Counted from the stretch's first letter, positions 1-64,000 are shown. The stretch is 64,000 nt of DNA from Spirochaeta africana DSM 8902 (GCF_000242595.2 NC_017098.1:124001-188000); one strand, 5' to 3'. Numbers and translations are program-made. The notes: a model not told the origin generated them from the letters alone.

Positions 1-931
1 AGATGCGGAAAAATCCCAGCACGTGGTCGATCCGGTAAGCATGATAGAACTTGTCTGACTGCCGCAGGCGATCCTTCCACCAGCCATAATCCTGTTCTGC
101 CAGGGTGTCCCAGTCATAGATGGGGAATCCCCAGTTCTGCCCATCTGCCGAGAACATATCCGGCGGTGCCCCGGCACGCAGGCGGGTTATAAAGATGTCA
201 CGGTGAGCCCACACGTCAGCGCTGTCCTCGTTCATCAGGATGGGCAGGTCGCCCTTCAGAAACACATCCATCTCGTCCAGACGACCAACAACCTCGCGCA
301 GCTGGTTCTCCAGGCGCCACTGCAGCCATGCGTGAAACATGTGCTCGCGCTGCAGTTTTTTCTCGCTCCAGCGCTTCTCGATATCCCCGGGTGCCGGCTC
401 CTGGAAAGAGTCCCACTCTACCCAGCTGCGCTCCTGGTTTTCTGCCTTGAGCACCTTGAATACCGCGTATTCCTTTACCCAGTGGTTGGCGGCAATCCAG
501 TCAGCCAGTGGTTTAGAGGACAGGATTGCGTCGGCATGCTCGGCGAAAATGGTGTTAACCAGCTCCATCTTGGTGGTGAGCGTCCCCTGATAGTCCATGC
601 GCTCATGGGCATTCAGGGTTTTCTTTGCTCTGGTAATCTTTGATTTGACCTTTTTAGCGAGATCCGGCAGATCGCCAAGCTCTGGCAGATCCTGTACCCT
701 CAGGTACATCGGATGCAGCGCAAAGGCGGTAAGCGCAAAATAGGGCGAACTCTGCGAGCCGGTATCGTTTATCGGCAACAGCTGGATAACCTCAAGGCCT
801 GTCTGTTTGCACCATTCTGCCAGCGGCAGCAGATCGGCGAATTCTCCACAGCCAAGGCTTTCGGGGCTGCGCAGCGCGGAAACCGGCACCGCAACGCCGG
901 TTAAGTTGTGGGTAAAACCTGGGAATTTCAT
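1..931 (-). CDS. malQ: 4-alpha-glucanotransferase (GH77), 3' end beyond window
   Basis: Cytoplasmic amylomaltase that transfers alpha-1,4-glucan segments during maltodextrin metabolism. I translated the reverse strand by hand. It opens MKFPGFTHNLTGVAVPVSAL, followed by LRSPESLGCGEFADLLPLAEW and VIQLLPINDTGSQSSPYFAL, the classic GH77 N-terminal substrate-site block. Further on come VFLKGDLPILMNEDSADVW and FRIDHVLGFFRI-type sequence (here YRIDHVLGFFRI). The ATG at 931 is preceded by AAGGAGG with good spacing. About 310 residues are visible and the rest lies left of the window. The gene runs leftward from a probable promoter at 962-990. Family assignment is firm; exact substrate is not visible. 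Confidence 0.93.
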   Translation of the reverse strand, partial: MKFPGFTHNLTGVAVPVSALRSPESLGCGEFADLLPLAEWCKQTGLEVIQLLPINDTGSQSSPYFALTAFALHPMYLRVQDLPELGDLPDLAKKVKSKITRAKKTLNAHERMDYQGTLTTKMELVNTIFAEHADAILSSKPLADWIAANHWVKEYAVFKVLKAENQERSWVEWDSFQEPAPGDIEKRWSEKKLQREHMFHAWLQWRLENQLREVVGRLDEMDVFLKGDLPILMNEDSADVWAHRDIFITRLRAGAPPDMFSADGQNWGFPIYDWDTLAEQDYGWWKDRLRQSDKFYHAYRIDHVLGFFRI

Positions 932-961
932 GAGAGTGAGTTCCTCCTTGCGTGATACTTC

Positions 962-990
962 ATTATAGGTGCATCGTCGGTCAATTGAAA
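962..990 (-). promoter_or_regulatory. putative sigma70 promoter of malQ
   Basis: Read on the minus strand there is a perfect TATAAT (962-967) with a poor -35 TTTCAA (985-990) at 17-bp spacing. It would give a leader of about 25 nt carrying the AAGGAGG ribosome site. An alternative TTGACC lies too close (11 bp). Confidence 0.4.
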
Positions 991-1010
991 AGGCATTCCT
1001 GCCCCGAAGC

Positions 1011-1649
1011 TCAGCCCAGGTGGTTCAGCATTGACTCTACGGCATGCAGTTCAGCCTCGGTGATGCGATGCTCACTGCCGGTAAAGGTGTGTAGCTCGGT
1101 TTTACAGCCGATCTGCTGCAGCCGGTTTACGGTTTCGTGTACACGCTCGATCGGAATATGCGGATCCAGTTCTGCGCAGCCCAGGTATACCGGAGTCCCG
1201 GCGGCTGATCCCGGGCTTGACCAAGTTGTGCCCGGCGGGCCGATCAGCCCCCCGGCAAGGCAGAAAACCCCGCCCAGTTGCTGCGGATTCCGGCTGAGGT
1301 ACTCGGCAGCCAGACAGGCGCCCTGGGAAAAACCGCCCAGAAACAGGCTGGTGCGCGGCAGACCGGCATCAAGCAGCTGTTGGACAAGCTCGTCCACCAC
1401 CGACAAAGCATCGTCCAGGTGGGGCTGATTCTGCTCCAGCGGGGCCAGAAAACGCTGGGGATACCAGGCGTTTCCGGCAGCCTGGGGTGCGACCACATGC
1501 AGATTATCGATACCGTCAAGGTAATTGACAATCTGCAGGATGTCGCGGGCGGTGCCGCCGCGGCCATGCAGCAGGATTACCGCGCCGTCGGCTTTCTGGA
1601 ACGGGACGCCGGCGGCCTCAGTCAGGAAGGGATGATGGGGACGATGCAT
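1011..1649 (-). CDS. alpha/beta-hydrolase, phospholipase/carboxylesterase family
   Basis: A 212-aa serine esterase of the small YpfH/carboxylesterase type. Seen: oxyanion-loop motif VILLHGRGG near residue 24, nucleophile elbow GGFSQGACLA (Ser near residue 109), acid residue in GCAELDPHIP and catalytic His in GSEHRITEAE, so the Ser-Asp-His triad is complete. There is no signal peptide, so it is likely cytoplasmic. AAGGAG precedes the ATG. It stands alone between malQ (same strand) and a divergent small coiled-coil gene. Substrate unknown; short acyl esters are the usual in vitro substrates of the family. Confidence 0.88.
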   Translation of the reverse strand: MHRPHHPFLTEAAGVPFQKADGAVILLHGRGGTARDILQIVNYLDGIDNLHVVAPQAAGNAWYPQRFLAPLEQNQPHLDDALSVVDELVQQLLDAGLPRTSLFLGGFSQGACLAAEYLSRNPQQLGGVFCLAGGLIGPPGTTWSSPGSAAGTPVYLGCAELDPHIPIERVHETVNRLQQIGCKTELHTFTGSEHRITEAELHAVESMLNHLG

Positions 1650-1673
1650 GAAGACTCCTTGTACACGTGCGAT

Positions 1674-1703
1674 TTGGCTTTCCGGTTGCCTGTGTAATAT
1701 ACT
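1674..1703 (+). promoter_or_regulatory. putative promoter of the small coiled-coil gene
   Basis: TTGGCT (1674-1679), 18-bp spacer, TATACT (1698-1703). The start codon at 1721 would leave a very short leader just containing AGGAGG (1711-1716). Confidence 0.4.
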
Positions 1704-1720
1704 ATAACCGAGGAGGCTCT

Positions 1721-2011
1721 ATGGCAACGCGAGAGGAATTTATTCAGAAACTCAAAACAAAGCTTGATGACTGGAATGCCAACATTGACGAACTGGAAGC
1801 ACAGCTGCACAAGGTAGAGGAGGGCTCCCGCGAAAAGCTGCAGACACAGATTCAGGAGCTGAAGAAAAAGCGCGACGAGGCCCGCAGCGATCTGCACCGG
1901 GTTCAGTCTGCCAGTGCCGAGGCGTTCGAGGACATGCGTGACGGCCTGGAACTGGCCTGGGATTCGGTGAGCGAAGCATTCCGCTCGGCTTTACATCGGT
2001 TTCTTGACTGA
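1721..2011 (+). CDS. small charged coiled-coil protein, function unknown
   Basis: A 96-aa protein beginning MATREEFIQKLKTKLDDW. The ATG at 1721 is chosen over upstream in-frame codons because AGGAGG lies 5 nt before it. Residues about 5-65 are a strongly heptad-like helix rich in Glu, Lys and Gln (INELEAQLHKVEE, IQELKKKRDEARSDL type). A more amphipathic segment (FEDMRDGLELAWDSVSEAFR) and a hydrophobic end follow. There is no signal peptide. It resembles small coiled-coil proteins often annotated only as hypothetical; a structural or membrane-associated role is possible. I cannot assign a function. Confidence 0.8.
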   Translation: MATREEFIQKLKTKLDDWNANIDELEAQLHKVEEGSREKLQTQIQELKKKRDEARSDLHRVQSASAEAFEDMRDGLELAWDSVSEAFRSALHRFLD

Positions 2012-2154
2012 TCAGTTCTGTACTTCGCCGGGTAGCGGGTGTCGCACCAGAATTTACCCTCTTATACAGTTATTTATCTCGCGTTATTTTTAGGCTGGGT
2101 GTATACTGAGCCTGCGATTTCGCAAGTAAAATAATAGGTATTAAAGGAGCAGCT

Positions 2155-2649
2155 ATGAGTGACACTGGTCATGCCTACGTGGATATTACCTTCGGGCCAC
2201 GCTGGAAGTACATCGCGGTAACCCGTAATTATGTACAAAGCTTTATTGCAATCGGACTTGCCGGGCAAAGCAAGGCAGACAAGATTGCGATGGCGGTAAG
2301 TGAACTGCTGGAGAATGCGGTAAAGTATTCGGCCGGCGAGGAAACGCGCATCCGGCTTGAGGTGCGCCCGGCGGACAAAAAGATACATGTGGCGGTTTCC
2401 AACAAGACCGATCCGGCGCGTGAGGAAGAACTCCGCAAGATTTATGAACGGGTGAATGCGGGAGATCCCCTGCAGACCTTTATAGAAATGATGCGCGAGG
2501 CGACGATGCGCACCGACGGCAAGAGTCAGCTGGGGCTGGCACGCATCCGGCATGAGCTGGGCGCGGATATCGGGCTGGATATTTCGAAGGATCATTTGGT
2601 GACCATTACCCTGGATGTGGACGTAGAAGTGGAGGGTGAACATGAGTAA
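2155..2649 (+). CDS. HATPase anti-sigma-type regulator (slr1658-like)
   Basis: A 164-aa single-domain GHKL ATPase of the serine kinase/anti-sigma (RsbW/SpoIIAB-like) kind. The N box is clear at about residues 49-59 (SELLENAVKYS). The G boxes are degenerate, with QLGLARIRHELG near 124-135. It has no membrane segment. AAAGGAGC precedes the ATG. It overlaps the next gene by 8 bp. The following genes encode a STAS-like protein, an MCP-like protein and a SpoIIE phosphatase, the parts expected of a partner-switching circuit. The pair resembles the slr1658/slr1659 families of cyanobacterial regulators (recalled resemblance, not searched). Confidence 0.82.
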   Translation: MSDTGHAYVDITFGPRWKYIAVTRNYVQSFIAIGLAGQSKADKIAMAVSELLENAVKYSAGEETRIRLEVRPADKKIHVAVSNKTDPAREEELRKIYERVNAGDPLQTFIEMMREATMRTDGKSQLGLARIRHELGADIGLDISKDHLVTITLDVDVEVEGEHE

Positions 2650-3016
2650 GCTTGGCGTAGATTCGGTTAAGGTAGACAGACTGCAGATAGATGTACAGGA
2701 CAGCCCGGTGGGACTGGTGTTTACCGGTGACATCGATATGGAAGATCCCAGCACGGTACTGGATCCGTTTTTTTCCAAGGTACATGAGGGCATGACTGCC
2801 GGCGGTATCGGCGAGATTCAGGTGGACATGACATCGCTGAACTTTTTGAACTCAAGCGGCATCAAGGCAATCTCGAAATGGATTATGCAGCTGGGGACTA
2901 CTTCGGATGACAAGAAATACGTAATCAAACTGAAGCATAATCCGGAGATCACCTGGCAGGCGACCAGTCTGCCGACACTGACATACCTGGTCCCCGGAGC
3001 AGTCGAAGTGATATAG
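2642..3016 (+). CDS. STAS-like partner-switch protein (slr1659-like)
   Basis: A 124-aa soluble protein. The ATG at 2642 is preferred to a GTG at 2636 because GGAGG at 2631-2635 is correctly spaced. The fold reads as an anti-sigma-antagonist-like domain: VGLVFTGDIDMEDPS early, then IQVDMTSLNFLNSSGIKAI, in which the NSSG serine sits where SpoIIAA-type proteins carry their phosphorylatable Ser/Thr. Translationally coupled to the upstream HATPase. The likely role is to bind or be phosphorylated by that kinase and to be dephosphorylated by the SpoIIE phosphatase at 4165-6261. The target of the switch is not encoded nearby. Confidence 0.75.
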   Translation: MSKLGVDSVKVDRLQIDVQDSPVGLVFTGDIDMEDPSTVLDPFFSKVHEGMTAGGIGEIQVDMTSLNFLNSSGIKAISKWIMQLGTTSDDKKYVIKLKHNPEITWQATSLPTLTYLVPGAVEVI

Positions 3017-3018
3017 CG

Positions 3019-4134
3019 ATGCGGATGAAACTGCATGCTGGATTACAGGCGCTGTTCTGGGCGTTGACTCTGGCCGCCGGGATTTTACTGCCGGCGGCTG
3101 GTTTTGTTGCCGTCGCGGTTGTCTGTGCTGCCGGCTCGCTTGCCCTGGGTACTCGCCGCTCCACGGTCGAGCCGGCAACCCCGAGTGTAACGGCCACCCC
3201 GGCCGAGGCAGCCGTTCCGCGCGAAGCGACCGTTCCGGGCGAAATACCCGATATCACGGATCCTGCAGATTCACCCCTGGATGATCTCCCCCACGCTGGT
3301 TCCGCGAGCGCTCCGGCCGGGCAGGACATGGCAGCGGCCAGGCAGCTCCTTGATCGTCTGGCTGAAGTGCTGGTACAGCTGCCCTCCCGGAATGGAATGA
3401 TGAACGAGGCTCGTCGCCTTACCGACGACGAGTTGCGCCCGCGTCTGCAGCAGCTGCGGGAGGACACCGGGCAAGTGCTGAACGATGTGTCGCGCGCATA
3501 TGATATATCCGACAATCTCAGTAAGACCGCCAATGATGCCTTTGCCCTGGCAGCCAAGGTTCAGAAGGGTATCGAGAACATCAACGAAACCCTGCGCCAG
3601 TCGCTACAGAATACCGAGTTTCTGGAGGAACAGTCCCGCAAGATCAGTCGAATCCTGGACTTGATGGGTGACATATCATCCCAGATTCAGGTGTTGTCGA
3701 TGAATGCCTCAATCGTTTCGGCGCGAGCCGGGGTTCATGGCAAGGGATTTGAGGTCGTGGCCAAGGAGATACGAACACTGTCGCATCAGACCGAGGAGTC
3801 GCTTCAGGAGATCGCATCTTCGATCGAGGGTATTCAGCAGACGATTCGTACGGTTGGCGGGGATACCCACGAGGCCGATCGGGCTGCCGCCGAGGAAACC
3901 AAATCCCTGATGTCGGTGGCCGGCTCGCTGCAGGGGGTGCAGCTGGCAGTCGAGGTGGTGCACACCGTCAGCACCACTTCACGGGATCGGATACAGCAGC
4001 AGAGCGAGCGTCTTGCCGAGCTGGAGGGGCTGTACAACCGGCTGGATGAAGCCCTGCAGGAGGCCGACGGGGAGTCCGACCAGAGACAGGAATTGCAGGG
4101 GTTGATTGAGGAGCTTCGCGGCCGTCTGGGGTGA
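3019..4134 (+). CDS. membrane-anchored methyl-accepting chemotaxis-like protein
   Basis: A 371-aa protein beginning 2 bp after the preceding stop. Two closely spaced hydrophobic segments (about residues 10-45) form a hairpin anchor with no extracytoplasmic sensor. A Pro/Ala/Thr-rich linker follows to about 105. Residues about 150-290 carry an MCP-type signalling helix with a hairpin-like tip (VLSMNASIVSARAGVHGKGFEVVAKEIRTLS). The C-terminal coiled coil is shorter than in canonical receptors. Its place between a STAS-like protein and a SpoIIE phosphatase suggests an output or scaffold role inside the partner-switching module rather than ordinary chemotaxis. Confidence 0.78.
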   Translation: MRMKLHAGLQALFWALTLAAGILLPAAGFVAVAVVCAAGSLALGTRRSTVEPATPSVTATPAEAAVPREATVPGEIPDITDPADSPLDDLPHAGSASAPAGQDMAAARQLLDRLAEVLVQLPSRNGMMNEARRLTDDELRPRLQQLREDTGQVLNDVSRAYDISDNLSKTANDAFALAAKVQKGIENINETLRQSLQNTEFLEEQSRKISRILDLMGDISSQIQVLSMNASIVSARAGVHGKGFEVVAKEIRTLSHQTEESLQEIASSIEGIQQTIRTVGGDTHEADRAAAEETKSLMSVAGSLQGVQLAVEVVHTVSTTSRDRIQQQSERLAELEGLYNRLDEALQEADGESDQRQELQGLIEELRGRLG

Positions 4135-4164
4135 CGACCGCACAGAAAACAGGAGGAGCAGGGT

Positions 4165-6261
4165 ATGCTGCAGGAATTGTTTTTACTGAGTTTTCCGGTG
4201 GTGCTGGTGTTTGTTTTCCCGATGTGGTGGGAGATTCGCCGCCGACCGGAGTTTGGCAAGCGACCGAAAACACTGGCACTGGCGATGCTGGCCTTCGCTG
4301 CTGCCGGCGGGGTTGCCGCTGCACTGTATTTCGAGCTGATCCCGCATACGCAGCTGGTTCTGCTGTCGGCTGCAGGCTGGATGATTGCCCTGTATCTGGC
4401 AGCCGTGTTGCTGCTGGAGTATTCGATTCATCGGCAGAGGATCCGTGACAGTTTTTTTACTGATGACCTGTCTGCACAGCTGCGCAAGATGAGCCCGGCA
4501 GTACTGCTGCTGACCGGTTCTTCGCTGCTGCTGCTGGTTCTGGCGGTTATGGAGGCTTTGCTGGAGGCGGAGTTCGGTGGTTATCTCTTCGGATTTCCCC
4601 TGATCGGTATCCTGATCGGGGCTGTGCTGGCCGCGACGCTGGGGATTACCGATCTGTTTGATTTTCAGGCCGGTGTAGTGCGCCGCAAGCGGTATCCCTT
4701 TATCTGGTTCGGGCTTTCAGCCCTGATGGTGGTACCGCTGGCTGGTACCGGGCAAGCAGATTTCTACGTGCTCTTTGTTCTTTTACAGCTTTCGTTTGCA
4801 CTGCGGGTATACCAGGAATATTTCTTTGCACGCTTTATCCACCTGAACGATCTGTTCGCCCGTTTGCAGGACACCATTCGGGTGCGAAACGAGCTGGTCG
4901 ACAAGATTATTCACTCCCCGCTGCAGGACGATTATAAGGTGGTGCAGGGGATGTTTATGGATTCCCTGGCCGCGGCCCAGGCCGAGGCGGTTCTGCCGCA
5001 GTACGGAATCACCGGGGCGGCGATCTATCGGCGTGTCGGCGACGAACTGATTATCGAGCATACCGAGTATACCTACGGCTACTGCACACCGTTGTATGAG
5101 CTGGACACCGTACGCAAGATGAGCCGTGAGCAGCTGGTGCAGAAGCTGGTAGAGGATCGGTTTCATATGCGGAAACTGCTTACCCATGCCGAGACCGATA
5201 CCCGGCAGTTCGGCCGATCCTATCTGCGGAGCATGATCGAAAGCAAGCAGCCGGTTAAGATCCAGAACATCCCCGATTGCTATAAAGGCATCATTGATCT
5301 GATGGTGCTGTACCCGGTGGTAGATCAGGATATCGTTACCGGCTGTATTGTCATCTTCAAGGACAGTTTTCATGATGTGTTTCCACAGGAGGATAAAAGC
5401 CTGCGCACCTTTGCCAATAACCTGAGCACGGTTTTCAACATAATGGTTGGCAAGCAGATGCAGGAGGAGCGAAACCGGCTGCAGGGTGAAATGGATATTG
5501 CGACCAATATCCAGACCTCAATCCTGCCGAAAGAGTTTGCTATTCCCGGATTCGAGATTGCTGCCTCGATGGAGACCGCGACCGAGGTTGGCGGGGATGT
5601 GTACGACTGGGTTGCCGCAGAGAATGGTAATTATCTTGCCATTGGCGATGTGTCGGGGCACGGGCTGCCATCCGGTATCATGGCATTGATTCAGACCGCC
5701 GCCTTTCATGGTGCAGTTCGGGCCGCCAGGCATCAGCAGCGCGAACTCAGCCCTGCAGAGCTGTATAATATTGTTAACCAGGTACTGTGCACCATCAATC
5801 GGGACCGGATCGGTGCTGACAAGTTCATGACCGGGAACTACTTTTATCAGCAGGATGGACGGTTCACCCATGCCGGAGCACACGAGATTGCCCTGTTGTA
5901 TTCTGCAAGTGAGGGAACCGTCCGGGAAATCCAGGATACGGTACGGAAAACCGGCTACCTGGGAATATCCGAGTATGTGGATGGGGCTACCTCGGCCGGC
6001 GAGTTCGAGATGTCTGCGGGCGATGTCCTGGTGCTGTACACCGACGGTATTATCGAGGCCATGGACGGAAAGGATCAGCAGTTCGGTATTCCCCGTATGG
6101 GGCAGGTGCTGCAGCAGTATGGCAGCAGTACACCGGCAGAGATTGTACAGGCACTGCGGGACGAGGTCCGCAGCTTTGCCGAGAACGGGGATCTGTCCAG
6201 GCACAACGGACGTTTCGCCGACGATATTACCATGATGGTAATTAAGCGTACCGGAAATTAA
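4165..6261 (+). CDS. membrane SpoIIE-type PP2C serine phosphatase with GAF-like domain
   Basis: A 698-aa protein. The N-terminal half has about seven to eight hydrophobic helices (residues 1-225). A coiled segment and a GAF-like domain (about 255-425) follow, then the SpoIIE/PP2C catalytic domain (about 445-695). Metal-binding features are visible: ETATEVGGDVYDWV, AIGDVSGHGLPSGIMAL, VLYTDGIIEAMDGKD and the C-terminal RFADDITMMVIKR. AGGAGG lies 8 nt before the ATG. Established family role: dephosphorylation of STAS-domain antagonists in partner switching. Inference: its substrate is the STAS-like protein at 2642-3016 and the trigger is sensed through the membrane or GAF-like part. Confidence 0.9.
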   Translation: MLQELFLLSFPVVLVFVFPMWWEIRRRPEFGKRPKTLALAMLAFAAAGGVAAALYFELIPHTQLVLLSAAGWMIALYLAAVLLLEYSIHRQRIRDSFFTDDLSAQLRKMSPAVLLLTGSSLLLLVLAVMEALLEAEFGGYLFGFPLIGILIGAVLAATLGITDLFDFQAGVVRRKRYPFIWFGLSALMVVPLAGTGQADFYVLFVLLQLSFALRVYQEYFFARFIHLNDLFARLQDTIRVRNELVDKIIHSPLQDDYKVVQGMFMDSLAAAQAEAVLPQYGITGAAIYRRVGDELIIEHTEYTYGYCTPLYELDTVRKMSREQLVQKLVEDRFHMRKLLTHAETDTRQFGRSYLRSMIESKQPVKIQNIPDCYKGIIDLMVLYPVVDQDIVTGCIVIFKDSFHDVFPQEDKSLRTFANNLSTVFNIMVGKQMQEERNRLQGEMDIATNIQTSILPKEFAIPGFEIAASMETATEVGGDVYDWVAAENGNYLAIGDVSGHGLPSGIMALIQTAAFHGAVRAARHQQRELSPAELYNIVNQVLCTINRDRIGADKFMTGNYFYQQDGRFTHAGAHEIALLYSASEGTVREIQDTVRKTGYLGISEYVDGATSAGEFEMSAGDVLVLYTDGIIEAMDGKDQQFGIPRMGQVLQQYGSSTPAEIVQALRDEVRSFAENGDLSRHNGRFADDITMMVIKRTGN

Positions 6262-6275
6262 ATAGCTGGTAATGT

Positions 6276-6305
6276 TTGTTCAATACGGTTAAACTGTAAT
6301 AATAC
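6276..6305 (+). promoter_or_regulatory. putative promoter of the 6324 gene
   Basis: TTGTTC (6276-6281) and TAATAC (6300-6305) at 18 bp, with a TG just upstream of the AT-rich -10 region. The strip is markedly AT-rich relative to its surroundings. Confidence 0.35.
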
Positions 6306-6323
6306 CAATTCGAAGGGGGTATT

Positions 6324-6809
6324 ATGAAATACCATGATAAAATCGACAGTATTATTACAGTTGCCGTTGAACAAAAGCGCATTACAAACGATCAGCAGGA
6401 AAAACTGGCTTTTGCCAAATCGATATTTGCTGATTTGTTAACGAAAACCGATAAATGGTCGGTTAAGGAAATTCGCGCCAAAGGTGAAAAAGGCAAGATC
6501 GGCTGGACCGAGGTTACCCCGGAGATGCTGACCGGGCTGATCGCCCTGCGGGAAACCCTGGAGGCTAACCCCCAGCTGCGCAAAACACGCCGCCGCCGTA
6601 CCCGCAACGTAGTGGAGCTGATGCAGAAGCACCGCGCAGAGCTCGATCTCCTGTATGAGTCCCTGCTGTCCGATACCCCGGCCAGGCTGAAAACTGCCAG
6701 CGGTACGGTCGAGGCCAAGGTGGAGCTGCGTATTATCTACACCCAGGAAGGCAAACAGCGAATTCGAACCCTGCCCGCAGCATTTTCCAGTGTCAAGGTA
6801 ATCAAGTAG
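6324..6809 (+). CDS. hypothetical protein, basic and helical
   Basis: A 161-aa soluble protein that I do not recognise. It starts MKYHDKIDSIITVAVEQKRI after GAAGGGGG. Residues about 20-80 look helical. A strongly basic stretch (LRKTRRRRTRNVVELMQKHR) lies at about 88-107, and the C-terminus is beta-like (VEAKVELRIIYTQEGKQRIR). The basic patch could bind nucleic acid, but no named motif is visible. The first 60 codons are more AT-rich than the neighbouring genes. Its stop codon overlaps the convergent SDR gene by 8 bp. Confidence 0.75.
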   Translation: MKYHDKIDSIITVAVEQKRITNDQQEKLAFAKSIFADLLTKTDKWSVKEIRAKGEKGKIGWTEVTPEMLTGLIALRETLEANPQLRKTRRRRTRNVVELMQKHRAELDLLYESLLSDTPARLKTASGTVEAKVELRIIYTQEGKQRIRTLPAAFSSVKVIK

Positions 6810-7608
6810 CCAGCTGCGGCAATCGTGCATCCAGCCCCGGCAGGGTAATGCGTGGGTCTTGCATACGCTGATCAAATACGAAATCCGTGTTTTCGTGTAC
6901 CCGCCAGTCCCTTCCGAGGGCAGCCGCCAGGCCATGTACAATCTCTGCAAAATTCCAGCGTTGATTGCTGTCCAGTAGATAGACCCCGGGAGCGGCAGCG
7001 GGGCTCCCTCCAAGTCCGGCCAGCTGCAGCATGGCAGCTACCGTGTCCGGAATGAATGACACCGCAGGCATCCAGGCGGTACTGGCATCTATCCTACCGT
7101 CTTGTGCCATGAGCTGATCCAGGCGGTTAATCATGCTGTTGCCGCCGTTCAGGCCGATCTGCCACCCGATGCGCACGATCAGTGCATCGGGATGTGCCTG
7201 CTGTACATACTGCTCGCTGCAGAGTTTCTGATAGCCATAGCCGGTGTCCGCATTCGGCTCTGTTGCCGGGGTTATTGGTCCTTTTGTAGTGTCAGCGTAC
7301 ACCATAACCGTTGATGTTTGCAGAAACCCGATACCCCGCTGGCTGCACAGTTCGGCTAACTGGCCAGGCCAGTCTGCATTAATCCGCCAGCCTTCATCCT
7401 CGATACCGGTTGGCTGTGAGGCAACCGCCAGCGAAAACAGATACCGGGGTTGGATGCGGTCAAGGTAGGCGGCAGCCGCGGAGGCGTGTAACGGCGGCAC
7501 CTCCTGCCGGTTCCAGCCGACGGCTGGAATGCCGAGCCTGCGCAGAGCGTCTACCAGTTCAGTGCCGATTGTGCCCGAGGCACCGGTAATTACTACTGGA
7601 TTGGTCAT
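6802..7608 (-). CDS. extended SDR / dTDP-4-dehydrorhamnose reductase-like protein
   Basis: A 268-aa NAD(P)-dependent sugar-nucleotide reductase-like protein. The Rossmann motif GASGTIG is at residues 9-15. LFSLAVASQPTG and LQTSTVMVYAD follow, and the active-site YGYQK (YxxxK) is near residue 130, in the RfbD/extended-SDR arrangement. It is translationally coupled to the upstream amylase gene (ATGA overlap at 7605-7608) and is the last gene of the minus-strand operon that starts near 10.45 kb. No other dTDP-rhamnose genes are nearby, so the true substrate may differ. Confidence 0.82.
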   Translation of the reverse strand: MTNPVVITGASGTIGTELVDALRRLGIPAVGWNRQEVPPLHASAAAAYLDRIQPRYLFSLAVASQPTGIEDEGWRINADWPGQLAELCSQRGIGFLQTSTVMVYADTTKGPITPATEPNADTGYGYQKLCSEQYVQQAHPDALIVRIGWQIGLNGGNSMINRLDQLMAQDGRIDASTAWMPAVSFIPDTVAAMLQLAGLGGSPAAAPGVYLLDSNQRWNFAEIVHGLAAALGRDWRVHENTDFVFDQRMQDPRITLPGLDARLPQLAT

Positions 7609-8978
7609 TGTATTACCTCGTATAGAGCCGTCCCGTATGCCGGCAGCTCGATGGCAGCCGACCCGTTGGACAGCGGAATCTCGCTGTTGTGGCCAAGCAG
7701 ATTCTGCAGCCTGTTTCCGGGGAGATTTTTCAGCTGCAGGAGCGATGGTTCAGCCCCTGCATTCATCGCGACAACAATCTGCTGGTCTTCTGTGCTGCGC
7801 AAGTAGGCAATCTGCTGGTGGGCAACATGCAGCAGGCTGATGCAACTGCTGCGAAGCGCAGGGTGCCGGGTGCGGACATCCGCCAGCTTCTGCAGCCAGG
7901 TCTGCAGATCGGCCCCGTGGGAATGGTCGCCCGATTGTGTGCATACGCTGTCGGTAACCCTTGCCCAATCCGGGCGCAGCGGGCGATCATCCCCATCCTG
8001 TTTTCTGCCGGTCAGGGCGAACTCGCTTCCGTAATACAGCGAGGGACTTCCCGGGAGTGTCATTAATATACCATACAGCGGAAAGACATGGGCAGGATTG
8101 TCCAGAACCGAGGCAACACGGTCAACATCGTGATTATCAGCAAAGTTGTATAGGGCGTGACCACCGGAAACACCCTTATCCTGCGCCCCATCTCCGAACT
8201 GACGGGTAATGGAGTGGGCAATCTCGAAATAATTGGCATCGTTGTGTGACGACCACAAGCCCTTGAAGCACTCATAGTTGGTGACGGCGTGAAGCAGGTC
8301 ATCGCCGAGAAAACTCCCATAGTCACCGTGAATAACCTCACCCAACAGATAGAAATCAGGGTGCAGGTTGTCGGTATGACTCCGCAGTCGGCGCAGGAAC
8401 CACTTCGGGAGACAGTAGGCAACATCCAGCCTGAGACCATCTATCCCAAGGTTGCTGATCATCCACTCGACAGCCTGCAACAGATGCTCCTGTACCGGCT
8501 CATGCTCGAGGTTCAGGGTGACCAGGTCAAAATGACCCTCCCAGCCCTGATAGCTGAAGGGATCACCATACGGGTTGGGTGTAGAAAAATCAACATCGCT
8601 GAACCAGTGTCGATACGCCGAGGAGGAGCCTTCCTCCTGTAATCGGCTGAAGGCCCAGAACTCGCGGCCAACATGATTGAATACCCCGTCCAGCACAACC
8701 CGGATATCAGAGCGGTGCAGGTCGTGAACCAGATCCCGAAAATCCTGTTCGGTGCCAAGCCGCGGATCAATGCGGAAGTAATCAGAGGTATCATAACCGT
8801 GATTGCTGGAGGCGAATACCGGTCCCAGATACAAGGCTGTTACCCCGAGCTTCTTCAGATGCGGGATTGCCTCACGGATTGCGGCCAGTCCACGATCCCC
8901 GCAGAATCCCAGGGGGTAGATATGATAGAAAATTGCGTCGCGATGCCATGTTGTGTGATGTACTGCAGTGTGCTGCAT
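7605..8978 (-). CDS. GH13 alpha-amylase-family glycosidase
   Basis: A 457-aa cytoplasmic GH13 enzyme (no signal peptide). Conserved regions in order: VTALYLGPVFASSNHGYDTSDY, VVLDGVFNHVG, GLRLDVAYCLP (catalytic Asp), YLLGEVIHGDY (acid/base Glu), FADNHDVDRVAS (transition-state Asp). The beta-sheet C domain ends ELPAYGTALYEVIQ. The family includes maltodextrin glucosidases, neopullulanases and cyclomaltodextrinases; specificity cannot be read here. It follows tetR by 25 bp and overlaps the RfbD-like gene. Together with malQ at the left edge it suggests intracellular maltodextrin processing. Confidence 0.9.
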   Translation of the reverse strand: MQHTAVHHTTWHRDAIFYHIYPLGFCGDRGLAAIREAIPHLKKLGVTALYLGPVFASSNHGYDTSDYFRIDPRLGTEQDFRDLVHDLHRSDIRVVLDGVFNHVGREFWAFSRLQEEGSSSAYRHWFSDVDFSTPNPYGDPFSYQGWEGHFDLVTLNLEHEPVQEHLLQAVEWMISNLGIDGLRLDVAYCLPKWFLRRLRSHTDNLHPDFYLLGEVIHGDYGSFLGDDLLHAVTNYECFKGLWSSHNDANYFEIAHSITRQFGDGAQDKGVSGGHALYNFADNHDVDRVASVLDNPAHVFPLYGILMTLPGSPSLYYGSEFALTGRKQDGDDRPLRPDWARVTDSVCTQSGDHSHGADLQTWLQKLADVRTRHPALRSSCISLLHVAHQQIAYLRSTEDQQIVVAMNAGAEPSLLQLKNLPGNRLQNLLGHNSEIPLSNGSAAIELPAYGTALYEVIQ

Positions 8979-9003
8979 TTAATGCTCCTTGTTTGAGGTG
9001 AGG

Positions 9004-9579
9004 TTATGAATAGATTCCATGAGAAAACTGATGCATGATCCGGTAGGCCAGGTGTTGATCGGCCTGCAGCTGATTATTCAGTACCAGCTCGATATAGCCG
9101 AATACCGTGGCCAGAAACGAAACGGCATATCCCTGCTCCCGGCCGATCATGTTGCCATGGTCGCTGGAGGCTGAAATAAACAGCTGTGTGGTACTCGCAT
9201 GCAGTGCATCAAAGAACACAGCTGCCGCGCGCCGGCTTTCGCTGCGCTGAGGGGCATGCTGCAGCGAAAGGAACAGTCGGATCGCAGCCGGTTGGCGTTC
9301 GGCTGCTGCCAGCATGGCACCAATCAGGCGTTGCAGGGTGTCGGGCAGATCACCGTGATATCGCAGGCAGGGTTCCAGATTTTGTAGTATCTCGTCGGCA
9401 TAGCGTTCTACCGCCGCCTGCAGCACCCCGTGCTTGCTGCCGAACCAATGGTACAGGGTGGGTTTGGTAATCTTGGCAGCCTCGCACAGAGGTTGCACTC
9501 CTACAGCGTCGTAGCCCAGCTCGGTAAAGAGCTGCACCGCCGTATCGAGAATATGTTCACGAGTGTCTGATCGATTCAT
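9004..9579 (-). CDS. TetR/AcrR-family transcriptional regulator
   Basis: A 191-aa regulator. The N-terminal HTH reads TREHILDTAVQLFTELGYDAVGVQPLCEAAKITKPTLYHWFGSKHGVLQAAVERYADEI, a textbook TetR DNA-binding domain, followed by an all-helical ligand domain. No convincing Shine-Dalgarno precedes the ATG; instead a perfect 30-bp palindrome starts 2 bp upstream (9581-9610). It sits between an SDR gene (31 bp upstream) and the amylase gene (25 bp downstream) on the same strand, so it probably regulates its own operon. Ligand unknown. Confidence 0.93.
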   Translation of the reverse strand: MNRSDTREHILDTAVQLFTELGYDAVGVQPLCEAAKITKPTLYHWFGSKHGVLQAAVERYADEILQNLEPCLRYHGDLPDTLQRLIGAMLAAAERQPAAIRLFLSLQHAPQRSESRRAAAVFFDALHASTTQLFISASSDHGNMIGREQGYAVSFLATVFGYIELVLNNQLQADQHLAYRIMHQFSHGIYS

Positions 9580-9580
9580 G

Positions 9581-9610
9581 CGCCCAGTATACCGAACGGT
9601 ATACTGGGCG
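9581..9610 (-). promoter_or_regulatory. perfect palindromic operator upstream of tetR
   Basis: Two identical 13-bp arms (CGCCCAGTATACC and its complement) flank GAAC. The core TACCGnnCGGTA matches the usual dyad form of TetR-family operators. It fills the gap between the SDR stop codon (9611) and the tetR start (9579). It could also fold in RNA and limit readthrough from the SDR gene. TATACT occurs on each strand within the arms. Confidence 0.75.
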
Positions 9611-10450
9611 TCAAGCCAGGGATTCGCTTAATTGCCACAGCTCGGCAGCGAGCTTGTCGCTTCGGGCAGCCGGGGAGGGTTTTTTCAGCTTGCGGTTGAC
9701 GTAATACATGCCGCTGGTCAGGTCCTCGGTATCGGCCAGGAACACCGGGGTTGCGGCTCCCTTTTCGGGAGAGGCGGCAAACAGGCGTGCGGCGACGCGA
9801 AACAGAACAGCTGACGGCCGGCGGCTGCTGCGGTCCCCGAACCTGGTGCGCACAAAACCCGGATGCAGTGAAACGGCAGAAATACCGGCATCGCTGTATC
9901 TACGCGCCAGTTCTCGGGCGAACAGGATGTTGGCGAGCTTGCTGTTGCAGTAGGCCTTAAAGCCGCGGTAGCGCCTTGGTCGACGCACGTCCACCAGATC
10001 GAGCGGGAAGAATCGATGGGCCTCGGATGAAACCATGATAACCCGCGCCGGAGCGCCGGACTGCAGCAGCTCGATCAGTCCCATGGTCAGTCGGTATGGG
10101 CCAAGGTGATTCACCGCGAAGGATCTTTCCAGTTTGTCCTCGGTCTGCTGCGGAGTACCGAAAAATGCTCCTGCGTTGTGTATCAGAATGTGAAGCGAGG
10201 AATAGCGGCGATTCAGCTCACGGCACAGGGATGCTATTGAGTCACGCGACGCCAGGTCTGCGGTGTACAGCGCTATATCCGCATCCGGGTCGCGCCTGAT
10301 TATCTCCTGCCGGGCATTCTCTCCGCGTTCCCGGCTGCGACACACCATAATCACCTCTGCTCCGTAGGCGGCCAGTATCCGGGCCGTTTCGAACCCGATG
10401 CCGGAGTTTGCTCCGGTGATCACGACACGTTTTCCAGTTGCAAACGACAT
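9611..10450 (-). CDS. SDR-family oxidoreductase (retinol-dehydrogenase-like)
   Basis: A 279-aa classical short-chain dehydrogenase. Start chosen at 10450 (MSFATGKRVVITGANSGIG) because AAGGGGG lies upstream at suitable spacing; an in-frame ATG at 10477 lies upstream on a promoter-like element. Motifs: TGANSGIG nucleotide site, LIHNAGAFFG, VMVSSEAHRF (Ser) and YCNSK (YxxxK). It resembles the RDH/WW-oxidoreductase subgroup, with short insertions after the catalytic Tyr. First gene of a four-gene minus-strand operon with tetR, GH13 and the RfbD-like gene. Substrate not predictable. Confidence 0.88.
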   Translation of the reverse strand: MSFATGKRVVITGANSGIGFETARILAAYGAEVIMVCRSRERGENARQEIIRRDPDADIALYTADLASRDSIASLCRELNRRYSSLHILIHNAGAFFGTPQQTEDKLERSFAVNHLGPYRLTMGLIELLQSGAPARVIMVSSEAHRFFPLDLVDVRRPRRYRGFKAYCNSKLANILFARELARRYSDAGISAVSLHPGFVRTRFGDRSSRRPSAVLFRVAARLFAASPEKGAATPVFLADTEDLTSGMYYVNRKLKKPSPAARSDKLAAELWQLSESLA

Positions 10451-10477
10451 GAATGAAATCCCCCTTGTGCAGGGCAA

Positions 10478-10506
10478 ACTGTAGTGGACTTGGCCTGGTT
10501 AGGCAA
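10478..10506 (-). promoter_or_regulatory. putative promoter of the SDR-tetR-amylase operon
   Basis: Minus strand: TTGCCT (10501-10506), 17 bp, TACAGT (10478-10483). The left end of the insertion sequence begins only 4 bp beyond the -35 box, so the IS has landed immediately upstream of this promoter. Confidence 0.55.
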
Positions 10507-10539
10507 TTGTACTGACGCCAATTTTGTTTTTTACCCATC

Positions 10540-11775
10540 TCAGGCCAGCAGATGCGCCGCACGCCTGTCATTTCCAGGCATCCGTTTGGTAAGTACTTGC
10601 CCGGTAACAGAATCCACTACCGGCGGGTTTTCGTACTGCTGCTGCCAGATGGCGCTGATCCAGTCCGGACACCCGCGATGTACCGCATGACTGTGCAAAA
10701 ATCGTCTGGTATGTCTCAGTTTCAGCATCCGTTGCGCTGCTTGCGACTGACCGAACGCGGCAGTCTGGGCATGCGTTGCGTCTCCTTCCGTCCTACAGCG
10801 ACCGGTAATCCGCTCCGGCTTGGCAAAGGTATGCGCTCCAAGCTCAATGGTCACCCGCTGCATAGCCATATTCACCTCCCGCGCGAATCGCACTGTCTCA
10901 CGCACATGATCTGCCATATCCTTGCGAATCTCCCGATCGATATAGTTCACCGGAAAGAGTGGATTCTGCCGGCTCCGTACAGCCCGGGACGATACGGTGC
11001 AATGGGTAAATCCGCCGGCATGCATCGCCTCACGAATCCAGGGAACCTTCTGTAGTGCCCTGGGATATGCGGTGTGTTGGTCGGTCCACAGCTTCCAGGC
11101 GGACGCAGGATTCGAGATGGGAATGCGGTTGTACAGGGCATCAAACACCTGGGCACATGAAGCTACCAGTGATCCCCGAGCAGGTTTCCAGTGTATATCG
11201 ATCATATGACGAAAAACACGCTGGGCAGCAGTCATGCGACCTTTGCGTCGCAGCACTGAGCCGGTAAATCCATATACCGAAAGACTTTCACACCCCACCA
11301 GGATGTTCAGGTGCAGCGGAAAATACTGAGACCGTACAAAAGATTCAAAACCATCAAAGGCGCAGTTCTCCCCAAGTGGATGGTCACGGCTTGCCTCCGC
11401 ATAGAGTGCCAGGTAACTGCGCGCCAGTCGCTGGCACCGGTTTTTTATCAGGCGCCCGCTGGCCATGATTGCACGGCCAATCTGGCGCTGTCCTGAACCA
11501 CCTATCAGCATTGATTCGATGCGATCGTATTTGATCACTCGGTGCACCCAGTACTGCATCGAGAATGACTGGGTAGAAAAGGTTTTCCCGCATGCCTTGC
11601 AACGAAATCTCTGTACCGTACCGTGGGCTTGGGCATAGTGGGTGCCGAACTTGATGTACCATCTATTGTTGTGCTGCTCTCCAGGGTGATGAAAAGTACA
11701 AGCAGGGTTGGTGCAGAATTCGGGGCTGCATGTCTCTTCGGTTTCTGCCGGTGCGGATACGACAAGGTTTTCCAT
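10540..11775 (-). CDS. putative transposase with N-terminal zinc ribbon
   Basis: A 411-aa protein filling the insertion sequence. The N-terminus holds a Cys-rich zinc-binding region (CTNPACTFHH, then FRCKACGKTFS at about 58-68) of the kind seen in InsA/IS1-like transposases. Possible DDE acidic residues are in NCAFDGFESF and WTDQHTAY; the third acidic residue is unclear. The C-terminus is basic. AGGAGG precedes the ATG but lies inside a hairpin. The ORF is full length without frameshifts, so the element may be active. Family not assigned: IS1-like organisation is the nearest I can suggest. Confidence 0.75.
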   Translation of the reverse strand: MENLVVSAPAETEETCSPEFCTNPACTFHHPGEQHNNRWYIKFGTHYAQAHGTVQRFRCKACGKTFSTQSFSMQYWVHRVIKYDRIESMLIGGSGQRQIGRAIMASGRLIKNRCQRLARSYLALYAEASRDHPLGENCAFDGFESFVRSQYFPLHLNILVGCESLSVYGFTGSVLRRKGRMTAAQRVFRHMIDIHWKPARGSLVASCAQVFDALYNRIPISNPASAWKLWTDQHTAYPRALQKVPWIREAMHAGGFTHCTVSSRAVRSRQNPLFPVNYIDREIRKDMADHVRETVRFAREVNMAMQRVTIELGAHTFAKPERITGRCRTEGDATHAQTAAFGQSQAAQRMLKLRHTRRFLHSHAVHRGCPDWISAIWQQQYENPPVVDSVTGQVLTKRMPGNDRRAAHLLA

Positions 11776-11800
11776 GTATTACCTCCTATAAGGTAATACA
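11775..11800 (-). promoter_or_regulatory. hairpin covering the transposase ribosome-binding site
   Basis: Perfect 9-bp arms (TGTATTACC and GGTAATACA) enclose an 8-base loop. On the mRNA the GGAGG is split between loop and stem, and the A of the start ATG closes the stem. Folding would hide the start site, the device several IS families use to block translation of readthrough transcripts. Confidence 0.6.
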
Positions 11801-11856
11801 GGAAAAACAGCTGTAAAAATTGGTGTAGCCAAAAAAAATAAAATTGGCGTCAGTTA

Positions 11857-12624
11857 TTACGGGTTGCGGATTGTGATGTCTCCTCGGGTTGCCTTCACCT
11901 CTACGCGATACGGACCTCCGGCGGTAATTGCGGTGTTGGTGGCCGTGCCCGATCCGGAGACTGTCGTTATAACCCGAGCATTAAGATCACGTGCGGCAGA
12001 GATCCGTACATTCCCGCGATATGCGGTAATACTGCGGTGTGCACTCACGCGGTTCAGGTCTGCCCTGATGCTGCCGTGCTCCGTGGTGATGTCCCCGAGG
12101 GTTTCGACCCGGCGAATCGTGATGTCTGCGTTGCTGGTACGGATATTGCCGGCGGAGCTGACATCCTGTATCAGTACGCTCCCCCCATCCTGACGCACAC
12201 GCTGCAGAGTGACATCACCAGTGACATGAACCCGGCCGCTGCTGCCGCTTGTTTCAACAATGGTTCCTGGTGGAACGGTAACGGAAAAATCGACCTTGCC
12301 GTCGTAGCCCTGATACACTGCAGTAATGGCGAGTGTTCCTGATCCGGTAATGTCGGTTCCTGCAATAATATTGATTTCGTCGAGCACGGCACGGGTGGTG
12401 CCATATTTGGTGCCGCTCACCTCGATAGACGAGGTGCTGCTGGTGGATCGTATGGTAATATCACCGTCGATATTGGCGACAGTAACGCGAGCGATACCTT
12501 CTGCACTGTAGCTTCTGGAAAAGCTTTCCTGGTGCTGCATCAGGATAAGATCGCAGCTGCTCACGGCAATCGCAGCCGCGGCAAGAATGACGATGATATA
12601 CTTATTTCTGGTGTTTGCGGACAT
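11857..12624 (-). CDS. DUF4097-like beta-repeat lipoprotein
   Basis: A 255-aa putative lipoprotein. Start at 12624 (MSANTRNKYIIVILAAA) is backed by AAGGAGG; the 19 codons upstream are discounted. Signal segment about residues 7-23 ends with lipobox AVSSC. The rest is a run of short beta strands with recurrent GDITIR, GSVLIQ, GNIRTSNADITIRR and GNVRIS motifs, the right-handed helix pattern of DUF4097/DUF2807 proteins. Likely anchored in the envelope facing the periplasm or outside. Function of the family is largely unknown; in some bacteria it accompanies anti-sigma systems, which are not seen next to it. Confidence 0.8.
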   Translation of the reverse strand: MSANTRNKYIIVILAAAAIAVSSCDLILMQHQESFSRSYSAEGIARVTVANIDGDITIRSTSSTSSIEVSGTKYGTTRAVLDEINIIAGTDITGSGTLAITAVYQGYDGKVDFSVTVPPGTIVETSGSSGRVHVTGDVTLQRVRQDGGSVLIQDVSSAGNIRTSNADITIRRVETLGDITTEHGSIRADLNRVSAHRSITAYRGNVRISAARDLNARVITTVSGSGTATNTAITAGGPYRVEVKATRGDITIRNP

Positions 12625-12747
12625 TGGTGCCTCCTTGGTACATATCCAACACCGCCGCCGGGGTTTTCTGTTCTTGCGCATTCATCAAATGAGACCCGAA
12701 TGAAGGTTCCTCCCGTACAATCACCGGTGCGCAGCTTCCGGAGGTCG

Positions 12748-12756
12748 TGGTATAAT
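12748..12756 (+). promoter_or_regulatory. extended -10 promoter of the diguanylate cyclase gene
   Basis: TGG followed directly by a perfect TATAAT at 12751-12756, an extended -10 arrangement; no good -35. It lies about 70 bp before the start codon in the divergent gap 12625-12823, in which I see nothing else definite. Confidence 0.4.
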
Positions 12757-12823
12757 CACGTATGGTATTCCTTGACGGTGTCCACAGAATGCCGTACGGT
12801 TGGGCGTGGAGAAATAACTAAGA

Positions 12824-13933
12824 ATGGATGAGATACTGCTTGCCAGTGGGTGTACGGGTGTTCTCGCTGCGCTCGAGGGAATGGAGCATACCGAGATTCG
12901 ACGACTGGAGCTGGAACACATCGAACGTCCGACGTCCCCGAGCTCAACCGGACTGCTGGTACTGGATGCGCCCGATTACCTTGCCATGGATGCCGACGGT
13001 CGACGACGGCTCTCTGGATATCTGAAACTGCTGATTGCCGATCCACAGGAGCCGGTGGCACATGTAGCTGGCCTGCGGCGACCGTCGGTACAGGTGTTCT
13101 GCCCCTCGGCAGCGAATGTACTGAGCGAGCAGGAGGCGCAGAACCTGATAACCATTATTCACTGCCTGTTTGCGCAGCAGCAGATGGCGGCTCGACTCAA
13201 TTCCTACATAACCGACTCCTTTCAGACCATTATCGACGCGCAGATTGTGGAGCGGCAGAAGCAGGAGATTGAAAAGCTCAATGAGGAGCTTCACTCCATT
13301 AGCAGGGTGGATTTTCTGACCAACCTGTTGAATCGGCGGGCATTCCTGGAAAGCCTGGAGGCCGAAACCAAGCGTGCCCAGCGCAACCGCTGGCGGCTGG
13401 GCGAGGCAGCCGGACAGCCGCTGCCCCTGATAGAGAAGGTTGGCGATCCGGAGTTCGCCGGGCGCCCGCGCGGGGATATTGTAGATCATATCGGGAAACT
13501 GTCGTGTATGGTTATGGATATCGATTTTTTCAAGAAGGTGAACGATACCTACGGCCACCTGGCTGGCGATATGGTACTGCGCAAGCTCGGGCATGTACTG
13601 CAGGAAAAAGGGCTGTTTCGGGAAAACGATCTGGTCGGCCGCTATGGCGGCGAAGAATTCATTGTAGTGCTGCCGGAGACCAGTGCGCAGCATGCACGAA
13701 TCCCGGCTGAACGGCTGCGCAAAAAGATTAAAGAGACGGTGTTTGTAGATGATCATGGGCATTCATTCTCCATCACCCTGAGTATTGGCATTGCCGAGGC
13801 GGTAGTCGGGGAGGAGTCAACCGAGTCACTTATCCATCGGGCTGATGTTGCCTTGTACCATGCCAAGGAGCATGGCCGGGATCGTGTTTGTATTCACGAA
13901 GAGATTGAGCCCCCGGTACAGCCGCAGGATTAA
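12824..13933 (+). CDS. diguanylate cyclase (GGDEF)
   Basis: A 369-aa soluble protein. Residues 1-130 form an unrecognised N-terminal domain with response-regulator-like alternating strands (TGLLVLDAPDYL, VAHVAGLRRPSVQVFCPS). A coiled coil follows (about 135-165), then the GGDEF domain (about 165-355) with DFLTNLLNRRAF, MVMDIDFFKKVNDTYGHLAGD and the active-site GGEEF. The product-inhibition site is present: REND lies exactly five residues before GGEEF. A 35-residue insertion (RNRWRLGEAAG to GDIVDHIGKLS) separates the early GGDEF strands. It makes cyclic di-GMP. There is no EAL domain and no phosphoacceptor Asp that I can confirm. Confidence 0.93.
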   Translation: MDEILLASGCTGVLAALEGMEHTEIRRLELEHIERPTSPSSTGLLVLDAPDYLAMDADGRRRLSGYLKLLIADPQEPVAHVAGLRRPSVQVFCPSAANVLSEQEAQNLITIIHCLFAQQQMAARLNSYITDSFQTIIDAQIVERQKQEIEKLNEELHSISRVDFLTNLLNRRAFLESLEAETKRAQRNRWRLGEAAGQPLPLIEKVGDPEFAGRPRGDIVDHIGKLSCMVMDIDFFKKVNDTYGHLAGDMVLRKLGHVLQEKGLFRENDLVGRYGGEEFIVVLPETSAQHARIPAERLRKKIKETVFVDDHGHSFSITLSIGIAEAVVGEESTESLIHRADVALYHAKEHGRDRVCIHEEIEPPVQPQD

Positions 13934-13962
13934 TGGAATTTGGGGTATGAGCCCTGCCGATC

Positions 13963-13991
13963 TTCACTTTTTAGGGTTGCGGGTCTATAAT
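13963..13991 (+). promoter_or_regulatory. putative promoter of the activase operon
   Basis: TTCACT (13963-13968), 17-bp spacer, perfect TATAAT (13986-13991). The transcript would begin just before GAGGTGA, the ribosome site of the 14012 gene. Confidence 0.55.
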
Positions 13992-14011
13992 CCGCAATTG
14001 AGGTGAAGGAT

Positions 14012-17000
14012 ATGCAGCAAACAATTTCCGCCGATCGCAGTATCGGCATAAACGTGGGGTCTTCCAGCGTCAAGATTGTGCAGCTGGAGGGGGATCGCAT
14101 TGTATACAGTGCCTCGGTGCCGCATGATGGCGAATTTGCCGAGACCGCAAAGCGAATCCTGGGTGAGCTGACAGCTGATGGCAATGGGGTGCGTGGTTCG
14201 GCAGCGCTGGTAACTGGAACCGAGGGACGGTTTCTGTTCAAGCTCAAGAATACGGTGGAGCCGGTATGTGTCGAGGCGGCTTTGGCCGGTCTCCGCAAGG
14301 AGAACGAAACCGGACTGCAGCCGGATGCCGTGGTGTCACTGGGCGGTGAGGACCTGGTGGTATATACCCTCGACGCAAACGGACGTATCGTAACCAGTTT
14401 CTCCGGCAGCAAGTGTGCCTCGGGGACCGGTGAGTTCTTCAAACAGCAGCTGGGCAGAATGGATATGGGGCTGGATCAGGTCGCCGAGGTAAGCCCTGAC
14501 TGCAAGGTTATGCCGCTGTCAGCGCGGTGCTCGGTGTTCATGAAAAGCGACTGTACCCATCGCCTGAACAAGGGTGAAGCTACCAAGCAGGACATCGTGG
14601 TATCGATGAGCGATGTCATGGCAACCAAGGTGGCTGATTTTCTGCGTCGTGCCAAGATCTATCGCGGCGAGGTGTTGCTGACCGGCGGGGTAACCCGGAA
14701 CCCGCATATGCTGTCTGCGCTGCGTGAAAAGATGCCGGAGATTTCTTTTGTAGTTCCTGATACGGCGTCGTTTTTCGAGGCGTACGGGGCAGCGCGTCTG
14801 GCACAGGAGTCCGGTTCTCCGATGCCGGAGTTGAATGATCTGCTGCTGCCGCACCGGGTCAAGTTTGATCGCTACACCAGCCTGAAACCGCAGCTGGATC
14901 GGGTGACCTATCTTGAGTCGCCGCGCGGCAGCGTGAAACCGGGTGGTGAGTACATCCTGGGGGTTGATGGCGGTTCTACCACCACCAAGGCCTGTCTGAT
15001 AGATATTGAAGAACGCACCATCGTGGCCGAGCACTACGGCCGAACCCATGGCGACCCGGTGGCTGCACTCAAGGAGTGTCTGCGGGAGATCGATCGTCAG
15101 GTCAGGGACGAGATCGGGGATGCGCCGATAATGATCTCGACTGCGGCCACCACCGGGAGTTCGCGGGAGATCCTGGGGGTATTTCTGGAAACCCAGGCGG
15201 TCTACAACGAGATAATCGCCCATGCGGTGGGGACCACCCATTTCGATCCGGAGGTGGATACCATTTTCGAGATTGGTGGACAGGATGCCAAGTATGTGTA
15301 CATCAAGAACCAGGTCCCGATTGATTATGCAATGAACGAGGCCTGTTCGGCAGGCACTGGTTCATTCCTGGAGGAGTCGGCGAGCGGGGATTTGAACATC
15401 AAGCATGCCCGTGAGATCGGGCCGGTGGCACTGGAGGCCGAGGCACCGCTCAAGTTCGGGGAGCATTGCTCGGCCTTTATCAACTCGGATATTCGCAACG
15501 CAATCCAGCAGGGGGCCGGCAAGGCTGATATTACCGCCGGTATTGTTACCTCGATTGTCTCCAACTACCTGAACCGGGTGGTTGGGAATCGCTCTATCGG
15601 CAAGAAGATCGTGCTGCAGGGCGGGGTAGCCAAGAATACCGCAGTAGCGCCGGCCTTTGCGCTGCTGCTGGACAAGGAGATCCTGGTGCCCCCGAATCCC
15701 GAGCTGATGGGGGCCTACGGGGTCGGGCTGCTGGCGCTGCAGAAGATCGAGGAGGGACTGCTGGACAAGCAGGTCTATCGTATCGAGGAGATTCTGCAGA
15801 CCGAGATTGTGTATGAGCGCGAGTTTACCTGCAAGGTATGCGAGAACTACTGCCCAATCCGGATCCTGAATATCAACGGACACAAGTACAAGTTTGGCGG
15901 GCGCTGTAATCTGTATGCCAACAGTCGCAAGAAGAAGAACTTTCGCGACGCTGATGTGCACAACTATGTGGAAAAACGCATGCAGCTGATGTTTGAGGAG
16001 ATGGCACCGCCGGCAGCCGGGCCACCGGCAGGCGCACCACCAGCTGCTGCACCGACGGCAGCCGAACCAACGATCCCGGCAGATGCAGGGTCAGCGCGGG
16101 TTACTACCATCGGTATCCCGCGCAGTTTCTCGGTGTACACCATGTATCCCCTGTACAGCTGGTTCTTCCATGAGCTGGGGATGCGTACTGTACTGTCGGA
16201 CGAGATCAAATCCGAGGGGGTCGCCCGGGTCGAGAGCACCTACTGCTTCCCGGCCGAGATAGCTCACGGGGCGGTGCAGGACATCCTGGACAAGGGGGCC
16301 GATTATATTTTCCTGCCGCATTATCGCGACATGCCGAGTTATGAATCGGATGTGCATGCCAATTTCTGCCCGATAACCCAGGGGCTGCCGTACTACATCA
16401 AGAAGGCCTTTCCGGATCTGGCAGATGACAAGCTGCTGCAGCCGGTGGTGAGCTTCAAGTACGGAAAAAAGAAGGCCTTGAGCTATTTTGTGGAGATGGC
16501 GTCCCGGCTGGGGGTGTCCGAGGCAGCGGCGACGCGAGCTTTCGAGACGGCTTATGCCAAGCAGGACGAGTACTTCCGTCGGGCGCAAGAGATGGGGCGG
16601 GTTGCCATTGCGGAGGCCCGCGCAGCTGACCGGCCGGTGATTGCCCTGCTGGGTCGGCCATACAACGCCTTTACCAAGGATGCCAACATGGGCATCCCCA
16701 AAAAATTCACCAGTCGCGGGTTTACCATTATCCCGTTCGATATCATGCCGTTCGAGGGCGAGGATATCTTTCCGAACATGTACTGGTACTACGGGCAGCA
16801 GGACATGAAGGCGGCGCAGTTTCTCAAGAACGAGGAGAATATCTACGTTACCTTTATTACCAACTTCTCGTGTGCTCCCGACAGCTTTATGCTGCACTAC
16901 CTGAAGTGGATTATGGGTACCAAGCCCTTCCTGATCCTGGAGCTGGACTCTCACTCGGCTGATGCCGGGGTGGACACCCGGGTCGAGGCCTTTCTGGATA

Positions 17001-18565
17001 TTATCGAGGGCTACCGCCGCAAGATCGGGGATATCCGGCAGGAGCGCTACGACAACGGGCTGCGGTTTGTAAATACTGGTGACGAGAATATCTATGTCCG
17101 CGACGAGCATGCTGCCAAGGATATCCCGATTCGTCACAATCCACGGGTCAAGGTGCTGGTCTCGAACATGGGTGACCTGGCGGCAAAGATGGTAGCCGAG
17201 GTTATCAACTCGACCGGGATTCAGGCGGTTGCGTTGCCGCCGGCTGACCAGAAGACCCTGCAGATTGCCCGGGCGCATGCCTCGGGCAAGGAGTGTGTGC
17301 CGTCGCATCTGGTATTGGGCGGTGCGCTCAAGTTCCTGGCCTCGGAGGAGTATCGCAAGGACGAGCTCTACCTGCTGTTTGTGCCAATAACCACCGGGCC
17401 ATGCCGCACCGGGCAGTACTTTGTGTTCTACGAAAACCTGTTTCGTGATCTGCGGATAGAGAACGTGGTGGTGTTTACCATGAGTGCGGACAACTCCTAT
17501 ACCGAGTTGGGGCCGAAGTTCAGCCGTCATACCTGGTGGGCAATGGTTATCAGCGACTACATGAAGGACATCGAAACCACCCTGCGTGCCTGCGCGGTTA
17601 ATCCAGAGCAGGCAATGGTGGAGTTTCATCGTCACTGGAGCGAGTTGATCGACATCGCCCGTACCGATGTTACCAGGGCCCCGGTGCTGCTGCGCCAGAT
17701 AAGCGAGGAGCTGAAACAGGTGCCGCTCAAACAGCGGATGATCGATGCACCGCGTGCCTTGATCGTGGGCGAGATCTACGTCCGCCGGGATGACTTTGCG
17801 GTGGACGAATTGATCGAGCTGTTCAGCCGCAAGGGGATCATTGGCAAGGTGTCGGGCACGACCGAGTGGATCCATTACCTGGACTTTGTCCGCCGCTATG
17901 ATCTGCGCAAGCGGCTCAAGCTGGTGCCGTGGTGGCGGCGCTGGTTCTCGGCGCCGGCCCGCGGGCTGCTGAAGCTCCGGCTGGAGGTTGCCTGGAAGCA
18001 CTGGGTCGAGAAGCAGGTCAGAAATGCCCTGGCGGGGTGCGAACTGGTACCGCCGACACCGCATAACATGGATCGCATCATGCAGAATACCGAGCAGCAC
18101 TTTCTCAGCCACGAATTGAACAGCGAGATTGCTATCTCATCCGGGGTGGCAGCGACGGCGATGCAGTCGGGTTACAGCGGGGTAGTGAATATCTCGCCAT
18201 TCGCCTGTCTGATCGGTCGGGTGATCGAGGGGATCTATACCCCGTGGGCGCGTGATCGGCAGTATCCGATTATCTCGGTGGAGGTAGACGGCAACCTGCT
18301 GCCGGCAGGCATCAAGAGCAAGCTGGATATCTTTATGCTGAACGTTCTGCGTTTTCGGCAGAATCCGGATCTGAGTGAGCTGGTGGAGGATCCTGACCTT
18401 GACGGCCTGCTGCCGGCTGACGAAACCGGGCCGGATCGGGATACCGACCCCGGTGCAGATGGCTCCGGTCGACGCGATGATCGCAGCTTGACCGAACGGG
18501 CCGAGCACGAGGCCCAGAAGCAGCGGATTCGTGAGCTGCAGCAGGAGACCGTTGGTGCGAAATAA
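14012..18565 (+). CDS. giant acyl-CoA dehydratase activase-related fusion protein
   Basis: A 1517-aa protein. ATG at 14012 follows GAGGTGA; a GTG at 14003 is the alternative. Two BcrA/BadF/HgdC-type ASKHA ATPase domains (about 10-270 and 315-600) each carry a nucleotide loop (GINVGSSSVK, GVDGGSTTTKA) and the cluster-ligand motifs KCASGTGEFF and EACSAGTGSFLEE. A Cys-rich CKVCENYCP ... GGRCNLY element follows near 610-635, then a Pro/Ala linker (about 665-690), a DUF2229-like domain and a long HgdB-like C-terminal half (CAPDSFMLHY, TGPCRTGQYFVFY). Family role: ATP-driven one-electron activation of 2-hydroxyacyl-CoA dehydratases. No dehydratase subunit genes lie nearby. It starts a three-gene operon. 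Confidence 0.9.
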   Translation: MQQTISADRSIGINVGSSSVKIVQLEGDRIVYSASVPHDGEFAETAKRILGELTADGNGVRGSAALVTGTEGRFLFKLKNTVEPVCVEAALAGLRKENETGLQPDAVVSLGGEDLVVYTLDANGRIVTSFSGSKCASGTGEFFKQQLGRMDMGLDQVAEVSPDCKVMPLSARCSVFMKSDCTHRLNKGEATKQDIVVSMSDVMATKVADFLRRAKIYRGEVLLTGGVTRNPHMLSALREKMPEISFVVPDTASFFEAYGAARLAQESGSPMPELNDLLLPHRVKFDRYTSLKPQLDRVTYLESPRGSVKPGGEYILGVDGGSTTTKACLIDIEERTIVAEHYGRTHGDPVAALKECLREIDRQVRDEIGDAPIMISTAATTGSSREILGVFLETQAVYNEIIAHAVGTTHFDPEVDTIFEIGGQDAKYVYIKNQVPIDYAMNEACSAGTGSFLEESASGDLNIKHAREIGPVALEAEAPLKFGEHCSAFINSDIRNAIQQGAGKADITAGIVTSIVSNYLNRVVGNRSIGKKIVLQGGVAKNTAVAPAFALLLDKEILVPPNPELMGAYGVGLLALQKIEEGLLDKQVYRIEEILQTEIVYEREFTCKVCENYCPIRILNINGHKYKFGGRCNLYANSRKKKNFRDADVHNYVEKRMQLMFEEMAPPAAGPPAGAPPAAAPTAAEPTIPADAGSARVTTIGIPRSFSVYTMYPLYSWFFHELGMRTVLSDEIKSEGVARVESTYCFPAEIAHGAVQDILDKGADYIFLPHYRDMPSYESDVHANFCPITQGLPYYIKKAFPDLADDKLLQPVVSFKYGKKKALSYFVEMASRLGVSEAAATRAFETAYAKQDEYFRRAQEMGRVAIAEARAADRPVIALLGRPYNAFTKDANMGIPKKFTSRGFTIIPFDIMPFEGEDIFPNMYWYYGQQDMKAAQFLKNEENIYVTFITNFSCAPDSFMLHYLKWIMGTKPFLILELDSHSADAGVDTRVEAFLDIIEGYRRKIGDIRQERYDNGLRFVNTGDENIYVRDEHAAKDIPIRHNPRVKVLVSNMGDLAAKMVAEVINSTGIQAVALPPADQKTLQIARAHASGKECVPSHLVLGGALKFLASEEYRKDELYLLFVPITTGPCRTGQYFVFYENLFRDLRIENVVVFTMSADNSYTELGPKFSRHTWWAMVISDYMKDIETTLRACAVNPEQAMVEFHRHWSELIDIARTDVTRAPVLLRQISEELKQVPLKQRMIDAPRALIVGEIYVRRDDFAVDELIELFSRKGIIGKVSGTTEWIHYLDFVRRYDLRKRLKLVPWWRRWFSAPARGLLKLRLEVAWKHWVEKQVRNALAGCELVPPTPHNMDRIMQNTEQHFLSHELNSEIAISSGVAATAMQSGYSGVVNISPFACLIGRVIEGIYTPWARDRQYPIISVEVDGNLLPAGIKSKLDIFMLNVLRFRQNPDLSELVEDPDLDGLLPADETGPDRDTDPGADGSGRRDDRSLTERAEHEAQKQRIRELQQETVGAK

Positions 18566-18577
18566 GGCGGGGAGGCC

Positions 18578-19324
18578 ATGAAAAACCCCGAATCGCAGCA
18601 GCTTATCGTTGCCGGGGTGGGGATCGAGCTCCTGCGCAAACGGGTACGAAATGTGAATTTCCGGATCTATCCGCCGGATGGCAGGGTGCGGGTTTCTGCG
18701 CCCCTGCGCATGGGGGAGCGCGAGATTCGCCGGGCGGTGGAGGCAAAGCTGGACTGGATCCTGCGGCAGCGTACGCGGATTGCAGAGCAGCCGCGCCCCC
18801 CGGCCATGCGACTGGAGAGCGGGGAGCTGCACCTGGTGGACGGCCGGCGCTGCCGGCTGGAGGTGGTTGATCTGCCGGGGGTATCCCGGGCAGAGCTGCT
18901 GCCGGGGGATGTTCTGCGACTGCAGGTGCCGCCGGAGACCGACGCCGCCGGGCGGTTGCGGGTGCTGGAGGGGTGGTATCGGCAGCGGTTCACGGATCGC
19001 TTACCGCAGCTGCTAGCCCGCTGGGAGGCTGTGGTAGGGCGTCGTGCCCGTGATTGTCGGGTGCGGCGGATGCGCACACTGTGGGGCAGCTGCAGTACCG
19101 GCACGGGGCGAATCCGGCTGAATCTGGAGCTTGCCCGCCGGTCTGTCCGCTGTCAGGAGTATGTGCTGGTGCACGAGTTGACCCATTTGCATGAGCGTGG
19201 GCACACCAGGCGGTTTTACGCCTTGATGGACCGGTTTTTACCGGACTGGCGAGAGCGCAAGCGGGAACTGGAGCAGCATCCGCTGTGGAGGTATCATGAT
19301 GAGAGTGGCGTATCAGCGCTATAG
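18578..19324 (+). CDS. YgjP/SprT-like zinc metalloprotease (DUF45)
   Basis: A 248-aa protein 12 bp after the activase gene, with GGGGAGG before the ATG. Motifs of the YgjP/DUF45 family: MRTLWGSCSTGTGRIRLNLEL near 165-186 and the zinc site VLVHELTHLHERGH (His199, Glu200, His203; His209 as likely third ligand). The N-terminal half, FRIYPPDGRVRVSAP and RRAVEAKLDWI, is typical. It lacks a signal peptide, so it is cytoplasmic. Its 3' end overlaps the esterase gene by 29 bp. Cellular substrate unknown. Confidence 0.9.
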   Translation: MKNPESQQLIVAGVGIELLRKRVRNVNFRIYPPDGRVRVSAPLRMGEREIRRAVEAKLDWILRQRTRIAEQPRPPAMRLESGELHLVDGRRCRLEVVDLPGVSRAELLPGDVLRLQVPPETDAAGRLRVLEGWYRQRFTDRLPQLLARWEAVVGRRARDCRVRRMRTLWGSCSTGTGRIRLNLELARRSVRCQEYVLVHELTHLHERGHTRRFYALMDRFLPDWRERKRELEQHPLWRYHDESGVSAL

Positions 19325-20123
19325 GTCCGTTGCCTGCCGGGGAATCCTTTCGCGGCATGTTGATGTCTGGGTGCCGCCGCAGTATGCGGCACAGCCTGCA
19401 CAACGCTTTCCGGTACTGTACATGCATGACGGCCAGAATCTGTTTGACCCGGAACTCGCGTATACGGGGGTGACCTGGGGGATCGCCGAGGCTATGGAGC
19501 GGATCGACCGTAGTAGTACAATCCGGCCGGCAATTGTGGTCGGGATCTGGAACTCTCCAAACCGCTTTGGCGATTATCAGCCGCTGAAGCCCTTTGCCAC
19601 TCCCCTCGGCAGCATCAAGCGAGCGCTGTCGCATCTGCATCCACAGGCGCGCCATACCCGGTATGTGGCAGACGCGTATCTTGATTGCCTGGTGCATTCT
19701 GTCAAACCGATGATCGATCGCGACTACCGGACCCTGCCGGATCCGGGGCATACCATGGTGATGGGTTCCAGTATGGGCGGGTTGATTTCGCTGTATGCCC
19801 TGTGCGAGTACCCCGAGATATTTGGTGGTGCGGGATGCCTGTCTACACACTGGCCGGTGGTGCAGCCGGAGATGTTCCGGTACCTGCGTAATAATCTGCC
19901 CAATCCCGGAAAACATCGGCTTTACTTTGATCGCGGCACTGCAGGGCTTGATCGCCGCTATCGGCGCGGTCAGCAGCAGATGGATCGCCTGGCAGAGGAT
20001 TTCGGCTATCGGGAGGGGCGGGACTACCTGAGTCTGGTGTTCGAGGGGCATGACCACAGCGAGCGCAGCTGGTCCAGCCGTATCGATCGGCCGCTCGAGT
20101 TCCTGTTGAGCGCCCAGAGCTGA
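19296..20123 (+). CDS. alpha/beta-hydrolase, esterase D/Fes-like
   Basis: A 275-aa putative esterase (PF00756 type). Two adjacent ATGs (19296, 19299) follow GGAGG. Motifs: LYMHDGQNLFDP near residue 41, VVVGIWNSPNRFGDY, nucleophile elbow VMGSSMGGLISLYAL (Ser near 153) and a C-terminal FEGHDHSERSW carrying the catalytic His. No signal peptide is evident. The family includes enterochelin and acyl-ester hydrolases; the substrate cannot be told. Overlap with the protease gene implies co-translation. It converges on the histidine kinase gene with 26 bp between them. Confidence 0.87.
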   Translation: MMRVAYQRYRSVACRGILSRHVDVWVPPQYAAQPAQRFPVLYMHDGQNLFDPELAYTGVTWGIAEAMERIDRSSTIRPAIVVGIWNSPNRFGDYQPLKPFATPLGSIKRALSHLHPQARHTRYVADAYLDCLVHSVKPMIDRDYRTLPDPGHTMVMGSSMGGLISLYALCEYPEIFGGAGCLSTHWPVVQPEMFRYLRNNLPNPGKHRLYFDRGTAGLDRRYRRGQQQMDRLAEDFGYREGRDYLSLVFEGHDHSERSWSSRIDRPLEFLLSAQS

Positions 20124-20149
20124 ACCTGTCGGCTGTCTGGCGGACAACC

Positions 20150-21739
20150 CTATCTGGCAGGAAACTCCACCCGGAAGGTGGTGCCCCTGTTCCGGTGTAC
20201 CTGCAGCCTGCCGTCGAGCTGCTGCACCAGAATATCAACCAGTTCCAGCCCGAATCCACTGCCTTGGGGGACGGCCGTCTCCGGCAGGCCGATGCCGTTG
20301 TCACGAATCTCGAGCTGTGCCAGATTGTCCGCTGAGCGCGAGGCGGTGATATGTATCTCGCCGGGGCGCTGGTCGGGGAAGGCGTATTTGATGGCGTTGG
20401 TCAGCAGTTCATTCGTCAGGATACCCAGGTGGAACAGCTGCTGGGCGTCCATGGGAAAGTCCTGGATATCTGTCTGCAGGGTTATGCGGCGGCCCGACGC
20501 AAAGGTTTCCCGGACTTCGTGGGTCAGCGACTCCAGGTAGTCCTGCACTGAAAGCTGCCCGTACTGCCCGGAGCGATACAGCTTGTCATAGATCACCAGC
20601 ATGCTGCCGACCCGCGAACGCGATTCCTCCAGGGCATCCACGGCCTCCTGCGACTGCATGGTGTCTGCCTGCAGCGACAGCAGATTCATGATGGTGCCCA
20701 TGTTGTTCTTGATGCGGTGATGAACCTCGCGCAAAAGCATATCCTTTTCCCGTACCATACGGCGCACATGCTGCTCGGCGGCGCGGCGTTGCCAGATAGC
20801 TCGAACCAGGCCAAGGATGATGAGCAGCTGTGCTGCTGCTGCCGCAAGGATGGCTGCAATGAACCATGTGGTACGGCGCTGCAGGTCCTGGCGGGCCAGG
20901 GCTTCGCTGGTGTAGTCGTGAATAATCCCGAATATGCGGTTCTGGGCGGCATCGTACTCGGCGATGGAGTGGATATGGCGGATGTTGCCGTCATTGATAC
21001 GGCGAATGCGAAAGCGGATATCGTAGGGGGCATTACCCTCGATCAGGTCTGCCATGGCCCTGTCCAGAGCTGCGCGGTACTGGTCCAACGGGACCTTCTG
21101 CACCTGGGCGATCGTGAAGGGGGGATTCTCCAGCCCGTAGATCCGTTCAGCGCCGCGGGACACCTCTACCGTACCGGTATCCAGATGGAACACCCAGTGC
21201 CCGAAACTGGCGATCTCCTCGGCGCGCTCCAGCCGCAAGCGTTCCTGTTCAAGCTGCTGCCGTGCCTGCTGTTCCTCGGTTATGTCGGTCACAATCGAGA
21301 ACAGCACGGTGGCGCTGTCCATCTCGATCGGCCAGCTGTAGATCTCTACCTCTCGCAGGCTGTTGTCGGCCAGGCGATGCGTAAACCGGAACTGGTTTTC
21401 TGCACGTTTAGTCGCTGCCGAGATGTTTCTTCGGATGGTGTCTGAGTCGGCGATATTCAGATCGGCCACATTCATGGATTCGAGGGTCTCGGCAGGGTAG
21501 CCGTAGAATTCCGCCGCCGCCGGGTTTGCGTGAACAATACGCCCATCAGTCGGGTCAATCAATAACATCACCACCGAGGTCTGCTGATACAGCTGCGAGG
21601 CCTGCCAGTCAGAGATATCCAGCCCGGCAACCTGAGCGGCGGCGATACAAAAAAGACTGCACAGCAGTATCAGCTGCGCAGTCTTTCGTTCTGGCAGGGG
21701 ACAGCGAGGGCGCCAATAGAATGAACGCAGTGGTTTCAC
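20150..21739 (-). CDS. membrane sensor histidine kinase, PAS-PAS-HisKA_2
   Basis: A 529-aa kinase with GTG start (21739) and weak ribosome site. A hydrophobic N-terminus (LILLCSLFCIAAAQ) is followed by two PAS domains (about 45-155 and 165-285; DPTDGRIVHANPAAAEFYGY and FGHWVFHLDTGTVEVS). A transmembrane helix lies near 293-315, then HisKA_2 with phosphoacceptor His in REVHHRIKNNMGTIMNLL. HATPase follows: NELLTNAIKYAF (N box), IRDNGIGLP, GSGFGLELV. If the N-terminal segment is a signal or membrane helix, the PAS pair faces the periplasm. No response regulator is adjacent. Confidence 0.88.
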   Translation of the reverse strand: MKPLRSFYWRPRCPLPERKTAQLILLCSLFCIAAAQVAGLDISDWQASQLYQQTSVVMLLIDPTDGRIVHANPAAAEFYGYPAETLESMNVADLNIADSDTIRRNISAATKRAENQFRFTHRLADNSLREVEIYSWPIEMDSATVLFSIVTDITEEQQARQQLEQERLRLERAEEIASFGHWVFHLDTGTVEVSRGAERIYGLENPPFTIAQVQKVPLDQYRAALDRAMADLIEGNAPYDIRFRIRRINDGNIRHIHSIAEYDAAQNRIFGIIHDYTSEALARQDLQRRTTWFIAAILAAAAAQLLIILGLVRAIWQRRAAEQHVRRMVREKDMLLREVHHRIKNNMGTIMNLLSLQADTMQSQEAVDALEESRSRVGSMLVIYDKLYRSGQYGQLSVQDYLESLTHEVRETFASGRRITLQTDIQDFPMDAQQLFHLGILTNELLTNAIKYAFPDQRPGEIHITASRSADNLAQLEIRDNGIGLPETAVPQGSGFGLELVDILVQQLDGRLQVHRNRGTTFRVEFPAR

Positions 21740-21780
21740 CCTGTCATTCTACATCACCCGGCTGCTCCCGTCAAAAATAT

Positions 21781-23502
21781 CTAATCGAGTGACCAGGCCG
21801 CGCTGGCTGCTGCGGCAAAATTGCCGCTCAGGCGGCCGTCCTGCAGGGTCAGGCCGCTGTTGTCATCGAACAGCAGCTCGCCGTCCTGCCAGTCGCCAGG
21901 CAGCTCGACATCGACCGAGGGGGTGTCGTCGCCCAGATTGACCGCTGCCAGGGTGGTCTCGCTGTTATAGCTGCGCAGAAACACCAGGGTGCGATCAGCG
22001 GTTGACAGCATGGTGTAGTCTCCGCGGCGCAGGCTCACCCGGCTGTGGCGCAGGGCGGTCAGGTCGCGATGCAGATTCAGCAGGCTGTCGGGATCGCTGT
22101 CCTGGGCTTCCATCATCTCCCACTCGAAGGGCTGGCGATGGCGGCGGTCGGCGTGACTGGCGCCGCCAAACTCGGCAGCATCCTCCATGCCGATCTCGTT
22201 GCCGTAATACAGGTACGGGGTGCCGGGGCCCATCAGCTGCACAGCAACGACCGAGCGGACCTCGGGTTCACCATGAACACTGATAGGACGGTTTACCACG
22301 TTGTCATGGTTGGACAGAAAGGTTCCCATCCAGGCGTCTTCGTGCAGATCCTCGGTAACCCAGTTCCAGTGATTACTGAGCTGGAAAGGTATCCGGTTGG
22401 CGGCCGCATAGGCAAAGGGAAAGTCCAGGGTCATGTGAAATCCCAGGTTGCCGTCCTCGTCTACCATGTAGCGCTCCAGGCTGGCGTGGCTGCTGGTCCA
22501 GTTCTCGGCGACCATGAACTTGTGAAAGGCATCGCCGTCGCTGTCGGTGTGGGTGCCAAACTCGTCCAGGATCTGACTGCGGATGGCCTGAAAGTACTCG
22601 AAGTTCTCGTCCTCATCCTCGTACCCGCCGCGGATCGAGCGTTCGTCCTCGTACATGTACTTCATAGCGTCCACCCGCATGCCGTCGAAACCGCGGTTCA
22701 GCCAGTAGATTGCCACGTCGGTCATGGCATCCTTGGCTGCCTGATGGCGGAAGTTGATGTCCGGCATGCCGGACCAGAACACGCCGTAGTAGTAGCGGCC
22801 ATTGCTGTGGCGGTGCCATACCTGCTGCCCCCAGGGACCGTCCTGGCTGCCAGGCTCGTCGCGCCATACAAACCAGTCCTCGCGATCGTTCTCGCCGGCG
22901 GCCGACTCGATAAACCAGGGGTGCTCGTTAGAGATGTGATTGGGAACCCAGTCAAAGATGACCCGAATCCCGCGCGCATGCGCTTCGGCCAGCAGTTCAT
23001 CCAGGTCTTCGTTGGTGCCGAAGCGTGGATCGACGGTGTAGTGATCCGTGGTGTCATACATGTGCAGGTTTATCTCGGTGCTGGCTGACTCGAAAAAGGG
23101 TGAGAGCCAGATGCCGGTAATCCCGAGATCCACCAGGTAGTCCAGCTTCTCGGTGATGCCGGGGATGTCACCGATGCCGTCGCCGGTGCTGTCGTTAAAG
23201 GCGTTGATCCAGATGTGGTAAAACACCGAGTCTTTGTACCAGTCGGCATCCGCGGCAGCCAGGCTGCGGTCGGGGTCGGGCTGGATGGGCGACAGATCAC
23301 GAAAATGTGATGGTGAGGGCGAGGGGTCGTCGATCGCGGCCAGGGGGGCGTGATCGGGAGCGGGGGCCTCGAAGCTGCGTTCCGCAGGCGAGGCGCAGCC
23401 AATGGCCAGGCTGATCAGCAGCAGGGAACCGAGCGCCCCGGCTGCCGTGAATACGCGCGCTGCCGGCGCGCGCCCGTTACTCAAGCTAAAAAACATACGC
23501 AT
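21781..23502 (-). CDS. GH13 alpha-amylase-family lipoprotein
   Basis: A 573-aa envelope GH13 enzyme. Start at 23502 (MRMFFSLSNGR) because GGAAGG lies just upstream; 23517 is also possible. The signal peptide ends at lipobox SLAIGC. A Pro/Asp-rich spacer runs to about residue 90, then the GH13 barrel: WYKDSVFYHIWINAF, GIWLSPFFESAS, VIFDWVPNHIS, GMRVDAMKYM (catalytic Asp), MVAENWTSSHAS (acid/base Glu), TFLSNHDNVVNR (Asp). The C domain ends ASAAWSLD. It acts on alpha-glucans outside the cytoplasm. Divergent from the ABC transporter operon. Nothing links it to sulfoquinovose. Confidence 0.9.
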   Translation of the reverse strand: MRMFFSLSNGRAPAARVFTAAGALGSLLLISLAIGCASPAERSFEAPAPDHAPLAAIDDPSPSPSHFRDLSPIQPDPDRSLAAADADWYKDSVFYHIWINAFNDSTGDGIGDIPGITEKLDYLVDLGITGIWLSPFFESASTEINLHMYDTTDHYTVDPRFGTNEDLDELLAEAHARGIRVIFDWVPNHISNEHPWFIESAAGENDREDWFVWRDEPGSQDGPWGQQVWHRHSNGRYYYGVFWSGMPDINFRHQAAKDAMTDVAIYWLNRGFDGMRVDAMKYMYEDERSIRGGYEDEDENFEYFQAIRSQILDEFGTHTDSDGDAFHKFMVAENWTSSHASLERYMVDEDGNLGFHMTLDFPFAYAAANRIPFQLSNHWNWVTEDLHEDAWMGTFLSNHDNVVNRPISVHGEPEVRSVVAVQLMGPGTPYLYYGNEIGMEDAAEFGGASHADRRHRQPFEWEMMEAQDSDPDSLLNLHRDLTALRHSRVSLRRGDYTMLSTADRTLVFLRSYNSETTLAAVNLGDDTPSVDVELPGDWQDGELLFDDNSGLTLQDGRLSGNFAAAASAAWSLD

Positions 23503-23573
23503 AGTACCTTCCTTCATAGGGTAAACCGTTTCAGCAGTCAGCCTACCGTGACCCGGAAAAAAAATCCAGTGGA

Positions 23574-23592
23574 GTTGTCGGGGGTAGACAAC
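23574..23592. promoter_or_regulatory. short dyad in the amylase/ABC divergent region
   Basis: GTTGTC and GACAAC separated by 7 bases. A possible regulator site for the amylase gene, without further support. Confidence 0.25.
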
Positions 23593-23626
23593 AGAAAACC
23601 GGACGGAAGGGTGCCGAAAGAATTTC

Positions 23627-23655
23627 TTGACAGCAGAGAAGGTGCGTGTTTTACT
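23627..23655 (+). promoter_or_regulatory. sigma70 promoter of the ABC importer/isomerase operon
   Basis: Perfect TTGACA (23627-23632), 17-bp spacer, TTTACT (23650-23655). The -10 box and start point are overlapped by operator A. Confidence 0.65.
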
Positions 23656-23675
23656 TACTTATAGAAAGAAACTAA
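23651..23675 (+). promoter_or_regulatory. operator A: candidate ROK repressor site
   Basis: Dyad TTACTT-N5-AAGAAA at 23655-23671 inside a 25-bp block that matches operator C (29704-29728, other orientation) at 20 of 25 positions by my count. It covers the -10 box and the start point, so binding should repress. Ends 11 bp before the start codon. Confidence 0.65.
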
Positions 23676-23686
23676 GGAGGGAGCGT

Positions 23687-24946
23687 ATGGGTACGTCACG
23701 ATGGCTGCTGATGGCAGCGGCGGTGGTGTTGGTGTTTTCGCTTGCGACCGGTTGTGCCGGGGATGCTGACGAGGAGATTGTGCTGACATGGCCAAGTATC
23801 TGGGTTGGTCAGGACTCCAAGGCCGAGGCGGTCGAGCAGATTGTCAACGAGTTCAACGAGGAGCATGCCGGTTCCATCCGGGTGGTTATCGAGCCGCAGT
23901 ATGATTACGACGGCTACGAGGATACAATCCGCACCCGACTGGCAGCCCGGCAGGTGCCGGATATTTTTACCTTTAAACTGAGTCCGACTACCGCTGCCTA
24001 TTACGAGGGTGATCTGCTGATGGATCTGACCGATGCGCTGGCCGGCGGCTGGGGAGATGACTTTAATCAGGGCAATATCGATGCCTCGACAATCAATGGA
24101 GCTACCAAGTCGCTGCCCTATGAGATCGGGCTGACCCCGGTATGGTATAACCAGCGGCTGTTTGAGCAAGCCGGAATCAGTGAATTCCCGCGCACTATAG
24201 ATGATTTCTGGGCGGCGGCTGATGCATTGAAGGCAGAGGGGATTGTGCCGACCAGTCAGATGACCGGGGGTACCAATGCCTGGACCAGCATGCTGTGGTA
24301 CACCCATCTGGTGGGCAGTTTTGGCGGGCCGAATGCCTGGGACCGACCCTGGGATGATCCGGTGTTTGCCGATGCCGCGGCGGTACTGAAGCAGATGTAC
24401 CAGGATGGCAATACTACCCGCGATGCAATCGGTGCCGATGCCGGGGTATCCGGTGGGCACTACATGAACGAGCGTACCGCCATGTTTATCAACGGCCCCT
24501 GGTTTATCGGTAACATCCGTGACAACGCCCCGGCAGCGTACGAGGCCACCGCCCTGGCACCGGCTCCGCAGGCTGGTGACTACCACGGGCATCAGGTGGG
24601 CTGGCTGCATGCAAACCTGGCGGCGGCTCACACAACGGACGAGGCTCGCCGTGACGCCGTGATCACCTTTTTACAGTATTTTACCAGTCCGGAGAACGCC
24701 AAGCGGGTATCTTTGAGCTCGGGCTCACTGGTGTCGATCGAGTTCGAGGTGGGGCCGGATGATGATGTTGACCCGCTGCAGCAGGCCTTTATCGAGGCGG
24801 GTAACCAGTCGACATTTCTGATTGATCATCTGGAGGCCAGCAAGAGCTCCACAGTGGTGGCCGAGTTTGGCCAGGCACTGGGGCAGATGGTACTGGAGGA
24901 TCTGTCGCCACAGGAGTTTGTAGCAATGCTGCGGGATGCCGAGTAA
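23687..24946 (+). CDS. ABC transporter sugar-binding lipoprotein
   Basis: A 419-aa family-1 extracellular solute-binding protein. ATG at 23687 follows AAGGAGGG. Signal peptide with lipobox SLATGC puts the lipidated Cys at 23. The body is typical: LTWPSIWVGQDSKAEAVEQIVNEF, VPDIFTFKLSPTT, GLTPVWYNQRLFEQAGI, MTGGTNAWTSMLWY, AMFINGPWFIGNIRD. It feeds the two permeases downstream. Operator A and the neighbouring isomerase suggest sulfoquinovose or a sulfoquinovosyl glyceride as ligand; this is inference from context, and ordinary sugars cannot be excluded. Confidence 0.88.
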   Translation: MGTSRWLLMAAAVVLVFSLATGCAGDADEEIVLTWPSIWVGQDSKAEAVEQIVNEFNEEHAGSIRVVIEPQYDYDGYEDTIRTRLAARQVPDIFTFKLSPTTAAYYEGDLLMDLTDALAGGWGDDFNQGNIDASTINGATKSLPYEIGLTPVWYNQRLFEQAGISEFPRTIDDFWAAADALKAEGIVPTSQMTGGTNAWTSMLWYTHLVGSFGGPNAWDRPWDDPVFADAAAVLKQMYQDGNTTRDAIGADAGVSGGHYMNERTAMFINGPWFIGNIRDNAPAAYEATALAPAPQAGDYHGHQVGWLHANLAAAHTTDEARRDAVITFLQYFTSPENAKRVSLSSGSLVSIEFEVGPDDDVDPLQQAFIEAGNQSTFLIDHLEASKSSTVVAEFGQALGQMVLEDLSPQEFVAMLRDAE

Positions 24947-24959
24947 GCGCACCCAGAAC

Positions 24960-24999
24960 AGCCGTCGTGCCGCTATACGGTACGGCGGCTTTCTTTTCT
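24960..24999 (+). terminator. terminator-like attenuator hairpin after the binding-protein gene
   Basis: Near-perfect 13-bp stem (24960-24972 with 24978-24990, two mismatches) and 5-base loop, followed by a T-rich tail TTTCTTTTCT. It lies between the binding-protein and first permease genes, where partial termination would give the usual excess of binding protein. Confidence 0.6.
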
Positions 25000-25028
25000 G
25001 CGGCGTCTGCCGCCGGTCGGAGACCACC

Positions 25029-25928
25029 ATGAAGAAGAACCTGCATTTCAAGAATCGTAATCTGCGCTGGATCGTGCTGTTCCTGCTGCCGATCGCGCTG
25101 CTCTACGGTGCCTTTTTTATCTATCCGCTTGTTTCCCTGGCGGTGATCAGCATGATGGAGTGGAACGGGATTTCCGCCATGGAGTTTGTGGGGCTGGACA
25201 ACTTCCGGCACTTGTTTGCCCATTCCACCTTTCAGACGTCGATTCGCAACAATGTGATCTGGGCACTGTCGGCCTCGCTGCTGCAGATACCGTTTGCCCT
25301 GGTCGTGGCAATGGTGCTGGCACGGGCGCCCCGGGGCTGGCGGTTTTTCCGGACGGTGTTCTTTCTGCCAAACGTAATATCGCTGGTGGCCCTGGCAATG
25401 CTGTGGCGGGCCATGTACAACCCCGAGTTCGGGGTGATCAACAGCTTTCTGGAGGCGGTGGGGCTGGAGCACCTGACCAGAAACTGGCTGGGTGAGCTGA
25501 ACACCGCCCTGCCGGCACTGATCATTTCCTACCAGATCTATGTCGGCTATTTTATGGTGATTATTCTGGCCGGGGCTATGTCGATTCCCAAGTCGCTGTA
25601 CGAGGCGGCGATGCTGGATGGCGCCAATGTGATTCAGCAGGAGGTGTACATCACCCTGCCGGTAATCCGGGGGATTATCGTGACCGCGGGGACCCTGGCG
25701 GTGGCGTTTGCGCTACGGCAATTTGAAACCACCTTCCTGATGACCGGCGGCGGGCCGGCCAATCGCACCCCGGTAATGGGGTTGTTTATGTACCGGCGTA
25801 TGGCAGGGCTGCAGTACGGCCTGGCCGCGGCTACCGGGGTGGTGTTGATTATTGTCGGGGTGGTGGTGCTTACCGCGCTCAAACAGACGGTGGGGCGCTC
25901 GGATCCGATCGAGGATATGAAGCAGTAG
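25029..25928 (+). CDS. ABC sugar permease, MalF-like
   Basis: A 299-aa inner-membrane permease with about six helices. ATG at 25029 (MKKNLHFKNRNLRWIVLFLL) is chosen because upstream in-frame sequence includes the attenuator hairpin and lacks membrane character. The EAA loop EAAMLDGANVIQQEVYITLP near 196-215 contacts an ATPase. No ATPase gene is present in this cluster, so a shared MsmK/UgpC-type subunit encoded elsewhere is implied. Second gene of the operon. Confidence 0.9.
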   Translation: MKKNLHFKNRNLRWIVLFLLPIALLYGAFFIYPLVSLAVISMMEWNGISAMEFVGLDNFRHLFAHSTFQTSIRNNVIWALSASLLQIPFALVVAMVLARAPRGWRFFRTVFFLPNVISLVALAMLWRAMYNPEFGVINSFLEAVGLEHLTRNWLGELNTALPALIISYQIYVGYFMVIILAGAMSIPKSLYEAAMLDGANVIQQEVYITLPVIRGIIVTAGTLAVAFALRQFETTFLMTGGGPANRTPVMGLFMYRRMAGLQYGLAAATGVVLIIVGVVVLTALKQTVGRSDPIEDMKQ

Positions 25929-25940
25929 GAGGTCAGCAGG

Positions 25941-26795
25941 ATGAAAAATGCAGTGAATCAAACCCCGATCCCGGTTGTCTATGGGAGCCTGGCGCTGAAG
26001 TGGGGGTTGCTGATCGGCTATACCGTAGTGGCACTATTTCCGCTGATCTGGCTTACGGTGTCGGCGTTCAAGACCAACCTCGAGATTCAGATAGCCCCGT
26101 TTGCCCTGCCGGAGACCTGGCAGTATCGTAACTTTATCAACGCGATTACGATCTCCGGTCTGCCGCGCTACTTTCTGCATTCAGCGATTGTAGCGACCCT
26201 GGCTACCGGGCTGAATCTGCTGGTTACCTCGATGGCGTCGTTTGTGATTGCCCGCGAACGGTTTCTGCTGCGGCGGGTGATATTTATCATGATAACTGCC
26301 GGGGTGCTGGTGCCGATCGTGGCATTTATGGTGCCGTACTACACCCTGATCACCCGTTTGCGGCTGTATGACACCCTGTGGGCGTTGATTGTGACCTATG
26401 CAGCGATCAACATCCCGATATCGGTGTTTCTGATTACCAGCTTTATGTCTACCATTCCACGCGAGCTAGAGGACTCGGCGGCCATTGACGGCTGCAGTTT
26501 CTGGCAGCGCTACTCCCGGATAATCCTGCCGCTGTCGCGGGCCGGGCTGGTGACAGCGGCCACCTTCAGTTTTATCTACTGCTGGAACGAGTTCGTGTAT
26601 GCCTTGTTGCTGACCTCCTCGCGGAGTGCGCGCACGGTACAGCTGGCAATCCGCTTTTTTACCAGTCAGTTTCGAACCGATTATGCCGGGATGTTTGCCG
26701 CAATTGTGCTGACCATGGTGCCGACGGTTTTGGTGTACACCCTGCTGCATGACAAGATCATCTCCGGATTGACCGCCGGGGCCGTGAAAGGCTAG
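25941..26795 (+). CDS. ABC sugar permease, MalG-like
   Basis: A 284-aa permease 12 bp after its partner, with AGGAGG upstream. About six helices. EAA motif EDSAAIDGCSFWQRYSRIILPL near 178-199. It ends LTAGAVKG, typical of the MalG/UgpE side of CUT1 importers. It forms the heterodimeric channel with the preceding permease. Confidence 0.9.
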   Translation: MKNAVNQTPIPVVYGSLALKWGLLIGYTVVALFPLIWLTVSAFKTNLEIQIAPFALPETWQYRNFINAITISGLPRYFLHSAIVATLATGLNLLVTSMASFVIARERFLLRRVIFIMITAGVLVPIVAFMVPYYTLITRLRLYDTLWALIVTYAAINIPISVFLITSFMSTIPRELEDSAAIDGCSFWQRYSRIILPLSRAGLVTAATFSFIYCWNEFVYALLLTSSRSARTVQLAIRFFTSQFRTDYAGMFAAIVLTMVPTVLVYTLLHDKIISGLTAGAVKG

Positions 26796-26817
26796 TTGCT
26801 GACACAAGGAGCTGCAG

Positions 26818-28242
26818 ATGAACAACACACAACCACAGATATGGCCGGCAGCGCGCACTGCCGGGGTGATTCAGGACCCGAAGGTCGGGCTGATGATTAT
26901 GGGACGCAAGCGCCCGGGGTTCGACCCTGAATGGGGCGCGGCTGTTCGTCGGGCGGTACAGGGGTACCTGGAGGGACTGCCGTTCGGGTTGACCGTGCCG
27001 TCGGATAATATTGCTGACGAGGCTGAGCTGCAGCGGGCGGTCGAGGTTTGCCGGACTGCCGGGGTTACGGTGATGCTGCTGGTACAGCCGACAATCTCGG
27101 ATGGGAGGCTGGCACCGATGCTGGCGCGGCTGTGGCAGCGACCGCTGCTGCTGTGGGCGACTACCGAGAAGCCCGGGGTGAGCAGTATAAGTGCCAACTC
27201 GCTCGTCGGAACCCATGTGATGGCGGCCACCCTGCGACAGCTGGGGCATCCGCTGGAGCTGGTGTTCGGGCATCCGGAGGATCATGAGGTCTGCAACCGG
27301 GTCGAGCAGTCGATCCGTGCGGTGCATGCTGCCGACAGTCTGCAGCGGCGTAAACTGGGGCTGGTGGGATATCATGCCCCGGGGTTTGTGGATTTCCATG
27401 CCGATCCGGTGTTTCTGCAGCAGCAGCTGGGCTCCCAGCTGTATCATCTGAACACCCCTGAGCTGATGGATATGGTTATGGCCTATACGAATCAGGAGCT
27501 CGAGGACGAGTGTGCAGCTTTTCTGGCATGGCAGCTGCCGGTGGCGCGGTCGGCGCAGGCTGCCGGTTTTTCTGCAGACGCCAGGCAGGAGCTGCTGTTC
27601 CAGGCCCGTTACTATCGGGCGTTTCGCGATCTGTTCGATCTGGAGGGGTTCGATGCCATGGCGTTTCGCTGCTGGCCGGATCTGCCAACGGTTCTGGGGC
27701 ACTGGCCCTACGCGGCTCTGGCGCGGCTGGTGTCCGAGGGGTTTCCGATTGCGATGGAGGGTGATGTTGACGGGGCGTTGTGTTCGCGGCTGGCCGAGAG
27801 TGCCGGGATGGGGCCGGTGTATCTGTCCGACTGGCTGGAGCATACCGCCGACAGCATCACGATCTGGCATACCGGTGCGGCCCCGCTGCAGCTGGCCAGA
27901 CCGGCAGGGGTGCCCGGCGGTCCGGAGCTGGGGGTGCAGTTTAACAACAAAAAGCCGACGGTTATCGAGTCGACCATTCGTTCAGGTATGAAGGCAACCC
28001 TGTTCCGTTTGTGGCGCTGCGGTGGGGGTTATCGAATAACCGCGCTGGAGGGTGAGACAATCGACCCTGCACGGCATATCGAGGCTACCAACGGGGTGTT
28101 TTCTACCGACCGGGTCGATGTACGGCGCTGGTTTGAGGATATGGTGCAGCTGGGCATGCCGCATCATGTCTGTCTGGTCGAGGGGCATGTCGGGGACACC
28201 CTGCGCCGGATTGCCCGCATGATCGGTGCTGCCTGGGTGTAG
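26818..28242 (+). CDS. L-fucose/arabinose-isomerase-like protein, putative sulfoquinovose isomerase
   Basis: A 474-aa cytoplasmic protein after AAGGAGC, last gene of the ABC operon. The fold matches L-fucose isomerase-family proteins: VGLMIMGRKRPGFD early, FDAMAFRCWPDLPTVLG, MEGDVDGALCSRLAESAG (metal-ligand region), a late IWHTGAAPLQLA and a C-terminal MPHHVCLVEGHV. SqvD/SftI-type sulfoquinovose isomerases belong to this kind of aldose isomerase (recalled knowledge). Expected reaction: SQ to 6-deoxy-6-sulfofructose, feeding the transketolase operon across the ROK gene. It could act on another aldose; the operator shared with the transketolase promoter is the main argument. Confidence 0.75.
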   Translation: MNNTQPQIWPAARTAGVIQDPKVGLMIMGRKRPGFDPEWGAAVRRAVQGYLEGLPFGLTVPSDNIADEAELQRAVEVCRTAGVTVMLLVQPTISDGRLAPMLARLWQRPLLLWATTEKPGVSSISANSLVGTHVMAATLRQLGHPLELVFGHPEDHEVCNRVEQSIRAVHAADSLQRRKLGLVGYHAPGFVDFHADPVFLQQQLGSQLYHLNTPELMDMVMAYTNQELEDECAAFLAWQLPVARSAQAAGFSADARQELLFQARYYRAFRDLFDLEGFDAMAFRCWPDLPTVLGHWPYAALARLVSEGFPIAMEGDVDGALCSRLAESAGMGPVYLSDWLEHTADSITIWHTGAAPLQLARPAGVPGGPELGVQFNNKKPTVIESTIRSGMKATLFRLWRCGGGYRITALEGETIDPARHIEATNGVFSTDRVDVRRWFEDMVQLGMPHHVCLVEGHVGDTLRRIARMIGAAWV

Positions 28243-28284
28243 CCGGCGCCAGCACGGGTCAGATGTCGCGTTATCAGGCCAGGA

Positions 28285-29502
28285 TCACCTGGTTCCCGGC
28301 TGGCCGGGATTCTCCTGGATGTCGGTGCCGGCGGCCAGCTCCGGGCGGCAGTGAAAAAACTCCCGGAACACGATGTCGGTGGCGCCATAACAGGCCTGCA
28401 CCGGGTCGTACACCATCGGCAGCAGCCTGCTTTCCGGGAGGACTGCGCGAGCAGAGTCTTCCAGAAACCTCGAGAGTGCCGGAAAGCGGGAGATCAGCAG
28501 AACCGCATCGGGGTGAAAGATGTGGTAGAGGTTGCGCACCGTGGTGGCGAATGCCAGCTGCTCCTCATGCAGGGCGCTGTTTATTTCGGCCGGCGAGAGA
28601 CGGCTGTCGGCTTCATTCCAGTCACCAACCGCGTAGCGCTGCTGTAGGCGGTTCAGCAGGGGGGCTTCGGCCACCATCGATTCCAGGGTGGCGCTGTCGG
28701 CCAGCAGCTGCTCGGGTGTGCAGGGGCTGGGGCTGGTGCTGCCGATCTCCAGCGCGGTGGTGCTGCCGTTCAGGAAGATCTCGCCGCCCTTGACCAGTGC
28801 GCCCCCGATCCCGGAGCGCACCAGGATAGCAAGCACACTGCGCTCCTCGCGTGCGCAGCCGTAATGGTATGCGCTGGAGGCGATTACCGAGGCGTTGTTG
28901 TGCACATGTACCGGAACCTCGAAGCGCTGTTCCAGGCGCTCCTTGATGGAGTAACCGCTCAATCCCTTGATGCGTGCATAACGCTGAACCCGCCCGGTGG
29001 CGGTGTCGACCACCCCCGGTGCTGCCACACCGATGCCGAGCAGGGCCTCTTCGGGGAGCCTGCTGTCCTGCAGGGCGGTCTGCAGCAGCTGTTCGAGGAT
29101 CTCCATGACCTGTTCGCGCTCGCTGATACCGGATAATTCCATACTGTTGCGATAGATCACGGTGTTGGAAAAATCCACTGCGATGACAGCTGCGCCCAGA
29201 CTGGAAAAATCGATCCCCAGGGCGTATCCGGAGGTGGGGTTAACACAGTACAGGTTGGGGCGTCGCCCTTTGCGATCCGGGGGGATCCCCTGGTCGATGC
29301 TGGCGCTGTCCTCGCACTGGCTGATAAACCCGGCCTCGCTGAGCTTGGCGAAGATCCGGAAAACAGTAGGTGCTTTCAGGCCGGTGTGTTTGACCACCAT
29401 GGACTGGGAAATAGTGCCGTGCTGAAAGGCCAGCTGAAGTATCAGGCGCTCGTTGTTGAGCCGAATGTCGGTATGTCGGATCGGTCTGCGTTTCATGGGC
29501 AT
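28285..29502 (-). CDS. ROK-family transcriptional repressor
   Basis: A 405-aa regulator. N-terminal winged HTH (NNERLILQLAFQHGTISQSMVVKHTGLKAPTVFRI). ROK domain from about residue 88 (GYALGIDFSSLGAAVIAVD, GIGVAAPGVVDTATGRV). The kinase Asp of the usual NDANAAA motif is Asn here (VHNNASVIAS), and the zinc CxCGxxGC motif is absent (only SPSPCTPEQLL), so it should bind sugar without phosphorylating it. Starts at 29502 or 29496. Operator B abuts the start codon, implying autorepression. It lies between the two operons it is proposed to control and converges on the isomerase gene. Confidence 0.9.
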   Translation of the reverse strand: MPMKRRPIRHTDIRLNNERLILQLAFQHGTISQSMVVKHTGLKAPTVFRIFAKLSEAGFISQCEDSASIDQGIPPDRKGRRPNLYCVNPTSGYALGIDFSSLGAAVIAVDFSNTVIYRNSMELSGISEREQVMEILEQLLQTALQDSRLPEEALLGIGVAAPGVVDTATGRVQRYARIKGLSGYSIKERLEQRFEVPVHVHNNASVIASSAYHYGCAREERSVLAILVRSGIGGALVKGGEIFLNGSTTALEIGSTSPSPCTPEQLLADSATLESMVAEAPLLNRLQQRYAVGDWNEADSRLSPAEINSALHEEQLAFATTVRNLYHIFHPDAVLLISRFPALSRFLEDSARAVLPESRLLPMVYDPVQACYGATDIVFREFFHCRPELAAGTDIQENPGQPGTR

Positions 29503-29519
29503 TTTCTTTCGTTAAGTAA
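29503..29519 (-). promoter_or_regulatory. operator B: ROK autoregulatory site
   Basis: TTTCTT-N5-AAGTAA, matching the 17-bp core of operator A at 15 positions. It starts directly at the ROK start codon and overlaps the -10 box on the minus strand. Confidence 0.62.
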
Positions 29520-29544
29520 TACGGGTAAGAATAGCATAAACCAA
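29516..29544 (-). promoter_or_regulatory. putative promoter of the ROK gene
   Basis: Minus strand: TTGGTT (29539-29544), 17 bp, TATTAC (29516-29521). The -10 box overlaps operator B. Confidence 0.5.
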
Positions 29545-29589
29545 TTGACGATGCTACGGGGTGCCGGCGGAGCCGGGGCAGGCGGAAAC

Positions 29590-29625
29590 GGGGCAGGGGG
29601 AGCGGGGCAGGGGGAGCGGGGCGGG
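29590..29625 (+). repeat. G-tract tandem repeat with G-quadruplex potential
   Basis: A 14-bp unit (GGGGCAGGGGGAGC) occurs twice and begins a third time. Six G runs of 3-5 are separated by loops of 1-3 bases (CA, AGC, CA, AGC, C), satisfying the standard quadruplex pattern. It sits between the ROK and transketolase promoters. Confidence 0.7.
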
Positions 29626-29670
29626 CGATGCCGGGACAGGCGGAACCCTGCGGCAGCGACACATTTTTCC

Positions 29671-29699
29671 TTTACAGCCTATCCGGGCTGTGCTACACT
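29671..29699 (+). promoter_or_regulatory. sigma70 promoter of the sulfoglycolysis operon
   Basis: TTTACA (29671-29676), 17-bp spacer, TACACT (29694-29699) with an extended TGC just before the -10. Followed at once by operator C. Confidence 0.7.
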
Positions 29700-29703
29700 C
29701 TCT

Positions 29704-29728
29704 TTAGTTATTTTCAGTAAGAAAGTAA
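29704..29728 (+). promoter_or_regulatory. operator C: candidate ROK repressor site
   Basis: Dyad TTATTT-N5-AAGAAA at 29709-29725, inside GTTATTTTC-N5-GAAAGTAAC (29707-29729; one mismatch between arms). It covers the predicted start point of the transketolase operon. Confidence 0.65.
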
Positions 29729-29759
29729 CGAAATCAAGTACTACCGTGAGGGGCAGCGT

Positions 29760-30599
29760 ATGACAGCGAACGAAATTCGTGAGTTGCAGCAGAAGGCCGT
29801 CGAGATACGTCGGCTGACTGTGGATGAGATAGCACACCTGGGCGTCGGGCATGTTGGCGGCAGTATGTCGGTGGTAGAGATTCTGACCCTGTTGTACTAC
29901 CGGCACTTGCGGGTAAACCCGGCCGAGCCGCGTGATCCGAAGCGCGACAAGCTGGTGATGTCCAAGGGACATGCCGGACCGACACTGTATGCAATCCTTG
30001 CCGATAAAGGTTTTTTCCCGAAAGAGATGCTGCATACCCTGAATCAGGGGGGCACCAATCTGCCAAGCCATTGTGACATGAATCGGACTCCGGGGATCGA
30101 TATGACAACCGGTTCCCTTGGCCAGGGGCTTTCGGCGGCCATCGGGATTGCGCTGGGGCATCGGCTGCAGCAGCTGCCGGGACGAATTTTTGCGCTCATT
30201 GGCGACGGCGACCTGAATGAGGGGCAAACCTGGGAGGCTGCAATGTCGGGAGCGATGTTCGGGGTTACCAATCTGGTGGCCTTCGTGGACTACAACAAGA
30301 TGCAGATTGACGGCCCGATCGACTCGGTCATGAAGACCGGTCAGCTGGCGCAGCGCTGGGAGAGTTTCGGCTGGCACACCCAGCAGGTGAACGGGCATGA
30401 TTTTGCCGAGCTGGATGCAGCGCTGGAGGCTGCCCTGGCACAGTCCGAGCGCCCGGCCATGATTATCGCGGATACGGTCAAGGGCAAGGGTCTGCCGTTT
30501 GCCGAGGGCGACTACAAAAATCATAACATGCCGATTACCGATGAACAGGCGGCAGAGGCCTACGCGGCCCTGCAGCAGGAGATGGAGGCACTGTCATGA
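29760..30599 (+). CDS. sqwG: transketolase N-terminal subunit, putative 6-deoxy-6-sulfofructose transketolase
   Basis: A 279-aa half-transketolase carrying the thiamine-diphosphate site: GDGDLNEGQTWEA (148-160) through VDYN (N179). Active-site histidines are H31 (GHVGGS), H71 (SKGHAG) and H104. The last lies in NLPSHCDMNRTPGID, where ordinary N-terminal subunits read GHPDM, so the sugar-binding edge differs. First gene of the 11-gene operon, overlapping its partner by 4 bp. In the known sulfo-transketolase pathway SqwGH moves C2 units from sulfofructose, and again from sulfoerythrulose, to glyceraldehyde-3-phosphate, giving xylulose-5-phosphate. Role assigned from context; enzyme family is certain. 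Confidence 0.85.
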   Translation: MTANEIRELQQKAVEIRRLTVDEIAHLGVGHVGGSMSVVEILTLLYYRHLRVNPAEPRDPKRDKLVMSKGHAGPTLYAILADKGFFPKEMLHTLNQGGTNLPSHCDMNRTPGIDMTTGSLGQGLSAAIGIALGHRLQQLPGRIFALIGDGDLNEGQTWEAAMSGAMFGVTNLVAFVDYNKMQIDGPIDSVMKTGQLAQRWESFGWHTQQVNGHDFAELDAALEAALAQSERPAMIIADTVKGKGLPFAEGDYKNHNMPITDEQAAEAYAALQQEMEALS

Positions 30600-31564
30600 A
30601 ATACAAGATAACACGAGCACAGGCAGCTGAGGGTGTCGAGATGCGCGCGGTATACGGTGAGTGTCTGCTGGAAATGGCGGCAAAGGATGAGCGGATAGTG
30701 GTGCTGGATGCGGATCTGATGCGCGCCAACGGGACGGTGGTGTTTCGGGAGGCCTATCCCGAGCGGACATTCGATGTCGGGGTGGCCGAGGCCAACATGG
30801 TCGGGATATCGGCCGGGCTGTCGGCAGCCGGATTAATTCCGTTTCCGGCAAGTTTCACCTGTTTTGCCGCTCGGCGCACCTTTGACCAGTTTTTTATCTC
30901 TGCCAATTATGCGCAGCTGAATGTAAAACTGACCGGTACCGATCCCGGGGTGGCAGCAGCCTTTAACGGCGGGACACACATGTCGTTCGAGGACATCGGG
31001 CTCATGCGGACCATTCCGGGGCTGTTGATATGCGAGCCGAGCGATCCGGTAAGCCTGGCCCGGCTGCTGCCGCAGATTGCAGCCCGGTACGGATCGAGCT
31101 ACCTGCGGCTGCATCGCAAGCCGATTGTCCCCATCTACGACGAGGACGAGCAGTTTGAACTGGGCAAGGGTAAGCTGGTGTGCGAGGGCAGCGATCTGAC
31201 GATTGTAGCTGCCGGAGCGATAATGGTTGCCGAGGCAATCGAGGCGGCCGAGGTGCTGGATTCTCGTGGGATATCGGCAGCGGTAATCGATATGCACACG
31301 ATCAAACCGATAGATGCCGAGCTGCTGCTGCAGCAGGCCAGAAAAACCGGTGCGGTGCTGACCGCCGAGAATCACCAGATTATGGGTGGGCTTGGCAGTG
31401 CGGTGGCCGAGGTCCTGGTTGAGGGATATCCCGTGCCGATGCAGCGTATCGGGATTCAGGATGAGTTTGGCGAGGTCGGAACCCAGGGCTATCTGCAGAA
31501 GCGCTTTGGACTGACGGCCGATCGGGTTGCCGCAGCTGCCGAGCAGCTGGTGGCACGCAAGTAA
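30596..31564 (+). CDS. sqwH: transketolase C-terminal subunit, putative sulfofructose transketolase partner
   Basis: A 322-aa second half, starting within the ATGA of sqwG. The pyrimidine-binding domain has the essential Glu65 in VGVAEANMVGISAGL, followed by the FTCFAARRTFDQF segment. The C-terminal transketolase domain ends near GLTADRVAAAAEQLV. The split two-gene form resembles both DXPS-like transketolases and known SqwGH pairs. It makes the active site together with the N-terminal subunit. Confidence is high for the family and moderate for the sulfonated substrate. Confidence 0.85.
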   Translation: MKYKITRAQAAEGVEMRAVYGECLLEMAAKDERIVVLDADLMRANGTVVFREAYPERTFDVGVAEANMVGISAGLSAAGLIPFPASFTCFAARRTFDQFFISANYAQLNVKLTGTDPGVAAAFNGGTHMSFEDIGLMRTIPGLLICEPSDPVSLARLLPQIAARYGSSYLRLHRKPIVPIYDEDEQFELGKGKLVCEGSDLTIVAAGAIMVAEAIEAAEVLDSRGISAAVIDMHTIKPIDAELLLQQARKTGAVLTAENHQIMGGLGSAVAEVLVEGYPVPMQRIGIQDEFGEVGTQGYLQKRFGLTADRVAAAAEQLVARK

Positions 31565-31581
31565 TTTCCGGGAGGTAGGTA

Positions 31582-32073
31582 ATGGGACGCAAAATAACCG
31601 TAGCGGTAGCCAGCGATAAATCCGGCTTTCCACTGAAGCAGGCAGTGGTCGAGTACCTGCGTGGTCGCGATGACATAGAGGTGCTTGATTATGGTCTGGC
31701 CAGTCTGGAGGAGAACGAGCCCTATCATGTGCAGGCTGCCAAGGTGGCCAGAGCGATTCAGGCCGGCACGGCCGAACGCGGGGTGCTGATCTGCGGTACC
31801 GGTCAGGGCGTCGGTATCGTAGCCAACAAGTTCAAGGGGATCTACGCGGTGGTCGCGGATACCATTTTTGCGGCTGAACGCGGTCGGATAATCAACGACG
31901 CCAATGTGGTTACCATGGGTGGCTGGATAACCGCCCCGCGATTAGGGGTGGAGATTGTTCGCAGCTGGCTGGCTACCGGCTTTACCGAAACCATGGAGGA
32001 TCGGGCCGAGTGGCTCAAGGCAGCATTCGGCAAGGTGCAGGAAATCGAGGCGGAGAATTTTCGCGATGAGTGA
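31582..32073 (+). CDS. sqwI: RpiB/LacAB-like isomerase, putative sulfoerythrose isomerase
   Basis: A 163-aa RpiB-fold protein after GGGAGGTAGG. The catalytic Cys is kept (ICGTGQGVGIVANKF, Cys71). Residues usual for ribose-5-phosphate are changed: the DHxGF motif reads SDKSGF (Lys13 for His), the His of (S/R)xHND is Ile (GRIINDANV), and the C-terminal GGRHxxR phosphate-binding segment is missing (ETMEDRAEW). This fits a substrate lacking the phosphate, as expected for SqwI, which converts 4-deoxy-4-sulfoerythrose to sulfoerythrulose. Overlaps the next gene by 8 bp. Confidence 0.78.
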   Translation: MGRKITVAVASDKSGFPLKQAVVEYLRGRDDIEVLDYGLASLEENEPYHVQAAKVARAIQAGTAERGVLICGTGQGVGIVANKFKGIYAVVADTIFAAERGRIINDANVVTMGGWITAPRLGVEIVRSWLATGFTETMEDRAEWLKAAFGKVQEIEAENFRDE

Positions 32074-33475
32074 TGATGCAGGATATATAGCCGAACTGGT
32101 TACCCGGGCGCGCCGGGCGCAGGAGCAGATTGCCGACTACACCCAGCAGCAGATCGATGATGTCTGTCTGTCGGTCGGCTGGGAGGTGTACGAGGACCGC
32201 AACATCGCCGATCTGGCCCGGGTGGCGGTCGAGTCGTCCGGTATGGGCAACGTGCCGGACAAGATCACCAAGCACAAGGTCAAGGTGCTGGGGGTCCTCA
32301 AGGATCTGAAGGGCGCAATAAGCGTGGGCGAGATTTTCCGTGATCCCGGTCGGGGGATTACCAAATACGCCAAACCGGTCGGGGTGGTGGGTGCCCTGCT
32401 GCCGGTAACCAATCCGACGGCCACTCCGGCCAGCAACGGCCTGTCGATTTTGAAGGGGCGCAATGCAGTGATTTTTGCACCCCATCCCCGGGCAGCTGCT
32501 GCCAGCAAGCTGGCGGTCGAGTATATGCGCCAGGGGCTGAAGCGGGTCGGCGCACCCGAAGATCTGGTACAGATTACCGAGGAGCCTTCGATCGGACGCA
32601 CCGGGGAGCTGATGAAGCAGGTCGATCTGGTGGTTGCCACCGGGGGCGGTGCGATGGTCAAGGCGGCATACTCCAGTGGTACCCCGGCGTACGGGGTGGG
32701 GCCGGGAAACTCGGTGCAGATTATTGCCGAGGACGCCGATCTGCCGGATGCGGTTGCAAAGATTGCCCTGAGCAAGGTCTTTGATTACGCCACCAGCTGT
32801 TCCAGCGAGAACAGCGTGATCATTCATCAGGATCTGTACGAGCAGGCGGTTGCCCGGTTCGTAGAGCACGAGCATTCGTATCTGATTCAGGGCGAGGAGC
32901 GTGAACAGCTTGAGCGCTGGATGTGGCGACCGAACAAGCATGGGGTGCCCGGTTTGAATCCGGCCATCATCGCCCAGAGTGCAGTCAGGATCGCTGCCGA
33001 TGCCGGGATCCAGGTGCCCGAGGAAACCCGGATCCTGCTGGTGGAGGGCAGGGATCCGCTGGAGCAGGATCACTTTGCCGAGGAGAAGCTCTGTCCGGTG
33101 CTGACATTGTATCGAGCCAGGGATTTTGCCGAGGCGGTCGATCTGCTGACCCGGCTGACAGACAATGCCGGTACCGGTCACTCCTGTGGTATCCATACCT
33201 TCAGGTCTGAGTATGTGCATGAACTCGGGATGCGGATGCGTACCAGCCGGATTATGGTGCGACAGGCCCAGGCACCGGCTAACGGCGGCAACTTTTTTAA
33301 CGGCATGCCCAGTACCGTTACCCTTGGCTGCGGCACCTGGGGGGGCAATAGCACCACCGAGAACATCAACTACCGGCATTTTCTGAATGTGACCTGGGTC
33401 AGTGAACCGATTCCGGTCGAGAAACCCAGCGACGAAGAGATGTGGGGTGATTTTCACTCCCGGTATCCCGGGTAG
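32066..33475 (+). CDS. sqwD: CoA-acylating aldehyde dehydrogenase, putative sulfoacetaldehyde dehydrogenase
   Basis: A 469-aa member of the EutE/AdhE-N family. Start at 32066 (MSDDAGYIAELVTRA), inside the sqwI end; the longer upstream frame is a shadow of sqwI. Motifs: GVVGALLPVTNPTATP, DLVVATGGGAMVKAAYSSG, GVGPGNSVQII and the thiol site YATSCSSENSVI (Cys245). It lacks the Glu general base of non-acylating enzymes, consistent with acyl transfer to CoA. In this operon it should oxidise sulfoacetaldehyde to sulfoacetyl-CoA with NAD(P). No microcompartment shell genes or ethanolamine/propanediol enzymes accompany it, so a EutE/PduP role is unlikely. Confidence 0.83.
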   Translation: MSDDAGYIAELVTRARRAQEQIADYTQQQIDDVCLSVGWEVYEDRNIADLARVAVESSGMGNVPDKITKHKVKVLGVLKDLKGAISVGEIFRDPGRGITKYAKPVGVVGALLPVTNPTATPASNGLSILKGRNAVIFAPHPRAAAASKLAVEYMRQGLKRVGAPEDLVQITEEPSIGRTGELMKQVDLVVATGGGAMVKAAYSSGTPAYGVGPGNSVQIIAEDADLPDAVAKIALSKVFDYATSCSSENSVIIHQDLYEQAVARFVEHEHSYLIQGEEREQLERWMWRPNKHGVPGLNPAIIAQSAVRIAADAGIQVPEETRILLVEGRDPLEQDHFAEEKLCPVLTLYRARDFAEAVDLLTRLTDNAGTGHSCGIHTFRSEYVHELGMRMRTSRIMVRQAQAPANGGNFFNGMPSTVTLGCGTWGGNSTTENINYRHFLNVTWVSEPIPVEKPSDEEMWGDFHSRYPG

Positions 33476-33494
33476 GCAAAGACAAGGAGCTGTT

Positions 33495-34721
33495 GTGAGA
33501 TTACTTGAGTATCAGGGAAAGGACGTGTTCCGTCGTGCCGGTCTGGCGGTGCCGCAGGCGCGCCTGCTGACGGTCGAGTCACCCGGGCAATGCGCCGAAG
33601 CGGTCCGGACCGCAGCCGGGGAACTGCTGCAGACCGGTGGCGCCGAACATGATGCAAAAAAGCCGGCAACTGCCGGTGCCGGACCGGACGCCGCGGAGCC
33701 GGCAACTGCCGGTGCTGCCCGGGTTGTGGTAAAGGCGCAGGTGAACATGGGGGGGCGCGGCAAGGCCGGGTTGATCAAGCTGGCCGACAGCCCGGATACA
33801 GCAGCCGCGGCGGCTGCAGAGATCCTGGCGACCCCCTACAGCGTGCCCCGGCTGCTGGTCGAGGAAGCGGTTGATCTTGAACGTGAACTGTACCTCTCGA
33901 TCTCGCCGGATGCCGGCAGCGCCCGCTTTATCGTTCTGGCGTCGCTGGAAGGCGGGGTGGAGATCGAGGAGCTGGCCAGGGAGCGCCCCGATGCAATCAA
34001 GCGGCTGTCCATTGATCCGATCGCGGGACTGCAGCCGTACCAGAGTCGGGAACTGGCGTATGATCTGGGGCTTGCCGGCGATGTTGCCAGACAGTTTGCC
34101 CGTCTGGTTGCCGCCCTGTACCGCGTGTTTCGCGACAACGATGCCGAGCTGGCCGAGATCAACCCGGTATTCCTGACGCGCGACGGCAGGCTGGTGGCCG
34201 GGGATGCCAAGCTGATTATCGATGACAACAGTCTGGACCGGCAGCCGCAGTTCGAGATAAGTCGCGAGCAGTTCGAGTCGGATGCGGCCTATGAGTCCGC
34301 CCTGGAGGGGATACCCTATGTGCAGTTTGATGGGGATATCTCGTTGATGTGCGCAGGGGCCGGTCTTACCACCACGGTTTATGACCTGGTGAATTTCGAG
34401 GGCGGTACTGTCGCCAACTATCTGGAATTCGGCGGGCCAAACTATCACAAGGCACAGCGGGCCATGGAGCTGTGTCTGCAGAACCGCAGCAAGGTGATCC
34501 TGGTGGTGACCTTTGGCACGATTGCCCGGGCTGATGTAATGGCCGACGGGGTGGTAGAGGCCATCCGTAATCTTCAGCCCGATCGCCCGATCGTCACCTG
34601 CATTCGCGGTACCAACGAGGAAGCAGCCGAACAGACCCTGCGGGCGGCCGGACTGGAGCCACTGTTCGATGCCGAAGAGGCGGTTCGCACCGCCGTAGCG
34701 CTGGCCCGGGAGAGAGCATAA
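33495..34721 (+). CDS. sqwK: ATP-grasp ADP-forming acyl-CoA ligase beta subunit, putative sulfoacetate-CoA ligase
   Basis: A 408-aa SucC-like protein. GTG start at 33495 follows AAGGAG. It opens MRLLEYQGKDVFRRAGL, with ATP-grasp motifs VVVKAQVNMGGRGKAG and LAEINPVFLTRDGRLVAGDAKL and a C-terminal CoA-ligase region (LMCAGAGLTTTVYDLVNFEGG). A roughly 27-residue Ala/Pro-rich insertion (about 48-75) contains PATAGA twice and interrupts the normal N-terminal strand order. Pairs with the next gene. Expected reaction: sulfoacetyl-CoA + ADP + Pi to sulfoacetate + CoA + ATP. A housekeeping succinyl-CoA synthetase role is disfavoured by the operon. Confidence 0.8.
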   Translation: MRLLEYQGKDVFRRAGLAVPQARLLTVESPGQCAEAVRTAAGELLQTGGAEHDAKKPATAGAGPDAAEPATAGAARVVVKAQVNMGGRGKAGLIKLADSPDTAAAAAAEILATPYSVPRLLVEEAVDLERELYLSISPDAGSARFIVLASLEGGVEIEELARERPDAIKRLSIDPIAGLQPYQSRELAYDLGLAGDVARQFARLVAALYRVFRDNDAELAEINPVFLTRDGRLVAGDAKLIIDDNSLDRQPQFEISREQFESDAAYESALEGIPYVQFDGDISLMCAGAGLTTTVYDLVNFEGGTVANYLEFGGPNYHKAQRAMELCLQNRSKVILVVTFGTIARADVMADGVVEAIRNLQPDRPIVTCIRGTNEEAAEQTLRAAGLEPLFDAEEAVRTAVALARERA

Positions 34722-35602
34722 TGAGCATTTTTGTACAAAAGAACACCCGTATTCTGGTTCAGGGCATTACCGGTAAGGAAGGCAGTTTCTGGACCAATCA
34801 CATGATCGAGATGGGGGCCCGGGTTGTTGCCGGGGTTACCCCCGGCAAGGAGGGTGAGCAGATACACGGGGTGCCGGTCTATCACACCGTGAAACGGGCC
34901 TGTGCTGCGGTTCGACCGGATGCGGCAATGCTGTTCGTGCCGGCCCGCTTTACCAAAGATGCGGTCTTCGAGGCGCTGGATGCCGGTATTCGCCGGATCG
35001 TAACCATTGCCGACGGGATCCCGCTGCATGATCAGGTGGCGATCCGGGCGGCGGCGGTTGCAGCCGGGGCCCAGGTCGTGGGCGGTAACACCTCCGGAGT
35101 AATCTCGCCTGGGGTTTCGATGATGGGCATCTTCCCGTACTGGATTGATCGGGTCTACAAGCCCGGTCGTATCGGGGTCATGACCCGCTCCGGCTCACTT
35201 ACCAACGAGGTCACCTCGATGATCGTGCGCGGAGGCTACGGGGTATCGACCCTGATCGGGGTAGGCGGGGACCCGGTGCCGGGAACCAGATTTGCCGAGT
35301 TTCTGCCGGAGTATGAGCGCGATCCGGACACCGACGCGGTGGTGATTGTGGGTGAGCTTGGCGGCACCATGGAAGAAGAGGTCGCCCAGGCAATTGCAGA
35401 CAAGCGCTTTACCAAGCCGATGGTGGCCTTTATTGCCGGACGCACCGCACCCGCCGGCAAGAAAATGGGGCATGCCGGGGCGATTGTTACCGGCGGTACC
35501 GGCTCGGTAGCGGATAAAACATCGGCGCTCACCGAGGCCGGCGGGTATGTCGCCATGCGACCGCGGCTGGTGGGCGAACTGTTGCGGGAGGCGCTGGCAT
35601 GA
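34721..35602 (+). CDS. sqwL: ADP-forming acyl-CoA ligase alpha subunit, putative sulfoacetate-CoA ligase
   Basis: A 293-aa SucD-like protein starting on the last base of the preceding stop (TAATG). CoA-binding loop QGITGKEGSFWTNHM (residues 14-28) and the phosphorylated His251 (KKMGHAGAIVTGG) are intact. The region that in SucD reads GPNCPGxITPG is GGNTSGVISPG here (121-131), and RSGTLTYE is RSGSLTNE. These changes lie in the CoA/acyl site region and support an acid other than succinate. It is coupled to the DASS transporter gene by a 4-bp overlap. Confidence 0.82.
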   Translation: MSIFVQKNTRILVQGITGKEGSFWTNHMIEMGARVVAGVTPGKEGEQIHGVPVYHTVKRACAAVRPDAAMLFVPARFTKDAVFEALDAGIRRIVTIADGIPLHDQVAIRAAAVAAGAQVVGGNTSGVISPGVSMMGIFPYWIDRVYKPGRIGVMTRSGSLTNEVTSMIVRGGYGVSTLIGVGGDPVPGTRFAEFLPEYERDPDTDAVVIVGELGGTMEEEVAQAIADKRFTKPMVAFIAGRTAPAGKKMGHAGAIVTGGTGSVADKTSALTEAGGYVAMRPRLVGELLREALA

Positions 35603-37062
35603 GCGGCATCGAAAAACAGAGCTCGCTGCGCCGGCAGTACTTCTTTCTGGCCCTGGCCTGTCTGATACTCCTGGCGATGGTGCTGGTTCCCATGCCGGAG
35701 TCAATCACCCAGGTGGATAATGCCGAGCTTACGCCTGCCGGGCAGATCGCCATGGGGGTACTGCTGTTTGCCCTGGTGCTGTGGATTACCGAGGTCATCC
35801 CGTTTCATATTACCGGGCTGATGGCGGTGATCCTGCTGGCGCTGCTGCAGGTAGACACCTTCCAGGAAATCGTGATGATCGGGTTCGGGAATCATATCGT
35901 GGTGTTTTTTATCGGGGTGCTGACCCTGTCGGCCTTTATTACCCACTCCGGTCTTGGCAAGCGAATCTCGGTATTTCTGCTGTCAAAAACCGGCAACAGC
36001 ACCGCCATGATCCTGCTGGGATTTCTGACTGCCGGTGCCCTGCTGTCGATGTGGATTACTGACATGGCCGTGGCGGCGATGCTGATGCCGCTGGGGGTGT
36101 CGATCCTGCGCGAGGAAGGGCTGAAGCCCCTGAAAAGCAACTTCGGGCGGGCCCTGATGATCTCCTGCTGCTGGGGGCCAACGATCGGCGGGATCGGGAC
36201 CCCCGCTGGAGCGGGGCCCAACCCGATTGCGATACAGTTTATGGCCGATATGGCCGGTATCAATGTCTCGTTTATCGATTGGATGAAGTTTGGTGTGCCG
36301 TCCGCGCTGCTGCTGCTGCTGCCGTCCTGGGGACTGCTGCTGCTGTTTTTCAAACCTGAGTTGAAGCGCCTGACCCGTACCAGCGAGGAGCTGCGCGAGG
36401 AGTTTCGCAAACTCCCGCCGATGGAGCAGGAGGAAAAAACCACCCTGGTGCTGTTTGTGCTGACGGTTATCCTGTGGCTTACCACCCCGCTGTGGGAGCG
36501 GCTGCTGGGGATTCCCATCCCGATCTCCCTGCCGGTCATGCTTACCGGCTGTCTCTTCTTTCTGCCGGGGCTGACCGGTATCAGCTGGAAAGAGGTACAG
36601 GGAGAGATCTCCTGGAGCGGGATCCTGCTGATCGTAACCGGGATCTCTCTGGGGATGATGCTCTACCGGACCGGCGCTGCCAACTGGCTCTCGGTGGTGC
36701 TGCTTGGCGGGATAGGCGGGCTGGGGCGCTATCTGCAGATATTTTCGATTGTCCTGATCGTATCGTTTCTCAAGGTGGCCTTCTCCAGCAACACCGTAAC
36801 CGCGACCATCATCATTCCGATCATGATTGCCCTGGCGCAGAATCTGGGGCTGGATGTGGCCGCAATCACCATTCCGGCCGGGCTTACCGCCTCGATGGCG
36901 TTTATCCTGGTTACCTCTACCCCGACCAATGTGATCCCGTACACCGCCGGCTATTTCTCTATCAAGGATCTGGCGATCGCCGGCATTGCGATGACGATTG
37001 TGTCATCGTTTATCCTGGCGCTGGTAATTATGGTGGTATTGCCGATTTCGGGGTTATCATGA
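35599..37062 (+). CDS. DASS (SLC13)-family anion transporter
   Basis: A 487-aa inner-membrane protein with about 11-12 helices. Signature motifs of divalent-anion symporters are SSNTVTATIIIP (about 396-407) and the TPTNVIPY near 447-454. The first substrate motif region reads TPAGAGPNPIA. The family carries dicarboxylates, sulfate and related anions. Located directly after the ligase genes, it is a candidate for sulfoacetate release or for uptake of a sulfonate or counter-anion; direction cannot be read from sequence. Confidence 0.85.
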   Translation: MSGIEKQSSLRRQYFFLALACLILLAMVLVPMPESITQVDNAELTPAGQIAMGVLLFALVLWITEVIPFHITGLMAVILLALLQVDTFQEIVMIGFGNHIVVFFIGVLTLSAFITHSGLGKRISVFLLSKTGNSTAMILLGFLTAGALLSMWITDMAVAAMLMPLGVSILREEGLKPLKSNFGRALMISCCWGPTIGGIGTPAGAGPNPIAIQFMADMAGINVSFIDWMKFGVPSALLLLLPSWGLLLLFFKPELKRLTRTSEELREEFRKLPPMEQEEKTTLVLFVLTVILWLTTPLWERLLGIPIPISLPVMLTGCLFFLPGLTGISWKEVQGEISWSGILLIVTGISLGMMLYRTGAANWLSVVLLGGIGGLGRYLQIFSIVLIVSFLKVAFSSNTVTATIIIPIMIALAQNLGLDVAAITIPAGLTASMAFILVTSTPTNVIPYTAGYFSIKDLAIAGIAMTIVSSFILALVIMVVLPISGLS

Positions 37063-37089
37063 TGAGCATGTGGCCCGCAGGCGGTGCCC

Positions 37090-37824
37090 ATGCCTGAGCT
37101 GGCAGTACTGGGGCTGATCTACGGAACCGCTGGCCTGCTGCAAGGGGTGGTGGGATTCGGCTTTGCCCTGCTGTCGGTACCGCTGGTGGCCGGGATCTAC
37201 GATCTGCCGACCGCGGTAATCATGAACACCGTGGTGGGAACCGCCAACTGTGCCTACAAGGCCTGGCTGCTGCGCGAACAGGCCGAGTACCGGCTGGTGC
37301 TGCAGTTCTTTGCGGCGGCAAGCCTGGGGGTGCCGGTCGGGGTGCTGGCGATCAGCCGGGCTGCCCACGGCCCTGCCATGATCGGTCTGGGCCTGTTTGT
37401 GATTGTGGTGGCCGCAGCCAACCTGCTGTCCCGGGAGGGTGTTGGCGTGGCAATGCGCCGCAGCGAAGGCTTCTGGCTGCTGGCAGGGCTGACCGGGTTG
37501 TTTGCCGGTGCCTTCAGTACCCCGGGGCCAGCAGCGGTGCCCTACTTTGTCGGGCGATCATCGCGAGTGGAGTCGGCCAAGGCAAACCTGCAGGTCTTTT
37601 TTACCCTGGCAGCGCTGCCGGTAATTGTGTTCCATAGCGCCGCCGGGAATATGTCGGCGACGGCGCTGGCGCGGGCAAGCCTGTTTCTTCCGCTGGTGCT
37701 GCTTCTGACCTTTGCTGGTACCCGGGCTGCGCGGCTGCTGCGGGCAGACCGGCTGCGTCGGGTGGTAGATGGCGGGCTGATCGCCCTTGGCGCATATCTG
37801 ATACTGGAGCAGCTGGCTAGGTAG
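37090..37824 (+). CDS. TauE/SafE-family permease, putative sulfonate exporter
   Basis: A 244-aa membrane protein with about eight helices. Start ATG 37090 or GTG 37084. Motifs typical of TauE/SafE: GLIYGTAGLLQGVVGFGFALLSVP in the first repeat and GLTGLFAGAFSTPGPAAVPYFVGR in the second. TauE proteins accompany sulfonate pathways as exporters of sulfite or C2/C3 sulfonates. Here sulfoacetate is the predicted cargo. 27 bp after the DASS gene. Confidence 0.83.
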   Translation: MPELAVLGLIYGTAGLLQGVVGFGFALLSVPLVAGIYDLPTAVIMNTVVGTANCAYKAWLLREQAEYRLVLQFFAAASLGVPVGVLAISRAAHGPAMIGLGLFVIVVAAANLLSREGVGVAMRRSEGFWLLAGLTGLFAGAFSTPGPAAVPYFVGRSSRVESAKANLQVFFTLAALPVIVFHSAAGNMSATALARASLFLPLVLLLTFAGTRAARLLRADRLRRVVDGGLIALGAYLILEQLAR

Positions 37825-37829
37825 CTGCA

Positions 37830-37861
37830 GCAGCGGGTGGCGGCGTAGCCAAACCCGCTGC
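37830..37861 (+). other. intercistronic hairpin between TauE and GPH genes
   Basis: Perfect 9-bp arms GCAGCGGGT and ACCCGCTGC around a 14-base loop, with no T run. It may mark RNA processing or stabilise one half of the long transcript. Confidence 0.5.
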
Positions 37862-37882
37862 GCCGGGTAAAAGGAGCGGATG

Positions 37883-39790
37883 ATGCAGGATGGACACGGT
37901 ACAGAACAGCTGCCTGGCGGGGACGCACGGCCAAACGGCAGCAGGGCCGAACGGCCGGTACGGGTAAGAAATCTATTGGCCTATGGCATCGGGGACTTTT
38001 ACGGCGGCGGCTCGTTTCTGATTATCGGCATGCTGTTCATGTTCTTCCTTACCGAGGTCGTGGGACTGTCGCCGATCTGGGCGGCGTTCGTGTTTGCTGT
38101 CGGTAAGGTCTGGGATGCGGTTTCCGATCCGATCATGGGCTATATCTCCGACAATACCCGCAGTCGCTATGGCCGACGGCGCTTCTATCTGGTGCTGGGA
38201 ATTCTGCCGGTATTCATATCCTTTGGGTTGCTGTGGCTCCCGATCACCCTGGAGACTGCTGCCTGGTCGGTGGTGTACTACAGCTTTGCCTATATCTTTT
38301 TCAGTACGGTTTTTACCATGGTGATGGTTCCCTATTCGGCACTGAACGCCGAGATGACGGCCGACTATGCGGTTCGCACCCGGCTGTCCGGGGTGCGTAT
38401 CATCTTTTCCCAACTGGCGGCCCTGTTTGCGGGCACCATCCCCAACATGATCATCCAGGCTTTTCGCCGACCCGCAGCTGCCGCCGCCGAGGTACTTGCC
38501 GGGCTGAAACAGACCGCCGCGGCAGCTGCAGCCGGCGACCCGGTGCGGCTCGATGAGCTCGCAGGGGAGCTGCAGCAGGCACAGGCAGCCCTGGCAGAGG
38601 GCGGGCTGGCTGCTGGCGCAGCTGGTGCAGAAAACGGCAGCCGGCTGATGCGGCTGCTGCCGCAGCGTTTCAGCGAGTTCGCCGATCGCGTCCCGGAGAT
38701 CATCGGGGAGCTCGGGGTGCTGCAGCAGCGCCTGGCAGGAGCAGCGAACTCCGCCGAGGGCACTGCTGCTATCGCCGCCGAGGCAGCGGCAGTGCAGGGA
38801 TACCTGTCGGGTGTTATCCCGCAGGCCGAGGCCGGGCTGCGGGCAGCCAGTCAGCTGGGCTACTTTACTATGGGTCTGGTGTTCGCACTGCTGTATGCCC
38901 TGCCGTGGATCGTGGTGTTTCTGGGAACCTGGGAGCTGCCGTACGAGCGCAGCCAGCCGCGCTATAACAGCCCGCTGGATGTGTTCGGCAACTTTCGCAC
39001 CATCTTTGTGAACCGTTCATTTCGGGTGCATATCGGGATGTATATCTGCGCCTATACCGCCATGGATGTGGTAATGGCCCTGTTTGTGTACTACCTCACA
39101 TTCAGCCTGCGGCAGCCAGGGTGGTATCCGATTGCTATGGGCTCGCTGCTGCTTACCCAGATCGCGATGCTTCCGGTGTATGTTACCATCGCGAACCGGA
39201 AGGGAAAGGGCTTTGCCTATCGAATGGGTCTCAGCCTGTGGGCAGTCGGGATGGGACTGGCCTTTCTGCTGACGCCGGACTCCTCGATAGCAGTACTGGC
39301 ACTGAGCTGCGTGGTCATCGGGTCGGGGTTGTCGGCCGGGGTTATGATACCCTGGGCAATTCTGCCGTCCATAACCGATGTTGACGAGATGATTACCGGG
39401 CAGAAGCGGGCCGGTACCTATGCGGGGGCAATGACCCTGGTGCGTAAACTGGTACAGGGACTGGTAGCGATGCCGCTGGTTGGCATCGCACTGCAGCAGA
39501 TCGGTTTTGTAAGCGGTCTGGGGGCCCAGAGCCCGGAAACCCTGTTCCGGCTAAAGCTGCTGTTTTTGGCTGCTCCGCTTGCAATTCTGATAATCGGGGT
39601 GGTGACTTCCCTGAGATTCCGGATTACTCCCCATACCCATGCGGTCCTGCGTGCAGAACTGGCGCGTCGCAGCGCCGGGGGAAGCGGAGACGAGGTAAGC
39701 AGTGAGACCCGTGAGATCCTGGAAGGATTGACCGGTCTGGAATATAGCAAGCTTTACCAGCAGCAAGGGAGGCCACATGCTGAGGATTGA
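37883..39790 (+). CDS. GPH/MelB-family sugar symporter with large periplasmic insertion, putative sulfoquinovoside importer
   Basis: A 635-aa secondary transporter; ATG 37883 (or 37880) follows AAGGAG. GPH hallmarks: YGIGDFYGGGSFLIIGMLFMFFLTEVVGL, DAVSDPIMGYISDNTRSRYGRRR, MVMVPYSALNAEMT and LPSITDVDEMITGQKRAGTYAGAM. Typical members have about 450-480 residues. The excess is an Ala/Glu/Gln-rich segment of about 140 residues (about 195-335) between helices 5 and 6, a loop predicted to face outward. It overlaps the sulfoquinovosidase gene by 14 bp, as E. coli yihO-type symporters neighbour yihQ, so sulfoquinovosides are the likely cargo. Confidence 0.85.
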   Translation: MQDGHGTEQLPGGDARPNGSRAERPVRVRNLLAYGIGDFYGGGSFLIIGMLFMFFLTEVVGLSPIWAAFVFAVGKVWDAVSDPIMGYISDNTRSRYGRRRFYLVLGILPVFISFGLLWLPITLETAAWSVVYYSFAYIFFSTVFTMVMVPYSALNAEMTADYAVRTRLSGVRIIFSQLAALFAGTIPNMIIQAFRRPAAAAAEVLAGLKQTAAAAAAGDPVRLDELAGELQQAQAALAEGGLAAGAAGAENGSRLMRLLPQRFSEFADRVPEIIGELGVLQQRLAGAANSAEGTAAIAAEAAAVQGYLSGVIPQAEAGLRAASQLGYFTMGLVFALLYALPWIVVFLGTWELPYERSQPRYNSPLDVFGNFRTIFVNRSFRVHIGMYICAYTAMDVVMALFVYYLTFSLRQPGWYPIAMGSLLLTQIAMLPVYVTIANRKGKGFAYRMGLSLWAVGMGLAFLLTPDSSIAVLALSCVVIGSGLSAGVMIPWAILPSITDVDEMITGQKRAGTYAGAMTLVRKLVQGLVAMPLVGIALQQIGFVSGLGAQSPETLFRLKLLFLAAPLAILIIGVVTSLRFRITPHTHAVLRAELARRSAGGSGDEVSSETREILEGLTGLEYSKLYQQQGRPHAED

Positions 39791-41822
39791 GACAAGTGAA
39801 ACTGGCTGCAATGTATGGTTTCGCGGGAAGCTGATACTGCAGCACTCCGCCAGAAAACCGGCGATCGAACTGGGGATTGGCACAGCCGATTTTCCTGAAC
39901 GATTCGGGATGTTTCGGATCCGCGAAACGGCCCGGGATATCAGACCGCTGGCCAGGGTGCAGGTGCTGCAGCAGGATGACACCACGGCGACCCTGCGTTT
40001 CGGGGATGCCCTGAGCCTCAAACTGCAAGTTATCGATGAGCGGCTGCATGTCCACCCGGAGGGGTATGATCCGGAATGCAACCGGTTTGTACTGCGAATG
40101 CCGTCGGATCGCGATGAGCACATCTATGGCTGTGGAGAGCAGTACTCGCGCCTTGATCTGAAAGGGAGCCGTGTGCCGCTGTTCGTACAGGAGCAAGGGG
40201 TCGGGCGCGGCAAGGATCTGATCACCCTGCTGGCGAATCTCTCGCATGGTGCCGGCGGCAATCACTTTACTACCTATTTCCCCCAGCCTACCTATGTGAC
40301 CTCTCGGAATTTGTTCTTTCATACCGATGCCTCGGCCTATGCGGTGTTCGACTTTCGTCGTGCCAACCGGAGTTCGCTGGAGTTCTGGCAGGTGCCGAAC
40401 GAGATTGTTATTGGTGCCGGCGACAGCATGGCAGAGGTTCTCGGAAGTCTGACCCTGTTATTGGGCCGCCAGCCGCAACTGCCGGACTGGACCTGGGATG
40501 GGGTCTGGCTGGGGGTGCAGGGCGGTACCGAGGTTGTACAGCAGAAGCTTGACTCGGCTCGCGAGGCCGGGCTGCGTGTCGGTGCTGTCTGGGCCCAGGA
40601 CTGGGAGGGTCGGCGGATCACCAGTTTTGGCAAACAGCTGCGGTGGAACTGGCGCTACGATAACGAGCGGTATCCCGATCTGCCTGGCTATATTCAGGAA
40701 CTGCAGCGCGACGGGATCCGGTTTCTGGGGTATATAAATCCCTTCCTGGCGATAGGTACCACCAATACCGAGGAGGGACCGGTCCCGCCAGAGTTTTTCT
40801 ACAACGAGGCCCGGGACAAGGGGTACTGTGTAAAACACCCGGATGGTTCAGATTACTATACCTATGTAACCACCTTTCCGGCTGCAACCCTTGATCTGAC
40901 GAATCCGGAGGCCTTTGCCTGGATAAAAGGGATTATCAAGCGGGAGATGATCGGCATCGGGCTGAGCGGCTGGATGGCTGATTTCGGCGAGTACTTTCCG
41001 ATCGACAGCACCGTGAAATCGGGAGAGAACCCGGAGCTGGTGCATAACCGGTTCCCGGCTCTGTGGGCCAAAGCCAACTACGAGGCGCTGGAAGAAACCG
41101 GCAAGCTTGGCGAGGTGGTATTTTTTATGCGCTCCGGGTTTACCGGCTCTTCCCGCTGGTCGACCAGTAACTGGGCTGGTGACCAGCTGGTGAACTGGAG
41201 TATCCACGACGGGCTTGCCAGTGTAATACCTGCGGGCTTGTCGCTGGGGTTTTGCGGGGTCGCCAATTTCCATTCCGATATAGGCGGGTACACAACGGTA
41301 GCCTACGTCAAGCGGCGCAAAGAGGTGTTTATGCGCTGGGCCGAACTGGCTGCCTTTACGCCGACTATGCGCACCCACGAGGGGAATCGACCGGATGACA
41401 ACTGGCAGTTCGACAGCGATGCCGAGACACTCCAGCATTTTGCCCGGATGTCGGCGGTATTTACCCGACTCAAGCCATACCACATCCGGCTGAGCGAAGA
41501 ATACCAGCAGCGGGGCATTCCTATGCTGCGCCACTGTGGGCTTATGTATCAGGACGATCCCGTTTGTCACCGTCTGCAGTATCAGTTTATGTATGGCAGC
41601 GATCTGATGGTCGCACCGGTTATACGGAAGGGGCAGCGCCATGTACGCTGCTACCTGCCGCAGGATGACTGGATACATCTCTGGACCGGACGCAGGCTGC
41701 AGGGGGGACGGCACCATCGAATCGCTGCACCTATCGGTAAGCCGGCTGTTATGTATCGCGCCAACTCGGAGTTTGCCTCGCTGTTTGCCGGTATTAGCCA
41801 TACTGACAGGGAGGTAGAATGA
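39777..41822 (+). CDS. yihQ: sulfoquinovosidase (GH31, YihQ type)
   Basis: A 681-aa cytoplasmic GH31 enzyme. ATG follows GGGAGG. Catalytic nucleophile Asp402 (GWMADFGEYFP) and acid/base Asp469 (NWAGDQ). Sulfonate-recognition residues known from E. coli YihQ (Arg301, Trp304, Tyr508) have matches: RWNW gives Arg289 and Trp292, and Tyr505 lies in HSDIGGYTT. The 67- and 36-residue spacings from nucleophile to acid/base to Tyr equal those of YihQ as I recall it. This separates it from ordinary alpha-glucosidases. It releases sulfoquinovose from sulfoquinovosyl glycerol or diacylglycerol. It is the strongest single pointer to the pathway. Confidence 0.92.
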   Translation: MLRIETSETGCNVWFRGKLILQHSARKPAIELGIGTADFPERFGMFRIRETARDIRPLARVQVLQQDDTTATLRFGDALSLKLQVIDERLHVHPEGYDPECNRFVLRMPSDRDEHIYGCGEQYSRLDLKGSRVPLFVQEQGVGRGKDLITLLANLSHGAGGNHFTTYFPQPTYVTSRNLFFHTDASAYAVFDFRRANRSSLEFWQVPNEIVIGAGDSMAEVLGSLTLLLGRQPQLPDWTWDGVWLGVQGGTEVVQQKLDSAREAGLRVGAVWAQDWEGRRITSFGKQLRWNWRYDNERYPDLPGYIQELQRDGIRFLGYINPFLAIGTTNTEEGPVPPEFFYNEARDKGYCVKHPDGSDYYTYVTTFPAATLDLTNPEAFAWIKGIIKREMIGIGLSGWMADFGEYFPIDSTVKSGENPELVHNRFPALWAKANYEALEETGKLGEVVFFMRSGFTGSSRWSTSNWAGDQLVNWSIHDGLASVIPAGLSLGFCGVANFHSDIGGYTTVAYVKRRKEVFMRWAELAAFTPTMRTHEGNRPDDNWQFDSDAETLQHFARMSAVFTRLKPYHIRLSEEYQQRGIPMLRHCGLMYQDDPVCHRLQYQFMYGSDLMVAPVIRKGQRHVRCYLPQDDWIHLWTGRRLQGGRHHRIAAPIGKPAVMYRANSEFASLFAGISHTDREVE

Positions 41823-42544
41823 GCCCTGAACTCAGCCTTCTTGAACGAGTCCAGCAGGAGAACCCCGACCGCCAGCTGCTGGCGGTGCACCATGCCGACT
41901 TTGCCCCCTATGGTCGAGTGCTGGGCGGGCTGTCTGCCGCAGAGGCATTGGCGTCGGCCCAACAGATGATCACATTTCCCGAGCAGGGGGTGCAGTATCT
42001 GCGCTCGGTTGCGGAACTGGAACGCCTGCCACTGCGAGGTGAGCTTGAATCGCAGGTCTTTGGCGGAATGCCGATACAGCTGGGCTGGTGTATCGGGACC
42101 AACCAGGTGCTGAATGCCCTGGAGTTTCACAAGAGCAGTGAGGTGATAATTGCCGGCAGCCCGGTGGTGCTGGTTTTGGGGCACCGCCATGACATTCGCG
42201 ATAACCGGTATGCACTGGAGCAGGCAGCGTGTTTCTATCTTCCTGCCGGCACGGCGGTCGAGCTGTATGCGGAGTGTCTGCATTTCGCCCCGATTGGTGC
42301 CGCCGCTGGTCCATTCCTGACTTTGATAGCACTTCCGGCAGGGACCAACGCCCCCCTCGAGGGTCAGTCAACGCCGCCGCTTCCTGCCGGTGACCAGGGC
42401 GCTGGAGCCAGCGACGAACAGCAGCTGCTGTGGCAGTGCAACAAATGGCTGCTGGCGCAGCCGGGGTCACCACAAGCAGAGCAGGGGGCTCATGTCGGCC
42501 TGACGGGCAGCCAGGTAAGGATTCAGCCGGTGGGTAGCCTGTAA
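41819..42544 (+). CDS. DUF4867-like protein, role in sulfoglycolysis unknown
   Basis: A 241-aa cytoplasmic protein coupled to yihQ by ATGA. Central part is cupin-like: LGWCIGTNQVLNALEFHKSSEVIIAGSPVVLVLGHRHDI then ACFYLPAGTAVELYAECLHFAP, with His and Glu residues placed as possible metal ligands. The C-terminal 60 residues are low-complexity. It resembles DUF4867 proteins, which occur in sugar-utilisation clusters. No YihR-type mutarotase is encoded here, so an anomerase or accessory isomerase role is a testable guess. Last gene of the operon. Confidence 0.72.
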   Translation: MSPELSLLERVQQENPDRQLLAVHHADFAPYGRVLGGLSAAEALASAQQMITFPEQGVQYLRSVAELERLPLRGELESQVFGGMPIQLGWCIGTNQVLNALEFHKSSEVIIAGSPVVLVLGHRHDIRDNRYALEQAACFYLPAGTAVELYAECLHFAPIGAAAGPFLTLIALPAGTNAPLEGQSTPPLPAGDQGAGASDEQQLLWQCNKWLLAQPGSPQAEQGAHVGLTGSQVRIQPVGSL

Positions 42545-42588
42545 TAAATCACCCGGATCGGGCCGAGCTGCTGCACAGCCGAAAAAAC

Positions 42589-42638
42589 TTGACTATTATA
42601 CTAGGGCTATATACCTTCTGTCCTATAGTTGAAACTAT
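42589..42638 (+). promoter_or_regulatory. putative promoter and dyad upstream of wrbA
   Basis: TTGACT (42589-42594) with AT-rich TATACC (42610-42615) at a short 15-bp spacing, then the dyad ATAGTT-GA-AACTAT (42625-42638). Probably a regulated promoter separating wrbA from the sulfoglycolysis operon. Confidence 0.33.
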
Positions 42639-42670
42639 CTATCCCTAACGTGAAGCACAGGAGGAATTAT

Positions 42671-43291
42671 ATGAGCTCACAGCCAAAAATAAAGGTACTG
42701 TTTTATTCGACCTATGGACATATGTATCAGATGGCCGAAGCCGCTGCAGAAGGCGCCCGTCAGGCCGGTGCCAAGGTCGAGCTGAAGCGCTTTCCCGAAA
42801 TCATCCCGGCAGAGCAGCTGCAGGCGATGGGCGCGGCCGAGGCCCAGAAGGCGTTCGCACACATCCCCGAGGCTGGTCCGACAGACTTCGAGGAGCTGGA
42901 TGGACTGATTATTGTTACCGCAACCCGCTACAGCAATATCCCTGGTCAGGTTGCCAATATCCTGGACCAGACCGGTAAGTCCTGGGCACAGCAGCTGCTC
43001 AAGGGCAAGGTCGGCGGTGCTATCGTGGGTACCGGCACCCAGCATGGCGGCCAGGAATCAGCCGCGCTTACCGTGCATCGCTTCTTTCTGCATATGGGCA
43101 TGGTTGTAGCCGGACTGCCCAGCACCTTTCAGGGAATGTTCGGCGTGGACGAGGTAAAGGGCGGCACACCCTATGGCGCCACCACCGTGAGCGGAGCCGA
43201 CGGCAGCCGCATGCCGAGCGAGGTCGAGCTGGAGGCCGCCCGCTATCAGGCAGCCTACATCACCGAATTGGCAGGCAAGCTGAAGGGCTGA
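42671..43291 (+). CDS. wrbA: NAD(P)H:quinone oxidoreductase, WrbA type IV
   Basis: A 206-aa flavodoxin-like protein; AGGAGG precedes the ATG. FMN phosphate loop STYGHMYQMAEA (residues 13-24), TATRYSNIPGQVANILDQTG, the GTGTQHGGQE loop and TPYGATTVSG near 172-181 are diagnostic of WrbA. It performs two-electron reduction of quinones, protecting from redox cycling. It has its own promoter region and is probably not part of the preceding operon. Confidence 0.95.
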   Translation: MSSQPKIKVLFYSTYGHMYQMAEAAAEGARQAGAKVELKRFPEIIPAEQLQAMGAAEAQKAFAHIPEAGPTDFEELDGLIIVTATRYSNIPGQVANILDQTGKSWAQQLLKGKVGGAIVGTGTQHGGQESAALTVHRFFLHMGMVVAGLPSTFQGMFGVDEVKGGTPYGATTVSGADGSRMPSEVELEAARYQAAYITELAGKLKG

Positions 43292-43360
43292 GCGATTAGC
43301 ATCAACAGATAAAAATCACTGTTATAGCTGTCAAGCCAGACAACGTGATAGGGTAGCAGG

Positions 43361-44749
43361 ATGAGCGGGAATCAGAAAACAATCGGCACCGAGAATTCCT
43401 TTGCCCATGGCGTAACCCCTCTTGCACCCCGGGAGCGATCCCGGGGAATCAACGCGTATCTGCAGCACGCCGTCTGGAACGGCTTGGGCATCAATCTGCT
43501 GAATGTAAATATTATCAGTCTGCTTGCCATTGCCTATGGTGCTACCAATCTGCAGCTCGGATATATCTCCAGCGCGTTTCATGTGTCGGGTATTGTACTG
43601 GTCCTGCTGCCGAAGCTGCTGCACGGTATCAACATTCGTACGGTGTTTTTTGGTGCCTGGCTGCTGCGCGGGCTGGTGTGTTTTTTGTATGCAACCCTGT
43701 TCTTTCTGTCCGGGCAACCTGCGGTCATGGTTATAATGTTGGTGTATACCCTGTTTGCGGTACTGCGCAGTGCCGGCATACCCATGCACCACCCGCTGCA
43801 GCGGCAGCTGGTGCTTCCGTCGGAGGAAGGGCAGTTTATCAGTCGGCTGCATGTCCGCTTGAGTCTTTCCCAGCTGGTGTCGCAGGTGGTCAGTTTTCTT
43901 TTCCTGTCGCTGCAGTGGGTTTCTGGTGCGTTCGGGTTGATCTTTGTACCGCTGGTTGGAGCCGGCTGCAATACCGTTGCGGCGGTACACATCTCACGGA
44001 TTCCATCCAACGAAACAGTGAGCTATCGTGACGGGCGGACCGTACTGGTGCTGTTCCGGGAGACGATGCGTGACCGGATCCGTTCACGCGTGGTTGCGGC
44101 CTACTGGCTGGGGCTTTCGGCACTGATTGTATTTGCGTTCGGGATTGCCTTTCTGCGCCGCGAGGTGGGTATGCCGACCAACATGGTGTTCCTCTATACC
44201 ATCGGTACGGCGCTTTCTGCGATTGCGGCCAGCCATTTTGTACGTCCCTTTGCCGACCGGATGGGCAGCCGCCCACTGCTGATTCTGGCCCATGGCTGCC
44301 TGATGCTGTGCGCCCTGATCTGGGTCGGTGTGTCCCCGGAACTCCCCTGGGCAGTATACTATCTGCTGGGATTCGTATCGTACTTCTTTCTGCGGCTGGA
44401 ACTGTTGCTGGTATCCCGGCTGATTGTGCGCTCCCTGCCGCCCCAGGACCGGATTTCTTTTACCTCGATGCTGCATTTCTGTGCGGCCCTGGCTGCCCTG
44501 GTTGTGGGGCTGCTGGCCGGTCAGCTGGCTGATATCGGTCTGGAGATGATTGCCTGGACGGCGGCTGTCGGATTCCCATTCGAGCTGCCGCATCAGTACA
44601 GTCTGACCTTTCTTTTCGGCGCCGGGTTATCCCTGGCAGCAGTACTGGTAGCTTGCAGCCTGCGTGATCATGGCAGTATGTCGCTGCGGCAGTCTGCTTC
44701 GATCCTGCTGTCGTGGCGCAGTCTGCGCGCCTTTCTGCAGGAAGCCTGA
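43361..44749 (+). CDS. MFS-type transporter
   Basis: A 462-aa membrane protein with about 11-12 helices (VWNGLGINLLNVNIISLLAIAYGA, LGYISSAFHVSGIVLVLLPKLL, FADRMGSRPLLILAHGCLML and others). The soluble N-terminus is about 30 residues. The FADRMGSRP stretch resembles the MFS loop motif (DRxGxR) between helices 8 and 9. Substrate not recognisable. Single gene, 69 bp after wrbA. Confidence 0.82.
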   Translation: MSGNQKTIGTENSFAHGVTPLAPRERSRGINAYLQHAVWNGLGINLLNVNIISLLAIAYGATNLQLGYISSAFHVSGIVLVLLPKLLHGINIRTVFFGAWLLRGLVCFLYATLFFLSGQPAVMVIMLVYTLFAVLRSAGIPMHHPLQRQLVLPSEEGQFISRLHVRLSLSQLVSQVVSFLFLSLQWVSGAFGLIFVPLVGAGCNTVAAVHISRIPSNETVSYRDGRTVLVLFRETMRDRIRSRVVAAYWLGLSALIVFAFGIAFLRREVGMPTNMVFLYTIGTALSAIAASHFVRPFADRMGSRPLLILAHGCLMLCALIWVGVSPELPWAVYYLLGFVSYFFLRLELLLVSRLIVRSLPPQDRISFTSMLHFCAALAALVVGLLAGQLADIGLEMIAWTAAVGFPFELPHQYSLTFLFGAGLSLAAVLVACSLRDHGSMSLRQSASILLSWRSLRAFLQEA

Positions 44750-44830
44750 AAAACGGTGTCTGTAGTTAGCGGGGTTCGTTGGCATTGGCCGCGGCGACCG
44801 CGGTCAGCCCCCTGCCGCTGTCGGCCGTGG

Positions 44831-44905
44831 CCATCGGTTGCCAGCAGCTGCGCCCAGCCGTCGCTGGCGGCCACTGACCGCGACCATCGGTTGCCAGCAG
44901 CTGCG
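44831..44905. repeat. 22-bp direct repeat, period 53 bp
   Basis: CCATCGGTTGCCAGCAGCTG plus CG occurs at 44831-44852 and again at 44884-44905, with related GACCG and GCGACC words nearby. The 251-bp gap 44750-45000 has no credible gene and no clear promoter. Confidence 0.7.
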
Positions 44906-45000
44906 TCCACGACCAGCAGCCCCTGACCGGTTGCCTCAGCAGGTGTCGTTTTGAATATTTCCGGCTTCCGCGCAAACCAGGGATGTGCTATCCTCAGGCT

Positions 45001-46305
45001 ATGTGTAAAAAAGTATCTGTTGCCGGGCTTGCGCGCACTGTCGCTCCCGGATGTGGTGCGATGCTGCTGGCGGCGCTTTGGCTGGCAGCTCTCTCCGGCT
45101 GTGCATCGGTCGGGCAGGCCGAGCGGGAGGAGGCGGTGCTGGAGTCAGCCCTGGTATTTCCCGCCGGGGAGCTGCATCCGGGGATGATCGACACCCTGGC
45201 ACGGCACCGGGTGATCCTGGTAGGGGAGACCCATTATGTGCAGGAGCACCATGAGCTGCTGCCGGAGCTGGCTGCAGCCCTGGTCGATTATCGCAGCGCA
45301 GGCGGACTGATCGTTATGAACGAAAATCAGCACGCCCTGAGCTGGCTGGCAGAGGACTACGTTGCCGGTCGACGCGATTCCTATCCGCCGGGGATCGGCC
45401 CGCTGGATGGAACAATCCTCCAGGGGCTGCGCGCGGCAAACCGCAAGCTGCCGGAATCGCAGCAGATCACCTACCGGTATTTCGACATGAATCACTGGTC
45501 GGACTCTGCACAGCTCTCGCTGTATGCAATGGGGGTTGAACTGGGAATAGTCGACCGCTTTGTCGATGTTCTGGTAACCGATCCCGATACCAGCGAGTAC
45601 CGTCAGGCAATTGAGCAGCTCGCCGATTATGTTGACGATACCAGCGATTCTTTGCGGGCCGAGATCGGTGACCTCTGGTACGGCCGTCTGCAGGAGCTGC
45701 TGGAGATTGAGCTGCGCAGCATCCCGCTGCGCCAGCGCTGGAATGACCAACAGCGAGAACAGCTGATTATTGACCTGATAGAGGGGCAGCTTGCAGACCC
45801 GCAGCTTGAGCAGCTGGTGATCAACACCGGCATGTACCATGCCCAGCGTACCCGCTACATGGGAACCCGCCAGACCTGGCTGGGTGAACACCTGGCCGAA
45901 CGCGAACGGGAACGCAAGCTGCTGCCGGATACCGCCGATGGCCGCAGCACAGAGCCAGCCCCGGCGGGATTGTATGCCCTGGCGGTGTTTGGCCTGCGCG
46001 GCGAGCGCATCCTGCGCTTCTATGAACCCGATCCACGGCCGATCCCCTCACCATCGCAGCGTCGGCGACACAATCTGGTGCGCCTGATAGACGATGCCTC
46101 GCGCCTCGGGACCCGCCGGTCACCGCGACCTGCCCAGCCCGGTGTGGTGTTTCTGGATCTCTCTGATCGTGCATTCAGCCGGGAAACCCGGATCGCCTTT
46201 ACCGGCAGGGAGATGACGGCGGTACCGAACCGGCAGTTCGACGGCTACCTGGTGTTTCCCCAGATAACCGTGCTGCAGTCGCTGCTCGAGCCGGATCAAC
46301 CCTGA
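45001..46305 (+). CDS. ChaN/TraB-like GExH lipoprotein
   Basis: A 434-aa lipoprotein. ATG at 45001 preferred over an upstream GTG. Signal peptide with lipobox LAALSGC (Cys34). The domain has VILVGETHYVQEHHELLPELAAAL (GETH at 75-78), IVMNENQHALSWLAEDYVAG and VINTGMYHAQRTRYMG, the GExH and distal His arrangement of ChaN/erythromycin-esterase-like and TraB-like folds, linked to haem-iron binding or hydrolysis. The C-terminal 130 residues are less conserved. Its nearness to the haem-chemoreceptor and cytochrome maturation genes is suggestive only. Confidence 0.75.
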   Translation: MCKKVSVAGLARTVAPGCGAMLLAALWLAALSGCASVGQAEREEAVLESALVFPAGELHPGMIDTLARHRVILVGETHYVQEHHELLPELAAALVDYRSAGGLIVMNENQHALSWLAEDYVAGRRDSYPPGIGPLDGTILQGLRAANRKLPESQQITYRYFDMNHWSDSAQLSLYAMGVELGIVDRFVDVLVTDPDTSEYRQAIEQLADYVDDTSDSLRAEIGDLWYGRLQELLEIELRSIPLRQRWNDQQREQLIIDLIEGQLADPQLEQLVINTGMYHAQRTRYMGTRQTWLGEHLAERERERKLLPDTADGRSTEPAPAGLYALAVFGLRGERILRFYEPDPRPIPSPSQRRRHNLVRLIDDASRLGTRRSPRPAQPGVVFLDLSDRAFSRETRIAFTGREMTAVPNRQFDGYLVFPQITVLQSLLEPDQP

Positions 46306-46364
46306 GGCACCGGGATGCCACGGGGGCAGCGGCGGGGGCCCTGGCTGCGGTCTGGCCGCTCGGC

Positions 46365-47972
46365 CTACTCTTCCTCCAGCCGGAAGAAGCTCATTACATC
46401 CTCCAGGATGTCGGCCTGCTGTGACAGGGCCTCGGAGGTTGCTGCCAGCTCCTCGGCGGCAGCCGCGTTGGACTGCACCACGTTGTCCAGCTGCTGGATC
46501 GAGAGGTTGATCTCGTTCACCCCGCGCGACTGTTCCTGGCTGCTGCCGGATATCTCCTGCACCAGCTCGGCAGTCCGGCGGATCTCCGGCACAATCCGGC
46601 GCAGAATCTCGCCGGCCCTGTCGACCACCTTCACGTTTACCGCCGACATCTCGCTGATCTCGGTGGCCGCATCGCGGGACCGCTCGGCCAGCTTGCGCAC
46701 CTCGTTGGCTACTACCGCAAACCCGCGCCCCTCGGTACCGGCCCGTGCCGCCTCGACCGCCGCATTCAATGCCAGCAGGTCGGTCTGTCGAGCAATCTCC
46801 TGGATGACCCCGATCTTTTCCACAATCTCGCGCATGGCCTGCACCGTCTGCTCGACCGCCTGGCCGCCCTCATCGGCATCGGCTGCTACCTGTACCGCGA
46901 TCCGGCGGGTCTCCTCGGCATTCTCGGCATTCTGCTGAATCCCGGCTGCGGTCTCCTCCATCGAAGCGGAAATCTCCTCTACCGAAGCTGCCTGCTCGGT
47001 AGAGCCGGTCGAAAGCTCCTGCGAGCTGCTGCGGATGTCCGCCCCCTCCAGACTCACCGCATGCGAGGCGGTTTTTACCTTTCCGACGATCTCCTGCAGG
47101 GCGGCCACCATCCGGCGCATTCCCTCCTGCAGCAGGGCGATATCATCGCGCCCGGGTGTCGGCTCAATCTGAACCCCGAGATTCCCGCCCGCGATATCCT
47201 CGGCAAAGCCACGCAGCCGCCGTACCGGCCGGATTGCCAGGCGATTCACCATCGAATGGATAAACAGCGAGGCCAGCAGCAGTATCAGCAGGGCCGCACC
47301 GCTGATCGATGCCACGGTAACCCGGATGTCGCTCTGCAGCTGATCCAGTGGAAACAGATATTGGAATCCCCCGCGCAGATCCCCGGCCCGCATCCCCTCC
47401 ATCGGGAACCCCAGCACATCGCGATCCCCGTCGCCATGGCAGATCAGACAGCCGTCCTGCACATTTATCAGGCGTACAAACCGTACCGCATTCAGCTCGC
47501 TGTCCACCTCATGGTACGACAGGGTGCCTTCACGGCTCATCTGCTCCAGCAGCTCGGCCTCGCGCCCCTCAGCCATGTTGCGCGGATTACGCGGCTCGGT
47601 GGAGATTACCCGGAACTCGAACCCCAGTTCGCTTGCATTGCGCTCAATTGCTTGCCAGCTGGCTACGATCGGGATGGCATCGTACATCCGCAAGCCCTGG
47701 GCAACCTGCAGGCGCTCGGCGTTGCTCTGTACCCCGTGCATGGCCTGCTCGGCCTCGGCAAACAACCCGTCCTGGTCGATCACCTGGTTCTCCCAGAGAC
47801 CGGATACCGAGTCGCGGATCTCCTCGGAGACCATCGATATCCCACGGGCCTGTTCGGTTATCCCCAGCATCGCCTGATGCTGAATCTGCCGCCCCGACAG
47901 TACCAGGGTGACCGCAACCGTCACCGCGAACACCCCCACCACAATCAACACAATACGCGTTCCAAAGTTCAT
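46365..47972 (-). CDS. chemoreceptor (MCP) with periplasmic c-type haem DUF3365 sensor
   Basis: A 535-aa receptor, start at 47972 ([15 protein letters not shown]); no strong ribosome site. TM1 about 7-27. Periplasmic domain of the DUF3365/Tll0287 kind with [14 protein letters not shown] (128-141) and a covalent-haem motif CLICH (175-179). TM2 about 215-240, HAMP near 240-290, then the MCP signalling domain with [42 protein letters not shown]. Likely senses redox state or a gas through haem. The stop of ccsA lies 19 bp upstream on the same strand, so the haem ligation genes and the receptor can form one operon. Confidence 0.9.
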
Positions 47973-47991
47973 ATGATCAGTATAAACCCGC

Positions 47992-49041
47992 TTAGTAGCT
48001 ATGAATACTGTCAAACAGCAAATTTACTCCAGCGAAGGTAAACAGCGCCAGCAGCACGCCCAGGATCGCCAGCCAGTTCAGGATGGCCCGTCGCCGCTCG
48101 GCTCGCGGCGTTCCTTCAGCCCCGGCTGCCCCAACTGCGGCCCCATCCGGCTCCCCGGCCGCCTCTTTCGATGTCGCACCGGTTGTCCCCCCGGCGACCT
48201 CTCCAGACCCGGTCCCGGCAGGTGCTCCACCGTTCGTCCCGGCTCCCGCCCGGCTCCCGCTGCCCCCCAGCAGCTGCAGATGCAGATACAGGGTGTACAC
48301 CAGCCAGGTCACCAGCGCCCACACCTCCTTGGGATCCCAGGCCCAGTAGCGCCCCCACGCCCGGAAGGCCCATAGCGCCCCGAACACCAGCGCCCCCAGG
48401 GTAAACAGCGGATATCCCACGCTGATAGCTGCTGCCGATACCCGATGATAGGCAACCGCTTTTTTCCGGAGAGCGACGAGTCGTCCCTCCGCGCCCTCCG
48501 GCCGCTCCCGGCCGAATGTCCAGACTGCCGGGTCGGCAGGCGACCCCGCCATCCGGCGGGCCTGTCTCCCCGCCAGAACCGAGGCCAGGGCGGCGCCAGC
48601 ACCCACCAGGAAAAAGGCCTCCCCGGCCAGGGTGGCACCGACATGCAGCACCAGCCAGGCCGAGCGCAGCGCCGGCACCGGGGCGGACGGGGTCGTCGCA
48701 ATCCCGGGAAACATCGCCAGCAGCAGCAGGCCGGCGGCCGTCACTGCGCCCCACAACCGCAGCACCCCCTGTACCCCGGCCGGGCTGCGCCTGGTGCTGA
48801 TCTCGGCTGCCGGCAGCAGCAGGGTGGCGATAATCACCAGCACCGCGTCGGTTCCGGCCAGTGCCGGAAACCCGGCAGCCAGGCTGCGCAGGGTCAGGTA
48901 CAGCAGTCCGGTCAGCGGCACCAGCCGCTCAAGCCGGGTCATCCGTTCCAGCCAGCGGCGCTGCATCCCGAATACCCCGAATGCCCGGGCCGTGCCGGCA
49001 GCGGCGCTCAGTCCGGCCCCAACCATAAGTAGTTGCGTCAT
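47992..49041 (-). CDS. ccsA: cytochrome c biogenesis protein CcsA/ResC
   Basis: A 349-aa membrane protein with about eight helices. Diagnostic WWD haem-handling segment [25 protein letters not shown] near 235-260. Flanking His candidates in [13 protein letters not shown] and [22 protein letters not shown] Gly/Ala/Thr-rich low-complexity loop (about 268-318) lies before the last helix. With the Ccs1/ResB protein encoded just upstream (4-bp overlap) it forms system II cytochrome c synthetase, attaching haem to CxxCH motifs in the periplasm. Confidence 0.9.
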
Positions 49042-49943
49042 GCTAACCTCCTCCGATAGCGTTCGATTCCATACAGTATTACCCCGAATCCCAGCAGCAG
49101 CGCACCGGCCGCCGCCGGCAGTGCCCCCGGATCGTAGCTGAGGCGCAGCCCGCTCAGGGTTTTTTCGGTCGCCTCAAGCGGCTCCAGCCCCAGGGATTCG
49201 GCCCCCTCCTGCAGGGAGCGCCGTCCGGTCATCTGACCGTCACGATAGCCCAGGAAAAAGAAGCTGTCCGGTTCGCCGGGCTGGCTGTCATCACGGCTCA
49301 GAACCCACAGGGTGTCGTTTTCGCGATAGCCCTCGTTCACCGCCAGTACCACTTCGGTACCTGCGGTACGCTCAATCTGCCCGTCAGCCGATCCGGCTGG
49401 CAGGAGCCGGACCGCCGGTCGGGTCTCGAAGTCTGTCTGGTACAGGCGGTAGGGGGGGATGCGCAGCGGGCGATTAACGGCGGTTGTGCCCTGCCAGGGC
49501 TCCTGGCCGGGGGCCTGGATCTTCAGCCTGCTCTCCCAGTTCACCAGATCACCACGGTCATTGCGAACCTCCCGGGCCTCGGTCAGCTGCAGGATAATCC
49601 CGGCCTGCAGACGCTCGGTCTGTCCCTGCTCCAGCACCACGGTCTCCTCGTGGCGCAGCAGCAGGCTCAGCACCAGCCCGGCCAGCAGAAACAGCAGCCC
49701 GAGGTGGATCAGGTGCGGCCCCCAGTTCAGCAGGCGGGTCGGTGGTCGATGCCACAAGGCCCAGCCGGTGCAGGCAGCGGTGTTTGCCCCCAGCAGCCCG
49801 ATAATCAGCCAGAACAGCGGGGTGCCGATCAGCTGCAGGCCACCGCCGGGAAAGGCATCCAGCCCCAGGAGCACTGCCAGCCCTGCCAGCAGCACCAGAG
49901 TAAGACGCAAAGAGCGCAGATAATGTAACGCAGAGCGGATCAT
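49038..49943 (-). CDS. ResB/Ccs1-like cytochrome c biogenesis protein
   Basis: A 301-aa protein; start at 49943 ([21 protein letters not shown]) avoids overlap with the divergent gene. Three N-terminal helices (about 10-30, 40-60, 80-100), a long periplasmic domain ([25 protein letters not shown]) and one C-terminal helix ([13 protein letters not shown]), the short ResB layout. [21 protein letters not shown] carries a conserved-looking His. Partner of CcsA. Only 16 bp separate it from the plus-strand aminopeptidase gene. Confidence 0.85.
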
Positions 49944-49959
49944 ACCGGTTACTATACTG

Positions 49960-51051
49960 ATGAATCTTGTCAGAGAACACCCGAAATTCAGCATCGTCAT
50001 GTCGCTGCTGATACTTGCTGCGGTGGCGGCCTGGGTCGGGCGCTACTATCTGGTGCAGGGCTGGGGGCTACTGCAGGTCTATGGCCGGGCACGCAGTGTC
50101 GATCGCTGGCTGGCCGGCGACCGACTGAGCGAGGACGAACGCGCCCTGCTGCTGAATGTGCAGGACATCCGCCGCTTCGCCCGCGAGGAGATCGGGCTGT
50201 CGGATCACCGCAACTACACCACCTATGCCCGGGTGGATCGCAGCTACCTGGCCGATGTGGTGCATGCCGCCCCGCCGGATTCACTGCGTCCGCATCTGTT
50301 TCGCTACCCCTTTTTCGGTCGGATGCCGTACAAGGGATTCTTCTCGCGTACGCGAGCCGAGGCCGAGGCTCGCCGGCTGGAGCAGCAGGGGCTGGAGGTG
50401 CTGGTTCGCCCGGTACGGGGCTTCAGCACCCTGGGGATTCTGCGCGATCCCCTGTTCTCCTACATGACCGGGTACGAGCTGTACGATCTGGCCGATCTGA
50501 TCATCCACGAGCAGGTGCATGCCACGGTCTGGCTGGACGACCACTACGCCTTTAACGAGAACCTGGCGGTGTTCGTTGGTCGCCGGGGGGCGCTGGAGTA
50601 TCTGGTCGCCCAGGAGGGGCCCCCGAACGATGCTGCCGTACAGCTTGCCCGGGATGTCTGGCACGACCGCCGCGCGTTCCGCATCGCCCTGCATGAGCTG
50701 TATCGCCGCTGGGAGGCGATCTACCAGCAGGATATCCCGCTGCCGGAGATGCTGCAGCAGCGGGAACAGGCCTGGCAGGAGTTCGGTGCCGAGTGGCGGG
50801 CCCGTTACAGCCAGCGGTTTCGCACCGACCGGTTTTATGACTTTCCCAACCGCACCATGGACAATGCCTACCTGTCGCTGCAGATCGGGTACACCAGCCT
50901 GCAGGATGAATTCGAGCAGATCTATGAGCTGCTCGGTGGGGATCTCCGCCTGCTGATGCAGGCTGCTGCCGCAGTCCAGGACACCGGTGCGCCTGATTTC
51001 GACCCGATGCAGCAGCTGTGGCAGGTGGCGCACCGCCTGGCGACCCGCTAA
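49960..51051 (+). CDS. putative membrane-anchored zinc aminopeptidase (COG4324-like)
   Basis: A 363-aa protein with one N-terminal membrane anchor (SIVMSLLILAAVAAWVG). Metal site LIIHEQVHATVWLDD (His183, Glu184, His187) with FNENLAVFVG 13-20 residues downstream (Glu200 as likely third ligand), as in predicted aminopeptidases of COG4324. Upstream FFSRTRAEAEARRLEQQGLEV and VRGFSTLGILRDPLFSYM are also family-like. Expected to hydrolyse peptides at the periplasmic face. Substrate unknown. Confidence 0.82.
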   Translation: MNLVREHPKFSIVMSLLILAAVAAWVGRYYLVQGWGLLQVYGRARSVDRWLAGDRLSEDERALLLNVQDIRRFAREEIGLSDHRNYTTYARVDRSYLADVVHAAPPDSLRPHLFRYPFFGRMPYKGFFSRTRAEAEARRLEQQGLEVLVRPVRGFSTLGILRDPLFSYMTGYELYDLADLIIHEQVHATVWLDDHYAFNENLAVFVGRRGALEYLVAQEGPPNDAAVQLARDVWHDRRAFRIALHELYRRWEAIYQQDIPLPEMLQQREQAWQEFGAEWRARYSQRFRTDRFYDFPNRTMDNAYLSLQIGYTSLQDEFEQIYELLGGDLRLLMQAAAAVQDTGAPDFDPMQQLWQVAHRLATR

Positions 51052-51119
51052 GCCGCATACACATTTCTGTTTATGGTGCTGGCGAGGGTTTTACGGCACA
51101 GTAGAGTCAGGAGGCAGCT

Positions 51120-51677
51120 ATGGTATTTACCACTGCAGTCTGGCGCGGCATTGTTATGGCGCTGTCGTATTCGTTCCGCCTGAGCGAGCAGGAGCAGCGA
51201 CAGCTGTACGAGCATCGGTTCTCCCGCCTGCTGGCGTTCACCCCGTTCTTTGCCGAGTGCGATCAACCCATGTTCACGGCCATTGATCATATCTCCAGCA
51301 ACATGGTAGCCAGCCGCGGCGCGGAGTCGTTGTCCGACCATAGCGAAGAGGACAACACCTATCCGGAGCATCGCATCCAGCGGCTGTTCACCCACAGCGG
51401 CGGGGATTCGCAGATACTCAAGCGCCACCGGGCCCTGGTGACCCTGTTCCTCGCCGCCGGCTACCATCGTGATCGTGAGTACGACGATCGTGTCGGGATC
51501 TACAATCCCTTCAACGCCGGCGTCTGGAACTGGCAGGATCTGCACGACCATTACTACGGAATCCTGCAGTCGATTCCCTGCCCCGAGATGGACGAGATAT
51601 TCAGCTATGCGGATGTGAATGACCCGAGTTCCTACTGGACCGAGACCAGGAGTATGGTGCCGCAGTCGCGAACATAG
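51120..51677 (+). CDS. hypothetical soluble protein
   Basis: A 185-aa protein that I do not recognise; AGGAGG precedes the ATG. It is rich in His, Tyr and Asp. Noted features: SFRLSEQEQRQLYEHRFSRL, a central HRALVTLFLAAGYHRDREYDD and C-terminal NWQDLHDHYYGIL. It has no clear membrane helix or signal peptide. It lies 68 bp after the aminopeptidase gene and 12 bp before the LuxR-type gene, so the latter two may be cotranscribed. Confidence 0.72.
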   Translation: MVFTTAVWRGIVMALSYSFRLSEQEQRQLYEHRFSRLLAFTPFFAECDQPMFTAIDHISSNMVASRGAESLSDHSEEDNTYPEHRIQRLFTHSGGDSQILKRHRALVTLFLAAGYHRDREYDDRVGIYNPFNAGVWNWQDLHDHYYGILQSIPCPEMDEIFSYADVNDPSSYWTETRSMVPQSRT

Positions 51678-51689
51678 TACACTGCATGG

Positions 51690-52556
51690 GTGAAACACCG
51701 AATCGACAGTGTACGACTGATCGGCCGCATGGCCGCCGGGGTGGGCTTCGCCGCCTCGCTGATGAATATCCTGAATATCCTGTTTCTGAAGGGGGGTGCC
51801 CCCCCGGATCTGCTGGTACCGACGGTCCTGCATCCGGCCGGTGCGGCAGTCGCACTGCTGTTGATTCAGCGCATCAACCTCCGTGCCGCCCAGGCAGCGC
51901 AGGCTATCCTGGTACTGCTGATCGGCCTGATTGCCATGGAGGAATATCCCGAGGCAATCTACGGACATGCGTTTCTGCTGCTGGGCTGGATCATGCTGGT
52001 GCAGTACCGTCTGCTGGAGGGTAAACGCCTGCTGGTTGCCACCGGTGCCCTGCTGGCAGCTGCCCTGGCAGCGATCAGCATCGGCATCGCACGCGGGGTA
52101 TTCAATCTTACCTGGGTCAGCGCCTTTAACATTATCATGTTCGATGTCTTTGTGATGTCGGTCGGTGCGGTGCTGTACCGGGATACCCTGCGCAGCTATC
52201 TCGACAAGATCCGTTTCACCGACACCCTGCGGCGGCAGCGCAGCCTGGATCGCAAGGTCCGTGAGATAGAGGCTGAGCGAGAGCGCTATCTGAAGCGTGT
52301 TGCCGAGCTGGAGCAGCAGCTCACCGCTGTGCGTACCGAGATGAAGCCCTTCCCCCTGCAGGAACGCGGTATAACCCCGGCCGAGAGCGAGGTAATCCGG
52401 GTGTTGGTGGAGCGGCAGTGCTCCGATGCCGATATCGCTTCGGTACTGGGCAAATCCCTGGCTACAGTACGGGTACAGATGCGCTCGATCTTCGAAAAGC
52501 TCGGGGTCGAGAGCCGCGTACAGGTTATCGAGCTGTGCCGCTACAACTGGGACTGA
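51690..52556 (+). CDS. membrane-bound LuxR-type transcriptional regulator
   Basis: A 288-aa protein with GTG start. Five to six hydrophobic helices occupy residues about 10-170 (GRMAAGVGFAASLMNILNILF, AILVLLIGLIAME, FLLLGWIMLVQYRLL, LLAAALAAISIGIA). A coiled coil of about 50 residues follows (RKVREIEAERERYLKRVAELEQQL), then a C-terminal LuxR HTH (ITPAESEVIRVLVERQCSDADIASVLGKSLATVRVQMRSIFEKLGV). It would bind DNA while embedded in the membrane. It precedes the chemosensory operon and may control it. Confidence 0.83.
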   Translation: MKHRIDSVRLIGRMAAGVGFAASLMNILNILFLKGGAPPDLLVPTVLHPAGAAVALLLIQRINLRAAQAAQAILVLLIGLIAMEEYPEAIYGHAFLLLGWIMLVQYRLLEGKRLLVATGALLAAALAAISIGIARGVFNLTWVSAFNIIMFDVFVMSVGAVLYRDTLRSYLDKIRFTDTLRRQRSLDRKVREIEAERERYLKRVAELEQQLTAVRTEMKPFPLQERGITPAESEVIRVLVERQCSDADIASVLGKSLATVRVQMRSIFEKLGVESRVQVIELCRYNWD

Positions 52557-52604
52557 TCCTGGCCATGCAGCGCCAGGGATTGTATTCCTGGATGACTTTT
52601 CTCT

Positions 52605-52633
52605 TTGCGAATCTCCCGGTTTTCTCCTACACT
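52605..52633 (+). promoter_or_regulatory. putative promoter of the MCP-STAS-CheA operon
   Basis: TTGCGA (52605-52610), 17-bp spacer, TACACT (52628-52633), followed by GGGAGAG before the start codon at 52656. Confidence 0.6.
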
Positions 52634-52655
52634 GAAATAATAAGGGAGAGATTAT

Positions 52656-54806
52656 ATGCAGGGATTCAAGACATTGCGCGGGCGCATGATGGCGCTGTTC
52701 GGCGGCATGGCCGCCGCATTATTGCTGGTGCTGGCGGGGATATTGCTGTGGCAGGTGGGGCGCGCGCAGCGCACTACCATCGATGAACTCGCCACCGAGA
52801 TAGTCGAGGCTCGCGCCGCCGAGGTCGGGCGCTGGCTCGATGGTCACATCAACGAGGTGCGCGGCCTGAGTAATCTGAACATCATCCGTGAGGGTGATTT
52901 CGAGGCCATCGCGGAGTATGTGACCGGACGGGCGACTACCCTGAACGATGAGCATCTGCAGATTTTCTTTGCGGATACCACCGGCAGCTTTATCACCAGC
53001 GGCAATGAACGCGGCAGTGTTGCAGCCAGGGATTATTTCCAGGAGATTATCACTGACGGTGCCCCTGATGCAGTGAGTCAGGCCCTGGAAAGCGTCTCTA
53101 CCGATGACGATATTATCGTGGTCGCCAGTGCGGTTGTTGGTTTCGATGGAGAATTGGTAGGGCTGATGGGAGCAACCATCACCCTGAATATGTTCAGCGA
53201 GATTGTCGGGGGTATGCGATTTGGTGAGGATGGTGTCGGAATGATCGTAGACGGCGAAGGTCTGGTTGCCGCGCATCCAGATGCGGCTATCCGGATGCAG
53301 CTTAACCTGCTTGATGCGCCGAATTTCCCCGGGCTGGATGCTATCGGGCGAGCGATCGTGCAGGGGCTGCCCGGGGAAATGGATTATCAGCGTGATGACG
53401 GTACGCGCATGCACGCAATATTTTCACCGGTTCCTGGTTCACCCAACTGGGCAGTTGCCTACCTGATCCCTTACAGCGACCTGAACGCAGCGATCTACCG
53501 CCTCAGCTGGATTATATCGCTGCTGGTTGCCGGGACGATCGGGGTTATGCTGATCGCCGCCATGGTGGTGGCCAACCTTACCGCCCGCCCGATTGTGGAG
53601 TCGGTAGCCCAGGCCCAGACTATCGCCCAGGGGGATCTTACCCGGGAAATACCGCCGGTGTATCTGCAGCGGCGCGACGAGATCGGCACCCTGGCCAAGG
53701 CGCTGGACAGCATGCAGGAGCAGCTGACCGATGTGGTGCAGAGCATCCAGCAGACCGCCGAGTATGTCTCGGCCGGCAGCCGCGAGATGAGCGATGCTGC
53801 CCAGGAGGTCTCCAATGGTTCCGAGCAGCTCTCCTCTACCGCCCAGGAGCTGAGTCAGGGAACCAGCCAGCAGGCGGCCTCGGTCGAGCAGGTCTCGGCA
53901 TCTATGGAGCAGATGGCGGCCAATATCCAGCAGAGCGCGGACAACGCCATGGCGACCGAGCAGATCGCCAATCAGTCGGCCGATGAGGCCGAGCAGGGCG
54001 GCAAGGCGGTCGGTGAGACCGTGGTGGCGATGAAGCAGATCGCCGAGAAGATCGCGATCATCGAGGATATCGCGCGCGAGACGAATATGCTGTCCCTGAA
54101 TGCGGCCATCGAGGCTGCCCGGGCCGGTGAGCACGGCAAGGGGTTTGCGGTGGTGGCGGCGCAGGTGCGCAAACTGGCCGAGAACTCCAGCAAGGCAGCC
54201 GGCGAGATCAGCAACCTTTCCACCCACTCGGTCAAGATCGCCGAGGAGGCCGGGCAGATGCTGGAACGGATTGTGCCGAACATCCGCAAGACAGCCGAAC
54301 TGGTGCAGGAGATCAGTGCCTCCAGTCGCGAGATGAACTCCGGGGCCGGTCAGGTGAACGCGGCGGTCAGTCAGCTGGACCAGGTGGTGCAGCAGAGCTC
54401 GGCATCGGCCGAACAGGTTGCCTCTACCAGCGAGGAGCAGTCCAGCCAGACCGAGCAGATGGCAGCTACCGCCGAGCAGCTTTCCGCCCAGGCCCGGCAG
54501 CTGGAAGAGGTTATTGCCTTCTTCAAGACCGCTGCCAGGCAGGCCGGCGCGCTGCCTGGCCCGCAGCCTTCTCCCCGGTCCGGTGAGCGTAGTGGAGAGC
54601 GAGCCGGTGATCGCGGTGCACGGGATGCCCGGGCTGCATCCAGCCCGTCCCGCGGTGCCGCCACCGCCGCCCGCACCAGGGAGGCGGCTGCACCGGCCTC
54701 CCCGAGAGCCGGTGAGCGCCATCAGCCGCGCCCGAAACAGACCGGAATCACTCTGGCCCAGCGCCCGTTACTGAATGATGACGATGCTGATTTCGAGGAG
54801 TTTTAG
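52656..54806 (+). CDS. methyl-accepting chemotaxis protein with dCache-like sensor
   Basis: A 716-aa chemoreceptor. TM1 about 13-33. Periplasmic Cache-type domain about 35-285 ([50 protein letters not shown]). TM2 about 288-310, HAMP about 310-365, signalling domain with tip [42 protein letters not shown]. The last 75 residues are a Pro/Arg/Ala-rich disordered tail ending DDDADFEEF, unusual in length and charge. It starts the operon; the STAS gene begins on the base after its stop codon. Confidence 0.93.
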
Positions 54807-55112
54807 GTGCAGGTTGAGCGAACCGAGGGCGGGGATCGCACCCTGGTAAGGATTACCGGCAGTGTCGGGATCCAGGATATTGCCGAACTGCACCGCGAGC
54901 TGATTCCGGCGCTGCGGTCGGGTGCGGTCTGCATCGACACCAGCGGGGTTACCGCTGCAGATTTCTCGCTGGTCCAGCTGCTGGCTGCTGCCCGCAGGGA
55001 TGCGGTGCGGCGGGGCGTCCCGCTGGATCTGGAGCAGCACCTGGGCACGGCCGTCCGGGAGGCTGCGGCACGCAGCGGACTTGCCCACCGGATCGACGGG
55101 AAGGCAGGGTGA
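54807..55112 (+). CDS. STAS-domain protein in a chemosensory operon
   Basis: A 101-aa protein with GTG start immediately after the MCP stop. The STAS pattern is clear: RTLVRITGSVGIQDIAELHRELIPAL, CIDTSGVTAADFSLVQLLAAARRDA. The usual phosphorylated Ser/Thr position reads AADFS, so Ser is offset and phosphorylation is uncertain. Located between the MCP and cheA genes, it likely links receptor signalling to a partner-switching or adaptor function. Confidence 0.85.
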   Translation: MQVERTEGGDRTLVRITGSVGIQDIAELHRELIPALRSGAVCIDTSGVTAADFSLVQLLAAARRDAVRRGVPLDLEQHLGTAVREAAARSGLAHRIDGKAG

Positions 55113-55116
55113 GAGC

Positions 55117-57162
55117 ATGAATGTCCCCAACACCATCTTTATAGACGAAACCACCGAAATTCTTGCCCAGCTCGAGCAGGATGTGGTCTCCCTCGAGCAG
55201 TCCCCGCATGATGCAGATCTGCTGAACCGCATGTTCCGCGGGATTCATACCATCAAGGGATCAGGGGGTATGTTCGGGTTTGATTACCTGTCCGAACAGG
55301 CCCATGTAATGGAGAATGTGTTCGACCGGCTGCGCGACCGGGAGCTCCAGGTAACCAGGCAGATCATCGATCTGACCCTGCAGGGTATCGATCAGCTCAA
55401 GCTGATGCTGCAGGATCCCGACGAGCACCCCCGGACCGCAGGCTGGGATCAGCTGGCCGAGGGCACGACCGGTGCCGCCACAAGCGATGCTCCCCCGGCG
55501 ACCCCTGACAGCACGGAGGCTACGTTCGGGGTATACCACATCTATTTTCGCCCGGATCCGCAGCTGATGATGCACGGCGCCCGTCCCTTGCTGCTGATTC
55601 AGGAGCTGGAGGAACTGGGGGAGGTGCGGGTAACCGCCGATGATGCTGCTATTCCGGATTTCGAGTCGCTTGATCCCGAGCAGTGTCTGTGCAGCTTTGA
55701 TATCCTGCTGGCCGGCGAGATTCCGGAACAGGATATCCGGGATGTATTCATGTTTGTGGAGCACGGCGCCGAGCTGCGCATTCGGCGGATCGCCATTAGC
55801 CAGGATGACCCGCAGGAACTGCCGCGACTGGGCGAGATCCTGCAGCAGCGAACCGGCATCAGCGATGAACAGATGCAGCGTATCCTGGATGAACAGCAGC
55901 GCTACCTCAAGCTGGGCGAACTGGCGGTGGCCAAGGGCTACGTGCGCAAAGAGGATGTCGACGGGGCCCTGCAGGAGCAGCGCTTTGTACGTGAACAGGC
56001 TGCCCGGCACAGTCAGGCCAGCAGCAGCCTGCGCATCCCCGGTGCCAAGGTGGATGCAGCGGTGAATCTGGTGGGGGAGCTGGTGACCATGCAGGCACGG
56101 CTCAGCCGTCGTGCCCATGAACTGCAGGACCCCCTGATGGGGAGCATTGTCGAGGGGCTGGAGCTGCTGGTCGCCGATCTGCGCCAGGGGGTGATGAGCA
56201 TGCGGCTGGTGCCGCTGCAGGACACCTTTCTGGGGTTTCGCCGACTGGTGCGTGATCTGGCCAACGACACCGGCAAGGCCCTGAATCTGGAGCTCAGCGG
56301 CGGCGAGACCGAGATGGACAAGCTGGTGATCGATCGCCTTAAGGGTCCGCTGGTGCACCTGATTCGCAACTGCGCCGATCACGGGATCGAGGGTGCCGAG
56401 CAGCGTGCCGGGGCCGGCAAGCCTGTCGAGGGAACCATCAGGATTGCCGCCCGCTACATCGGCTCCCAGGTAGAGATAGAGATCGCCGACGACGGCGGCG
56501 GGGTGGATCTGGAGCGAGTGCGCCGCAAGGCGGTCGAGCGCGGCATACTTGCCGAGGGGGAGGTCCTGGAGCCGGGTGATGTGCTGGCAATCCTGGCTGC
56601 CCCGGGCTTCAGCACCAGTGAGCAGGTCTCCTCGGTGTCAGGTCGTGGTGTCGGGATGGACGCGGTGCAGATGGAGGTCGAGGCGCTGTCCGGCCAGCTG
56701 TCCATGGACAGCACCGAAGGCCAGGGAACGGTCTTTCGCATCCGGCTGCCGCTTACCCTGGCGATTATCGACAGCCTGCTGGTTCGGGTGGGACAGGAGT
56801 TTTTTACCATCCATCTGAGCGATGTTGATGAATGCTTTATCCTGCGGGATGCCCCCCAGGTCCTGGGGACCCGGAAAAGGATCACCAGTCACAACGGGGC
56901 AGCACTGCCGTATATCGATCTGCGACAGCACCTCGGGCTGCCGGGGACTACCCCGCAGATCGCCAATGTGGTAGTATCGGCCGCCGCCGGTCAGCCGGTC
57001 GGGATTGTGGTCGACCAGATCGTCGGCCAGTCGCAGGCAGTGATCAAACCCCTGAGCGGGGCGGTGCACACCGCCCCCGAGATCAGCGGTTCGACCATCC
57101 TTGGCGACGGCGGGATATCATTTATCCTGGATATTGTACGACTGGTAGGGAGCCTCTCGTAA
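55117..57162 (+). CDS. cheA: chemotaxis histidine kinase CheA
   Basis: A 681-aa kinase; ATG at 55117, 4 bp after the STAS gene. P1/Hpt domain with phosphoacceptor His44 (IHTIKGSGGMFGF). P2-like region about 140-240 (FGVYHIYFRPDPQLMMHG). A helical linker follows, then P3 dimerisation (about 305-375: RIPGAKVDAAVNLVGELVTMQARLS), P4 ATPase (LIRNCADHGIE N box, ADDGGGVDLERVRRKA, GRGVGMDAV) and a P5 CheW-like domain from about 545. It phosphorylates a response regulator not encoded nearby; no cheW, cheY, cheB or cheR gene is visible. Its last 45 bp overlap the convergent omptin gene. Confidence 0.94.
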   Translation: MNVPNTIFIDETTEILAQLEQDVVSLEQSPHDADLLNRMFRGIHTIKGSGGMFGFDYLSEQAHVMENVFDRLRDRELQVTRQIIDLTLQGIDQLKLMLQDPDEHPRTAGWDQLAEGTTGAATSDAPPATPDSTEATFGVYHIYFRPDPQLMMHGARPLLLIQELEELGEVRVTADDAAIPDFESLDPEQCLCSFDILLAGEIPEQDIRDVFMFVEHGAELRIRRIAISQDDPQELPRLGEILQQRTGISDEQMQRILDEQQRYLKLGELAVAKGYVRKEDVDGALQEQRFVREQAARHSQASSSLRIPGAKVDAAVNLVGELVTMQARLSRRAHELQDPLMGSIVEGLELLVADLRQGVMSMRLVPLQDTFLGFRRLVRDLANDTGKALNLELSGGETEMDKLVIDRLKGPLVHLIRNCADHGIEGAEQRAGAGKPVEGTIRIAARYIGSQVEIEIADDGGGVDLERVRRKAVERGILAEGEVLEPGDVLAILAAPGFSTSEQVSSVSGRGVGMDAVQMEVEALSGQLSMDSTEGQGTVFRIRLPLTLAIIDSLLVRVGQEFFTIHLSDVDECFILRDAPQVLGTRKRITSHNGAALPYIDLRQHLGLPGTTPQIANVVVSAAAGQPVGIVVDQIVGQSQAVIKPLSGAVHTAPEISGSTILGDGGISFILDIVRLVGSLS

Positions 57163-58152
57163 CAGCGACCCGAACAGGCTTATCCCGGTCGAGATCCGGA
57201 CCCGGCGCAGTGAGGCGCCGGCGGTGCCGGCCGGAAACACCTGCCCGCTGTCGGTGGGCATGGCGCGGGCGGAACCGCGAAACTCCGGCACCAGTTCCCC
57301 GGTGATCTCTACCCAGAAAAGGCTGGCATCAGAGGCGCGTATACCAATGCGTAATCCGCCGGCGATGAACTGTCCGCCCCGGGGATAGTCGTAGAACTCG
57401 ATACCGCCGCTTCCCCCATCCTCGCGTCGATAATGGTGATCGACCGCATCGACGACCACCAGCGGGCTGTACTGCCCGTCCAGCTGCAGCATAATGCGGG
57501 GGTAGGGCTCTGCTGCTACACTTACCCCGATGTACGGGATGCGATGGTGTTGCCGGTAGCTGATTACGGTACCAAAGAACTCACCGCTGGAGCTCGGGTA
57601 GGTGTAGCTGCCGTCGCGGGCGTCAAAGGTTATGTAGCGCTGGGTATAGCCGGCACGGGGTGCCAGCAGCCAGCGGTTGCCGTAATAGCGCCAACCCATA
57701 TGCAGATCGGCAGCATATCCCCCCAGTACATAGTTGTCATGATCCGAGCGGTGCGTAGGGGACTGCTGATCATCGGGATCCAGCCGTTGCTCTCCGGGTA
57801 TCCAGTCCCGATCGGTCATGCCGCCGGATCGCCCGGGCAGTAAAGCGGCAAAGCCGCCCCCGGTAAAAATGCCGTAGCCAAGCTCGATCTCGCCCTGTAG
57901 ACCAAACTCGATCACATTGTCGATATCCCAGTCGAGCTGGCTCAGCAGATCTGCATCGGGTACCGATGTTTCACTGTCATAGACATATTCGCCAGCGCGG
58001 CCCCAGCTGATGCCGGTGTAGGCTTCCAGGCGCAGGCGTGCCGGTTCCGGCGTGAACAGCTCAGTGGCAGCTGTCGGCAGGGAGAGCAACATCAAAAGAA
58101 CAACCCCGGCTGCAGGAAGCCAGCGGACCGATACATGCTTCAGGTTTCTCAC
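57118..58152 (-). CDS. omptin-family outer-membrane protease
   Basis: A 344-aa protein with a signal peptide (about 1-29, ending PTAATE). Omptin signatures: SQLDWDIDNV near 71-80, GGMTDRDWIPG with Asp114 and Asp116 (counterparts of OmpT Asp83/Asp85), LLAPRAGYTQRYITFDARDGSYTY, RIPYIGVSVAAEPYPRI, and VVDAVDHHYR with Asp238 and His240 (counterparts of Asp210/His212). All four catalytic residues thus appear present. Predicted 10-stranded barrel with an outward-facing active site. Longer than E. coli OmpT, with extra residues in loops. Omptins are best known in Gammaproteobacteria, so transfer is possible. Confidence 0.85.
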   Translation of the reverse strand: MRNLKHVSVRWLPAAGVVLLMLLSLPTAATELFTPEPARLRLEAYTGISWGRAGEYVYDSETSVPDADLLSQLDWDIDNVIEFGLQGEIELGYGIFTGGGFAALLPGRSGGMTDRDWIPGEQRLDPDDQQSPTHRSDHDNYVLGGYAADLHMGWRYYGNRWLLAPRAGYTQRYITFDARDGSYTYPSSSGEFFGTVISYRQHHRIPYIGVSVAAEPYPRIMLQLDGQYSPLVVVDAVDHHYRREDGGSGGIEFYDYPRGGQFIAGGLRIGIRASDASLFWVEITGELVPEFRGSARAMPTDSGQVFPAGTAGASLRRVRISTGISLFGSLLREAPYQSYNIQDK

Positions 58153-58263
58153 AACTGTCCTGTATCATGCAGTATTATCTTTCTCGCGACAAGGTGTTCT
58201 CGAACCGACGCCAGTTCGGGAGTGCTGGAGTTGCACAGGCGCCGGTGCGCCGGTACACTTTCC

Positions 58264-58358
58264 TTAGTGACGCCAGTTTTGTTGTTGGCCCTCTGAGGCG
58301 GCGATAGCAGCCTTCTTAAGCCTTCTCAGGCCCAGAACAACAAAACTGGCGTCACTAA
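58264..58358. mobile_element. MITE-like 95-bp element related to the insertion sequence
   Basis: Perfect 23-bp inverted ends beginning TTAGTGACGCCAGTTTTG and ending CAAAACTGGCGTCACTAA, with a partly self-complementary middle. The TGACGCCAnTTTTGTT core and the following CCC(A)TCT(C/G)AGG match the left end of the insertion sequence at 10511. It holds no ORF. It lies between the divergent omptin and PH-domain genes and ends 26 bp before the latter's start. Either mobilised by that transposase or a derived repeat. Confidence 0.78.
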
Positions 58359-58384
58359 AGAGTGGTTATCTACGGGAGCAGTAT

Positions 58385-58870
58385 ATGAATCAACAGGAAG
58401 AGTGGGGCCAGGCCCTGTCCCCCCGGGCAAAAACGGTGTGGGCTGTTCGATCAGCAGTCATCGGACTGGGAATCTCCGGCGCAACCGCCGCTGCCGCGAT
58501 ACTGTGGTGGCCGCAGCCAGGTGTGCTGACCGGGATAGCTGCCGGGGGTGCGCTGCTGGTGCTGTGGCTCGTGTCCGGCAGTGTTATGGTGCCGCAGGTT
58601 CGCTGGCGCATCTGGCGCTATCGGATCGATCCCGACCGGATTCAGCTGCGCCGCGGGTTGCTGATTCGTACCCACGCCAGTATACCGGCTGCCCGGGTGC
58701 AGCATGCCGATACCAGTCAGGGGCCGCTGTTGCGGCTGTTCGGGCTTGCCAGGGTGCAGATATTTACCGCCGGCAGCACCCATGAGATTCCGGTGCTGCC
58801 AGAGGCTGCGGCGACCGATCTGTGCGAGCAGATTGTGGCAATTGCCAACCGGAGTGGCGACGATGTCTGA
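58385..58870 (+). CDS. bPH_2/YdbS-like membrane protein
   Basis: A 161-aa protein with two N-terminal helices (SAVIGLGISGATAAAAILWW, GVLTGIAAGGALLVLWLVSG) and a bacterial PH domain: WRIWRYRIDPDRIQLRRGLLIRTHASIPAARVQHADTSQGPLLRLFGLARVQIFTAGS type sequence, the YdbS signature. Overlaps the following YdbT-like gene by 8 bp; the pair is usually found together. Role of the family is poorly known; linked to envelope stress or export in some bacteria. Confidence 0.87.
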   Translation: MNQQEEWGQALSPRAKTVWAVRSAVIGLGISGATAAAAILWWPQPGVLTGIAAGGALLVLWLVSGSVMVPQVRWRIWRYRIDPDRIQLRRGLLIRTHASIPAARVQHADTSQGPLLRLFGLARVQIFTAGSTHEIPVLPEAAATDLCEQIVAIANRSGDDV

Positions 58871-60374
58871 GCGGCTCCACTGGTATGCGATCGTTCACCG
58901 CAGTGTCTCGGCGACTGCCGGGATTATCCCGTTTCTGCTCATCCCGATTTTTCTTACCAGTCCCGAGGATTTTCGCCCGCTGCGACTGCTGCTGGCACTC
59001 GGATTCCTGATTGCCCTGCTGCTGCCAGCCCTGGGCTGGAACACGGTGTGGTGGCGCCGATTCCGTTACAGCGCCGACAGCGGCGGGATCCAGCTGACCT
59101 GGGGTATTGTAATCCGCCGTCAGCGCAGTGCCGCCCTGGATCGCATCCAGCGGGTCACGACCACGACCGGGCCGGTGATGCGCCGGCTTGGGGTAACCTC
59201 GCTGCATATCGAAACTGCCGGCGGCAGCGAGGAGCCGGAGATCCACCTTCCTTCGGTAAGCCGCGAGGAGGCCCGTCGACTGCAGCAGCTGCTGTCCCCG
59301 CTGCAGCAGGCAGACGGCGACGAAATATATGGTGGCGAGACATCTGCCAGCGAGATAGCCAGCGGGGCGCTATCCGACAGCGGGTTATCCGACGGGGTGC
59401 CCGCGGCGACCATCGGGGATGCTGTCGCCTCACTCAGCCCGGATCGCCGGACCGCGGCGGTGGCTGATTTCCGTTTGCGCCTGCGGGACATGATTATCGC
59501 CGGTTTTACCTCCGGTGGAGCGCTGGCGATCCTGGGGGTGCTGATCGTCGCCTACGTCGAGCTGCGCAGTGCGGTGCCCGAGGAGTGGGAGCATCGGGTG
59601 CTGGCTTTGTTCCCGAATCCGGTCTGGGCCGCTGCGGCAATCCTGGCAGTGCTGCTGGCAATCTCCTGGTGTATCGCCTCGCTGCTGCAGATCGAGGCCT
59701 TCTGGGGGTTTCACGCCGTCAGGAGGGGCGGGCATATCAGTATCCGCCGTGGCCTGATCAGTGAACGTACCACTGAACTGGATGTTTCGCGCATTCATGC
59801 GGTAACCGTGGTGGAGGCCCCGCTGCGGGCCCTGCTTGGCCGGGCAACGGTCAAGCTGCAGGTTGCCGGGCAAAGCGGCAGTATGGGTATGGACAGTGCC
59901 AAGCTGCTGCCGATTGTGCCGCGCACCGAGATTCCGGCCGCAATCTCGGCGTTGCTGCCGGAATATGCGGTGGAGCAGCCGCTGACACCGCTGCCGCCAT
60001 CAGCCTTCTGGGGATACCTGCTGCGCGGGCTGCCGACGGCAGTACTGCTCGCCGCGGCAGGCGGCTACTTCCTGCACCCCCTGTTCTGGCTGTTCCCGAT
60101 GGTGGCGCTGCTGTGGGCCTTCGCGGCCTGGCGCGATGGCGGGATGTCTGGCGTGCAGGTGCTGGCGCTGCGACGGCGCCTGTGGTCCCGGCGTACCATG
60201 ATACTGCACCGGCGTCGGGTGCAGGCAGTCGAGGAGCTGCGTTCACCCCTGCAGCGGCTGCTGGGGCTGGCCAGTCTGCGGGTTTATGCTGCTGCCGGGA
60301 GCATGACCGTACACGGGCTTGCACTGCCGACGGTGTCCCGGGCTGCTGCCTGGGTGTACCGGGAGCAGGGCTGA
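58863..60374 (+). CDS. YdbT-like multi-PH-domain membrane protein
   Basis: A 503-aa partner. Start at 58863 (MSERLHWYAIVHRSV); the longer frame upstream is a shadow. It holds three bPH_2 repeats (WGIVIRRQRSAALDRIQRVTT near 75-95, RGLISERTTELDVSRIHAVTV near 300, RRLWSRRTMILHRRRVQAVEEL near 438), each preceded by paired membrane helices, as in YdbT. A low-complexity Ser/Gly/Asp segment lies about 155-200. Cotranscribed with the YdbS-like gene and apaH. Confidence 0.87.
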   Translation: MSERLHWYAIVHRSVSATAGIIPFLLIPIFLTSPEDFRPLRLLLALGFLIALLLPALGWNTVWWRRFRYSADSGGIQLTWGIVIRRQRSAALDRIQRVTTTTGPVMRRLGVTSLHIETAGGSEEPEIHLPSVSREEARRLQQLLSPLQQADGDEIYGGETSASEIASGALSDSGLSDGVPAATIGDAVASLSPDRRTAAVADFRLRLRDMIIAGFTSGGALAILGVLIVAYVELRSAVPEEWEHRVLALFPNPVWAAAAILAVLLAISWCIASLLQIEAFWGFHAVRRGGHISIRRGLISERTTELDVSRIHAVTVVEAPLRALLGRATVKLQVAGQSGSMGMDSAKLLPIVPRTEIPAAISALLPEYAVEQPLTPLPPSAFWGYLLRGLPTAVLLAAAGGYFLHPLFWLFPMVALLWAFAAWRDGGMSGVQVLALRRRLWSRRTMILHRRRVQAVEELRSPLQRLLGLASLRVYAAAGSMTVHGLALPTVSRAAAWVYREQG

Positions 60375-60375
60375 T

Positions 60376-61227
60376 ATGGCAAGCTATGTCGTGGGGGATG
60401 TCCATGGTCGCCTGGAGACCCTGCGGCTGCTGTGCAAGCAGCTGCATTTCTCCCCGCACCGGGATCGCCTGTTGTTCGTCGGTGACCTGGTAAATCGCGG
60501 GCCGCAGTCGGTGGAAACCGTAGCATTTGTCCGCAACCTCGGCAGCGCTGCCGAGAGTATCCTGGGTAATCACGATCTGTATCTGCTGGCCTGCGCCGAT
60601 GGGGTGCTGCAGCCGCGCGGCAGTGACCGATTTGCAGAGATTCTGCAGCACCCCGCGGCTGAAACCACCCTCGCCTATCTGCGCCGCCGTCCGCTGCTGC
60701 TCACCCTGCGCCGGCCCCGGACAGTGGTGGTGCATGCCGGCCTGCCGGCATTCTGGAGCCTGCCCGAGGTGATGGCGCGGGCTGCTGCTGTCCAGCTGCG
60801 TCTGCGTTCCCGGCTGCCGGCCCGGCGGGTACGGCTGCTGTCGCGCACGGTACGCGACGGCGAGATCAGCTGTCCCAATCGGCATCACGGCCCCTGGCAT
60901 TACCTCTCGCTGGACCAGGCCGCCTACACCATGAATCTGCTCACCGGGGTTCGCCTGATCGACCCGCGCGGGACCGTCCCTCTGGGCAGCAAGGCTGAAC
61001 AGCGGGCAGTCGAGACCGGCGGGGTTCGATTTCGCCCCTGGTATCAGCGGTACGCCCGGCATCATGCGCGTTCACGCCATGCGATCTGCTTCGGCCACTG
61101 GGCCAGCCTGGGCGGGCTTGATCAGCCCCCGTTTTACGGCCTGGATACCAACTGCGGCGGCGGCGATCGCCTGACGGCGCGAAACCTGGATACCGGGGAG
61201 CTGACCAGTGTGGCCTGCATCGACTAA
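60376..61227 (+). CDS. apaH: symmetrical diadenosine tetraphosphatase ApaH-like
   Basis: A 283-aa metallophosphoesterase; ATG at 60376, 1 bp after the previous stop. It begins MASYVVGDVHGRLETLRLL; metal-site motifs GDVHG (7-11), GDLVNRGP, GNHDLYLLACADG, VVHAGLPAFWSL and FGHWASLGG, with the terminal YGLDTNCGGGDRLTARNL. These follow ApaH almost throughout. It cleaves Ap4A to ADP. The middle portion is shorter and more Arg-rich than E. coli ApaH. Last gene of the PH-domain operon. Confidence 0.9.
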   Translation: MASYVVGDVHGRLETLRLLCKQLHFSPHRDRLLFVGDLVNRGPQSVETVAFVRNLGSAAESILGNHDLYLLACADGVLQPRGSDRFAEILQHPAAETTLAYLRRRPLLLTLRRPRTVVVHAGLPAFWSLPEVMARAAAVQLRLRSRLPARRVRLLSRTVRDGEISCPNRHHGPWHYLSLDQAAYTMNLLTGVRLIDPRGTVPLGSKAEQRAVETGGVRFRPWYQRYARHHARSRHAICFGHWASLGGLDQPPFYGLDTNCGGGDRLTARNLDTGELTSVACID

Positions 61228-61256
61228 AAAAAGCCGCGACACAGCTGTCGCGGCTT
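61225..61256 (-). terminator. intrinsic terminator of the lipoprotein/OMP operon
   Basis: Perfect 11-bp stem (61231-61241 with 61246-61256), loop CAGC. Read on the minus strand it is followed by a run of T reaching into the apaH stop codon. On the plus strand no T run follows, though the stem could still stabilise the apaH mRNA end. Confidence 0.85.
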
Positions 61257-61281
61257 GCTTCCGGCACTCCAGACGCCGGGG

Positions 61282-62553
61282 CTAAAATCCGAAGGCTGCC
61301 ACCAGGCTCAAGGCCGCCCCCCGCGGTGAGAGCATCCCCAGGAACTCCGGGCTGCTCATGCTGGCCTGCATGCCCAGCTCGACTACCCGCAGGTTCACGC
61401 GCAGCCCGAGGGAGCTGCGCCAGGCAATGTCCTCGTGCGCCAGTCCGACCGACAGAATCGACAGGGGAAAGAACGAGCCTTCTACATGCACACCGCCGTT
61501 TACCCGGAAGGGCTCGGCGAAGACCACGGCCCCATGTCCGATGATGTCGATCAGCGGAACCGCAGTGACGCGATAAAATCCCCCGGCCCGGAACGGCATA
61601 TAGATGCGCTGGCTGCTGTCTTCCATTGCTTCGAACTCGATATCCGGATCATCAACATCAAAGGGATCATCGCCACTGTCCAGTGAATCAAGGATGCCGT
61701 CGGTAGATGCCCCGGCCGCTGCGGAATAGCGCCAGGCATACTGCGGCAGCGGCGCGTACAGCGGGATATTGGTAAAGGATGCCCCCCATTTCGGTTTGTT
61801 CCGATCAGGGTTGTAGACCACCCCGAAATCCAGCTTGAGTCCGCCGGGGCCGCTCATGACCTCGGCGGCGTCAAACGACTCCATGTGTTCCAGGTCTACG
61901 GCCGAGTACAGCTCGGCCTCGATCCGGGCGGTGCCCTCGATACGTCCATCCTGCTCGGCACGGAAGCTATAGGACGAGATCCCGTTGCGGGTGTAGGCAA
62001 TCGGCACATACTTTCCCACCTTGACGCCGAATGTATAGGGCTCCAGGTTATAGCTGCCGTAGGCGCCGTACTCCAGAAAGCTCTGCAGCACGCTGGAGCT
62101 GCGCCCCTCGTAGGTGGTATCCATCTCGAATCCCTCGGACAGAAACCCGAACAGCCCCTTGGGCACCCCGACCTCGAAAAAGGTTTCGCTATCCATGTAC
62201 ACCCCGGCACCAAAGTCGAGAACATGTACGGTGAAATGAGACTCGCCCCCGAAGTTTGCACCGAACTTGAATCCGCCGTCTCCAATGCGCTGGTACATAT
62301 CGTCGAAGTCGATTACCAGGGTCGGATTAAAGATACGTCCGGTGGTCCAGTAGCTGTTCTGAAAGCCGCTGGTCATGGAAAACCCGGACTCGAAATACTC
62401 CCGGTTCCCGGTGCTCAGCAGCGCCGGGTTGTAGCGATGGTTCCATGGCAGGGTGGGGTAGGCAGCTGCCGTTCCGGCGGTTATCAGCAGCAGCCCGAGC
62501 GCCAGCAACGCAGCCCGCAGTCTGGTGGTTATCGAAGCAGTGGTATGGTTCAT
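61282..62553 (-). CDS. putative outer-membrane beta-barrel protein
   Basis: A 423-aa exported protein. Signal peptide about 1-31 (LRAALLALGLLLITAGTAAA). Alternating amphipathic strands with frequent aromatic residues (FKFGANFGGESHFTVHVLDFGAGVY, YTFGVKVGKYVPIAYT, GLRVNLRVVELGMQASM). A Phe end (LSLVAAFGF) is the classic barrel C-terminus. The N-terminal mature region, NPALLSTGNREYFESGFSMTSG, resembles spirochaete and other OmpP1/conjugal-type barrels. Function not assigned. It follows the lipoprotein gene by 3 bp and is probably exported in concert with it. Confidence 0.78.
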   Translation of the reverse strand: MNHTTASITTRLRAALLALGLLLITAGTAAAYPTLPWNHRYNPALLSTGNREYFESGFSMTSGFQNSYWTTGRIFNPTLVIDFDDMYQRIGDGGFKFGANFGGESHFTVHVLDFGAGVYMDSETFFEVGVPKGLFGFLSEGFEMDTTYEGRSSSVLQSFLEYGAYGSYNLEPYTFGVKVGKYVPIAYTRNGISSYSFRAEQDGRIEGTARIEAELYSAVDLEHMESFDAAEVMSGPGGLKLDFGVVYNPDRNKPKWGASFTNIPLYAPLPQYAWRYSAAAGASTDGILDSLDSGDDPFDVDDPDIEFEAMEDSSQRIYMPFRAGGFYRVTAVPLIDIIGHGAVVFAEPFRVNGGVHVEGSFFPLSILSVGLAHEDIAWRSSLGLRVNLRVVELGMQASMSSPEFLGMLSPRGAALSLVAAFGF

Positions 62554-62556
62554 TTT

Positions 62557-64000
62557 TTACTCCTCCCCGCCCAGCGGGAACTTCAGGTCGATCTCGCTGC
62601 GCACCTCGAGCCATATCCCGACCGACAGCTCCCCGGTTGTGTCCAGCGACAGGGTGCCTTGCGGGATGATCAGGTTTACCACCGGCAGAAAGAAATTCTC
62701 CCGGAAGTGGTCAAAGTCGGCCTCGGTCAGCTCGACCTGCTGCGGCGCAGTTACACTAAAATCCACCGTGGTTGCGAACGACGACCCGCCGTCATCGCTC
62801 AGCTCGAGCAGAGGATTCAGCCCGGTCTGGTTGACCACTGCAAAGTTCATCGAGGCATAGCGGATCGAGTCAAAGATGTCCTGCATGAAATCGTCATCTA
62901 CCTCGTCGCGGCCAAAGGCATCGTCCTCGGCCCGGAAAAAGGGATTACCGTCATCATCCTCGAAGACATAATCATCGGGGCCGATCTCCAGGGTCAGGTC
63001 GGTAATCGCCAGCTCGACATCCATACCCAGGCTGGCGACCCCGGCTTCAAAGGCGATCGTGGCGTTGGTGCCGGTAATCTCCCAGTTCCAGTCTATTTCG
63101 AGACTGCTGCCATCGAACGGAAGCCCGTCCAGCGGCAGGCGCAGCTCCGGGCTGGGGCCGGTGTCACTGGCGGTTTCACTGAAACTGCCGCCATCGCTGA
63201 TGGTCGCCTCCAGGAATATCTCGATCCCGCTCCAGTTGTCCGGGGTGTTCACCAGCAGTACCATCTCGCCCTCGACTATCGTGGCCGATTCAATAAAATC
63301 CGGGGTGTCCAGCTCAATGCCTTCGTAGGTAGCGTCGCCGTCGATGGCCGGGAAATCCACCCCGCTGATGCGGGCGATCTCTGCCCCGGTAATCCCGGGA
63401 CTGACCGACAGGTCGTAGCCGTGTCCCGCATCTCCATCGGTAAATTCCAGCCGCAGCTCCAGGCGAAAGCTGTTCGGCAGCACAGCTCCGGCCAGATCAA
63501 TGCTGAATGCGGCGGTATCGTTGCCGGTCACCGTGATGCTGTCCTCGTCGGCGTTTGCGATCACCGCGCCCCCGCTGGTTACCAGGCGCACATTGGAGAT
63601 TATCGCCTCCGCCCCCGCCGAAAGGGTGTCAAACTCAAGCGGCAGGTTCAGGGTGCCGTTTTCGAACTCGATTTCGCTATAGGTCCCCAGGGCGCTGATG
63701 GTAAACAGCCCCTCCTGTCCGGATGGGGGCAGGTTTACGGTTGCACTGCCATCTGGTTCAACCAGCCCTACGGTGAAGCCATCCAGGGAAAAATCATCAA
63801 ACACATCTGACTGGTCGATATCGACCACAAAGCTCTCTTCGATATCAACCCCGAAGGCGTCATCTATTCCCAGCAGCTCGTTCAGATTGATACTCAGCCG
63901 TCCGGCCGGCAGCTGATAGTCCGGAGAGCCCTTTACTTGCACCTCGGTGGGCAGCTCGCAGCCCAGGGCGATCAGCCCCAGTGCCAGCCCCGCCGACAGC
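62557..64000 (-). CDS. large beta-rich lipoprotein, 5' end beyond window
   Basis: At least 481 residues. The frame stays open to the window edge, where hand translation gives LSAGLALGLIALGCELPTEVQV: a signal-peptide core and lipobox (LIALGC), so the true start lies just right of 64000 and the GTG near 63942 is not the start. The mature part is acidic and beta-rich with repeated patterns (PLEFDTLSAGAEAIISNVRL, GIEIFLEATISDGG, MDVELAITDLTLEIG), suggesting immunoglobulin-like or jelly-roll modules. Coupled to the outer-membrane protein gene. Possibly a surface or periplasmic partner of that barrel; function unknown. Confidence 0.82.
   Translation of the reverse strand, partial: LSAGLALGLIALGCELPTEVQVKGSPDYQLPAGRLSINLNELLGIDDAFGVDIEESFVVDIDQSDVFDDFSLDGFTVGLVEPDGSATVNLPPSGQEGLFTISALGTYSEIEFENGTLNLPLEFDTLSAGAEAIISNVRLVTSGGAVIANADEDSITVTGNDTAAFSIDLAGAVLPNSFRLELRLEFTDGDAGHGYDLSVSPGITGAEIARISGVDFPAIDGDATYEGIELDTPDFIESATIVEGEMVLLVNTPDNWSGIEIFLEATISDGGSFSETASDTGPSPELRLPLDGLPFDGSSLEIDWNWEITGTNATIAFEAGVASLGMDVELAITDLTLEIGPDDYVFEDDDGNPFFRAEDDAFGRDEVDDDFMQDIFDSIRYASMNFAVVNQTGLNPLLELSDDGGSSFATTVDFSVTAPQQVELTEADFDHFRENFFLPVVNLIIPQGTLSLDTTGELSVGIWLEVRSEIDLKFPLGGEE

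Follow-up and report, generated by a model that had tools for sequence, protein, structure and literature searches.

A putative sulfo-transketolase locus with a sulfoacetate branch and a shared operator-like dyad in Spirochaeta africana

A sulfoglycolytic gene cluster spans positions 23,655-42,544 of the window, by which we mean the whole 64,000-nucleotide stretch of DNA that was analyzed (positions 124001-188000 of the single-contig, 3,285,855-base genome of Spirochaeta africana DSM 8902). The cluster comprises two operons, as in a preliminary description of this DNA, around one ROK gene, which lies between them on the minus strand (28285-29502). Open-reading-frame and domain analysis of the window recovered every gene named in that description as an intact open frame at the place assigned to it. 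The range it had given needs a correction at its start. The TTG at 23627, taken there as the start of the first frame, was rejected, being part of a TTGACA -35-like hexamer, and the real start is the ATG at 23687 with its GGAGG site; the last gene (41819-42544) had gone unnamed. The features of the cluster are as follows.

23627..23655, plus strand: putative sigma-70-like promoter of operon 1; TTGACA (23627-23632), 17 nt, TTTACT (23650-23655)
23655..23671, plus strand: ROK operator-like dyad TTACTTATAGAAAGAAA, overlapping the -10 end of operon 1 and matching TTAYTTWYAGWAAGWAA
23687..24946, plus strand: ABC transporter solute-binding protein (SBP_bac_1; Pfam PF01547, 1e-31)
24936..25928, plus strand: ABC permease 1 (PF00528, 3e-10)
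25941..26795, plus strand: ABC permease 2 (PF00528, 7e-19)
26818..28242, plus strand: SqvD-like ketol isomerase "SqvD1," proposed to convert sulfoquinovose (SQ) to sulfofructose (NCBIfam SftI, 158 bits; cut-off, 700)
28285..29502, minus strand: ROK-family transcriptional regulator, proposed repressor of both operons (PF00480, 8e-18; MarR-like HTH)
29503..29519, minus strand: weaker operator-like site with 2 mismatches from the dyad scan, abutting the ROK start
29671..29699, plus strand: sigma-70-like promoter of the sqw operon; TTTACA, 17 nt, TACACT
29708..29724, plus strand: ROK operator-like dyad TTATTTTCAGTAAGAAA upstream of sqwG, the second of two genome matches
29760..30599, plus strand: SqwG, N-terminal, TPP-binding half of a split transketolase (PF00456, 2.5e-52)
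30596..31564, plus strand: SqwH, C-terminal half of the split transketolase (PF02779, 1e-33; PF02780, 1e-30)
31582..32073, plus strand: SqwI, altered RpiB-family protein, proposed 4-deoxy-4-sulfoerythrose isomerase (PF02502, 1e-37)
32069..33475, plus strand: SqwD, putative CoA-acylating sulfoacetaldehyde dehydrogenase (NCBIfam SauS, 526 bits; cut-off, 600)
33492..34721, plus strand: SqwK, SucC-like ligase subunit (PF08442, 9e-47; sucCoAbeta, 294 bits)
34721..35602, plus strand: SqwL, SucD-like ligase subunit (PF02629, 9e-23; PF00549, 1e-18; sucCoAalpha, 330 bits)
35599..37062, plus strand: DASS-family anion:sodium symporter, possible sulfoacetate exporter (PF00939, 2e-55)
37084..37824, plus strand: TauE/SafE-family exporter (PF01925, 7e-21)
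37880..39790, plus strand: GPH-family sugar:cation symporter, possible importer of SQ or SQ-glycerol (PF13347, 7e-71)
39777..41822, plus strand: YihQ-like GH31 glycosidase with pocket QQQWY, not QQRWY (PDB 5aed, 4e-205)
41819..42544, plus strand: SqvB/SftX, DUF4867 cupin metalloprotein (PF16161, 4e-69; PDB 9gyy, 2e-37)

Related loci were collected in one scan with an SqwI alignment, which returned 80 loci, nearly all from Spirochaetota and seven from Chloroflexota, and their genes were called by homology guidance. The nearest named loci belong to Spirochaetaceae genomes, including that of Alkalispirochaeta alkalica; no SqwI relatives were detected on plasmids at the limit used. Further spirochaete genomes and most of the 80 named loci show the same order, sqwH-sqwI-sqwD-sqwK, indicating that the grouping of these genes is not due to chance. 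The longer order sqwG-H-I-D-K-L-DASS is also recurrent, and the DASS gene comes after sqwL in most SqwD-type loci. In 37 loci, 8 kb or more of sequence was available on each side; 19 of them encode SqwD and SqwKL, 7 encode SqwF, 3 have SqwKL without SqwD, 3 have an aldehyde:ferredoxin oxidoreductase, and 5 have none of SqwD, SqwKL, SqwF or the oxidoreductase. An SqwF-like iron alcohol dehydrogenase is present in 17 of the 80 loci and absent from the window locus. A KduI/IolB-like cupin occurs elsewhere in the family, never together with SqvD, and a search of the window's genome for a KduI/IolB isomerase found none.

In the window, the split transketolase SqwGH adjoins the RpiB-like SqwI, the arrangement that marks the sulfo-transketolase (sulfo-TK) pathway, and the presence of SqwD and SqwKL with no SqwF in the cluster marks its sulfoacetate variant. 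Gene content, synteny, trees and a shared operator all support assigning the locus to this variant, and they bear out the earlier proposals of a SqwD/SqwKL branch, a spirochaete host and a lineage-specific version of the pathway.

The operator is a 17-bp dyad, TTACTTWYAGWAAGTAA, found by comparing close relatives over the regions that precede sqwG and the ABC gene. Within the window, it matches at 23655-23671 (1 mismatch) and at 29708-29724 (2 mismatches), with no further site at that level (0.00 matches expected). The widened form TTAYTTWYAGWAAGWAA, with at most 1 mismatch allowed, has only two matches in the 3.29-Mb genome, one before each operon, as opposed to none for a control pattern; this genome-wide count is partly circular, since the same two sites helped define the widened form, whereas the window count with TTACTTWYAGWAAGTAA is free of circularity. 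Across the 80 related loci (1.21 Mb), there are 107 dyad sites, compared with 0 to 2 in simulations, and 100 of these lie no more than 300 bp upstream of pathway genes, such as those for SqvD1, SqvD2, the ABC protein, SqwG, ROK and SqwD. Both main dyads overlap or sit immediately downstream of sigma-70-like promoters, although the promoter of operon 1 was missed by a stricter sigma-70 consensus scan. The ROK gene next to sqwG is conserved among related loci, and its product is the probable binder of the dyad. Independently of homology, the operator sites tie the ABC importer and the divergent isomerase to the sqw pathway. They allow the regulon to be defined objectively in some 80 loci and expose genes as yet unassigned: the Gln-type GH31 glycosidase, the divergent isomerase clade and the KduI/IolB-like cupin.

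The glycosidase had been described as a YihQ-type sulfoquinovosidase, a label that fits most but not all of its features. It resembles E. coli YihQ (PDB 5aed) over its whole length, and its Asp402 and Asp469 correspond to the E. coli catalytic nucleophile and acid/base, Asp405 and Asp472. Gln274, Trp290 and Tyr505 match E. coli Gln288, Trp304 and Tyr508, but Gln287 occupies the position of Arg301, which together with Trp304 and Tyr508 makes up the sulfonate pocket of the E. coli enzyme. All solved sulfoquinovosidases have arginine there, and the reference copies read QQRWY in E. coli and KERWY in Ensifer, versus QQQWY in the window. The Arg enzymes group with those of E. coli and Ensifer in one clade of the GH31 tree (SH-aLRT, 98), and the window enzyme falls outside it among Gln types, some of them encoded in spirochaete genomes but not within sulfo-TK loci; a small Arg group (L150, L152-L154) is an exception, falling among the Gln types. 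Glutamine at this position is shared by the window and ten related sulfo-TK loci. For those sulfo-TK loci that the SqwGHI tree includes, the Arg or Gln state follows the deep split of that tree (12/12 versus 11/11), as it does in the SqwD tree, although these loci are related by descent and the counts are not independent events.

A change from Arg to Gln in this pocket would mark a shift of substrate if the transketolase cascade of the Gln-type lineage were tuned to some other 6-substituted hexose, such as a 6-deoxy sugar or a 6-O-sulfated one. The Gln-type half would then operate a parallel cascade, with a QQQWY glycosidase pocket, a C2 aldehyde other than sulfoacetaldehyde and a different C2 acid as its product. 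The recurrence of glutamine in related loci, its coincidence with the deep splits of SqwGHI and SqwD, the Gln-type relatives outside sulfo-TK loci and the sulfatase genes adjoining some loci of the Gln-type half (e.g., L046) all accord with such a shift. However, the Arg- and Gln-type loci have SqwD, SqwKL, DASS, SqvB and the same operator in common, the remaining pocket residues (Gln, Gln, Trp and Tyr) are kept in the window enzyme, and TauE is present; on balance, we consider a different hexose unlikely. Because the two halves share these components, the Gln pocket probably still binds a sulfonate rather than another substrate. SQ is the likeliest substrate of the locus, although the GH31 enzyme lacks one defining residue.

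The SqwD proteins of sulfo-TK operons, including those from loci with canonical Arg-type sulfoquinovosidases, form one clade with support of 100; an SqwD-like copy in L052, where it belongs to a second cassette, falls outside this clade. The closest NCBIfam model to the window protein is SauS (below its cut-off), but the SauS score failed as a discriminator of SqwD, dehydrogenases from other contexts scoring as high. SauS acts on sulfoacetyl-CoA in aerobic sulfoacetate users and DASS carriers are often importers, so that SqwD, SqwKL and DASS might run mainly in reverse, for uptake and reduction of sulfoacetate beside the use of SQ. This direction is very improbable: the three sets of genes follow immediately on sqwI in the sqw operon, the locus showed no sulfoacetaldehyde acetyltransferase, and an ADP-forming ligase favors a gain of ATP.

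Apart from the full-length transketolase at 3156630, SqwG is the sole Transketolase_N match in the genome, and SqwI is its only RpiB-family gene. A double role for SqwI as the cell's ribose-phosphate isomerase was considered and dropped, as RpiA is encoded elsewhere and SqwI is not needed for that function. The signature of RpiB (a cysteine and two histidines) is incomplete in these proteins: the cysteine is kept in 80 of 81 SqwI sequences, the other being unreadable at that site, and the equivalents of His10 and His99 are absent from all 81, the two sites holding Leu, Lys or Arg and Ile or Val, respectively, and never His. In RpiB, the His99 equivalent opens the furanose ring, and its loss would suit an acyclic sulfosugar, since 4-deoxy-4-sulfoerythrose has no O4 with which to form such a ring. 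Given that a housekeeping transketolase and RpiA are encoded elsewhere, that SqwI is without the RpiB histidines, and that the gene order, the SqwD clade and the operator have been kept together as a unit, it is scarcely credible that SqwGH and SqwI, despite belonging to the same protein families, are ordinary pentose-phosphate enzymes (a second transketolase and a ribose-phosphate isomerase) beside unrelated sugar genes.

SqvD1 belongs to a very divergent, lineage-specific clade. It is about 58 to 67% identical to most members of this small clade (40% to the outlier L032) but only 22 to 28% identical to the isomerases of other sulfo-TK loci, and in the tree a branch of about 5 changes per site, with support of 100/100, sets the clade apart. 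Among 393 spirochaete genomes, relatives of more than 30% identity occur in only three, all with a sqw cluster. Its score against NCBIfam NF048012 (SftI) is far below the cut-off, but the other sulfo-TK isomerases tested likewise reach only 187 to 338 bits. The FucI/AraA-type motifs are nevertheless intact, with RCWP, E-x-D, WH and a C-terminal His invariant in 32 isomerase sequences including SqvD1. An AlphaFold2 model (pLDDT, 93) predicts an arabinose/fucose isomerase fold, its best PDB match being L-arabinose isomerase (TM, 0.80 to 0.83), followed by L-fucose isomerases. We propose SqvD1 as the isomerase that converts SQ to sulfofructose.

From the gene families, synteny, shared operator and active-site features, we infer, with a probability of about 0.8, a single ROK-repressed regulon for the uptake and fermentation of SQ or SQ-glycosides by an oxidative sulfo-TK pathway that yields sulfoacetate. 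Gene families were found for every enzymatic step. The ABC transporter, the GPH carrier or both would import SQ or SQ-glycerol, from which the YihQ-like GH31 enzyme would free SQ, and SqvD1 would isomerize SQ to sulfofructose. SqwGH would pass C1-C2 to glyceraldehyde-3-phosphate, leaving 4-deoxy-4-sulfoerythrose for isomerization by SqwI, and in a second round would produce sulfoacetaldehyde and a second xylulose-5-phosphate. Sulfoacetaldehyde would be oxidized to sulfoacetyl-CoA by SqwD, giving NADH, and converted to sulfoacetate and ATP by SqwKL, with DASS or TauE as the candidate exporter. The yield of one ATP per SQ from SqwKL is our bookkeeping of this pathway.

The earlier label of a complete locus overstates the case: searches of the genome turned up no transaldolase and no phosphoketolase, although control genomes gave matches. 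Xylulose-5-phosphate therefore needs another route. Some anaerobes recycle it via sedoheptulose phosphates with phosphofructokinase and aldolase, and the same may apply here, the genome having three genes of the PFK family.

The pathway is mostly known and appears here in a lineage-specific form. Its core is not new, since the literature already assigns the sulfoacetate variant, which Chu et al. (2023) described in Acholeplasma, to Spirochaetes, Firmicutes and Tenericutes (PMC12890257), and a pathway with the same enzymes has been published (PMC12890257, PMC9594981). The Acholeplasma sp. variant, SqvD-SqwGH-SqwI-SqwD-SqwKL (reviewed in PMC12890257 and PMC11659671), has the same enzymes and order of steps, SqwD and SqwKL replacing SqwF; by its description, the window differs in the divergent isomerase clade, the Gln-type GH31, the ABC and GPH candidate importers, DASS with TauE, and the defined operator. 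The isethionate variant (SqwF/SqwE) of Clostridium sp. MSTE9, a variant also published for Sphaerochaetaceae (PMC13219744), agrees with the window in SqwGH, in SqwI and in the route's first half. What is new here is the 17-bp operator-like dyad, the loss of the SqwI histidines, the Gln-type GH31 and the divergent isomerase clade. The literature search covered open-licence papers, in which absence is weak evidence of novelty; these contained no report of sulfo-TK in S. africana, of a Gln-type GH31 pocket, or of an aldehyde:ferredoxin oxidoreductase paired with sulfoacetaldehyde, and no title or abstract among them proposed KduI or IolB as an SQ isomerase.

With this locus, a spirochaete lineage that has cultured relatives joins the likely producers of sulfoacetate. 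SQ, the sulfur-containing sugar of plant and algal lipids, is produced by the gigaton, and the way in which it is degraded anaerobically determines which C2 or C3 sulfonate becomes available to sulfide producers.

DUF4867 proteins have already been published in sulfo-TK clusters (PMC11968277, PMC9594981), as have the DUF4867 structure and the metal ligands of Bacillus megaterium SqvB (PMC11968277). The four ligands (Glu, His, Glu and His) are conserved in the window SqvB/SftX, which shows no notable difference from that protein. The GPH symporter carries an Ala-rich central insertion of about 125 amino acids, and its homologues in L046, L050 and L088 are without it.

The ketol isomerase SqvD and KduI/IolB-family cupins (PF04962) are mutually exclusive among sulfo-transketolase (sulfo-TK) loci. 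The cupin is present in 9 loci from which SqvD is absent (L064, L068, L075, L080, L086, L090, L092, L093, and L100) and in 0 of the 34 SqvD-bearing loci (Fisher test, P ~0.009, uncorrected for kinship between loci). In L064 and L092, the cupin gene has its own copy of the pathway operator, a 17-bp dyad, 33 bp upstream. We regard this cupin as a candidate sulfoquinovose isomerase that replaces SqvD.

The loci also vary in the genes that follow the split transketolase (SqwGH) and the isomerase SqwI. In six loci without the sulfoacetaldehyde dehydrogenase SqwD (L034, L058, L062, L064, L080, and L109), SqwI is followed directly by the SqwKL ligase and a DASS transporter. Five others (L046, L048, L050, L061, and L089) contain SqwGHI, with SqwD, SqwKL, and the alcohol dehydrogenase SqwF all absent within the locus stretch examined; sulfatase-like genes lie close to L046 and L048. 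The gene order in four Anaerolineae/Chloroflexi loci (L052, L063, L070, and L097) is SqvD-SqwG-H-I-GH31-aldehyde:ferredoxin oxidoreductase-TauE, with neither SqwKL nor SqwF within the operon, which possibly represents a third pathway ending, in which ferredoxin is reduced.

Aldehyde:ferredoxin oxidoreductase-type loci and the adjoining L052 cassette
L052:7486-9327, oxidoreductase type
L063:12883-14718, oxidoreductase type
L070:12878-14737, oxidoreductase type
L097:12881-14725, oxidoreductase type
L052:10173-14161, opposite strand to the adjoining sulfo-TK operon, second cassette

The second cassette of L052 encodes a SqwD-like dehydrogenase (51%) together with an RpiB-like protein and split transketolase (37 to 39%), a content from which a paralogous transketolase pathway is predicted.

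Several loci (L041, L080, and L106) have Gfo/Idh/MocA-family genes, in some cases adjoining YihQ; such genes may encode GH188-type NAD-dependent sulfoquinovosidases.

The GPH symporter of the window (37880-39790) contains a central Ala-rich insertion of ~125 amino acids that is missing in homologues adjoining other sulfo-TK loci. Across the whole S. africana genome, there was no family match to transaldolase or phosphoketolase, SqwI is the only RpiB-family gene, and three genes belong to the PFK family.

Follow-up and report, generated by a model that had tools for sequence, protein, structure and literature searches.

The window analysed here is a stretch of 64,000 nucleotides from Spirochaeta africana DSM 8902 (NC_017098.1:124001-188000), and all positions are counted from its first letter. 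It carries two groups of genes on the plus strand and, between them on the opposite strand, a gene for a ROK-family protein, as follows.

23687-24946, + strand, solute-binding protein of a carbohydrate ABC transporter (Pfam SBP_bac_1, 1e-31)
25029-25928, + strand, ABC permease 1 (Pfam BPD_transp_1)
25941-26795, + strand, ABC permease 2 (Pfam BPD_transp_1)
26818-28242, + strand, sulfoquinovose isomerase-like protein of the SqvD/SftI type (NCBIfam SftI, 2.3e-46, 158 bits; equivalog cut-off of 700 not reached)
28285-29502, - strand, ROK-family repressor, the proposed regulator, with a winged helix-turn-helix (HTH) and a ROK domain (Pfam ROK)
29760-30599, + strand, SqwG, N-terminal half of a transketolase (Pfam Transketolase_N, 2.5e-52)
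30596-31564, + strand, SqwH, C-terminal half of a transketolase (Pfam Transket_pyr, 1e-33; Transketolase_C, 1.2e-30)
31582-32073, + strand, SqwI, RpiB-like isomerase (Pfam LacAB_rpiB, 1.3e-37)
32066-33475, + strand, CoA-acylating sulfoacetaldehyde dehydrogenase-like protein of the SauS/SqwD type (NCBIfam SauS, 1.1e-157, 525 bits; cut-off 600)
33402-34721, + strand, SucC-like subunit of an ADP-forming CoA ligase of the SqwKL type (Pfam ATP-grasp_2, Ligase_CoA; start codon uncertain)
34721-35602, + strand, SucD-like subunit of the same ADP-forming CoA ligase (Pfam CoA_binding, Ligase_CoA)
35599-37062, + strand, DASS-type anion transporter (Pfam Na_sulph_symp, 1.8e-55)
37084-37824, + strand, TauE/SafE exporter (Pfam TauE, 6.6e-21)
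37880-39790, + strand, GPH-family sugar:cation symporter (Pfam MFS_2, 7e-71)
39777-41822, + strand, sulfoquinovosidase YihQ, GH31 (NCBIfam PRK10426, 868 bits, above the cut-off of 553; PDB YihQ, 4e-205)
41819-42544, + strand, DUF4867 protein, a conserved companion of the cluster (Pfam DUF4867, 4e-69)

Operon 1 comprises the binding protein, the two permeases and the sulfoquinovose (SQ) isomerase-like protein, and operon 2 runs from SqwG through the DUF4867 protein (29760-42544). Each is taken as a single operon because of gene order and close spacing. A preliminary description of this DNA had assigned the locus to sulfoquinovose, a sulfosugar of plants, and the SQ-isomerase-like, SqwGHI-like, SauS-like, SucCD-like and YihQ-like genes bear this assignment out. 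The five members of the sulfoacetate set of the sulfo-transketolase (sulfo-TK) pathway, i.e., SQ isomerase, SqwGH, SqwI, the acylating dehydrogenase and the ADP-forming CoA ligase, were all found by family match (5/5), the SftI and SauS matches lying below the NCBIfam equivalog cut-offs. Judged from these families, the regulated pathway is the known sulfoacetate-forming sulfo-TK variant, with predicted activities on sulfosugars.

Three genes of the region call for a separate remark. The DUF4867 protein lies beside sqw genes in about 26 loci of relatives and is a candidate for an uncharacterised SQ gene. In the GPH symporter, an insert of about 120 residues splits the family match in two, and the matches of relatives are split likewise. 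A gene for a GH13 alpha-amylase-like lipoprotein (21781-23517) is divergent from the ABC operon, its start lying 134 bp from the first of the operators described below. It was considered as a regulon member and rejected, none being present at that place in the other loci scanned.

Each of the three transcription units is headed by a palindromic site, referred to as operators A, B and C, and by a promoter.

23627-23655, + strand, operon 1 promoter, TTGACA (23627-23632), 17 bp, TTTACT (23650-23655), read from the sequence and overlapped by operator A
23651-23675, no strand, operator A, 25 bp, TTACTTACTTATAGAAAGAAACTAA, core at 23655-23671 and a second core, overlapping it, at 23651; precedes operon 1 (ABC transporter and SQ isomerase)
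29503-29519, no strand, operator B, TTTCTTTCGTTAAGTAA, exact dyad, abutting the ROK start codon
29516-29544, - strand, putative weak ROK promoter, TTGGTT (29544-29539), 17 bp, TATTAC (29521-29516), proposed by eye only
29671-29699, + strand, operon 2 promoter, TTTACA-17-TACACT, from the consensus scan (9/12 matches)
29704-29728, no strand, operator C, TTAGTTATTTTCAGTAAGAAAGTAA, core at 29708-29724 with one mismatch (TTATTT)

The common dyad TTnCTT-N5-AAGnAA, with TTATTT in C, was confirmed at all three places. The agreement of A and C at 20 of 25 positions, claimed in the preliminary description, is obtained only when C is reverse-complemented; on the same strand it is 19 of 25. A genome-wide motif search had been set beforehand as the test that could overturn the proposal of a regulon, and the motif proved not to be common. 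Over the whole genome (3,285,855 bases), the only two places with the exact core TTNCTTNNNNNAAGNAA are A and B, and a reversed-pattern control of this core occurs nowhere in the same 3.29 Mb. When the 25-mer TTANTTNCTTNNNNNAAGNAANTAA was searched genome-wide, A matched with no mismatch and C with one, and apart from these two nothing was found with fewer than three mismatches. The only further matches, at three mismatches, were one in a frame that overlaps C and three elsewhere, at unrelated positions. A and C are therefore the two best places for the 25-mer in this genome, well outside what chance would give, the control with shuffled windows having a mean of 0.02. Allowing one mismatch in the core yielded 38 places genome-wide versus 44 for the control, so that C is unremarkable by its core and is singled out only by its longer arms and by the relatives. 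By the same comparison, weak sites elsewhere are attributed to chance, and we claim no further member of the regulon. Finally, a profile built from 54 sites of relatives, with the window excluded, was run over the whole S. africana genome. Only three matches came out at E<=10: A with an E-value of 7.9e-5, C with 0.00125 and B with 0.72.

The operators lie close to the elements of their promoters, though not all in the way first described. The preliminary description had placed each of them on a -10 box or start point. This holds for A, which overlaps the TTGACA-17-TTTACT promoter, whereas C starts 5 bp past the -10 box of operon 2 (promoter end at 29699, start of C at 29704) and so covers the likely start site instead. 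Operator B overlaps the putative weak ROK promoter. The operon 1 promoter was not reported by the sigma-70 consensus scan because of its strict -10 rule, the -10 box here having no A at position 2; in place of the scan, we relied on the spacing conserved in relatives. In these, TTGACA-like -35 boxes cluster 28 bp before the dyad (18 sqwG promoters and 15 binding-protein promoters), and the promoter at A has the same spacing between -35 box and dyad. With TTGACA 28 bp upstream of the dyad, the -10 box and the start site would lie under a bound repressor, and as far as can be read from the sequence this arrangement is the geometry of repression by occlusion. In several relatives the site at the ROK gene is no more than a few bp away from the start of that gene, as is operator B, whose position against the start codon fits autoregulation. 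Where the ROK operator is this near to the start codon (29503-29519 in the window, and loci L047, L049, L052 and L102), scant space is left for a leader or a Shine-Dalgarno sequence, and the ROK transcript may have almost no leader. The segment 29560-29650, which lies between the promoters of ROK and sqwG, holds G-rich imperfect repeats (GGGGCAGGGGGAGCGGGGCAGG...).

The product of the gene between the operons has the features of a DNA-binding member of its family. Its C-terminal ROK domain was matched above cut-off (Pfam PF00480, 7.7e-18), and MarR-type HTH matches at the N-terminus were weak and below cut-off. An N-terminal winged HTH is absent from ROK kinases. The window protein has such a domain according to a full-length fold match to 5f7q and to Mlc, with N-terminal helices at residues 10-28, 33-40 and 44-56 in a structure predicted with high confidence (AlphaFold pLDDT 90.7). 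This DNA-binding segment is nearly invariant across orthologs that are 26-58% identical to the window protein. In the pocket region, N202, N203 and E252 are invariant in both ortholog alignments, which makes a sugar ligand likely; SQ is the simplest candidate, sulfofructose or another intermediate being equally compatible. The zinc motif CxCGxxGC with ExGH was not found in the window ROK: in the region of residues 252-279, this protein and its clade have lost the cysteines and the ExGH histidine and kept E252 and G254, and most of the more distant ROK orthologs retain both the cysteines and the histidine. The motif is common in ROK proteins without being universal, so its loss marks a variant and says nothing on membership of the family. 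Paralogous ROK proteins of 25-26% identity are present in the same genome.

Orthologs of the ROK protein occur throughout the Spirochaetia. They turned up in the order and the class to which the window belongs, as well as in 75 named loci, nearly all of Spirochaetota, including Sphaerochaeta, Treponema and Breznakiella. One locus, L150, lies in a bin labelled Clostridiales (Firm_16) and is complete; its ROK nests among Sphaerochaeta-like spirochaetes, reflecting either horizontal transfer or mis-binning. The dyad was counted in distinct upstream stretches of about 250 bp each. It was present in 53 of 64 such stretches for sqwG, 61 of 81 for the ROK gene and 25 of 34 for the binding-protein gene, with about one expected in each case from shuffled sequences. 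The last of these counts supports the link between the ABC/isomerase operon and the transketolase operon that had been drawn from the window. Operon-internal genes have no dyad, or next to none, upstream of them (SqwI, 0/56; SucC, 0/33; SucD, 0/33; permease 2, 0/35). It also precedes some SauS (5/29) and isomerase (10/26) genes, as expected where such genes head a unit of their own, and the dyads mark operon heads. Upstream of the ROK gene in Rectinema and its kin, a small ROK clade without SQ neighbours, no convincing dyad was found. The genomes compared are mostly MAGs and are related by descent, so that the counts are not independent and p-values are to be read loosely.

The coupling of the dyad to the ROK gene was evaluated in 44 genomes that have a sqwG homolog with sufficient sequence upstream of it, using the best sqwG of each genome. 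The dyad precedes sqwG in 31 of the 32 genomes that have the ROK ortholog versus 2 of the 12 that lack it. Over all sqwG copies, the figures are 31 of 38 versus 2 of 12 (Fisher p = 8.8e-5, among genomes related by descent). In both exceptions without ROK (G093 and G132), the contig ends less than 400 bp upstream of sqwG, at the expected place of the divergent ROK gene, and G123 is the sole genome with ROK that has no site before sqwG. Extra transketolase copies in genomes with ROK never carry the dyad (0/6). A single intergenic region often serves both sqwG and ROK, and the most telling genomes are hence those in which the two are not linked: in four of them (G007, G014, G118 and G142) they are found on separate contigs and the sqwG dyad is perfect, and in G070, which has sqwG and no ROK ortholog, no dyad was found. 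Tested by co-occurrence, the earlier proposal that the ROK protein controls the dyads is thus supported.

The same data bear on the alternative that the dyads are true operators of the regulon bound by another transcription factor encoded elsewhere, the neighbouring ROK controlling something else. Binding of ROK to the dyads is something we infer, and the paralogous ROK proteins would offer other binders. Yet the dyad follows the presence of this particular ortholog, unlinked genomes included, it stands at the ROK gene itself in most relatives (61/81), and its architecture is that of XylR operators, which are bound by ROK repressors. We therefore regard another factor as unlikely. Less likely still, and in our view quite improbable, is that ROK binds the dyads but senses some other sugar, for example a glucoside or a xyloside, the SQ reading of the operons being wrong. 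Sequence does not allow the ligand of a ROK protein to be predicted, and the isomerase, at 158 bits, falls far from the SftI cut-off of 700; against this, SauS-like, SucCD-like, TauE, DASS and YihQ-like genes stand together in one operon, as in the published sulfoacetate sulfo-TK variant (PMC12890257), and ROK is kept beside sqwGHI even where other genes differ. That the three sites are AT-rich promoter elements, -10 boxes with their flanks, alike by chance and without a common regulator is hardly credible: all three overlap or adjoin promoter boxes and one-mismatch cores are not commoner than the control, but exact cores are confined to this locus, a profile from other species finds just A, B and C, and the dyads are missing before internal genes and extra transketolase copies.

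The preferred reading, to which we give a probability of about 0.9, is that the ROK protein (28285-29502) is the local repressor of a three-unit SQ regulon, acting through A, B and C; one ROK-type repressor would thus very probably control the whole SQ pathway. A ROK dimer would bind the palindromic operators and, lying over the -10 box or the start site at each promoter, block RNA polymerase. Bound at A, it would shut the ABC transporter/SQ isomerase operon; at B, its own gene (autoregulation); and at C, the long operon from transketolase to sulfoquinovosidase. The repressor would be released once its sugar pocket holds SQ or a sugar from the early part of the pathway, sulfofructose for example, and this would jointly turn on uptake, SQ glycoside cleavage and the breakdown to sulfoacetate. 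We infer all three of physical binding, repression as opposed to activation, and the inducer. NagC and Mlc are ROK proteins that may also activate or be sequestered, so that repression here is presumed rather than proved. A wider version stands, in our estimate, at even odds: a class-wide ROK of Spirochaetia would sense SQ or sulfofructose in its pocket and control sulfoglycolysis through a XylR-like operator with one symmetric pair changed, and the loss of the zinc site and the pocket histidine in the lineage of the window may be connected with fitting the sulfonate. Across Spirochaetia, these results point to a conserved regulon of three units with a 25-bp operator and a proposed regulator. 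The control of sulfoglycolysis in anaerobes can now be tested directly, and the motif can be used to find more SQ genes.

Among known systems, the E. coli regulator CsqR (YihW) is a member of the DeoR family and hence not a ROK protein, and it serves the sulfo-EMP pathway. Like the ROK protein proposed here, CsqR is a transcription factor acting locally on a cassette of sulfoquinovose genes (PMC10991401). Citing Chu et al. 2023, a review reports the sulfoacetate-producing sulfo-TK variant (SqvD, SqwGH, SqwI, SqwD, SqwKL) from Spirochaetes, Firmicutes and Tenericutes (PMC12890257); the gene content of this variant matches that of the two operons of the window. The words "regulator" and "repressor" are absent from this review, in which control of the pathway is not described (PMC12890257). 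In the literature searched, we found no ROK or XylR regulator of SQ, and for Faecalicatena/Clostridium MSTE9 a "repressor candidate" is mentioned whose family is not given.

At the level of the protein, the closest match of known structure is Lmo0178, an operator-bound ROK repressor of Listeria (PDB 5f7q). It is both the best fold match to the predicted structure (TM 0.78/0.82) and the best PDB sequence match of the window ROK (1.6e-39), although the identity between the two is only 18% and the window ROK is without the CxCGxxGC zinc motif and the ExGH histidine. At the level of the DNA, the nearest likeness is to XylR, which is likewise a ROK repressor of a sugar-catabolic operon, whereas the target genes here are for a sulfosugar and not for xylose. 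XylR sites have GTTT N7 AAAC half-sites (PMC9104551); this pattern was not found at the sites described here, and the exact form TTNGTT-N5-AACNAA is absent from the window. The xyl operator of B. subtilis, TTAGTTTGTTTGGGCAACAAACTAA, consists of two palindromic arms of 10 bp with 5 bp between them (PMC12034463). The sites here are built in the same way, A and C each matching the xyl arms at 16 of 20 positions, but positions 8 and 18 of the 25-mer, a symmetric pair, are always changed, from G..C in XylR to C..G in the consensus here. As a DNA pattern, then, the operator is XylR-like in architecture but is no XylR site. The likeness extends to the overlapping second cores, which are offset from the main core by exactly 4 bp in either direction in 59 of 60 cases and echo the tandem overlapping xyl operators, four bp apart, named in the title of Dahl et al. 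1994 (PMC9104551).
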